IMG/VR virus record: IMGVR_UViG_3300024433_000051
Coordinates: 1-24,611 of that record
Reading direction: 5' to 3' (one strand)
From: a virus
DNA: 24,611 nucleotides
The notes under the pieces were generated by a model. That model ran no database searches, was not told the origin of the DNA, and saw only the letters and a program-made list of their open reading frames with translations. A program made the position numbers and the translations under genes. Positions 1 to 24,611 of this stretch are shown here, piece by piece; position 1 is the first letter of the stretch, and each line of letters starts with the position of its first letter.

Positions 1-2
1 GA

Positions 3-3000
3 AAACTAAAGACAATAGACGCCAGCGTAGGACAGTTTCAGAGAAACGTAGGTAATTATAGCCAGGCTTTTAGTAAGCTAGGCGGGGTTTTTAAGAATAT
101 TCGTAATGTAGTCGGACAGCTAGGCGTAGCTTTAGGCGGAATAGCTATAGCTAGAGGTGCTTTTGAAACTATAAAAGAATTTGACCAATCTACGGCTAAC
201 TTGTCGGCAATACTTGGGAAGACAAAAGACGAAATTCCAGGGTTAATAAATCAAGCGAAATTACTAGGTAGTACAACATCATTCACAGCTACTCAGGTTG
301 CTGAACTTCAAACAGAATTAGCGAAATTAGGCTTTACAACTGTTGAGATTGAACAATCAGCGGAGGCTGTTCTGAAATTAGCTAAAGCAACAGGTGCTGA
401 TTTAGGTGCTGCTGCTGCATTAACTGGGTCTGCATTAAGAGCGTTTAATTTAGATGCTTCTGAGTCTGGTAGGGTTGCAGCTGTTCTAGGTGTCGCAACT
501 ACAAAAACCGCCTTAGATTTTCAGAAACTTGAAACAGGGCTTTCAACTGTTGCCCCCGTTGCTGCTGCGTTTGGATTCTCTATTGAAGAAACAACTGCTT
601 TATTAGGGCAACTTTCAAACGCTGGCTTTGATGCTTCGAGTAGTGCAACTGCGACTAGAAATATTCTATTAAATTTAGCTGATGCAAACGGAAGCCTAGC
701 AAAAGCACTAGGAAGACCAGTAACAAATGCGAAAGAATTAGCGGAAGGATTGCAAGAATTAGACGCTAAAGGAATTGATTTGGCTAAATCCCTAGAGTTG
801 ACAGATAACAGGTCTGTGGCTGCTTTTCGAACGTTCTTAAAAGGTGCCGAGACTTTAAATCCTTTAGTTGATTCATTGACGGATGTTGAAGATGCGTTAA
901 CAAAAATTGCGGACACTCAGGACGACACTTTACAGGGGTCACTAGATAGATTAACGTCTGCTTGGGAGGGTTATATTTTGGCAGTAAATGAGGCTGGGGG
1001 AGTCGGTGAAAGTTTTAAAAATTTCATTGATTTTATTGCTGAGAATTTACCTTTAATTTTAGACACATTATTAAAATTAGTTAGAGCTTTTGTAGTTTGG
1101 AAAACGGTTACAATAGGATTAAAAAGCGTTCTTATTCCTTTAGGTAAGGGAGTTGTCGGTTTGAGTAAGGGCATGGTTGGATTAATAAAAGGAACAAAAA
1201 GCGCCTCAGTTTCTTTTAAAAGTTTAAATACAGCAATGAAAAATAACGTGATAGGACTTATTATAGCTGGTGTAATTGAATTAGCTAGTCAATTAGATTT
1301 ATTCAGTAGCGAGGTGGATAGAATATCAGATAGAATTGACGCTCAATTAAAAAGAATAAGCGAAATAAGAGACCAACAAAGAAAGCAAACTCAAGAAATA
1401 CTAGATAATGGGTCAAAAGAATTTAAGCAAAAAGTAAAAGCTTTAGAATTAGCAGCTAGAGAGGCTAAAATAGGTAAATCTAAAGAAGAACAGGAGCGTA
1501 TTCAATCTAATTTCTTGAAAGAACAAAACGCGCTTTATGATGCTAGGATAGGAAAAATAGGGGCTGCCATTTTAGTTAATGAAGGAGTATATTCTTTACA
1601 GAAAAAACAAACAAAAGAACTTGAAAATGAAGTTAAACAATCTGAAGCTTTCCTTAAAAATTTAAAAGAAACTCAACCACAACAAACAGAATTAATAAAA
1701 TCTTTAGCAGCTAAAATAAGACTAGGAAAAAAAGAATTAGACGACATTTTAGAACCTAGACTTAAAACTGAAACAGCTTTAAATACACTTAAAGCCGAAC
1801 AACTTGATTTATTAGATGAGGCAGCTAACTTAGGACTTGATATTAAAGAAATAGATGTAGAAAGAGCGAAGAACACTAAAGCTGCTAAAATAACTGAGGT
1901 AAATTATGAAAAAGAATTGCTAGAGATTCAACTTAAAAGGACTTTAGACGATAAAGAAAAGATAGTTATAGGTAATAAATTAGCTAATATTGCAGCAAGA
2001 GAGAAGTTTGATAAGTTGATTGCAGAAAAAAGAACTAAAAAAGAAAAAAAAGTTTTAAGAGAACTTTTATCTTTAACGATTGAACTTAATAATGTGGAGC
2101 AAAAAAGAGCATTATTTGCTTTAAAGAGTCAAAGAATTCAAGCCCTTGAGAATGAAAAAGAATTACTAGAGGATATTATTCGAGAAATAAACGAAGTTAA
2201 TAATTCAATTGATAATCGAGTTGATGATGTTTCAATTGAAATTCTTCAAAAAAGAAATGAAAAATTAAGGGAGAACTTAAACAATCAAAGTCAATTGAAT
2301 GAACTTATAAAACAACAGGGTTTTATATCAGACTTCTTAATATCTCAAATAGACAGAGAAGAAAAAGCTAGAAAGGACGCTTTAAACGACCAAATAGAAG
2401 ACAGAAAAGAATTACTTAAAATTCAATTAGATGGATTGAATTTATTAATAGCAGAAGGAGCTGCAAGTGAAGAGCAAATAGCACAGGCGAAAATATTAGA
2501 TGAAGAGTTAATTAAACTAGAAGAGTTAAAGCAAAAAAGTCTAATTGATATAGAAGACGATGCAAATAAAAGACGTGCGGACGCCAGGAAGAAAAAAGCC
2601 GAAACTATAGAAAACGACGCTAAATTATTAGCTAAGAACCAAATAGACCAGTACAAAAAATTAGCCGAAGTCGTTTCGGATATTTTCGAAGGTATTACCG
2701 ATATAATAAGCAAAAACATAGACAAGCAAATAAAAAAACTAGACGAACAATTAGAAGCTAGTAAGGAAAGACAAAGCCAGTTAAGGGATTTAGCTATAAA
2801 TGGCCGAGGTCAAGCCGCCGACGATGCTAGAAAAAGCTTAGTAGCTGAAGAAAGGGCCGCCGCTGTAGCTGAAGCGAAAAAAGTACAGTTAGAAAAAAGA
2901 AAAAAACAGTTAGAAAGCGTAGGAATTATACTTAAAAATATAGGTAATTTAGTAGAAGCTGGCGACTCAATACCTGAAGCTACAGCTAAAAGCGTCGCGT

Positions 3001-3470
3001 CTTTCCAAGTGGTTAAAGAAGTGCTACAAAGCCTTCCAGCCTTCTATAAAGGTACGGACGATACAGGGACAGTTAACCAGTCTTTAGATAGTAACGGCGG
3101 GCGGCTTGCTGTAGTTCACGATAATGAACAAATTTGGAGCAAAAAAGACAGGGGCGCCGTAGGATTTAAAAGCAGGGACGAAATAAAAGAAATAGTTTCT
3201 AAATACGAAAGTATAAACGACCCGAATAAATTTCAGTTCAGAATGTTAAATAAAGCGGACGAAATGCGAGGTTTACAGCAATCAATAAGCGAAGTTAACG
3301 TATTCGACACTATGGCGATAGAAAGCAAGCTAGACGCGCTAAAAAAAGCTATAATAAACAAGCCTGTTCCTAATGTTGAATTAGGAGAAATTACGGCTGC
3401 TTTTGTTAACATAATTAAAGACCACGGAAACGGCAGGCGAACTATTCATAAAATTAAGAAGCCTATGTAA
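3..3470 (+). CDS. Phage tail tape measure protein, 5' end outside window
   Basis: Tape measure proteins set tail length and are thought to pass into the cell envelope during DNA ejection. The frame is open from the first bases of the window, so the gene starts upstream; a TTG at 201 is internal and should not be taken as the start. About 1155 residues are visible. The first ~300 residues resemble the TP901-type (PhageMin_Tail) minor tail region, rich in Ala/Leu/Thr. A hydrophobic stretch follows near 1060-1160 and again near 1230-1280. From about 1310 to 2930 the product is Lys/Glu/Gln-rich with long predicted coiled coils. The C-terminus carries FYKGTDDTG and a VVHDNEQIW segment, a tail end I associate with Bacteroidota phage tape measures. 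Asp codons are mostly GAT up to about 2300 and mostly GAC afterwards. The role is secure; the exact N-terminus cannot be seen. Confidence 0.9.
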   Translation, partial: KLKTIDASVGQFQRNVGNYSQAFSKLGGVFKNIRNVVGQLGVALGGIAIARGAFETIKEFDQSTANLSAILGKTKDEIPGLINQAKLLGSTTSFTATQVAELQTELAKLGFTTVEIEQSAEAVLKLAKATGADLGAAAALTGSALRAFNLDASESGRVAAVLGVATTKTALDFQKLETGLSTVAPVAAAFGFSIEETTALLGQLSNAGFDASSSATATRNILLNLADANGSLAKALGRPVTNAKELAEGLQELDAKGIDLAKSLELTDNRSVAAFRTFLKGAETLNPLVDSLTDVEDALTKIADTQDDTLQGSLDRLTSAWEGYILAVNEAGGVGESFKNFIDFIAENLPLILDTLLKLVRAFVVWKTVTIGLKSVLIPLGKGVVGLSKGMVGLIKGTKSASVSFKSLNTAMKNNVIGLIIAGVIELASQLDLFSSEVDRISDRIDAQLKRISEIRDQQRKQTQEILDNGSKEFKQKVKALELAAREAKIGKSKEEQERIQSNFLKEQNALYDARIGKIGAAILVNEGVYSLQKKQTKELENEVKQSEAFLKNLKETQPQQTELIKSLAAKIRLGKKELDDILEPRLKTETALNTLKAEQLDLLDEAANLGLDIKEIDVERAKNTKAAKITEVNYEKELLEIQLKRTLDDKEKIVIGNKLANIAAREKFDKLIAEKRTKKEKKVLRELLSLTIELNNVEQKRALFALKSQRIQALENEKELLEDIIREINEVNNSIDNRVDDVSIEILQKRNEKLRENLNNQSQLNELIKQQGFISDFLISQIDREEKARKDALNDQIEDRKELLKIQLDGLNLLIAEGAASEEQIAQAKILDEELIKLEELKQKSLIDIEDDANKRRADARKKKAETIENDAKLLAKNQIDQYKKLAEVVSDIFEGITDIISKNIDKQIKKLDEQLEASKERQSQLRDLAINGRGQAADDARKSLVAEERAAAVAEAKKVQLEKRKKQLESVGIILKNIGNLVEAGDSIPEATAKSVASFQVVKEVLQSLPAFYKGTDDTGTVNQSLDSNGGRLAVVHDNEQIWSKKDRGAVGFKSRDEIKEIVSKYESINDPNKFQFRMLNKADEMRGLQQSISEVNVFDTMAIESKLDALKKAIINKPVPNVELGEITAAFVNIIKDHGNGRRTIHKIKKPM

Positions 3471-3475
3471 AAAAA

Positions 3476-3501
3476 AAAGGCCCAGAACAAACTGAGCCTT
3501 T
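3476..3501 (-). terminator. Hairpin after tape measure gene, best oriented for minus strand
   Basis: AAAGGCCCAG and CTGAGCCTTT pair over 10 positions with one mismatch around the loop AACAAA. A run of ten A precedes the stem on the + strand, so the strong U-tract would follow the stem in minus-strand transcripts; in the + direction only UUU follows. It may act in both directions, weakly in +. It separates the tape measure gene from the next tail gene. Confidence 0.6.
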
Positions 3502-3555
3502 AGAACACAAAAACATAAAATCAGAGAATACTAAGCCCGCAATATACGAAAAAAA

Positions 3556-5301
3556 ATGAAAACGAAACTAATATTCGAATTAAATAACGAGCCAGCAAAC
3601 AACCCGCGAGAATTATCGGATATTTCGGTAGTTTCAGAATGGAGCGACGAAGTAAGCGAAGCCGAAGTAAGTTTAGCGAAATTCTCTTTAGTTTTAGAAG
3701 AAGCTAAGAAGATAGATAATTTTATAGACCAGTATTCTAGGTTTCAAGGGATGCCTTATAATATATTTATAACTGACGGAATAAGCCAGGAGCAGGTTTT
3801 TAACGGTTTTATTAATTTAAAAACAGCCGTAAAAGTTGGCTGCGCTGAATACCAGGTAGACGTAGAAAAAAGACTGGGAGCTAATCAATTTTCAGGACGC
3901 GCAGACGCTATAAGCTTCGAACTATTATACCAAGAAGGGTTCTTAACTAATTCGGATTTTGTTTACGTGCCTTATGTTATAAATTATATTCCAGACGGAA
4001 CGCAGGTTTTAATTCTACAGCTTACTCTTTTTATGATGGGAAAGGAATTATACGAAGCTATCGAGCGTTTCCAGAAGTCAATTACTGAAGCCATTAAGTT
4101 AATACCAGATATTATAGTAGGGACGGCCGCTGAGGTTGCTAAAGTTGGCCAGATAGCAGCTATAATTTTAAATCTAATTTTTCAATTAGCCTATTTAATA
4201 GCTATAGTAATAGCTATAATTAAATTAATGAACGATTTAGTTAGACAGTTTTTTCCTAAATTAAGGTATCACGTAGGAATTAAATATAAAAACTTAATGG
4301 CGGCTGGCGTAAAGTATTTAGGTTTAGAAATGCAGTCTACTATTTACGATTCTAATGTATGGGGTAATTCAGTATATTTGCCTATGCAATCCGAAGAGGG
4401 GTTATCGCAGCCTTCAGGAGGTATAGGCTATCCTAGGGCTGGCGATAGTATTTACACTTTAGGCGACCTAATTAGAAACGAGCGGCAAAAATACAAAGCT
4501 AAATATAAAATTACTGGGAATATATACGAATTCGAAAGAAAGGATTTCTGGAAAAGCCAAGCGTCTTACTTACTTCCAGATGTAGTTAGCGACCAGGAGC
4601 AAGCAGACAATATATTCAGAACTAACGCCGAAGAATTCGTAGGTCTTTATAAAATAAACTTTTCTACGGACCCAGAAGACAAAAACACTAGCGACAGGTT
4701 CGACGGTACAAACGTAGCTATAAGCACTACGTTAGACGCGGTTTTAGATATAGAATTAGATTTAACGCAAGGCGGCACAGAAATAGGGTTAGTAGAAGCT
4801 AGAGGCACTAGAAAAGACACGTTAACGCCAGTTGAAAAAGTCGTAAGGGGTCTTTTTAAGTTCGTCGACCTATTGACTGGTATATTGGGAGGTGGTACTA
4901 GCTTTGCTAGTAAAATAGACGCTAGAATAGGCGCTTTAAATTTATCTAGTTACATAACTACGGCGCCAAAAATGCTAATAATGAACGGGAATAAGCTTCA
5001 GTCTGGACAGCAGCAGTTATTAACAGCGCTAAAGCTTTGGCAGGAATTCCACTTTATAGACAGTTTTAACCCAATTAACGGAATACACAACCAGAGGGAT
5101 ATTTACGAAAACGTACAGATTCCTTTTTGTTACGAAGATTTCGTAACTTTGCTTAATAATAACTTTTTTAATACAGTTGATAACGGCAAAGGAGAAATAA
5201 CCAGATTAGAATGGTTTTTAGAAGATAATAAAGCTATAATTAACTATAAAATAGAAAGACTTGAAACGGAAAATTTTATAACGAATATTTATGAAGGTTA
5301 G
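3556..5301 (+). CDS. Tail protein with one internal hydrophobic segment
   Basis: A 581-residue protein directly after the tape measure gene, the position of distal-tail or baseplate-hub proteins in many phages. I do not recognise a named family. Residues 1-130 look like a compact beta-rich domain. Residues about 198-224 form a long uninterrupted hydrophobic helix (QIAAIILNLIFQLAYLIAIV), preceded by another amphipathic stretch at 175-195. The rest is soluble, with acidic and aromatic segments. The start ATG follows an A-rich leader (ACGAAAAAAA), as at most genes here. It overlaps the following gene by 11 bp. A membrane-insertion or channel role during ejection is an inference from the hydrophobic helix; a structural tail role is inferred from position only. 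Confidence 0.75.
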   Translation: MKTKLIFELNNEPANNPRELSDISVVSEWSDEVSEAEVSLAKFSLVLEEAKKIDNFIDQYSRFQGMPYNIFITDGISQEQVFNGFINLKTAVKVGCAEYQVDVEKRLGANQFSGRADAISFELLYQEGFLTNSDFVYVPYVINYIPDGTQVLILQLTLFMMGKELYEAIERFQKSITEAIKLIPDIIVGTAAEVAKVGQIAAIILNLIFQLAYLIAIVIAIIKLMNDLVRQFFPKLRYHVGIKYKNLMAAGVKYLGLEMQSTIYDSNVWGNSVYLPMQSEEGLSQPSGGIGYPRAGDSIYTLGDLIRNERQKYKAKYKITGNIYEFERKDFWKSQASYLLPDVVSDQEQADNIFRTNAEEFVGLYKINFSTDPEDKNTSDRFDGTNVAISTTLDAVLDIELDLTQGGTEIGLVEARGTRKDTLTPVEKVVRGLFKFVDLLTGILGGGTSFASKIDARIGALNLSSYITTAPKMLIMNGNKLQSGQQQLLTALKLWQEFHFIDSFNPINGIHNQRDIYENVQIPFCYEDFVTLLNNNFFNTVDNGKGEITRLEWFLEDNKAIINYKIERLETENFITNIYEG

Positions 5302-5542
5302 CGATTTACTAGACGGGCTGGACCCTGAAAAAATAGGACAAGATTTCGAAAAAGGCTTAGCTGAAGTTAGGAAAAACTTAGCTATAATGCCAGAAGATAA
5401 ACAGCGAGAATATACGCCGTTCATCAAAAAACTTAACGAAATGAATAGAGAAATGAAAGCCAACGGATTCGAAACGCCTACTTTAGACAAGCTTTCTAAA
5501 GGTTTAATGTCTGAAGTAAAAGAAAAAATGCCGAATAAATAA
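5291..5542 (+). CDS. Small charged tail-module protein, unknown function
   Basis: 83 residues, highly charged, probably all alpha, with no signal peptide or TM segment. The start ATG lies inside the last codons of the preceding tail gene (11 bp overlap in another frame), which suggests translational coupling. A TATATTTG box lies just after its stop. No family is recognised. Its location between two large tail proteins points to a minor structural part or an assembly helper, which is inference only. Confidence 0.7.
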   Translation: MKVSDLLDGLDPEKIGQDFEKGLAEVRKNLAIMPEDKQREYTPFIKKLNEMNREMKANGFETPTLDKLSKGLMSEVKEKMPNK

Positions 5543-5543
5543 T

Positions 5544-5551
5544 TATATTTG
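5544..5551 (+). promoter_or_regulatory. Possible Bacteroidota -7 box (TATATTTG)
   Basis: TATATTTG fits the TAnnTTTG -7 consensus, but it sits only 4 bp before the ATG at 5556. A transcript from it would be leaderless or start inside the gene. No clear -33 TTG at the usual distance. It may be chance in AT-rich DNA. Confidence 0.25.
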
Positions 5552-5555
5552 CAAT

Positions 5556-8237
5556 ATGCCTGTAAGAATTAATCAAGTAAGAAGAACGGACCCGCAATTT
5601 AACGGCGAAAATACAAGTCATTTTATAGGCAATATTAACGACTGGAAAAAAACAGAAATTAATATTCAGGTTTATTCTTTACACCAGTCGAATATAGAAA
5701 CTTATATGCAAGTTTCTTCGGATTCAGCTAATTTTTCCAGAATCCAGCTTCTAAATGGAAAATGGTCAGACGAAGGTATCGTAGTAGGTTCTGAATTATA
5801 CGCGGGTATCTTTATAGAAGACTTGGCGCCAGGTAACGAAGGCAATATAATTCAGCGTAATTTTTACAGAAGGGAACACGGCGGCGCACCTCCTAAAGTA
5901 ACTTTTGTAAGTCCAGACGATACTATAATAGAAGTAGACGATAATATTAATAACTGGGACGATTCAGATTTCATAGGTTTAAATAGGCTTTTTCCGTCCC
6001 AAAGAGTAGAAGATTTTCAGACGGGTTGGCTAGAAGCTTATATTTTTCAGGTTTTACCTATAGAAGCTGGCGAGGTCTTTTATAATTATTTACCTAATTC
6101 TCAAAAACAAAGTAATAGCCTATTTTCCTTAATAGATGGGACTATAGGGCGTTTTTCTTTAAATGGATTAGACCCAACTAACGGAACTTATCAAACAGCT
6201 ACGCAGCTAGGTTTAAAATCTGGTAGCGCTGTTAAATCAGTTCGTATAAAATCTATTCCTAACGCTTTAAATCCTTCTGGTTATTACAATATACCAGGAA
6301 CACCTTTACCAGATTTAGACGGAAATAATACGTTGCAATTAGTACAAAAAGGGCGCGTTATTTCAGTTTTTAATATAGAAATAATTCATAAAATAATAGG
6401 AGTAGAAGAAGACCCTAGTAATTTACCAGACAATACGCCGCCCGAATGGTTTTTTGATAACGAAAGCTTAGCGGACACTTTTTTATTTAAAATATTCCCT
6501 AAATATTCAGACCAAAATATATATTTAGCCTCAGACCAAAAGTCTAGTCTAATACAAGTAGACGGAAATATAGGCTGGATAGACGAAAATTACAACGGAA
6601 GGCCGCAGCCTTATTCTGTAGAAAGTGTAGAATATAAGAATTTACTAGGTACAGTTTTATCGGATTTAGATTACGGGAATACTACGCGCGTTAATATTAT
6701 CGTAAATAATCCAACACACACAACAGACAGCCTTTACGCTTTAGACTGGCAATATTTACCAAATTTATCTGAACAATATAAAAACAATACTAGAAGCTAT
6801 TTAAACAACACTATTCAGAATACACCTGTATTTTACAACGCATTTAACGGCGTAGATATTACAGGGCTTTTAAAAGAAGGTATTTTTACGCCTATTTATC
6901 TAGGTTTAGAAAACGAAGAAGGCGCTAGATTAGATTTTACAGAATTAGAAGTAATAAATATAGGGGGCGGTCAAGTATTAATAACATTTAAAACTGTTCC
7001 CAATACTGAGTTTTTTGTTTATATCGACCAACTAGAAGACGATAATAAAAGATTTTTATTTACTATAGGGGTTTCAAATCCAGTTGAAGACATAGAGGAA
7101 AACGACTCAACTAGATTAAAGGTAATAGGAGATTTAGAATTTACGCCAATTCCTGCGGGTCCTTACCCTGGAATGAGTAACTTTTTTAATGAATTGCCAG
7201 TAAGCCCAAGTACAAACGGCGCTACAAATTGCGTAGGATTTCCAGAGGATTTATGGTTAAGTCAGACTAGATTTACGATAGACCCTACTAGCGGGATAGT
7301 TTTTCAGAAAATCACCCCAATGATAGAGCTGGTAAACTCTTCTAACGGTTTGTCTGTTACTTTAGATTCAGTAGAAATTAACGTAGCTAATCAGCCTTTA
7401 GACGGGAACGGCGTACAGCAAATAAATACATTTAATACACGCGGATTTTTAGTTATTCCTTCACACGATAAGAACTTTTTAAACGTAGTCAGGGAGCCTT
7501 TAAACGATGTTGCGCCGAATTACGCTTATTTATTACAGTTTGGTTTTAGGATTCGTTACGAAGATTGGATAAAAAACGCAGACATACCAGCGGATTTTTA
7601 CGACGCACTACAGCAAAACGATGGCTTTAATAATTTCTGGACCTGGCTAGAGCAGTCGCCCTACGAAATTAAATATTCTGTTCTTTCGCAAGTGGACAGA
7701 GTAGGAACGCAGGTTTTCTTTAAAAATTCATTCCCAATTACTTTAAACAATTATTTTACAGTCCTTCCGATAACGCCAGAATGTAGGCACTTCGACGAGG
7801 CTACAGGCTTGCCGCTTTTTCAGGGCGTAATAGACGGATTAGACACTAATTCGATAATGAGCCAAGGCCTTACAAGAGTAAGACAGGATTATATTTTAAA
7901 TGCTGGTATTTATCCTTTAGCTGGAATATATGCCGAATGTAATTTAGAAGTTTTTGAGGGCGGCGGCTGGAAGACTTTAGAAACACTTTCTACTGAATAC
8001 GCAGGATTAGCTAATAGCCCAATAAAGCCAGACGGTTTAAACGGCGTTTTTTTAACTTTAATTAGGGTTTCAGACACTTTACTAAGGGCTGAATGTCTTA
8101 TAGACCCTAGCTTTTTAACTGGCTCTAGTGTAAAATACAAAGTTTCTGGAAGAATCGGCTGTAGTTCAGGAAATAAACTGCCTACACTACCTTCAGGAAG
8201 TCCTTATAATTCGAAATATAATAGTAAATATTTATAA
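5556..8237 (+). CDS. Large probable baseplate or tail fibre protein
   Basis: 893 residues, rich in Asn, Asp, Tyr, Pro and Gly with few charged helices, the composition of a beta-structured virion protein. No TM segment or signal peptide. I recognise no catalytic motif. The C-terminus ends in a low-complexity piece with a repeated NSKY. It starts 13 bp after the preceding stop and ends 1 bp before the next gene, so it lies inside a single tail operon. Size and place between the tape measure and the lysis genes fit a baseplate, tail-tip or fibre-base protein. Function is inferred from position and composition only. Confidence 0.75.
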   Translation: MPVRINQVRRTDPQFNGENTSHFIGNINDWKKTEINIQVYSLHQSNIETYMQVSSDSANFSRIQLLNGKWSDEGIVVGSELYAGIFIEDLAPGNEGNIIQRNFYRREHGGAPPKVTFVSPDDTIIEVDDNINNWDDSDFIGLNRLFPSQRVEDFQTGWLEAYIFQVLPIEAGEVFYNYLPNSQKQSNSLFSLIDGTIGRFSLNGLDPTNGTYQTATQLGLKSGSAVKSVRIKSIPNALNPSGYYNIPGTPLPDLDGNNTLQLVQKGRVISVFNIEIIHKIIGVEEDPSNLPDNTPPEWFFDNESLADTFLFKIFPKYSDQNIYLASDQKSSLIQVDGNIGWIDENYNGRPQPYSVESVEYKNLLGTVLSDLDYGNTTRVNIIVNNPTHTTDSLYALDWQYLPNLSEQYKNNTRSYLNNTIQNTPVFYNAFNGVDITGLLKEGIFTPIYLGLENEEGARLDFTELEVINIGGGQVLITFKTVPNTEFFVYIDQLEDDNKRFLFTIGVSNPVEDIEENDSTRLKVIGDLEFTPIPAGPYPGMSNFFNELPVSPSTNGATNCVGFPEDLWLSQTRFTIDPTSGIVFQKITPMIELVNSSNGLSVTLDSVEINVANQPLDGNGVQQINTFNTRGFLVIPSHDKNFLNVVREPLNDVAPNYAYLLQFGFRIRYEDWIKNADIPADFYDALQQNDGFNNFWTWLEQSPYEIKYSVLSQVDRVGTQVFFKNSFPITLNNYFTVLPITPECRHFDEATGLPLFQGVIDGLDTNSIMSQGLTRVRQDYILNAGIYPLAGIYAECNLEVFEGGGWKTLETLSTEYAGLANSPIKPDGLNGVFLTLIRVSDTLLRAECLIDPSFLTGSSVKYKVSGRIGCSSGNKLPTLPSGSPYNSKYNSKYL

Positions 8238-8238
8238 A

Positions 8239-9135
8239 ATGGCAACAGATAAACAAGATTTAAGCTTATTGATAACAGATTATTTTACGCTGCTAAATAA
8301 TGGCGTTCCTGACAATTCAATAGTACCAGACGCGCATAGAAACTTACTAGAAAATACACTTAGTACACTAGCTTTTTTTGGCGTTACCAAATTTAATATT
8401 ATAGCCGCAGGGAATCCGAGCGCAGGACAGATAAGCTTATTAGGCTCTAATTTCGACGATGCTACTAGTATTTTAGTTCATAAAGTAAATGCACATTCTC
8501 AGAATGTAGCAGCCGCTATTTCTACAATAGCTGGCGGGTCCGTAATTCACTTAAAAGACTATAATAATAATTTCGGCGAATTCATAGTAAGTGGAATAGT
8601 AGATTCTGGCAGCTGGTTTACTTTAACGGTTTCGGCTAGTTTCTCAAATCCAACCTATACGCCTACTGGATTAGAAGGCTTTTTAGGTATTATGGCTAAA
8701 GGCGACAGCGCTAACATAATGAACGCAGATTTAGCGCAAAGCGCAACGCGTACGCAAAATATGGCAGGCTTTGACCAAGTTTGGTTTAAAGGGAATCATT
8801 CTTTAGACGAGTCTAAAATTTACATAAAAAACCTTAGAGCTGTTCTAATAGCCGCTAAGGTTTTGAATATAGATTTAATAAGTAACGTAGACGCTATGAC
8901 TGTAGACGTTAACGACGACTTTACTATAAATTTTTCTAATTTATTAATCGGGTCTGGATTTATTAATTTAAATATAGTAGGTCCTGGGAATTGGACTTTG
9001 ACTTCTGGCGCTAATGTAGTCTGGAAAAACCAGACGCCTCAAAATGTAACGCAAACGGCAGGCGCTAAAGATAGGCTTTACTGGACCTCAGACGGGGTAG
9101 ACGTAGAGTGTGCTATTTCACATAATATAGGTTAA
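8239..9135 (+). CDS. Fibre-like tail protein
   Basis: 298 residues. Residues 1-45 form a polar helical N-terminus (LSLLITDYFTLLNNGVPDNS) that could attach to the tail. The remainder is Gly/Ser/Thr/Asn-rich and beta-like, with a segment about intron-like repeats of IxNLRAVLIAAKVLNIDLIS and a C-terminal WTSDGVDVECA strand, as in trimeric fibre tips. The start is 1 bp after the preceding stop. No family is recognised with certainty. It lies immediately upstream of the leucine-rich-repeat protein, so the two may form a fibre and its receptor-binding partner, which is inference. Confidence 0.65.
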   Translation: MATDKQDLSLLITDYFTLLNNGVPDNSIVPDAHRNLLENTLSTLAFFGVTKFNIIAAGNPSAGQISLLGSNFDDATSILVHKVNAHSQNVAAAISTIAGGSVIHLKDYNNNFGEFIVSGIVDSGSWFTLTVSASFSNPTYTPTGLEGFLGIMAKGDSANIMNADLAQSATRTQNMAGFDQVWFKGNHSLDESKIYIKNLRAVLIAAKVLNIDLISNVDAMTVDVNDDFTINFSNLLIGSGFINLNIVGPGNWTLTSGANVVWKNQTPQNVTQTAGAKDRLYWTSDGVDVECAISHNIG

Positions 9136-9139
9136 GACA

Positions 9140-10774
9140 ATGTACCCACTAATTAACATAGAAGCAAGGGCTGGCGGTCCAGAATTAGAAGAAGTAACCT
9201 TTAAGACTGAGTTTAACGGATTAGTTAACTTTACTTTAACTAAATCTGGTAGCGCTGTTAACTGGGATATGGGGGACGGGACTTTATTTATTAATACGAA
9301 TACAGTTAACCACACTTACACAGACGGAACAGAAAAAACGGTAACAATATTCGCGGACGATTTGAGTTTAATAACTGAATTTGGGACGCTTACAGCAAAG
9401 GAAATAACAGAAGTAAATTTTCAAAATTTAGATAGCCTAGGCGGTTCTTTTATTGCGTCGTTTAACCCAAATCTTACAGGCTTGAATATGCCGACTAATT
9501 CGGCTACACCTTTTACTACTTTTTGGGCCTATAATTGCGACTTAACAGGTGCTTTAGATTTAAGCGGCTGTATAATTCAGGGACTTTTTAGGGTTGACGC
9601 GAACAACAGCTTAACAAGCATTTTACATAGTTCAAACGCCACGCAATTTACTACAAATTATAGGGCGAATAATTGCGATTTAACAGGCGCCCATAATATG
9701 CAAGGGGTTAAAATTCAGTCTGGACAATTTGCAATTCAGGCAAACAATAGCTTAACAGCTTTGAATTTGAATACTAATATTAGCCAAACTTCAAATAATT
9801 TTACTTTTAATAATTGTGATATAACAGGCGCTTTAGACGTGTCTTTCATTGAAATAACGAACGATTTTAGAGCGTACTCAAACGCTAATTTAACGGGTAT
9901 AACACACAAAGCGACAGCAACGGCTTTAAATATTTATCTAGCATTTAGCACAGGATTAACTACTTTAGATTTATCAATGTTAAGCAATTTAGGGGGTAAT
10001 GTGAAAATACACGCTTGCCCTAGTTTAACAAGTATAACTTTTCCGACAAACTCAGCTACGCCTACTACACAGATGCACATTTACTCTAATCCGTTAGTTA
10101 CTTCATATGATTTAAGCGGATTCGATTTAGGCGGGGAATTATTTTTAGGACAAAATAACGCATTAACAGTAGTTACGTTTAGAGCTACTTTAGGCGCTGC
10201 TACTCTTACTTATACTCAATTTTATAACTGCTCTGCCTTAACTAGCTTAGATTTTACTAATTTAAGACTTTCGCAAAGAATTTTAGGAAACAACACCCCG
10301 AACTTAACTAGCTTAACTTTTGGGGTAAACAATTTAGCACATTATTTAGTACAAATAGGCGGCAACGGATTAACGAACTTAGATTTAACTAATTTACCGT
10401 TTTCAGTTTCTACAGATTTTAGAACCGAAAGCAGCCCGAATTTAACTACCTTAACGCTTCCGTCGGATGTTAGCGGTAAATTCTTGAATTTAGACGTTTA
10501 CGACTGTCCTAATTTAGGGGTTATAGATTTCTCAGTTATGCCAAACTGTTTAACTTTAGACAATGCAGACTTTAGACTAACGGCTAACGCTTGGACAGCT
10601 GCAGAAGTAAACGAAACGCTAGTAATTTTAGACAGTATCTCTTTAGCTGGTAATTCTGGTAGAATTGTCCATGTTCAAACAAATACGGCGCCAGACGGAA
10701 CTAGCGGCGGTTTTGATGGTTTAACAGCTAAAGCTAATTTAATAATTAAAGGATTTTCAGTAACAACAGATTAA
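9140..10774 (+). CDS. PKD plus leucine-rich-repeat tail protein, candidate receptor-binding protein
   Basis: 544 residues. Residues about 20-75 match a PKD-type Ig fold: the WDMGDGT turn followed by NHTYTDGTEKTVTI. Residues about 77-460 are roughly 15 irregular leucine-rich repeats of 22-25 residues, such as LTSLDFTNLRL, LTTLDLSML and LTSITFPTNSATP. Two repeat types alternate: one with an LDLS/LDFT strand, the other ending in a Thr/Ser-rich loop. The last ~70 residues (TAAEVNETLVILDSI, then NTAPDG and GLTAKANL) resemble a C-terminal domain often found on Bacteroidota phage and surface LRR proteins. No signal peptide, so it should reach the virion by assembly and not by secretion. Ligand-binding repeats plus position suggest receptor recognition; the target is unknown. 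Confidence 0.7.
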   Translation: MYPLINIEARAGGPELEEVTFKTEFNGLVNFTLTKSGSAVNWDMGDGTLFINTNTVNHTYTDGTEKTVTIFADDLSLITEFGTLTAKEITEVNFQNLDSLGGSFIASFNPNLTGLNMPTNSATPFTTFWAYNCDLTGALDLSGCIIQGLFRVDANNSLTSILHSSNATQFTTNYRANNCDLTGAHNMQGVKIQSGQFAIQANNSLTALNLNTNISQTSNNFTFNNCDITGALDVSFIEITNDFRAYSNANLTGITHKATATALNIYLAFSTGLTTLDLSMLSNLGGNVKIHACPSLTSITFPTNSATPTTQMHIYSNPLVTSYDLSGFDLGGELFLGQNNALTVVTFRATLGAATLTYTQFYNCSALTSLDFTNLRLSQRILGNNTPNLTSLTFGVNNLAHYLVQIGGNGLTNLDLTNLPFSVSTDFRTESSPNLTTLTLPSDVSGKFLNLDVYDCPNLGVIDFSVMPNCLTLDNADFRLTANAWTAAEVNETLVILDSISLAGNSGRIVHVQTNTAPDGTSGGFDGLTAKANLIIKGFSVTTD

Positions 10775-10775
10775 T

Positions 10776-11087
10776 ATGTCAGATAAAATAACTACAGGAA
10801 AATATACAGATTCAGAAGGCAAAACTGCAGAATGTGTATGCCTACCATTGTCTACGCCTTTATTAGCTTCTATAGCTATTAACGGAAAACGAATTTATAT
10901 TAACTATGAAAAAATAACGTATAACGAAGCGGACGAAATAGAAAAAATAGAGCCTTTCGCTTATGAAATACAAAGCCCAGAAAAAGAAGAAATATTAAAT
11001 TCTGTCTTAGTTAATGGAAGTTCTATTTTTTCAGGAATGAAAGAAAAAATAGTTAAAAGTATTAAAGAAATGCAAAATATAGGATAG
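10776..11087 (+). CDS. Small protein between LRR and tail genes
   Basis: 103 residues, soluble, no recognised family. Begins 1 bp after the stop of the LRR gene and its stop touches the next ATG, so it is translated with its neighbours. The N-terminal half is beta-like (KRIYINYEKITY), the C-terminal third is a charged helix. It could be a chaperone or a minor appendage part; nothing in the sequence decides this. Confidence 0.65.
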   Translation: MSDKITTGKYTDSEGKTAECVCLPLSTPLLASIAINGKRIYINYEKITYNEADEIEKIEPFAYEIQSPEKEEILNSVLVNGSSIFSGMKEKIVKSIKEMQNIG

Positions 11088-12668
11088 ATGGCAGCTCAAA
11101 AAACATACTTTGTATTACCTGGTATTTACGAATTTTATAAAGATTTTGCTGGCGTTAATTTGCCTTTAAGTGCGCCAGTAGTCGAAGGCAGTTTAACTTG
11201 GAAATTTTTATCTTACAAAGTAGCTGGAATAGAAAAGCTTCAAAATTTCCCAGTAAGCCTCGGGAATATCGAACTTAGCCAGGGAGAAATAGCAGACTGT
11301 AACCAAGCTATGACAACCTGCAGCGCAGGAGAAGGTACGTTTAATCCTTTTTACAATTTTTTAGGCGCCGATTTTCCACTAGTAAACGGATTTAAAAGGG
11401 GCGTTAGTTCAGGATATACAGGTACTAATTTCGGCTATTCAGACTTAAATATAACTGTAGATAAAGAAATAATAGTAGACGAATTTTTAAACGGCCGCAG
11501 AGGGTCTTTCGCAATAGACATAGACTATGACCAGGACTTTTATTTAGCTATACAAATAAACGCAGGAACAATTACAGCCGATGAATTCCCTTACGGAAGC
11601 GGCGTTACTTTCGTTATACAGCACACGGCCGAGACTTGTAACAGCGTTTTTACAATGCAGTCGAATTTAACAGGTCTTACTACGGATATTTTTTCTTTCG
11701 GGTTTCTTTCTGGTGCTGGTTTTTTTAGCGGCGCTACTGATTTCCATATAGTCCCGTCCTGCTACGAAGCGCCGCCTTTAAATATTTGCGAAGGCTATAA
11801 GACTAAATCTATAGGTATTTTAGTCAATATTCCTATAGAGTTGCCGCCTTCATTAATTAAAGACGCCTGCTGCTTTAAGGTCCCAGCTTTAGCCGAATTA
11901 AATACAAAAACTACAAACTGGAAAAACGATTTTAAAGCTTTTCCAATGCAAAAAAAACAAACTCCAAACGATGAATTTAATTTTTACCTTGTCAAGTGCG
12001 GCGAAGAAATTGAACTCAATAATAACGACCTCGGGACTTTTTATGATTTTGGAGCTTTTGAAGACTACCCAGACTATAAAGTATTTGTTTTGGATTGGTT
12101 TAAAGTTCTTAATAATGGCAATCTAGGACCTGGTACGTACCAGCTTAAATTAAAGCAGTCAATTTCAGGCTTTGAAAGCGAATTCTTCAGCTGCGTTTAT
12201 GATTTAAAAGTCTTTAGCGAAACGGCAGCTAATAGAACAGTTAGGATAGAAAGCACTATTAATTCATATTTGGAACAGTTCGATATTAATTATAAAAATT
12301 TAAATTGGAAGGACTGTGTACGTATTCCTGGTATGTTTGGATTTATGCAGCCAGATTTACAGACAGACAAATTAATATACCAGGACCGAAAAAACGTACC
12401 TGTAAAAGTTACAGACTTAAGGGAATATACATTATATTCTGAAATGTTAGAGGAATGTAGTACAAAGCACTTGACAGACTGGATATTAAAAGGCGATAAA
12501 CTATTAATTTCTGACTTTAATATAATGAACCACAGAAGCGACTTCAAAGACTTTCCTGTATTACCTGGTAAAATTGGCGAATTTAACTACCCTTCTGGGC
12601 AGCAAAAGGCATATTTTAGCGCTACTTTTAACGACCTTTACGACAATAAACGAAAATTAAACTGTTAA
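11088..12668 (+). CDS. Cysteine-rich tail-associated protein, unknown function
   Basis: 526 residues, start immediately after the preceding stop. No TM segment or signal peptide. It is unusual for a phage structural protein in having about 17 Cys, several in pairs or close sets (DCNQAMTTC, CYEAPPLNIC, ACC, EEC and a terminal NC), which might bind metal or form disulphides outside the cell. Aromatic and Gly-rich beta-like sequence suggests an adsorption-apparatus component. It ends 2 bp before the endolysin gene. No family is recognised; the role as last gene of the tail module is inferred from order. Confidence 0.7.
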   Translation: MAAQKTYFVLPGIYEFYKDFAGVNLPLSAPVVEGSLTWKFLSYKVAGIEKLQNFPVSLGNIELSQGEIADCNQAMTTCSAGEGTFNPFYNFLGADFPLVNGFKRGVSSGYTGTNFGYSDLNITVDKEIIVDEFLNGRRGSFAIDIDYDQDFYLAIQINAGTITADEFPYGSGVTFVIQHTAETCNSVFTMQSNLTGLTTDIFSFGFLSGAGFFSGATDFHIVPSCYEAPPLNICEGYKTKSIGILVNIPIELPPSLIKDACCFKVPALAELNTKTTNWKNDFKAFPMQKKQTPNDEFNFYLVKCGEEIELNNNDLGTFYDFGAFEDYPDYKVFVLDWFKVLNNGNLGPGTYQLKLKQSISGFESEFFSCVYDLKVFSETAANRTVRIESTINSYLEQFDINYKNLNWKDCVRIPGMFGFMQPDLQTDKLIYQDRKNVPVKVTDLREYTLYSEMLEECSTKHLTDWILKGDKLLISDFNIMNHRSDFKDFPVLPGKIGEFNYPSGQQKAYFSATFNDLYDNKRKLNC

Positions 12669-12670
12669 AT

Positions 12671-13288
12671 ATGGATAAGATTTTTTTACTAGACGCTGGA
12701 CACGGCGGCGTAATAGATGGGGTTTACCAAACTGCGGGAAAACGTAGCCCAGTCTGGCCAGATGGAACGCAATACTTTGAAGGCGAAGGCAACAGGCTTA
12801 TTAGGGACGAAATAATTAAGATTATGAAAGAAGAAGGCCTGCGCTATAAGATTATAAGCGAAGGCAGAAAAGACACTTCTTTAAGGGAGCGAGTAAGAGC
12901 CGCTAACGCTTTAGCTAAAAAATACGGTGTAAGTAATTGCGTTTACGTTTCTATTCACTCTAACGGTGCCACAGCCTCAGCTGAAGGCTGGGAGGTTTTC
13001 ACTTCTAAAGGGCAAACAGATTCGGACAAGTACGCGACAATAATTTACGACGAAATGAAAAAACTATTTCCAGGGTCTAAATTTAGGTCCGACAAATGGA
13101 GCGACGGCGACGTAGACAAAGAGTCAGGATTTACGGTTTTATCCGATACTATTTGCCCGTCCATACTTACAGAAAACTTTTTTCATACAAACAAAAACGA
13201 ATGTAAGAGCATTTTAATGAATAGACAGGGGAGAAAACTAATAGCGCTAGGTCATGTTAACGCCTTTAAAGTGATAAATTCACTATGA
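12671..13288 (+). CDS. N-acetylmuramoyl-L-alanine amidase (Amidase_3), endolysin
   Basis: 205 residues. Zinc-dependent amidases of this family cut the bond between MurNAc and L-Ala of peptidoglycan. The expected parts are present: LDAGHGG with zinc ligand His11, an EGEGN segment (Glu37/Glu39) supplying the Glu ligand, VSIHSNG with His96, and ILTENFF with the catalytic Glu168. It is a bare catalytic domain without a cell-wall-binding or signal segment, which fits release through a holin. The holin gene overlaps its stop by 4 bp (ATGA). Family membership is clear; the lysis role follows from the adjacent holin and spanin-like genes. Structural tail hydrolase is the less likely alternative. Confidence 0.9.
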   Translation: MDKIFLLDAGHGGVIDGVYQTAGKRSPVWPDGTQYFEGEGNRLIRDEIIKIMKEEGLRYKIISEGRKDTSLRERVRAANALAKKYGVSNCVYVSIHSNGATASAEGWEVFTSKGQTDSDKYATIIYDEMKKLFPGSKFRSDKWSDGDVDKESGFTVLSDTICPSILTENFFHTNKNECKSILMNRQGRKLIALGHVNAFKVINSL

Positions 13289-13524
13289 AAAAATTACTAA
13301 AATTCATAGCGAACCTTATTAAGACGGACACGCAGGAAAGTAGTAAGCGATTTATAGCCCTTTTTACGATGTTAATAATAGCTGCTATAGTTATTATCTA
13401 TACTGACAGAAATAACCTTACAATGGTCCTAGATGCGCTTTTATTGTTTGTTTTGTCGCTACTAGGTTTAGCTGTTTGGCAAAGAATTAAATTAAATCAA
13501 AAAAATAAAGATGAAAATTTATAA
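13285..13524 (+). CDS. Putative holin, two TM segments
   Basis: 79 residues with a Lys-rich N-terminus, TM helices at about 23-39 (FIALFTMLIIAAIVIIY) and 47-66 (MVLDALLLFVLSLLGLAVW), and a short charged tail. Both ends would face the cytoplasm. Overlaps the endolysin stop by 4 bp and the next gene by 14 bp. Holins have little sequence conservation, so the call rests on size, topology and its place between endolysin and spanin-like gene. Confidence 0.75.
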   Translation: MKKLLKFIANLIKTDTQESSKRFIALFTMLIIAAIVIIYTDRNNLTMVLDALLLFVLSLLGLAVWQRIKLNQKNKDENL

Positions 13525-13960
13525 ATTCTTAATATTATCTTTTTTAATTGCGTCCTGTTCAGCCCAAAAAAGACTGGATAGACTAATATATAAAAACCCG
13601 CATTTAAAAAATTCCGACACTACAGAGTATTTCGATACGATTAGGCTTTACACTAGCGAATTTAGATTAGATACATTTACTACTATAAATTCAATGCGTA
13701 AAGATACGTTTATAGTAACGCGCGAAAATATGATTTTTAAAAGTTATTTTAGGCACGATACAATAGTACAGATTATAGAAAAGCAACGCGAAAGCTTAGA
13801 CACGTTAGTAAGGACCCAAATAATAACGAATACTGTAACGGCAAATCCTATCTATAAAGTTAAAAATTTCATTTGGTGGGGCGTAGCTTTGATTATTTTA
13901 ATACTATTAATTAGAATTATCTGGCCATTAATAAAAAGATTTATTCCATTTATAAAATAA
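13511..13960 (+). CDS. Putative unimolecular spanin (lipoprotein with C-terminal TM)
   Basis: 149 residues. The N-terminus is a lipoprotein signal: MKIYKFLILSFLIASC with lipobox I13-A14-S15 and lipidated Cys16. The middle (about 20-115) is polar, with Asp-Thr pairs and predicted extended or coiled structure, enough to span the periplasm. Residues about 119-141 are a TM helix (FIWWGVALIILILLIRIIW) followed by a basic end. Outer-membrane lipid anchor plus inner-membrane TM in one chain is the u-spanin architecture known from phage T1 gp11; spanins fuse the two membranes at the end of lysis. It follows endolysin and holin directly and precedes the terminator. The call is by architecture, not homology. 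Confidence 0.7.
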   Translation: MKIYKFLILSFLIASCSAQKRLDRLIYKNPHLKNSDTTEYFDTIRLYTSEFRLDTFTTINSMRKDTFIVTRENMIFKSYFRHDTIVQIIEKQRESLDTLVRTQIITNTVTANPIYKVKNFIWWGVALIILILLIRIIWPLIKRFIPFIK

Positions 13961-13965
13961 TACGC

Positions 13966-14003
13966 CCGCTGCGCTTCCCTTTAGAACAGCGCACTAATAG
14001 CGG
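13966..14003 (+). other. Two-step GC-rich hairpin upstream of terminator
   Basis: CCGCT (13966-13970) pairs with AGCGG (13999-14003), and TGCGC (13970-13974) with GCGCA (13989-13993), leaving a 6-base bulge on the 3' side and a 14-base loop. It stands out in AT-rich DNA. It lies between the spanin-like stop and the intrinsic terminator; it could stabilise the 3' end of the late mRNA. No T-run of its own. Confidence 0.4.
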
Positions 14004-14012
14004 ACTTTCTCG

Positions 14013-14051
14013 AAAACCCTTATTTAGAATAATTTTAAATAAGGGTTTTTT
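14013..14051 (+). terminator. Intrinsic terminator at end of tail/lysis operon
   Basis: AAAACCCTTATTT and AAATAAGGGTTTT form a perfect 13-bp stem around an 11-base loop, followed by TTTTTT (14046-14051). The A-run before the stem makes it usable in both directions. It separates the late genes from the early promoter at 14078. Confidence 0.85.
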
Positions 14052-14077
14052 ATTGATTATTTTTTATATAATTCGTT

Positions 14078-14103
14078 TTGTATTATATTTTGTATTACAT
14101 TTG
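14078..14103 (+). promoter_or_regulatory. Probable promoter of early/recombination operon
   Basis: TACATTTG (14096-14103) is a perfect TAnnTTTG -7 box. It is part of TTGTATTACATTTG, a longer motif that recurs almost unchanged at 19226-19239 and, in looser form, at 23407-23419. An upstream TTG at 14078-14080 is 15 bp away, shorter than usual for Bacteroidota. It lies 33 bp before the ATG at 14136 and just after a terminator. Confidence 0.65.
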
Positions 14104-14135
14104 AAATATAGAAACACACAAAAAAACTAAAAAAA

Positions 14136-14408
14136 ATGAATATAACTAAGCAATTAAAACAGGATATTAAGCACGCTATAGAGGAATATATCGAAACTAA
14201 GGGCGATATAAATAAATACTATAGTGAAGAAGAATTCGAAGACCAAGAGTTAAATATAAAATTTTCTGGAATTCTAAATATAGAGACAGAAGACAATTAC
14301 GTAGACGGAATATACGAAAGCTCTTACGAAACTAGTAGAGACTTAGAAGTAGATTCTGTAGAAATTTGGAACGAAGAAAACGAAGAATTTATAGAAGTAA
14401 TATTATAA
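14136..14408 (+). CDS. Small acidic early protein, unknown function
   Basis: 90 residues with a basic start (MNITKQLKQDIKHAIEEYIE) and a very acidic remainder; about a third of residues 30-90 are Asp or Glu. First gene after the early promoter and terminator, with an A-rich leader. Small acidic early proteins in phages are often inhibitors or DNA mimics, but nothing here identifies a target. No family recognised. Confidence 0.7.
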   Translation: MNITKQLKQDIKHAIEEYIETKGDINKYYSEEEFEDQELNIKFSGILNIETEDNYVDGIYESSYETSRDLEVDSVEIWNEENEEFIEVIL

Positions 14409-14426
14409 ACTAAAAATAAAAAAGTT

Positions 14427-14570
14427 ATGGCAAAAAAGCCCTATTCAATTAGATTAAATTTCAGCCTTTTGCGAGCTATGCAGAAGGCTGCTAAGAAAAA
14501 TAATAGAAGTGTTAATGCTGAATTCGAAACAGCTTTAGAAAATCACGTAAAAAATGAAAGAACAAATTAG
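14427..14570 (+). CDS. Arc-like ribbon-helix-helix DNA-binding protein
   Basis: 47 residues. The sequence YSIRLNFSLLRAMQKAAKKN, followed by NRSVNAEFETALENHV, has the Arc/MetJ pattern: a basic beta strand (SIRLN), helix A, the turn N-RSVNAE, and helix B. Such proteins dimerise and bind operators through the paired strands. It lies in the early operon, 18 bp after the preceding stop, and the next gene overlaps it by 17 bp. It is the only obvious transcription regulator in the window, so it may control the nearby promoters; the operator is not identified. Confidence 0.75.
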   Translation: MAKKPYSIRLNFSLLRAMQKAAKKNNRSVNAEFETALENHVKNERTN

Positions 14571-14715
14571 AGTTAATAACAGATATTTAATTCTGCAGTT
14601 TATGACAGTAGAAGAAACGATAGCTAGAGAATCGAAAAAAGTTTTCGAGACTAAAAAAATAGATTTTAAACCTTTGGATTTTGTTTTCGCAATAAGTCCA
14701 GAAAAAATTAATTAA
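14554..14715 (+). CDS. Small early protein, unknown function
   Basis: 53 residues starting MKEQIRVNNRYLILQFMTVE and ending SPEKIN. Its ATG lies inside the 3' end of the ribbon-helix-helix gene (17 bp overlap), and it ends 1 bp before the next ATG, so the packing supports a real gene. Soluble; no recognised family. Confidence 0.6.
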   Translation: MKEQIRVNNRYLILQFMTVEETIARESKKVFETKKIDFKPLDFVFAISPEKIN

Positions 14716-14716
14716 G

Positions 14717-15235
14717 ATGTCAGACACAAAAACACACTACAGAAAAGCTTATAAATCGGACCACTTAGGGACGCCAGATTTAGAAGAATTAATAGAAGAA
14801 GGGAAGAAATTAGTATTTACTATCGACCACGTTACACAGAACATATTAACCCCAGGCGTAAAAGGAACTGGTATTAGTGTAGCTGGCCGAGTTATAAGCG
14901 CGAATATAGCGCACTTCAAAGAAGACATTAAGCCTTTAGTTTTGAATTCAACTAACGGAAAAATGATTAAAAAATTCGCTAATAGTTCGTTTATAGAAGA
15001 CTGGAAAAATATTTTAGTAGAACTATACATAGACTCAGCCGTAAAAATGAAAGGTACAGTAGTCGGAGGAATTAGAATTAGAAGTGTTCAGCCAGTAAAA
15101 GCTAAACACGTACTTACGCCAGATTCGCCTAAGTGGGAAGTAGCTAAAAAACGAGTAGCCGAAGGAATGAGCGAAAGCGAATTAAAAAACCACTTTGAAA
15201 TTACTAACGAAAATTTTAAATTATTATGTTCGTAA
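14717..15235 (+). CDS. OB-like phage replication/recombination-associated protein
   Basis: 172 residues. The central segment KPLVLNSTNGKMIKKF, then SSFIEDWKNILVELYIDSAV, then GTVVGGIRIRSVQP, resembles a family found beside recombination and replication genes in many phages; its pattern is an N-x-T-N segment, a DW-GK-like strand and a GxRIR strand. I believe these have an OB-like fold, but I cannot name a confirmed family. The C-terminus (about 140-172) is a separate helical piece ending in a SESELKNHFEI-type helix. It overlaps the exonuclease gene by 10 bp. Single-strand annealing or exonuclease-partner activity is inference from context, since no RecT or Erf homologue is seen. Confidence 0.6.
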   Translation: MSDTKTHYRKAYKSDHLGTPDLEELIEEGKKLVFTIDHVTQNILTPGVKGTGISVAGRVISANIAHFKEDIKPLVLNSTNGKMIKKFANSSFIEDWKNILVELYIDSAVKMKGTVVGGIRIRSVQPVKAKHVLTPDSPKWEVAKKRVAEGMSESELKNHFEITNENFKLLCS

Positions 15236-15849
15236 ATATAGACCAGAATACCGAAGAATGGCACTTTTTTAGATTAGGCAAAATAACAGCCTCTAATTTT
15301 GGGTCCGTAATGGCAAACGAAGGTAAAGCTTTCGGGGACCAAGCGAAAAAATACGCTGAAAGGATAGCTTTAGAAATAGTAACAGGCCGATTAGATGAAA
15401 GCTCAGGTTTTAGTAATTCTTTTATGGACAGGGGCCACGAATTAGAGCCTGTAGCTAAGGAATTATACGAATTAGAAACTATTCAGACAGTTAAAAACGG
15501 CGGCTTTCATTATATTGAAAATTATATAATTAAAATAGGAGCAAGCCCAGACGGTCTAGTAGGTCAAGACGGCTTAATAGAGATAAAAAGCGTAATACCG
15601 CATACGCAATTCAAAACAATAAAAAGAAATTCGTTCGACCCGTCTTATAAATGGCAGCTTTACGGCCACTTATTAATAACTGGGCGTAAATGGTGCGACT
15701 TTGTAAGTTACTGCCCAGAAATGCCAGAAAAAAAGCGTTTAATTATACATAGAGTAGAAAGGGACGAAGAAACATTAAACAGACTTAAAAATAGGTTAAT
15801 TCAATTTATTGGACTAATTCAGGAAAATATAAATTTATTAAATGATTGA
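15226..15849 (+). CDS. YqaJ-type (lambda Exo-like) 5'-3' exonuclease
   Basis: 207 residues, the usual length for YqaJ nucleases, which resect double-stranded DNA for single-strand annealing recombination. Motifs in order: RLGKITAS (16-23), RGHELEP (69-75), SPDG with Asp109, IEIKS with Glu119 and Lys121 (the PD-(D/E)xK core), and WQLYGHL (Gln144). All catalytic positions are kept. It overlaps both neighbours (10 bp upstream, 8 bp downstream), which suggests the three proteins are made together. No signal of decay. Confidence 0.9.
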   Translation: MFVNIDQNTEEWHFFRLGKITASNFGSVMANEGKAFGDQAKKYAERIALEIVTGRLDESSGFSNSFMDRGHELEPVAKELYELETIQTVKNGGFHYIENYIIKIGASPDGLVGQDGLIEIKSVIPHTQFKTIKRNSFDPSYKWQLYGHLLITGRKWCDFVSYCPEMPEKKRLIIHRVERDEETLNRLKNRLIQFIGLIQENINLLND

Positions 15850-16393
15850 TAAGGCAAAATTATTAGAATACCAGGCTAAATATAAAAAGCCGCTGAAAGT
15901 ATGGAAAGAACTATTTATAGAAGAAAAGCTACGCGGACAAATGGCTCAGAGCCTTAAAGAACGGGACACTTATTTAGGAGACACAGACCGAGACTATAGG
16001 GACTACTTCGAAGGGCTGTTCAGATTCAAGCAAAACGGTTCGAATGAAATTACAAAAAGTATTACTGGGTTTATAGATTTTATGGGAGGTTTAGGCGAAA
16101 GAATAAGTTCAGCTGGCCGATACGTCCCAGGCACTAAATACAAGGATATGGACGGTAAAAGATTCGAAACGAAAGGCAGCTTTATTCCGTCCACAACCAG
16201 AGCGGGTACTTCGGATATTTCAGCGACTATCTACGGGAAAACAATTAAAATAGAAGTTAAATACGGAAAAGATAGACTTTCGCAAAAACAGAAAGACTAC
16301 CTAATAAAAGCACATAACGCGGGCTGCTATTGTTACGTGGCTAAGGACTTCGACGGGTTTTTTGAATTCTTTTTAGAAAAGATAATTGAATAA
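15842..16393 (+). CDS. VRR-NUC-like PD-(D/E)xK nuclease
   Basis: 183 residues. The C-terminal half holds a compact nuclease core: GTSD (122-125) with Asp125, IEVK (137-140) with Glu138 and Lys140, then DRLSQKQKDYL (144-154), a helix typical of VRR-NUC and Holliday-junction-resolvase-like proteins, and GCYCYVAKD. The N-terminal half is charged and helical, of unknown role. It overlaps the YqaJ gene by 8 bp and directly precedes the repeat-rich origin region. Likely roles are branch resolution or recombination-intermediate cleavage; the family call is firm at the fold level and uncertain at the substrate level. Confidence 0.75.
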   Translation: MIDKAKLLEYQAKYKKPLKVWKELFIEEKLRGQMAQSLKERDTYLGDTDRDYRDYFEGLFRFKQNGSNEITKSITGFIDFMGGLGERISSAGRYVPGTKYKDMDGKRFETKGSFIPSTTRAGTSDISATIYGKTIKIEVKYGKDRLSQKQKDYLIKAHNAGCYCYVAKDFDGFFEFFLEKIIE

Positions 16394-16493
16394 TTACACA
16401 AATTACACACTTTTACACACAATTACACACTAGTAAAAACGCTATAAGTCAATGACAACAATAGATTCGGATGTTTTTACACACTTTTACACA
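16392..16493 (+). repeat. Left iteron arm, forward TTACACAC repeats
   Basis: Four copies at 16394, 16403, 16413 and 16423 with 9-10 bp spacing, then a pair at 16477 and 16487. Those at 16411-16419, 16475-16483 and 16485-16493 read TTTTACACA; those at 16392, 16401 and 16421 read AATTACACA. Confidence 0.85.
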
Positions 16494-16516
16494 TTATTTG
16501 TAAAATAAGGTTTTAC

Positions 16517-16530
16517 TGTGTAAATTACAC
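16517..16530. repeat. Central inverted iteron pair
   Basis: GTGTAA and TTACAC (16518-16523, 16525-16530) flank a single central A at 16524, forming a perfect palindrome where the two orientations meet. Two protein units bound here would face each other. Confidence 0.75.
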
Positions 16531-16594
16531 GCCCTTCTCTTAGTACTGATTTAAAGAAAGGTTATTAAATTAAACAAAACAAAAACTTAGAAAA

Positions 16595-16696
16595 ATGAAA
16601 AAACGTGTAAATGTGTGTAAAAACAGCCTCAAAGCTAATAATACTAAGGATTTAAGGCGTGTAAGTAGGTGTGTAAATGTGTGTAAATGTGTGTAA
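16595..16696 (+). CDS. Possible 33-residue peptide running through the right iteron arm
   Basis: ATG at 16595 follows AACAAAACAAAAACTTAGAA, an A-rich leader like those of the real genes here. The product is basic and Cys/Val-rich, ending VNVCKCV because the repeats encode C, V, N and K in this frame; the stop TAA is itself part of a repeat. It could be a chance reading of the iterons or a leader peptide for the primase gene 36 bp downstream. Confidence 0.25.
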   Translation: MKKRVNVCKNSLKANNTKDLRRVSRCVNVCKCV

Positions 16697-16705
16697 TTTT
16701 ACACA
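16604..16705 (-). repeat. Right iteron arm, inverted GTGTGTAA repeats
   Basis: GTGTAA starts at 16605, 16615, 16659, 16671, 16681 and 16691; the last three are spaced exactly 10 bp. The arm ends with a perfect inverted pair TGTGTAA-TT-TTACACA (16690-16705). A small open frame (16595-16696) runs through it. Confidence 0.85.
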
Positions 16706-16731
16706 GTAAAAACGATTAAATACAAAAATAT

Positions 16732-18939
16732 ATGGCAGTAAAAATAGAAAGGGCTTTAGGGCTTTTACAGAAAAACTACAGTATAATTCCAATAGGACCG
16801 AAGAAAATACCAGCGTGTAAGTGGTCCAAATATATGAAGGAAAGAATTACTGAAGAAGAATTAAGAAAATATTCAAGTTCTGAGGGTTTCGGAATTGTAA
16901 CAGGTTATAACAACGTAGAGGCTATAGACGTAGATTTAAAAGTATTATCTACCCTTACAGAACAGCAAAACTTTTGGAAAGAATACTACAATTTTTTAAA
17001 AGACAATATAGAAGACTTCGATAAAAAAGTAGTAATAAGAAAAACTAAAAATAACGGCTACCATTTAATTTATAGATGTGAAGAAATAGAAGGCAATCAA
17101 AAATTAGCAAAATTAGAAGGCCACAAAGAAGCAATAATAGAAACTAGGGGAATAGGTGGTTATATTTTTATCTATGAAAACCAGGTAGGCGACTTAGATT
17201 ATACAGACCTTCAGGAAATTTCTATTTTAGAAAGGGGAATGATTATTGAAATATCTAAATATTACGACTTCAAACAAGAAACAATAAATTTAGATAAAGA
17301 AGCTAAAAGGGTAAACTACAATACAGAAACGACGCCCTGGGAAGACTATAATAATAAGCACACGGCTCTAGATGTAGTTAGCGACGAATTCGACGTGGTG
17401 GCTAATTTATCGGATAAATACATAATTAAACGGCTAGGGGCCAGTTCGGCACATTCAGGTTATATTTATAAAAACTCTAATTGTATGTATCTTTTTTCTA
17501 CTGGGACCCACTACCCAGCAGAAACACTTTTAAACGCTTTCGCTTGTTATACTTTCAGGTATCATAACGGCGATTTTTCCGCAGCTGCTAAGGAAGTTTA
17601 TAAGGAGGGCTACGGCGACAGGGTTATAAAAGAAGTCGAAGACCTTAAAAATACATTTAGGCCTGAAGACTTAAGCTTCCCTATAGATATTTTCCCAGAA
17701 AACTACCAAAGATATATTTTCGAGTGCTACCAGACCTTAGACGCTTCTATAGATTATATGGGCTGCAGTTTACTATGGGCTTTATCTTTAATAATTGGGA
17801 ATACAATTAACGTTGAAGTTAAAAAAGGCTGGAAAGAAAACGTAAATATCTGGATAGCATTAATAGGAAAGGCTGGCGTAGGTAAAACCCCTTCTATAGA
17901 TAAAATTATATTTCCACTACTAAAACAGAACACGCACGAAATAAAGCTTTACAGAAAAGAATACCAAAAATACGAAGACTTTAAGGCTAAGGAAAAATCT
18001 GAGCAGGATAAAACAGCCTCAGTAGATAAGCCTAGACAAAGCCAATTTATAGCGAACGACGTAACTAACGAAGCTTTAGTCCAAATGCACGAAGAAAATA
18101 AAAACGCTATAGCTGTATTTAAAGACGAGTTAGCGGGCTGGTTTAAGGATATGAACAAATATAGAGCGGGGTCAGATTTAGAATTCTGGCTTTCGTCCTG
18201 GTCTGGAAAGTCTGTTACTCTAAATAGAAAGACTTCAAAAAACAGTTTTGTAGAAAAGCCTTTAATTCCAGTTCTGGGAGGGATTCAACCTAGTATTTTA
18301 GATAGTTTTTACACGGATGAAAATAAAGATAACGGCTTTATAGATAGAATTTTATTTAGCTATCCTGATTTAAACGTAGAAAGCTATAACGAAGACGAAA
18401 TAAACCCGCAGCTTTTAGAATGGTACGAAGGCAGTTTAATAAAATTATACAACCACGCTAAAAAGCATTTACTAAGATTCAACGCAGACGATGAAGTAGA
18501 GCCGCACACAGCCGTATTTAGTAAAGCAGCTAGAAAGGAATGGATTAGAATATTTAACGAAATCACAGAAATGCAGAACAGCGAGACGGAAAACGAGTAT
18601 ATGAAAAGTATGTTACCTAAGCAAAAGTCTTATATTCCTAGATTTGCCCTTCTTATTAATTACATTAATTCAGACGATGAAAATAACGCTTTCGAAATTA
18701 GTAAGGAATCAATGTTAAAAGCGGAAAGTCTTAGTAATTACTTTGTAGCTATGGCTAAAAAGATTAAGATTCAAACATTTGAAAATAAAACAGCTAAGGA
18801 AATAATAGGCCTTACTAAAAATAAATCGAAAAAAGACCAGGCTGTAGAGATTCTTAAAAATAACCCAGATTTTAGTAAAGTAGAACTGGCTGAAATGTTA
18901 GACGTAAGTCGTAAAACTGTTTATAATTGGTTAAAATAA
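16732..18939 (+). CDS. Primase-polymerase / DUF3987 ATPase replication protein
   Basis: 735 residues with three parts. Residues 1-150 match the bifunctional primase/polymerase (Prim-Pol) domain: GPKKIPACKW, GFGIVTGYNN, catalytic IDVD (65-68), His111 in NNGYHLIYR, and ETRGIGGYI (137-145). Residues about 315-600 match DUF3987, an ATPase/helicase-like domain: Walker A GKAGVGKTPS (379-388), Walker B-like AVFKDEL (461-467), then LGGIQPSIL and GFIDRILFSYP with Arg539 as a possible arginine finger. The last ~22 residues are a helix-turn-helix (VELAEMLDVSRKTVYNWL). One polypeptide could thus prime, unwind and bind the adjacent origin repeats. The ATG is 36 bp after the repeats. Domain calls are strong; origin binding by the HTH is inference. 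Confidence 0.88.
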   Translation: MAVKIERALGLLQKNYSIIPIGPKKIPACKWSKYMKERITEEELRKYSSSEGFGIVTGYNNVEAIDVDLKVLSTLTEQQNFWKEYYNFLKDNIEDFDKKVVIRKTKNNGYHLIYRCEEIEGNQKLAKLEGHKEAIIETRGIGGYIFIYENQVGDLDYTDLQEISILERGMIIEISKYYDFKQETINLDKEAKRVNYNTETTPWEDYNNKHTALDVVSDEFDVVANLSDKYIIKRLGASSAHSGYIYKNSNCMYLFSTGTHYPAETLLNAFACYTFRYHNGDFSAAAKEVYKEGYGDRVIKEVEDLKNTFRPEDLSFPIDIFPENYQRYIFECYQTLDASIDYMGCSLLWALSLIIGNTINVEVKKGWKENVNIWIALIGKAGVGKTPSIDKIIFPLLKQNTHEIKLYRKEYQKYEDFKAKEKSEQDKTASVDKPRQSQFIANDVTNEALVQMHEENKNAIAVFKDELAGWFKDMNKYRAGSDLEFWLSSWSGKSVTLNRKTSKNSFVEKPLIPVLGGIQPSILDSFYTDENKDNGFIDRILFSYPDLNVESYNEDEINPQLLEWYEGSLIKLYNHAKKHLLRFNADDEVEPHTAVFSKAARKEWIRIFNEITEMQNSETENEYMKSMLPKQKSYIPRFALLINYINSDDENNAFEISKESMLKAESLSNYFVAMAKKIKIQTFENKTAKEIIGLTKNKSKKDQAVEILKNNPDFSKVELAEMLDVSRKTVYNWLK

Positions 18940-18942
18940 AAA

Positions 18943-19194
18943 ATGGAAAGATTCGAATATAAACACAGGGACTTTTTAGACTACTGTAAAGGCGATTTAG
19001 ATAAGTGGCACCCGTTTTACTTCAGTAAATGCCAGAAGTTGCTACAAAGTAAAGGAATAGAGGTTTTTTGGTCCATAATTAAAAGTAAATTTCTAGTTTA
19101 CGACGCTAACACAAACAAAGTAAGCGAACCAAAGATAGAAGACCTTAGATTATTAATAGGTAAATTATATTTACACTATTTAGAATCATTCTAA
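18943..19194 (+). CDS. Small protein after primase gene, unknown function
   Basis: 83 residues, soluble, rich in aromatic residues and Lys (FLDYCKGDLDKWHPFYFSKC). Starts 3 bp after the primase stop, so it is probably in the same transcript. No family recognised. It ends the first replication transcript; a promoter follows at 19208. Confidence 0.65.
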   Translation: MERFEYKHRDFLDYCKGDLDKWHPFYFSKCQKLLQSKGIEVFWSIIKSKFLVYDANTNKVSEPKIEDLRLLIGKLYLHYLESF

Positions 19195-19207
19195 ATTAAC
19201 TTATAAG

Positions 19208-19239
19208 TTGATTTAATTTAAAAAATTGTATTACATTTA
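19208..19239 (+). promoter_or_regulatory. Probable promoter of second replication block
   Basis: TTG (19208-19210) and TACATTTA (19232-19239) are 21 bp apart, the normal Bacteroidota spacing, with the last G of the -7 box replaced by A. The -7 box lies in TTGTATTACATTTA, which repeats the motif of the promoter at 14090. The downstream ATG is at 19261, after an A-rich leader. Confidence 0.6.
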
Positions 19240-19260
19240 ACTATACAAAAACAAAAAACA

Positions 19261-19686
19261 ATGATTAAACCAGAAGATTTTAAGAAGGCGAAAGCTATTA
19301 TAGAAAGCGTAGAAATGCACGAAGCCGCGTTAATTAAGTACACTAACCTAGCTAATAATTTATTAAAATGTAACTGCAGGGTTGTTTTAGATTTAATAGT
19401 AGACGGCGTTTATAAATTGGACCCAATACCAAAAGAAGAAATATTCGACAATGACGGATTTATTAAAAAAGAATTCGGCGGCCAGGGGTTAAGTCCTGAT
19501 AAACAATTTATATTTAACCCAATTAACTACAATTCAGAAAAAAAAGAAATTTTAGAAAACTATAATATAGGAATGAGCGAAACGGAAGCTTTATTTGTGG
19601 TTAATGGGATAGTTAATTTTATTAAATTTAACCTGGATTCTTTAAGACAGCAGGGGATAAAAATAGGCTTAGATTATGAAGTTTAA
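19261..19686 (+). CDS. Early protein, unknown function
   Basis: 141 residues, no TM segment. N-terminal helix (KPEDFKKAKAIIESVEMHE), a NNLLKCNCRVVLDLI segment, then a polar middle with NDGFIKKEFGGQG and a helical C-terminus. No family is recognised. First gene after the promoter; the next gene overlaps it by 11 bp, so coupled translation is likely. It belongs to the replication block by position only. Confidence 0.65.
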   Translation: MIKPEDFKKAKAIIESVEMHEAALIKYTNLANNLLKCNCRVVLDLIVDGVYKLDPIPKEEIFDNDGFIKKEFGGQGLSPDKQFIFNPINYNSEKKEILENYNIGMSETEALFVVNGIVNFIKFNLDSLRQQGIKIGLDYEV

Positions 19687-19969
19687 AGCAACTATGCCGT
19701 TAATGAAAGGCACGAACTTAAAACCTGAAAACCTGGTATCTTCTTCTTTGGTTTTAGAGTATGAAATAGAAATACTTAGACTTAACCCAGGCCACAAGGT
19801 AACACTAAAAGCGACTAAATTAAACGGTAATCTGTATTTAGAGCGAAACGATAAATTTAATTTAAGCGAATTTTCATTAGATAATATAAACGCACTTTCC
19901 AAAACTGAAGAAAATAAATATTGCAAATGGTTTGTAGATTTTGAAAATAAAAAAATTGTACTATGCTAG
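19676..19969 (+). CDS. Early protein, unknown function
   Basis: 97 residues, mostly beta-like (LVLEYEIEILRL, HKVTLKATKLNGNLYLE), ending with KKIVLC. Its ATG lies in the last codons of the previous gene, and the next ATG (19963) lies in its own last codons, so the three genes are coupled. No family recognised. It sits immediately before the DnaA-like gene. Confidence 0.65.
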   Translation: MKFKATMPLMKGTNLKPENLVSSSLVLEYEIEILRLNPGHKVTLKATKLNGNLYLERNDKFNLSEFSLDNINALSKTEENKYCKWFVDFENKKIVLC

Positions 19970-20331
19970 AAAATAAAAGGATTGAATTAGAAATGCGGAT
20001 AGCCTCTAATATAATTTATAGAGATTCAGCAACAATAGAACAGACTGTAAAAAATATTATTTCAGACGTTTGTTTTTTAGGAGGCTTTAATAAAGACACG
20101 CTTTTAAACGGTCAAAAGACGCCAGAGTTAACAGCTGCTAGGAGGTGTATATCTTTTTTTCTAAGGATTAATTTAGAATTAAAAATGAGCGAAATAGGAA
20201 AAGTTATAAATAGAGACCATTCTACAATTAATAACCAACTGGAATTTATGCTAACTAGATTAGACAATTTACAGGCTTTTCCAGAACACTATAAATATTA
20301 TAAATTCATAAATAAAAACTTTGTAAAATGA
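19963..20331 (+). CDS. Stand-alone DnaA domain IV-like protein
   Basis: 122 residues. Residues about 55-105 match the DnaA C-terminal DNA-binding domain (Bac_DnaA_C): AARRCISFFLRINLEL, then MSEIGKVINRDHSTINNQLE. The signature R-D-H-S-T at 84-88 keeps the Asp-His-Ser/Thr-Thr turn whose His and Thr read DnaA boxes in bacterial DnaA. The AAA+ ATPase domain and domains I-II are absent; residues 1-50 are a short unrelated helical stretch. It could recognise DnaA-box-like repeats such as those at 16394-16705, or compete with host DnaA. Overlaps both neighbours by 4-7 bp. The domain call is firm, the target is inference. Confidence 0.8.
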   Translation: MLENKRIELEMRIASNIIYRDSATIEQTVKNIISDVCFLGGFNKDTLLNGQKTPELTAARRCISFFLRINLELKMSEIGKVINRDHSTINNQLEFMLTRLDNLQAFPEHYKYYKFINKNFVK

Positions 20332-20567
20332 AAAAAAAGATTATGTTAATATTTTTACCAGCTTCTATTATTATAGTTTTGTTGGTTGGGTTGCTTAGGG
20401 TAACTGAAACGCATAAACAAGCCTATAAAAACGAAGTAGGTAGTAAAATTATATTCAAAAAAGATACTGTAATAGTCGTAAATTATTCACTATTAAACGG
20501 TTCTTTTACCCTGTCTAATAGGCGGGAAGTTAGCTACGATTTTGTAATAATAAATAAAGTAAAATAA
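20328..20567 (+). CDS. Small membrane-anchored protein
   Basis: 79 residues: basic start, one TM helix at about 7-23 (LIFLPASIIIVLLVGLL), then a soluble region with IFKKDTVIVVNYSLL and FTLSNRREVSY. This KDTLTIVDYS-type domain recurs in small proteins of Bacteroidota phages as I recall it; no function is known to me. Its ATG overlaps the DnaA-like stop (ATGA). Confidence 0.6.
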   Translation: MKKKIMLIFLPASIIIVLLVGLLRVTETHKQAYKNEVGSKIIFKKDTVIVVNYSLLNGSFTLSNRREVSYDFVIINKVK

Positions 20568-20572
20568 AATTC

Positions 20573-20587
20573 TGGCAAAAAATGCCA
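20573..20587 (+). other. Short hairpin in gap before SSB-like gene
   Basis: TGGCA and TGCCA pair around AAAAA. No T-run follows, so termination is doubtful. It could shape the leader of the gene at 20640. The rest of this 72-bp gap is AT-rich and A-rich before the ATG. Confidence 0.3.
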
Positions 20588-20639
20588 ACCAATCAAGTAA
20601 AAATGTTTAAATAATTATAAACCAATAAAAACAAAGTAA

Positions 20640-20990
20640 ATGAGCCAAATTGTAAAAGGAATTTTAAAAGAAAAATTCGAAGAATTGCAAGTAACAGACA
20701 GCTTTAAAAAGCGTGAATTTATTTTAACTACTGATAATTCAAGCCAATACCCGCAAGAAATTAGCTTCCAATTATCACAAGCGAAAACAGATTTAATAGA
20801 CCCTTATAAAGTAGGTCAGGAAGTCGAAGTAAGCTACAATTTAAGAGGGCGAGCCTGGACCAATCCACAAGGCGAAGTAAAATATTTTAACACGCTAGAC
20901 GCTTGGAAAATACAACCTGTAGGAAATGCAGCGGCACCAAAAGCAGCGGCGCCAGATAGTTTAAGCGACGAAGACGATTTACCTTTTTAA
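20640..20990 (+). CDS. DUF3127 SSB-like single-stranded DNA-binding protein
   Basis: 116 residues. The KREFILTT strand, PQEISFQL, KVGQEVEVSYNLRGRAW and VKYFNTLDAWKI match DUF3127, a Bacteroidota family with an OB fold. An Ala-rich linker leads to an acidic tip SDEDDLPF, very like the DDDIPF tail by which SSB proteins recruit partner enzymes. It probably coats single-stranded DNA during phage replication. It lies among replication genes and ends 1 bp before the next gene. The family match is strong, and the SSB role is a well-supported inference. Confidence 0.85.
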   Translation: MSQIVKGILKEKFEELQVTDSFKKREFILTTDNSSQYPQEISFQLSQAKTDLIDPYKVGQEVEVSYNLRGRAWTNPQGEVKYFNTLDAWKIQPVGNAAAPKAAAPDSLSDEDDLPF

Positions 20991-20991
20991 T

Positions 20992-21189
20992 ATGAAAAAG
21001 TTTTTAAGAGGCCTAACGGGAGTAGTAGCGGTATTTTTAATACTGCTACTAATTACTGGATGGTTATTTTTAAGGGCCTTATTATTTTGGGCCTGGTGGT
21101 TAGAGTTAAAAAGCTTCTATACTACCTTCGGAATGTTTAAAATATTGATTAAAAAACAGCTTGAACGCGATAGAAAAACAAATATTTAA
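20992..21189 (+). CDS. Small membrane protein
   Basis: 65 residues. A strongly hydrophobic region at about 9-37 (VVAVFLILLLITGWLFLRAL and then LFWAWW) forms one long or two short TM helices, followed by a basic cytoplasmic tail. Starts 1 bp after the SSB-like stop. Function unknown. The gene at 21161 begins inside its 3' end. Confidence 0.6.
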   Translation: MKKFLRGLTGVVAVFLILLLITGWLFLRALLFWAWWLELKSFYTTFGMFKILIKKQLERDRKTNI

Positions 21190-21286
21190 AAAATACGGTA
21201 TAAAGGTGCGCGTAAGATTAATTACGCCGCCCGAAGACTGTACTAAAAGCGTCTACTATAAAACGCTTAAAAAGTATTCTAAATAA
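21161..21286 (+). CDS. Mini-gene, 41 residues, TTG start
   Basis: The frame opens after a TGA at 21146-21148; the first usable start is TTG at 21161. The product is basic, LNAIEKQIFKKYGIKVRVRL, followed by TPPEDCTKSVYYKTLKKYSK. It overlaps the previous gene by 29 bp and the next by 1 bp (TAATG). Codon use is like its neighbours. The packing supports it, but the rare start and short length leave doubt. Confidence 0.5.
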   Translation: MNAIEKQIFKKYGIKVRVRLITPPEDCTKSVYYKTLKKYSK

Positions 21287-21372
21287 TGGGAATTATTATT
21301 TTAATATTTATAATTTATTTTCTACACAAGCTTAGTAAAAGCGACTTTGTAGATAATCAAAAATTTTATTAA
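21286..21372 (+). CDS. Mini-gene, 28-residue membrane peptide
   Basis: MGIIILIFIIYFLHKLSKSD then FVDNQKFY. The first 13 residues are one hydrophobic helix and the rest is polar. Its ATG shares an A with the previous stop (TAATG) and its stop abuts the next ATG (TAAATG). It fits exactly between two genes, which favours translation. Function unknown. Confidence 0.5.
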   Translation: MGIIILIFIIYFLHKLSKSDFVDNQKFY

Positions 21373-21663
21373 ATGACTATACTAGACGATTATATTAATA
21401 ATATTATAAAGCAGCACAAAGAAAGCATTATAAGCGACAGAATCGCCATTAACCAAATTAAAGAACTTTATTCGATGTTTGAGCCAAACGACCTAAGAAG
21501 GATTAAGATAAAATTAAGCCATAATATTATTAATTATAAAGAAGCCTGCGATAAAATTAGCCAAATAGTTAAAAACGACTATAAAGCTGAATTAAGGGAG
21601 CTAGCTAAAGACAAACCTAACGACCAGGAATTAGGCGCTTTTTTTAGAAAATTAATAGAATAA
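21373..21663 (+). CDS. Small helical early protein, unknown function
   Basis: 96 residues, mostly charged helices (INNIIKQHKESIISDRIAIN, DLRRIKIKLSHNIINYKEAC), no TM segment. Starts directly after the stop of the previous mini-gene. It is the last gene before the packaging promoter. No family recognised. Confidence 0.65.
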   Translation: MTILDDYINNIIKQHKESIISDRIAINQIKELYSMFEPNDLRRIKIKLSHNIINYKEACDKISQIVKNDYKAELRELAKDKPNDQELGAFFRKLIE

Positions 21664-21680
21664 ATTAAACAAGCCAGTCT

Positions 21681-21713
21681 TTTAAGGCCTAAAATAGAAT
21701 TTCAGTATATTTG
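21681..21713 (+). promoter_or_regulatory. Probable promoter of packaging genes
   Basis: TATATTTG (21706-21713) is a perfect TAnnTTTG -7 box, with a TTTA at 21681-21684 about 21 bp upstream as a weak -33. It lies 24 bp before the ATG at 21738, in the 74-bp gap between early and packaging genes. It does not share the TTGTATTACATTT motif of the other promoters. Confidence 0.5.
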
Positions 21714-21737
21714 TATTAATAATAATTTTTTTTAAAA

Positions 21738-22043
21738 ATGGAAAAAATAGACGGACGTAAAAATAACGGGGGCCATAAGACAGCAGGCAGAAAGTCAAAA
21801 GCTGAGGAATTAGGGCTTAATATCTTAATGGACGAAATAAAGCCTACTAAAGAAGTGCTGCAGCAGATAGCAGACATTATAGACGATATAGATGCAGACG
21901 ATAAAACTAAACTTAGTGCGTCTATGGCTTGGCTAGGCTACAGAATAGGGAAGCCTAAAGAGCGTAAAGAAATTACGGTAGCTAAAGATAATAATTTCCC
22001 AGAATGGCTAGACGATGAAAGCGATGAAAGCGACGAAAATTAG
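21738..22043 (+). CDS. Putative terminase small subunit
   Basis: 101 residues. Starts MEKIDGRKNNGGHKTAGRKS, a basic Gly/Arg/Lys patch (GRxxNGGH-xxGRKSK) typical of small terminase subunits in Bacteroidota phages; a helical region follows (EVLQQIADIIDDIDADDKTK, then SMAWLGYRIG), and the tail is acidic (DDESDESDEN). Small subunits bind pac/cos DNA and load the large subunit. It lies two genes before terL behind its own promoter. The call relies on motif memory and position; the fold is not proven. Confidence 0.65.
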   Translation: MEKIDGRKNNGGHKTAGRKSKAEELGLNILMDEIKPTKEVLQQIADIIDDIDADDKTKLSASMAWLGYRIGKPKERKEITVAKDNNFPEWLDDESDESDEN

Positions 22044-22224
22044 TAAGGAAGAATTATTAAATAAATGGTACGTTCTGAACGCCTTAAGGCCCTGCGTTGA
22101 AGACGTAGCTAAAAAAGTTTCTATTAATTCTTCAGAGTCGATAAAAGAAGAAGCTTTAGAAACAATGGCTACAATTATTAACAAACTAATGGATTCAATA
22201 GAAAAAAGCCTAGGCTATGAGTAA
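22015..22224 (+). CDS. Small protein between terminase genes
   Basis: 69 residues, helical, with ATG at 22015 or 22024 (start reads MKAMKATK, so two starts nine bases apart). It overlaps the previous gene by 29 bp, where the repeated GATGAAAGC encodes ESDESDEN in one frame and MKAMKATK in the other. It overlaps terL by 8 bp. It may be a second packaging or regulatory subunit; no family recognised. Confidence 0.6.
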   Translation: MKAMKATKISKEELLNKWYVLNALRPCVEDVAKKVSINSSESIKEEALETMATIINKLMDSIEKSLGYE

Positions 22225-23338
22225 AAAAGCCAATCCTAATTATACTTATCTAAAAGAAAACGTACCTAAACACAGGTACACGCTTTTACAAGGGGGTACA
22301 AGGTCTGGTAAGACTTTTTCTTCGTTATACTATATTATCTACCTTTGCACCACTTACAACGGCTTAGAAATCGACATAGTTAGAGAAACATTCACGGCGT
22401 TAAAGGCTACTGTATGGAAAGACTTAAAGGAATTACTTGTAAAGCACAACCTTTACGACCCTTATAAGCATAATAAGACAGATAAAATTTACGAACTAAA
22501 CGGAAATTATATTAACTACTACGGGACCGACGACCCGCAAAAGGTCCACGGTAGAAGCCGAGACTTTATTTACATAAACGAAGCTAACCAATTAGACAAA
22601 GAAACAATAGACCAGCTATTCCCAAGGACCAGGCACCGTATAATAATGGACTATAACCCAGCTATGCCTGTAGAACATTGGTTAGACGAATACATAGAGA
22701 AAAGCCCGCCTTTAATAACTACTTACTTAGATAATCCACACCTTACAAAAGCACAAATACAGGAAATAGAAGACAGAAAAAAAGATTCTTTCTGGTGGAC
22801 TATTTACGGAACAGGCGAGCGCTGCAGGCCTGCAGGCGTCATAATAGAAAATTGGTCTGAAGGCGAATTCGACGAATCTATACCGTTTATCTGGGGTATG
22901 GACTTCGGAGTAAACGACCCTACTACACTCGTTAAAGTAGGAATAAGCGAAAATAAACTATTTGTTAAAGAGTATCTTTATAGTTCTGACCTGTCCAGCT
23001 CTAAGATAGTCGATATTATTAAAGCGCACGTAGGCCCTAACGAATTTATAGTAGCCGATAATTCGGACCAATTAACTATTAACGATATACGTATAGCTGG
23101 CTTTAATGTTCAAAAAGCTGTAAAAGGTAAAGATTCAGTAAAGCACGGTCTTAGAAAGCTGCGCGATTATGAATTAATAGTAGACCCTAAAAGTATGAAT
23201 ATTAAGAAGGAATTATATTGCTACGTATGGGCCGACAACAAAAGCGAAACACCTGTAAAAGGAAACGACCACACTATAGACCCAATTAGATACGCCTTGC
23301 AAGTCCTGGACAGGCGAAAGGGATTCTTTGTTATTTAG
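22217..23338 (+). CDS. terL: Terminase large subunit
   Basis: 373 residues, a compact but complete large terminase, PBSX/Terminase_3-like. Packaging ATPase: Walker A GGTRSGKT (26-33), Walker B FIYINEA (117-123) with Glu122, coupling motif MDYNPA (144-149). Nuclease domain: MDFG with Asp229, VADNSD with Asp281, and DHTIDPIRYA (351-360) with the last acidic metal ligands. It drives DNA into the head and cuts the concatemer. It overlaps the upstream gene by 8 bp. Nothing phage-structural follows: the DNA after its stop changes character, which is unusual because the portal gene normally comes next. Confidence 0.92.
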   Translation: MSKKANPNYTYLKENVPKHRYTLLQGGTRSGKTFSSLYYIIYLCTTYNGLEIDIVRETFTALKATVWKDLKELLVKHNLYDPYKHNKTDKIYELNGNYINYYGTDDPQKVHGRSRDFIYINEANQLDKETIDQLFPRTRHRIIMDYNPAMPVEHWLDEYIEKSPPLITTYLDNPHLTKAQIQEIEDRKKDSFWWTIYGTGERCRPAGVIIENWSEGEFDESIPFIWGMDFGVNDPTTLVKVGISENKLFVKEYLYSSDLSSSKIVDIIKAHVGPNEFIVADNSDQLTINDIRIAGFNVQKAVKGKDSVKHGLRKLRDYELIVDPKSMNIKKELYCYVWADNKSETPVKGNDHTIDPIRYALQVLDRRKGFFVI

Positions 23339-23391
23339 TTTAGTAGTCTTATTCGTTATTTATAATGATTCTAAATTAGACTATAAGGATA

Positions 23392-23419
23392 TTTTGTATT
23401 GCATTTTGTTGTACATTTG
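23392..23419 (+). promoter_or_regulatory. Probable promoter after terL
   Basis: TACATTTG (23412-23419) is a perfect -7 box. The block TTTTGTATT, two bases, ATTTTGT, two bases, TACATTTG is nearly the same as at 14076-14103, with the same spacing. Upstream TTG is 15 bp away. An A-rich leader and a short frame at 23447 follow. Confidence 0.55.
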
Positions 23420-23446
23420 ATTAATTATTAATTAACAAAAAACAAT

Positions 23447-23503
23447 ATGAAACGGCTTTTTTGCTGTTTTATATTTGATGTTAGGCTTAGTATGGATTAT
23501 TAA
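23447..23503 (+). other. Short frame and hairpin between terL and first cassette gene
   Basis: ATG at 23447 opens 18 codons (MKRLFCCFIFDVRLSMDY). Inside it AAACGGC and GCTGTTT (23450-23469) form a hairpin with one G-T pair around TTTTTT. It may be a leader peptide, a broken cassette end or chance. A GTTAGGC that fits the integron core GTTRRRY lies at 23480, but that match alone is weak. Confidence 0.25.
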
Positions 23504-23515
23504 AAAAACTGAATT

Positions 23516-24004
23516 ATGAGTAAAAGACTTCGAATATTAAAAAACTCTTTGATTAAAAAAGAGCAACAATTTAACGACAAACTGCAAAACCATTTTAATA
23601 CGGTTAAGCAAGCTAACGGACAACCTTTGAACGACAAAAGAAACGGACAAGCAACCTTGAATAAATGGGATAGGCAAAACGAATCTTTGCGGAACTTAAA
23701 AGATAGTATTCAAAAAACAAAAGATGCTATTGAAAGAGAAGAAGGTAAAATAATGGACCTTGAACAAACGAATAAAATTATACCTACTGAAATATTGGAA
23801 TTGGTTGAGAAAGGCGAATTGGTGCAATGGCGTAAACACCCAAATACTTTCTTTGTACCTGATGTAGATAAGGCTCGAATTGTTTGGGATAACAAACGTA
23901 AAGTGGTTGCTCATAGATACGCTCACTTAATTACTGAACAGGAACAAAGGACTAAATTTGTTCGCTTGTATAATGGACTCAACTCTGTCTTAAATGGCAG
24001 GTAA
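23516..24004 (+). CDS. Coiled-coil cassette-type protein, unknown function
   Basis: 162 residues. Residues about 1-85 are charged coiled coil, including ANGQPLNDKRNGQATLNKWD and RNLKDSIQKTKDAIEREE; the C-terminal half is a small mixed domain with LVEKGELVQWRKHP, ARIVWDNKRKVVAHRY. I recall similar proteins scattered as single genes in Bacteroidota genomes, without known function. Codon use (GAC and GAT mixed, TTG for Leu, CAA) differs from the phage genes upstream. An imperfect palindrome follows 6 bp after the stop. It looks like a gene acquired as a unit rather than a phage gene. Confidence 0.7.
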   Translation: MSKRLRILKNSLIKKEQQFNDKLQNHFNTVKQANGQPLNDKRNGQATLNKWDRQNESLRNLKDSIQKTKDAIEREEGKIMDLEQTNKIIPTEILELVEKGELVQWRKHPNTFFVPDVDKARIVWDNKRKVVAHRYAHLITEQEQRTKFVRLYNGLNSVLNGR

Positions 24005-24010
24005 CGTGCC

Positions 24011-24045
24011 GCAGCTAAGCGGTCTTTTTAATGCCGCTTAGGTGC
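24011..24045. repeat. Imperfect palindrome after first cassette gene
   Basis: GCAGCTAAGCGG (24011-24022) and CCGCTTAGGTGC (24034-24045) pair with one mismatch around an 11-base loop. AAC (24003-24005) and GTT (24047-24049) lie outside the stem on each side. This recalls cassette recombination sites; it could also terminate transcription. Confidence 0.55.
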
Positions 24046-24096
24046 TGTTGTGCAATCGTAGCGGTTTATTTAGTACAAACTTTAATTGAAAACGAA

Positions 24097-24492
24097 ATGG
24101 AAGCAAAAAATTATAGAGTAGGAAATATTGTTGAACAACCGAGCCGAATAGGAAAAATATTAGAGGTTTGGCAGGATGCTGTAAGACTTGAAGGTTATAA
24201 TAATGGTTATGACTATAATCACACTAATCCAATTCATTTAAGTGAGAAATGGCTAAATGATTTTGGGTTTAAAAAGGAAGTGTTGAGTGATGATAGTGCG
24301 TACTATTACACACTTGAGTTAAATGATAATAAATATTGCGACTTATCAATTAGTAGTGGCGATAAAAACGGATTTATCGAGGTAACTTTATTTCCTTACG
24401 AAGAATGGTTTAGGTATAAATATGTCCACGAATTGCAGAATCTATTTTTTGCGATTACTGGCAAAGAACTTGAATTGAAAGAACTTGTGTAG
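24097..24492 (+). CDS. Cassette-type protein with LQNLFFAITGKEL ending, unknown function
   Basis: 131 residues from ATG 24097, chosen because the frame upstream to 24031 runs through the palindrome and reads as a non-native MPLRCCCAIV; the ATG is preceded by an A-rich leader TTGAAAACGAA. The layout is RVGNIVEQPSRIGKILEVW (start strand set), then IHLSEKWLNDFGFKK, and the end YVHELQNLFFAITGKELELK. This N- and C-terminal pattern is widespread in small proteins of Bacteroidota phages and mobile DNA; its function is unknown to me. A second imperfect palindrome follows the stop. Codon use is like the previous cassette gene. Confidence 0.7.
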   Translation: MEAKNYRVGNIVEQPSRIGKILEVWQDAVRLEGYNNGYDYNHTNPIHLSEKWLNDFGFKKEVLSDDSAYYYTLELNDNKYCDLSISSGDKNGFIEVTLFPYEEWFRYKYVHELQNLFFAITGKELELKELV

Positions 24493-24503
24493 CTATGTTA
24501 CAC

Positions 24504-24556
24504 AACGCTAAATGTATGAGCCGTATCCCGTAGGGTATGGCTTTATACATGGTGTT
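24504..24556. repeat. Imperfect palindrome with bulges after second cassette gene
   Basis: ATGTAT pairs with ATACAT, GCC with GGC, GTA with TAT (one G-T pair) and CCC with GGG, around a 3-base loop, with unpaired GA/TTT and an extra T (24526). Outer AAC (24504) and GTT (24554) are complementary. Extra bases on one arm are a trait of folded integron attC sites. The remaining 55 bp to the window end is AT-rich with no gene seen. Confidence 0.5.
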
Positions 24557-24611
24557 ATCTATTGCGTATTTAGAAAAATATTTAATTTATTTCTACTTTT
24601 TATTTGCGAAT

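Follow-up and report, generated by a model that had tools for sequence, protein, structure and literature searches.

The phage from which this DNA derives has very probably lost, under selection, every GATC and CCGG site and nearly every CATG site in the part of its genome seen here, its hosts probably carrying cognate Type II restriction systems. The DNA analysed (referred to below as the window) is the whole of IMG/VR record IMGVR_UViG_3300024433_000051, which is exactly as long as the window (24,611 bp; 34.5% GC).

The gene content indicates a fragment of a double-stranded DNA tailed phage of the Flavobacterium-phage type: terminase, tape measure protein and endolysin genes mark it as a dsDNA phage, as are the phages surveyed for site loss in PMC6286503. 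It is regarded as a fragment because the window start truncates the tape measure gene and the family matches include neither a portal nor a capsid gene. The coding share is 92.6%, and every gene with a family match is on the + strand (Table 1). A further protein in the tail module (positions 9140–10774), which is rich in Leu/Asn-type repeats and matches PKD only weakly and PHROG not at all, is possibly a tail fibre or adhesin. Among the ORFs with family matches in this 24.6 kb part of the genome there is no integrase, and PADLOC models gave no convincing match to ten small or unassigned window proteins.

Table 1. Genes with family matches and remaining CATG sites in the window.
Feature	Position	Strand	Basis
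Tape measure protein, N-terminus cut by window start	201..3470	+	ORF and PHROG tape measure families
Tail-module protein phrog_12387; phage-collection relatives in Flavobacterium phages only	3556..5301	+	PHROG
Tail-module protein phrog_12056	5556..8237	+	PHROG
Endolysin, Amidase_3	12671..13288	+	Family match
YqaJ-type recombination exonuclease	15226..15849	+	Family match
Primase-helicase (Prim-Pol and DUF3987)	16732..18939	+	Family match
Single-strand DNA binding protein (phrog_4932, DUF3127)	20640..20990	+	Family match
Terminase large subunit	22217..23338	+	Family match
Remaining CATG site	1172..1175		
Remaining CATG site	10670..10673		
Remaining CATG site	13253..13256		
Remaining CATG site	24548..24551		

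An exact count gives no GATC in the window, as the initial annotation had reported, among 348 occurrences of GAT (GATA 129, GATG 50, GATT 169). Its estimate of some 80 expected sites is right for base composition, which predicts 76. Synonymous-codon shuffling of the coding sequence, with protein and codon usage preserved, gives an expectation of 38.1 ± 4.6 there, and the lowest of 300 shuffles still contains 23. The Markov count that the annotation had proposed, made at maximal order on the window as part of a genome, yields 19.6, a value that underestimates the expectation, since ATC becomes rarer when GATC is lost. Chance is excluded as the cause of this absence. CCGG is likewise missing, with 21–24 sites expected under every null (21.8 Markov, 23.5 codon shuffle), and since both words are palindromes they are absent from both strands. 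CATG occurs four times, with expectations of 13.9 (Markov), 27 (codon shuffle) and 76 (base composition).

The thirteen remaining palindromic 4-mers (AATT, TTAA, ATAT, TATA, AGCT, TCGA, GCGC, GGCC, CTAG, ACGT, CGCG, TGCA and GTAC) show no comparable loss in the window under the Markov or codon-shuffle nulls and lie at 0.55 to 1.7 of expectation. By the elimination criterion of PMC6286503 (observed/expected below 0.1 with an expectation of at least 15), applied with our own Markov and codon-shuffle nulls rather than with the exact formula of that paper, GATC and CCGG are eliminated. The CA/TG dinucleotide is low in the window (rho* 0.71). Many non-palindromic 4-mers appear strongly depleted in the codon shuffle; this accompanies low CA/TG and GA/TC dinucleotides, and its interpretation as a restriction effect was rejected. 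The non-palindromic pair TGAC/GTCA was seen 48 times on both strands together, with 95 expected under the Markov model.

The removal of GATC proceeded by synonymous change, leaving the amino-acid content intact. Asp is followed by a codon starting with C in 50 of 462 cases (10.8%), a share matched by Asn, Tyr, Phe and Glu (10.6–10.9%). All 50 of these Asp codons are GAC and none is GAT, compared with NNT in 67 of 140 instances for the other two-fold pyrimidine codons before C (P=4e-12). The choice of the following codon is affected as well: Leu after GAT is encoded by TTR in all 32 cases and never by CTN, while after GAC it is encoded by CTN in ten of 19 and by TTR in nine, and none of the eight Ser codons following an NGA codon is TCN (P=1e-3). 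For CCGG, none of 81 Pro codons before G is CCG, versus 39 of 153 before other bases (P=9e-9), and NCC before GG is found in 0 of 105 cases versus 42 of 387 (P=2.5e-5). Words differing from GATC by one base occur at about normal frequency in the window, which argues that the loss of GATC is due neither to a general bias nor to C-to-T deamination. The corresponding codon-context tests for CATG are weak (P 0.001–0.09), and part of its deficit follows from the generally low CA/TG, which speaks against selection; GATC and CCGG are therefore called eliminated and CATG only probably selected against.

Comparison with homologous genes reveals the same route at individual sites. Conserved DP, DQ and DH pairs of the terminase that contain GATC in relatives are written GACC in the window, and for 33 of 50 GATC instances in the terminases of relatives the window encodes an identical amino-acid pair but with a disrupted site, mostly in this manner; these 50 are not independent, as several relatives contribute to each position. 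The same amino-acid pair is retained for 45 of 128 GATC instances in relatives of the primase-helicase, a gene in which the GATC, CCGG and CATG sites of relatives are replaced in the window, often synonymously.

The set of avoided words turns over rapidly among related phages. Relatives at 50–60% protein identity range from zero GATC to a 2.5-fold excess. In 33 terminase relatives from viral contigs, GATC lies mostly at 0.2–1.0 of the base-composition expectation; it is absent from two other terminase lineages (L032/L033/L034, and L037), is at a normal level in L038/L039, the sister group of L037, and is in about 1.8- to 1.9-fold excess in L011/L012 (records G004/G005). These last two records have neither CATG nor CTAG, and their GATC and GGCC are roughly 1.8- to 3.7-fold above base composition. 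Flavobacterium phage 1/32 (KJ018210) has no CATG, CCGG, CTAG or GGCC and contains 23 GATC sites, with 24 expected under the Markov model and 123 by base composition, and vB_FspS_tant8-1 (MN812239) has no CTAG, almost no GGCC and 212 GATC sites. Leaving the window aside, 64 primase relatives are 8 kb or longer; GATC is missing altogether from four of them, its ratio does not exceed 0.1 in ten, and the maximum is 2.5-fold. Five of the primase relatives (L069, L072, L073, L116 and L117) have 2.2–2.5 times the GATC expected from base composition, the opposite extreme to the window. On a 49-row primase tree, a quick reconstruction in which the placement of the window is uncertain and several short contigs have small counts, the 11 GATC avoiders require at least 11 changes; the same tree requires 10 changes for CCGG, seven for CATG, 15 for CTAG and 13 for GGCC. 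Eliminated sets that differ between relatives, with many changes over the tree, fit changing Type II repertoires of hosts rather than a fixed mutational bias.

Several other causes could in principle remove short words from a genome. Mutational or compositional bias, whether through deamination of GATmC and CmCGG or through host-typical codon usage, would do so without selection, and the enrichment of the CCAG/CTGG neighbours (178 versus 118 in the codon shuffle), like the dinucleotide biases noted above, is in keeping with it. However, bias rarely makes a loss complete, the one-base neighbours of GATC are about as frequent as normal, and relatives of similar GC content have normal or excess GATC. 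Moreover, Asp before C is typically written GAC at positions that read GAT in relatives; this T-to-C difference runs opposite to the deamination of C, and the amino-acid pairs are kept. We consider such a bias very improbable. The thought that the words were lost in assembly or library preparation, for instance because the DNA was digested at GATC and CCGG before sequencing, arises from the record being a metagenomic contig with open ends, but digestion would yield short contigs rather than one of 24.6 kb, like absences occur in cultured phages of this group with complete sequences, and the synonymous pattern of codon replacement, which is evolutionary, already refutes it; its probability is negligible. 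Deamination, codon usage and artefact were accordingly rejected as causes.

An alternative closer to restriction is that GATC is avoided on account of methyl-dependent (DpnI-type) cleavage or of interference from Dam-, MutH- or SeqA-like host functions, and not of DpnII/MboI-type enzymes. An orphan GATC methylase, M.FpsJIV, is prevalent in Flavobacterium psychrophilum (PMC11837570), and a prophage has been found to contain less GATC than its Dam-methylating host, which was read as the dodging of regulatory interference (PMC12570018). The evidence on GATC alone does not separate DpnII-like from DpnI-like or regulatory causes. The equally complete loss of CCGG would, however, need a separate cause, and the avoidance described in PMC6286503 is almost confined to orthodox Type II sites, so that we regard this alternative as very unlikely.

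Selection by Type II restriction is the best reading of these data, given the synonymous loss with protein sequence kept, the two or three palindromes affected together and the loss of other sets in relatives. A phage genome without a recognition site would escape cutting by the cognate enzyme; infecting genomes with fewer sites may have been destroyed by restriction less often, so that the sites eventually disappeared, for the most part by synonymous change. DpnII and MboI are the prototype enzymes for GATC, HpaII and MspI for CCGG and NlaIII for CATG. Orthodox Type II systems of the first two specificities, and perhaps also of the third, were probably present in the hosts that this lineage encountered. 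The initial annotation had attributed the loss to GATC-cutting systems; this is supported for GATC but, because GATC is not alone, it is only part of the story, and the absence of CCGG and near-absence of CATG extend the earlier observation.

The annotation had also seen no methylase encoded by the phage itself. No match to the DNA methylase families PF02086, PF01555 and PF00145 is present within the window, and the statement holds for these 24.6 kb only, since the window is a fragment without portal or capsid genes. Seven related records searched for Dam-family members gave no match. DNA methylase genes (N6_N4_Mtase, D12 class or DNA_methylase) were noted in six related records, those of loci L036 (G025), L026 (G016), L037 (G026), L023 (G013), L030 (G020) and L039 (G028); all three kinds occur together in G025, whose locus L036 is without CTAG.

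The host most likely belongs to the Bacteroidota, class Flavobacteriia, judging from protein similarity. This assignment is based on the phrog_12387 tail protein, for which all 32 matching phage records are from Flavobacterium phages (best identity 36–37%), and on the terminase, whose relatives in phage records include Bacteroides, Parabacteroides and Flavobacterium phages at 33–34% identity. The terminase and tail modules of the window have homologues in cultured Flavobacterium phages. Neither the single terminase sequence nor a terminase alignment retrieved a relative or prophage from genome_contigs, a direct scan of viral_contigs gave no relatives of the phrog_12387 tail protein or the tape measure protein, and terminase matches on plasmids were distant and uninformative.

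The avoidance of restriction sites by phages is well documented and the window is a new example of an established phenomenon; less ordinary are the elimination of two or three sites together and the speed with which the eliminated set changes from one relative to another. The case is unusually clean and internally controlled, in that the DNA word is gone and the protein kept while relatives with the same genes have dropped other words, and it suggests that uncultured flavobacterial phages bear an imprint of their hosts' restriction systems. We raise only tentatively, as a somewhat doubtful proposal, the idea that the set of absent palindromes changes fast enough in these phages to record the Type II repertoire of recent hosts; if true, host prediction for uncultured phages would become possible.

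Complete or almost complete elimination of sites has been described in about a tenth of viral genomes, mostly of non-temperate dsDNA phages, and concerns almost only orthodox Type II sites (Rusinov et al. 2018, PMC6286503). The window resembles those phages in the complete loss (ratio under 0.1) of 4 bp palindromic Type II sites, GATC being among the sites avoided there, and differs from them in losing at least two sites, probably three, together and in representing only part of a genome. Phages 1/32 and tant8-1 share with it a tail-protein family (36–37% identity) and the total absence of certain 4-mer palindromes, but the absent sets differ, GATC being kept in tant8-1 and Markov-normal in 1/32. 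On the host side, DNA transfer in F. psychrophilum is blocked by an HpaII-like CCGG system, and the species also encodes a GATC methylase, an orphan there (PMC11837570), from which it follows that both specificities exist in the host group, and indeed the genus, suggested by the relatives of the window.

Follow-up and report, generated by a model that had tools for sequence, protein, structure and literature searches.

The window analyzed here is a whole virus record of 24,611 bases, probably a genome fragment, in which an intergenic cluster of short repeats separates two recombination nuclease genes on its left (YqaJ, then VRR-NUC) from a primase-polymerase (PrimPol) gene on its right, just where the original prediction had placed it. 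The last repeat unit ends 27 bp before this gene, which encodes a protein of 735 aa (Table 1). Fifteen TTACAC/GTGTAA units fall within 311 bp (16394–16704), and a 16th lies at 16815 within the primase gene. The whole 24.6-kb window holds 28 such units compared with 11.2 ± 3.5 in shuffled sequences (maximum 22; none of 100 shuffles reached 28), so that the 13 units outside the cluster are at chance level and the count of 15 units at a single site, as predicted, is far above chance. All 5 copies of the longer pattern TTTTACACA in the record fall inside the cluster (reversed control pattern: 0), so that it is present in only 5 of the 15 units.

From left to right, six forward units are followed by an inverted pair at 16518/16525; of the remaining units, six are inverted and the last is forward again. 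Many units are spaced by exactly 10 bp, in four such runs (16403-16413-16423, 16477-16487, 16605-16615, and 16671-16681-16691), which places them in helical phase. Both inverted pairs that had been noted are present in the letters, GTGTAA-A-TTACAC at 16518–16530 and TGTGTAA-TT-TTACACA at 16690–16705, the latter with perfect arms of 7 bp and a spacer of 2 nt. The earlier description as two opposing arms captures that the left units are forward and the right ones mostly inverted, but the cluster really consists of four groups of units with three spacers, two of around 40–50 bp and one A/T-rich, a layout that is found in many relatives as well.

Table 1. Features of the repeat cluster and neighboring genes (window positions) and of nucleases in relatives (positions within the named locus).
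Feature	Position	Strand	Description
YqaJ/RecE-like exonuclease gene	15226..15849	+	E 5.7e-15; upstream context
VRR-NUC-like nuclease gene	15842..16393	+	Context; stop codon abuts the first predicted iteron
Predicted iteron group 1	16394..16428	+	Four forward TTACAC units (16394, 16403, 16413, 16423), 9–10 bp apart; de novo motif
Spacer/core 1, AAAAACGCTATAAGTCAATGAC...	16429..16476	.	About 4–5 helical turns between predicted iterons; relatives have core spacers of ~44 bp at the equivalent place
Predicted iteron group 2	16477..16530	.	Units 16477+, 16487+; inverted pair 16518-/16525+ = GTGTAAATTACAC
A/T-rich spacer, A-tract on right side	16531..16604	.	Candidate DNA-unwinding element (putative role); compare the A-tract spacer of relatives
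Predicted iteron group 3	16605..16620	-	Units 16605-, 16615-
Spacer/core 2, ...CTAATAATACTAAGGATTTAAGGCG	16621..16658	.	Between predicted iteron groups 3 and 4
Predicted iteron group 4	16659..16705	.	Units 16659-, 16671-, 16681-, 16691-, 16699+; includes the inverted pair 16690-16705
Putative initiator/replicase gene, 735 aa	16732..18939	+	PrimPol (PF09250) + DUF3987 with MCM-like AAA+ fold + C-terminal HTH; Pfam, AlphaFold2, Foldseek, VIA-align
C-terminal HTH codons, residues 700-735	18829..18936	+	Proposed origin-binding domain; modelled helices 700-710, 716-722, 727-734; covaries with word
Predicted recognition helix, residues 727-734, RKTVYNWL	18910..18933	+	Word-determining columns R727, K728, T729, N732
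Small DnaA domain-IV-like protein (Bac_DnaA_C)	19963..20331	+	E 8.7e-8; rejected as repeat reader
T5orf172/GIY-YIG-HTH nucleases	L235:1944-2486; L205:5101-5763; L206:5090-5746; L203:4369-4911		Beside predicted origin
T5orf172/GIY-YIG-HTH nucleases, more	L170:4959-5555; L037:5608-6105; L009:2380-2961; L317-L332, L350		Beside predicted origin

The 735-aa protein matches the Pfam families PrimPol (31.1 bits against a curated cut-off of 22.8) and DUF3987 (PF13148; 206.6 bits against 27), with weak HTH profile matches at its extreme C-terminus. Its AlphaFold2 model (pLDDT 86) ends in a three-helix HTH spanning residues 700–734, of which 727–734 form the third helix; a PDB sequence search with this HTH returned no meaningful match. 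The N-terminus resembles the PrimPol fold of pRN1 (Foldseek 5e-8), while residues 319–681 (window 17686–18774) match MCM chains over ~273 residues (VIA-align; Z 17, rmsd 3.6, 11% identity), which is a likeness of fold only. An MCM-like AAA+ fold is predicted here for DUF3987, a family that Pfam lists as being of unknown function.

Relatives of the 735-aa protein were found at several hundred loci in IMG/VR, and 84,980 bacterial and archaeal genomes added 8 loci, all from MAGs whose label is Bacteroidota or one of its lineages except for one Sphingomonadaceae bin with a 3-kb contig. Removal of duplicates left 199 distinct proteins. Clustered 6-mers were then searched de novo from 1.3 kb before the gene to 0.8 kb after it (score cut-off 17), which revealed a strong cluster in 180 of the 199 relatives, on one side only (97 downstream, 83 upstream) and with a median score of 28 compared with 7 on the gene's other side. 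Cluster calls were weak or artefactual at 20 of the 199 loci; several weak-scoring ones inspected by eye (L205, L235, and L089) do contain repeats, with a more degenerate word. The strongest cluster of L043/L215 is a coding pentapeptide-type repeat (TTATCCAACGCT) and was left out as an artefact, and with L215 dropped for this reason 179 loci were kept, i.e., relatives sharing the replication gene have a cluster adjoining it in 179 of 199 cases. In L043, dense TTATCCAACGCTGAT repeats lie ~1130 bp upstream of the PrimPol match in pentapeptide-repeat-like coding sequence that mimics an iteron cluster. The words repeated in the relatives include TTTACAC, GTTTAAA, TGTTACA, TGTCGCA, TTCACAC, TGCACAC, GGTTTACAC, GGTTACAC, TGTTACAC, TTTTCACACC, TTGCACAC, GTTCAA, CTTTCCACC, TTACCCA, and others, are often different from TTACAC, and amount to about 17 core words across the 179 phages.

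Each locus has 8–15 sites (median 12) over a median span of 263 bp, with a modal same-strand spacing of 9–12 bp, divergent pairs mostly 7–11 bp apart, and convergent pairs mostly 42–47 bp apart. The commonest layout (39/83) runs from iterons over a core spacer, iterons, an A/T-rich spacer, iterons, and a second core spacer to a last set of iterons, and the window follows this order with a middle spacer that is less A/T-rich. EM searches for a core returned the A-tract and then HTH coding sequence; the core, finally read directly from the spacers, is a loose element, CAATGTTTATAAGG, that is found within three mismatches in 36 of 83 origins compared with 3 in control sequence and is matched weakly by the core spacers of the window. 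As in iteron origins, these loci combine many short, helically phased repeats adjoining a putative initiator gene with an A/T-rich region within or beside the repeats, for which most relatives have an A-tract spacer and the window is a weaker example.

It is very probable that 16394–16705 is a phage replication origin and that the TTACAC units are iterons for the C-terminal HTH of the adjacent 735-aa PrimPol/MCM-like-AAA+ protein. Because the window is a fragment whose cumulative GC skew, suggested earlier as an indicator, rises throughout its 24.6 kb and marks no origin, the assignment of origin function as the most likely one rests on anatomy and analogy. Several copies of the protein would bind the four iteron groups via their C-terminal HTH, with these groups sitting about one helical turn apart around the two core spacers and the A/T-rich spacer; the AAA+ domain would then open and unwind the A/T-rich part, and the PrimPol domain would prime. 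We infer melting, priming, and initiation at the cluster from the domains of the protein and from the precedents of P4 alpha, pRN1, and iteron plasmids (PMC4234260, PMC5862659); the specificity of the proposed binding has support from comparison.

It is unlikely that the cluster is instead an operator at which the PrimPol HTH or some other factor controls transcription of the replication operon while replication starts elsewhere. The 83 of 180 loci with the cluster upstream of the gene would fit this explanation, as would the fact that iteron binding can also autoregulate, but in the other 97 the PrimPol gene precedes the cluster, and 8–15 sites with an A/T-rich spacer suit an origin better than an operator. 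Autoregulation may be an extra role of the cluster beside that of a replication origin.

The original prediction had further proposed an origin whose boxes drifted from host DnaA toward a phage protein, with the products of the genes at 19963 and 16732 as possible binders. The iteron-type origin, its reading by a phage protein, and its conservation in relatives were borne out, but a descent from DnaA boxes was not, since relatives use words unlike that box. It is very unlikely that the repeats derive from DnaA boxes by a shift and are bound by host DnaA or by the domain-IV protein of the phage (19963–20331), even though a Bac_DnaA_C protein is encoded 3 kb downstream of the site and TTTTACACA fits TTWTNCACA, the relaxed form of the DnaA box. 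The perfect box TTATCCACA occurs in 0 of 83 origins, TTWTNCACA is found in 7 of 83 compared with 3.2 expected from local shuffling and does not mark them as DnaA origins, and many words such as GTTTAAA, TGTCGCA, TTACCCA, or GTTCAA do not resemble a DnaA box at all. The DnaA_C protein was rejected as reader of the repeats because it does not vary in step with the word (rho 0.11 over 31 loci, compared with 0.52 for the PrimPol recognition helix); L051 and L064, for example, have 96% identical DnaA_C proteins together with unrelated words and different PrimPol helices, and, of the 24 relatives whose flanks are complete, 13 have no detectable DnaA_C. Between the two proposed binders, covariation thus points to the PrimPol protein as the likely reader of the predicted iterons.

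The protein encoded at 19963–20331 (122 aa) comprises solely the DNA-binding part resembling DnaA domain IV; varied relatives accompany these replication genes at 31 of 81 loci, and no direct relatives were found with the single sequence as query. In L060, whose TGTCGCA cluster is downstream of the PrimPol gene, a perfect TTATCCACA box follows closely on the last unit, just beyond the cluster.

How closely the word follows the PrimPol protein was analyzed column by column. Word similarity is nearly independent of overall PrimPol identity (Spearman 0.05), and shared descent is therefore a small confounder. In a regression of word similarity on the identity of each residue, made separately for bins of identity over the whole protein, the seven highest-ranking columns out of 674 were N732, R727, K728, T729, K716, V717, and Y731, all of them in the HTH. 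After dereplication to 83 or 63 loci, the top five columns were unchanged, with observed values of 0.39–0.40 compared with permutation maxima of 0.06–0.10. Comparison across the relatives shows a cluster conserved beside the gene and a word that covaries with residues 727, 728, 729, and 732, so that, at the level of sequence, word identity is tracked by the last 36 residues of the protein, i.e., by the HTH.

The rules linking helix residues to word bases appear near-deterministic. Arg728 goes with C at p5 in 38 of 38 loci, and residue 727 goes with C at p7 when it is Arg or Lys (135/136) and with A when it is Leu, Val, or Ile (42/43), while Lys, Arg, and Asn at residue 732 go with three classes of words, which have G at p2, G at p3, and mostly neither, respectively. 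Among phylogenetically independent word switches, the residue differs in 33 of 37 cases for 732, 19 of 22 for 728, and 14 of 17 for 727, compared with fractions of 0.24, 0.04, and 0.01, respectively, in matched pairs with the same word. The frames of TTACCCA, TGCACGG, and the palindromic GTTTAAA were set by hand for these contingency tables; the ranking of columns is independent of the frame. The helix of the window, with R727, K728, and N732, agrees with its word TTACAC.

That word and HTH are associated through physical linkage in a co-inherited cassette, without the HTH reading the repeats, is hardly tenable: cassette swaps do exist where the cluster lies directly downstream of the HTH codons, but at loci with an upstream cluster, a median of 2.6 kb from these codons, residues 732, 728, 729, and 727 still rank 1–4 of 633, which excludes simple linkage as the cause, residues 719–726 and third codon positions there show mostly little association with the word, and the rules apply at particular base positions.

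Under recognition of the iterons by the HTH, as we propose it, the swaps would document changes of specificity. PrimPol bodies that are 99% identical occur with unrelated words, and the HTH has changed in those phages: DNA identity is mostly ~85–100% up to the HTH codons, ~22–66% across HTH and origin, and ~85–98% downstream. The cleanest swap, between L201 and L204, shows ~95–100% identity, then 22–49% over HTH and origin, and then ~84–100%. This dip over HTH and origin indicates that specificity is swapped as a module of ~400 bp where the origin lies downstream; word switches with an upstream origin are also found (L214, L216, and L218). Word specificity appears to change frequently, either through recombination that exchanges HTH and origin as one cassette or through substitutions. 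A likely but unproven driver of this turnover is conflict, be it with related phages, with satellites, or with nucleases that cut origins. Origin identity may be something over which related phages compete.

Several known systems share parts of this organization. The O proteins of lambdoid phages have no primase or helicase domain and bind the origin with their N-terminal part, whereas here a C-terminal HTH would do so. The lambdoid phages lambda, phi80, and 82 are alike in having a type-specific initiator with the iterons inside its own gene, which keeps specificity within one cassette (Furth and Yates 1978, cited in PMC6022878). P4 alpha and the P4 origin resemble the system proposed here in combining priming, unwinding, and an origin-binding domain in one protein with repeats that are bound by this domain, but through a Toprim-type primase and a winged-helix; the protein studied here has a PrimPol instead, together with DUF3987/MCM-like and short C-terminal HTH parts, and the likeness does not imply homology (PMC4234260). 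pRN1 ORF904 and PrimPol-PV1 have a structurally related PrimPol and a gene that is followed directly by the origin, an order also predicted for half of our loci, and a C-terminal WH was proposed to recognize their origins; however, the pRN1 origin is a stem-loop and not made of iterons, and its C-terminal recognition is a proposal without a specificity code (PMC4234260; PMC5862659). The iteron-related domain of geminivirus Rep is matched to short iterons that differ among close relatives, but this Rep is an unrelated rolling-circle protein of ssDNA plant viruses (PMC12548392).

A parallel in logic comes from PLE satellites and phage ICP1. The DNA-binding domain of the PLE initiator RepA covaries with the iterons and moves as a module, PLEs have swapped RepA-domain/origin modules, and the ICP1 nuclease Odn, a T5orf172 nuclease with an initiator-like binding domain, cuts PLE origins (PMC8263062). 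PLEs differ in having a satellite RepA_N initiator, two origin types, and three ~30-bp iterons (PMC8263062), whereas the loci studied here have phage PrimPol initiators, many words of 6–8 bp at 8–15 sites, and T5orf172-HTH genes that adjoin the predicted origin of the phage itself. There are precedents for specificity between initiator and iterons, for swaps of modules, and for nucleases directed at origins, each taken separately. As far as we searched, the novelty lies in the phage family, in its PrimPol/MCM-like/HTH initiator together with the predicted origin, in a code that is readable over many words, and in a nuclease gene next to the origin whose product has an HTH of this type, in a setting of phages instead of one directed at a satellite. 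None of this was found described in the open-access PMC literature that was searched. In this dsDNA phage family, sequence comparison is enough to match the initiator with its predicted origin, and 179 phages with ~17 core words allow the rules by which a natural HTH would recognize DNA to be read. The evolution of initiator-origin specificity would become testable at the level of single residues, and the same rules offer a uniform route to origins in mostly uncultured Bacteroidota phages.

At least 8 relatives encode, immediately beside the predicted origin, a T5orf172/GIY-YIG nuclease with a C-terminal HTH related to that of the primase (none is assigned to the window). A dedicated scan found 38 nuclease loci, of which ~18 have a primase-type HTH and nearly all of these adjoin PrimPol and the repeat cluster. 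Seven proteins match Pfam T5orf172 with E values of 4.5e-8 to 6e-11, and matches to a primase-HTH model reach down to 4e-12. As in ICP1 Odn, the two domains are fused, with the nuclease part well conserved and the HTH variable. For nuclease helices with Lys, Asn, or Arg at position 732 (about 5 distinct ones, as judged by eye: L328, L329/L330, L331, L332, and L350), the predicted word differs from that of the own origin in every case, as self-avoidance would require, though at this number chance could produce the same result. A tentative scenario, built on analogy and given somewhat less than even weight, is that a large family of Bacteroidota phages swaps an alphabet of ~17 origin words read by a near-deterministic HTH code and that an arms race with T5orf172-HTH nucleases, which some members encode beside their origins and which would cut the origins of competitors and spare their own, would drive the turnover. 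If true, the origin-targeting logic of ICP1 and PLE would be seen here for a second time, independently and acting between phages. Extra origin copies can arrest lambda (PMC4488673), and decoys may therefore be another possible pressure.

Relatives of these nucleases without HTH are encoded in L337, L338, L340, L341, and L348, which are loci without this PrimPol; they lie near clusters of 6–9 GGTTAC-like words, located about +520 to +590 from the nuclease, that are possibly origins of another replication system.
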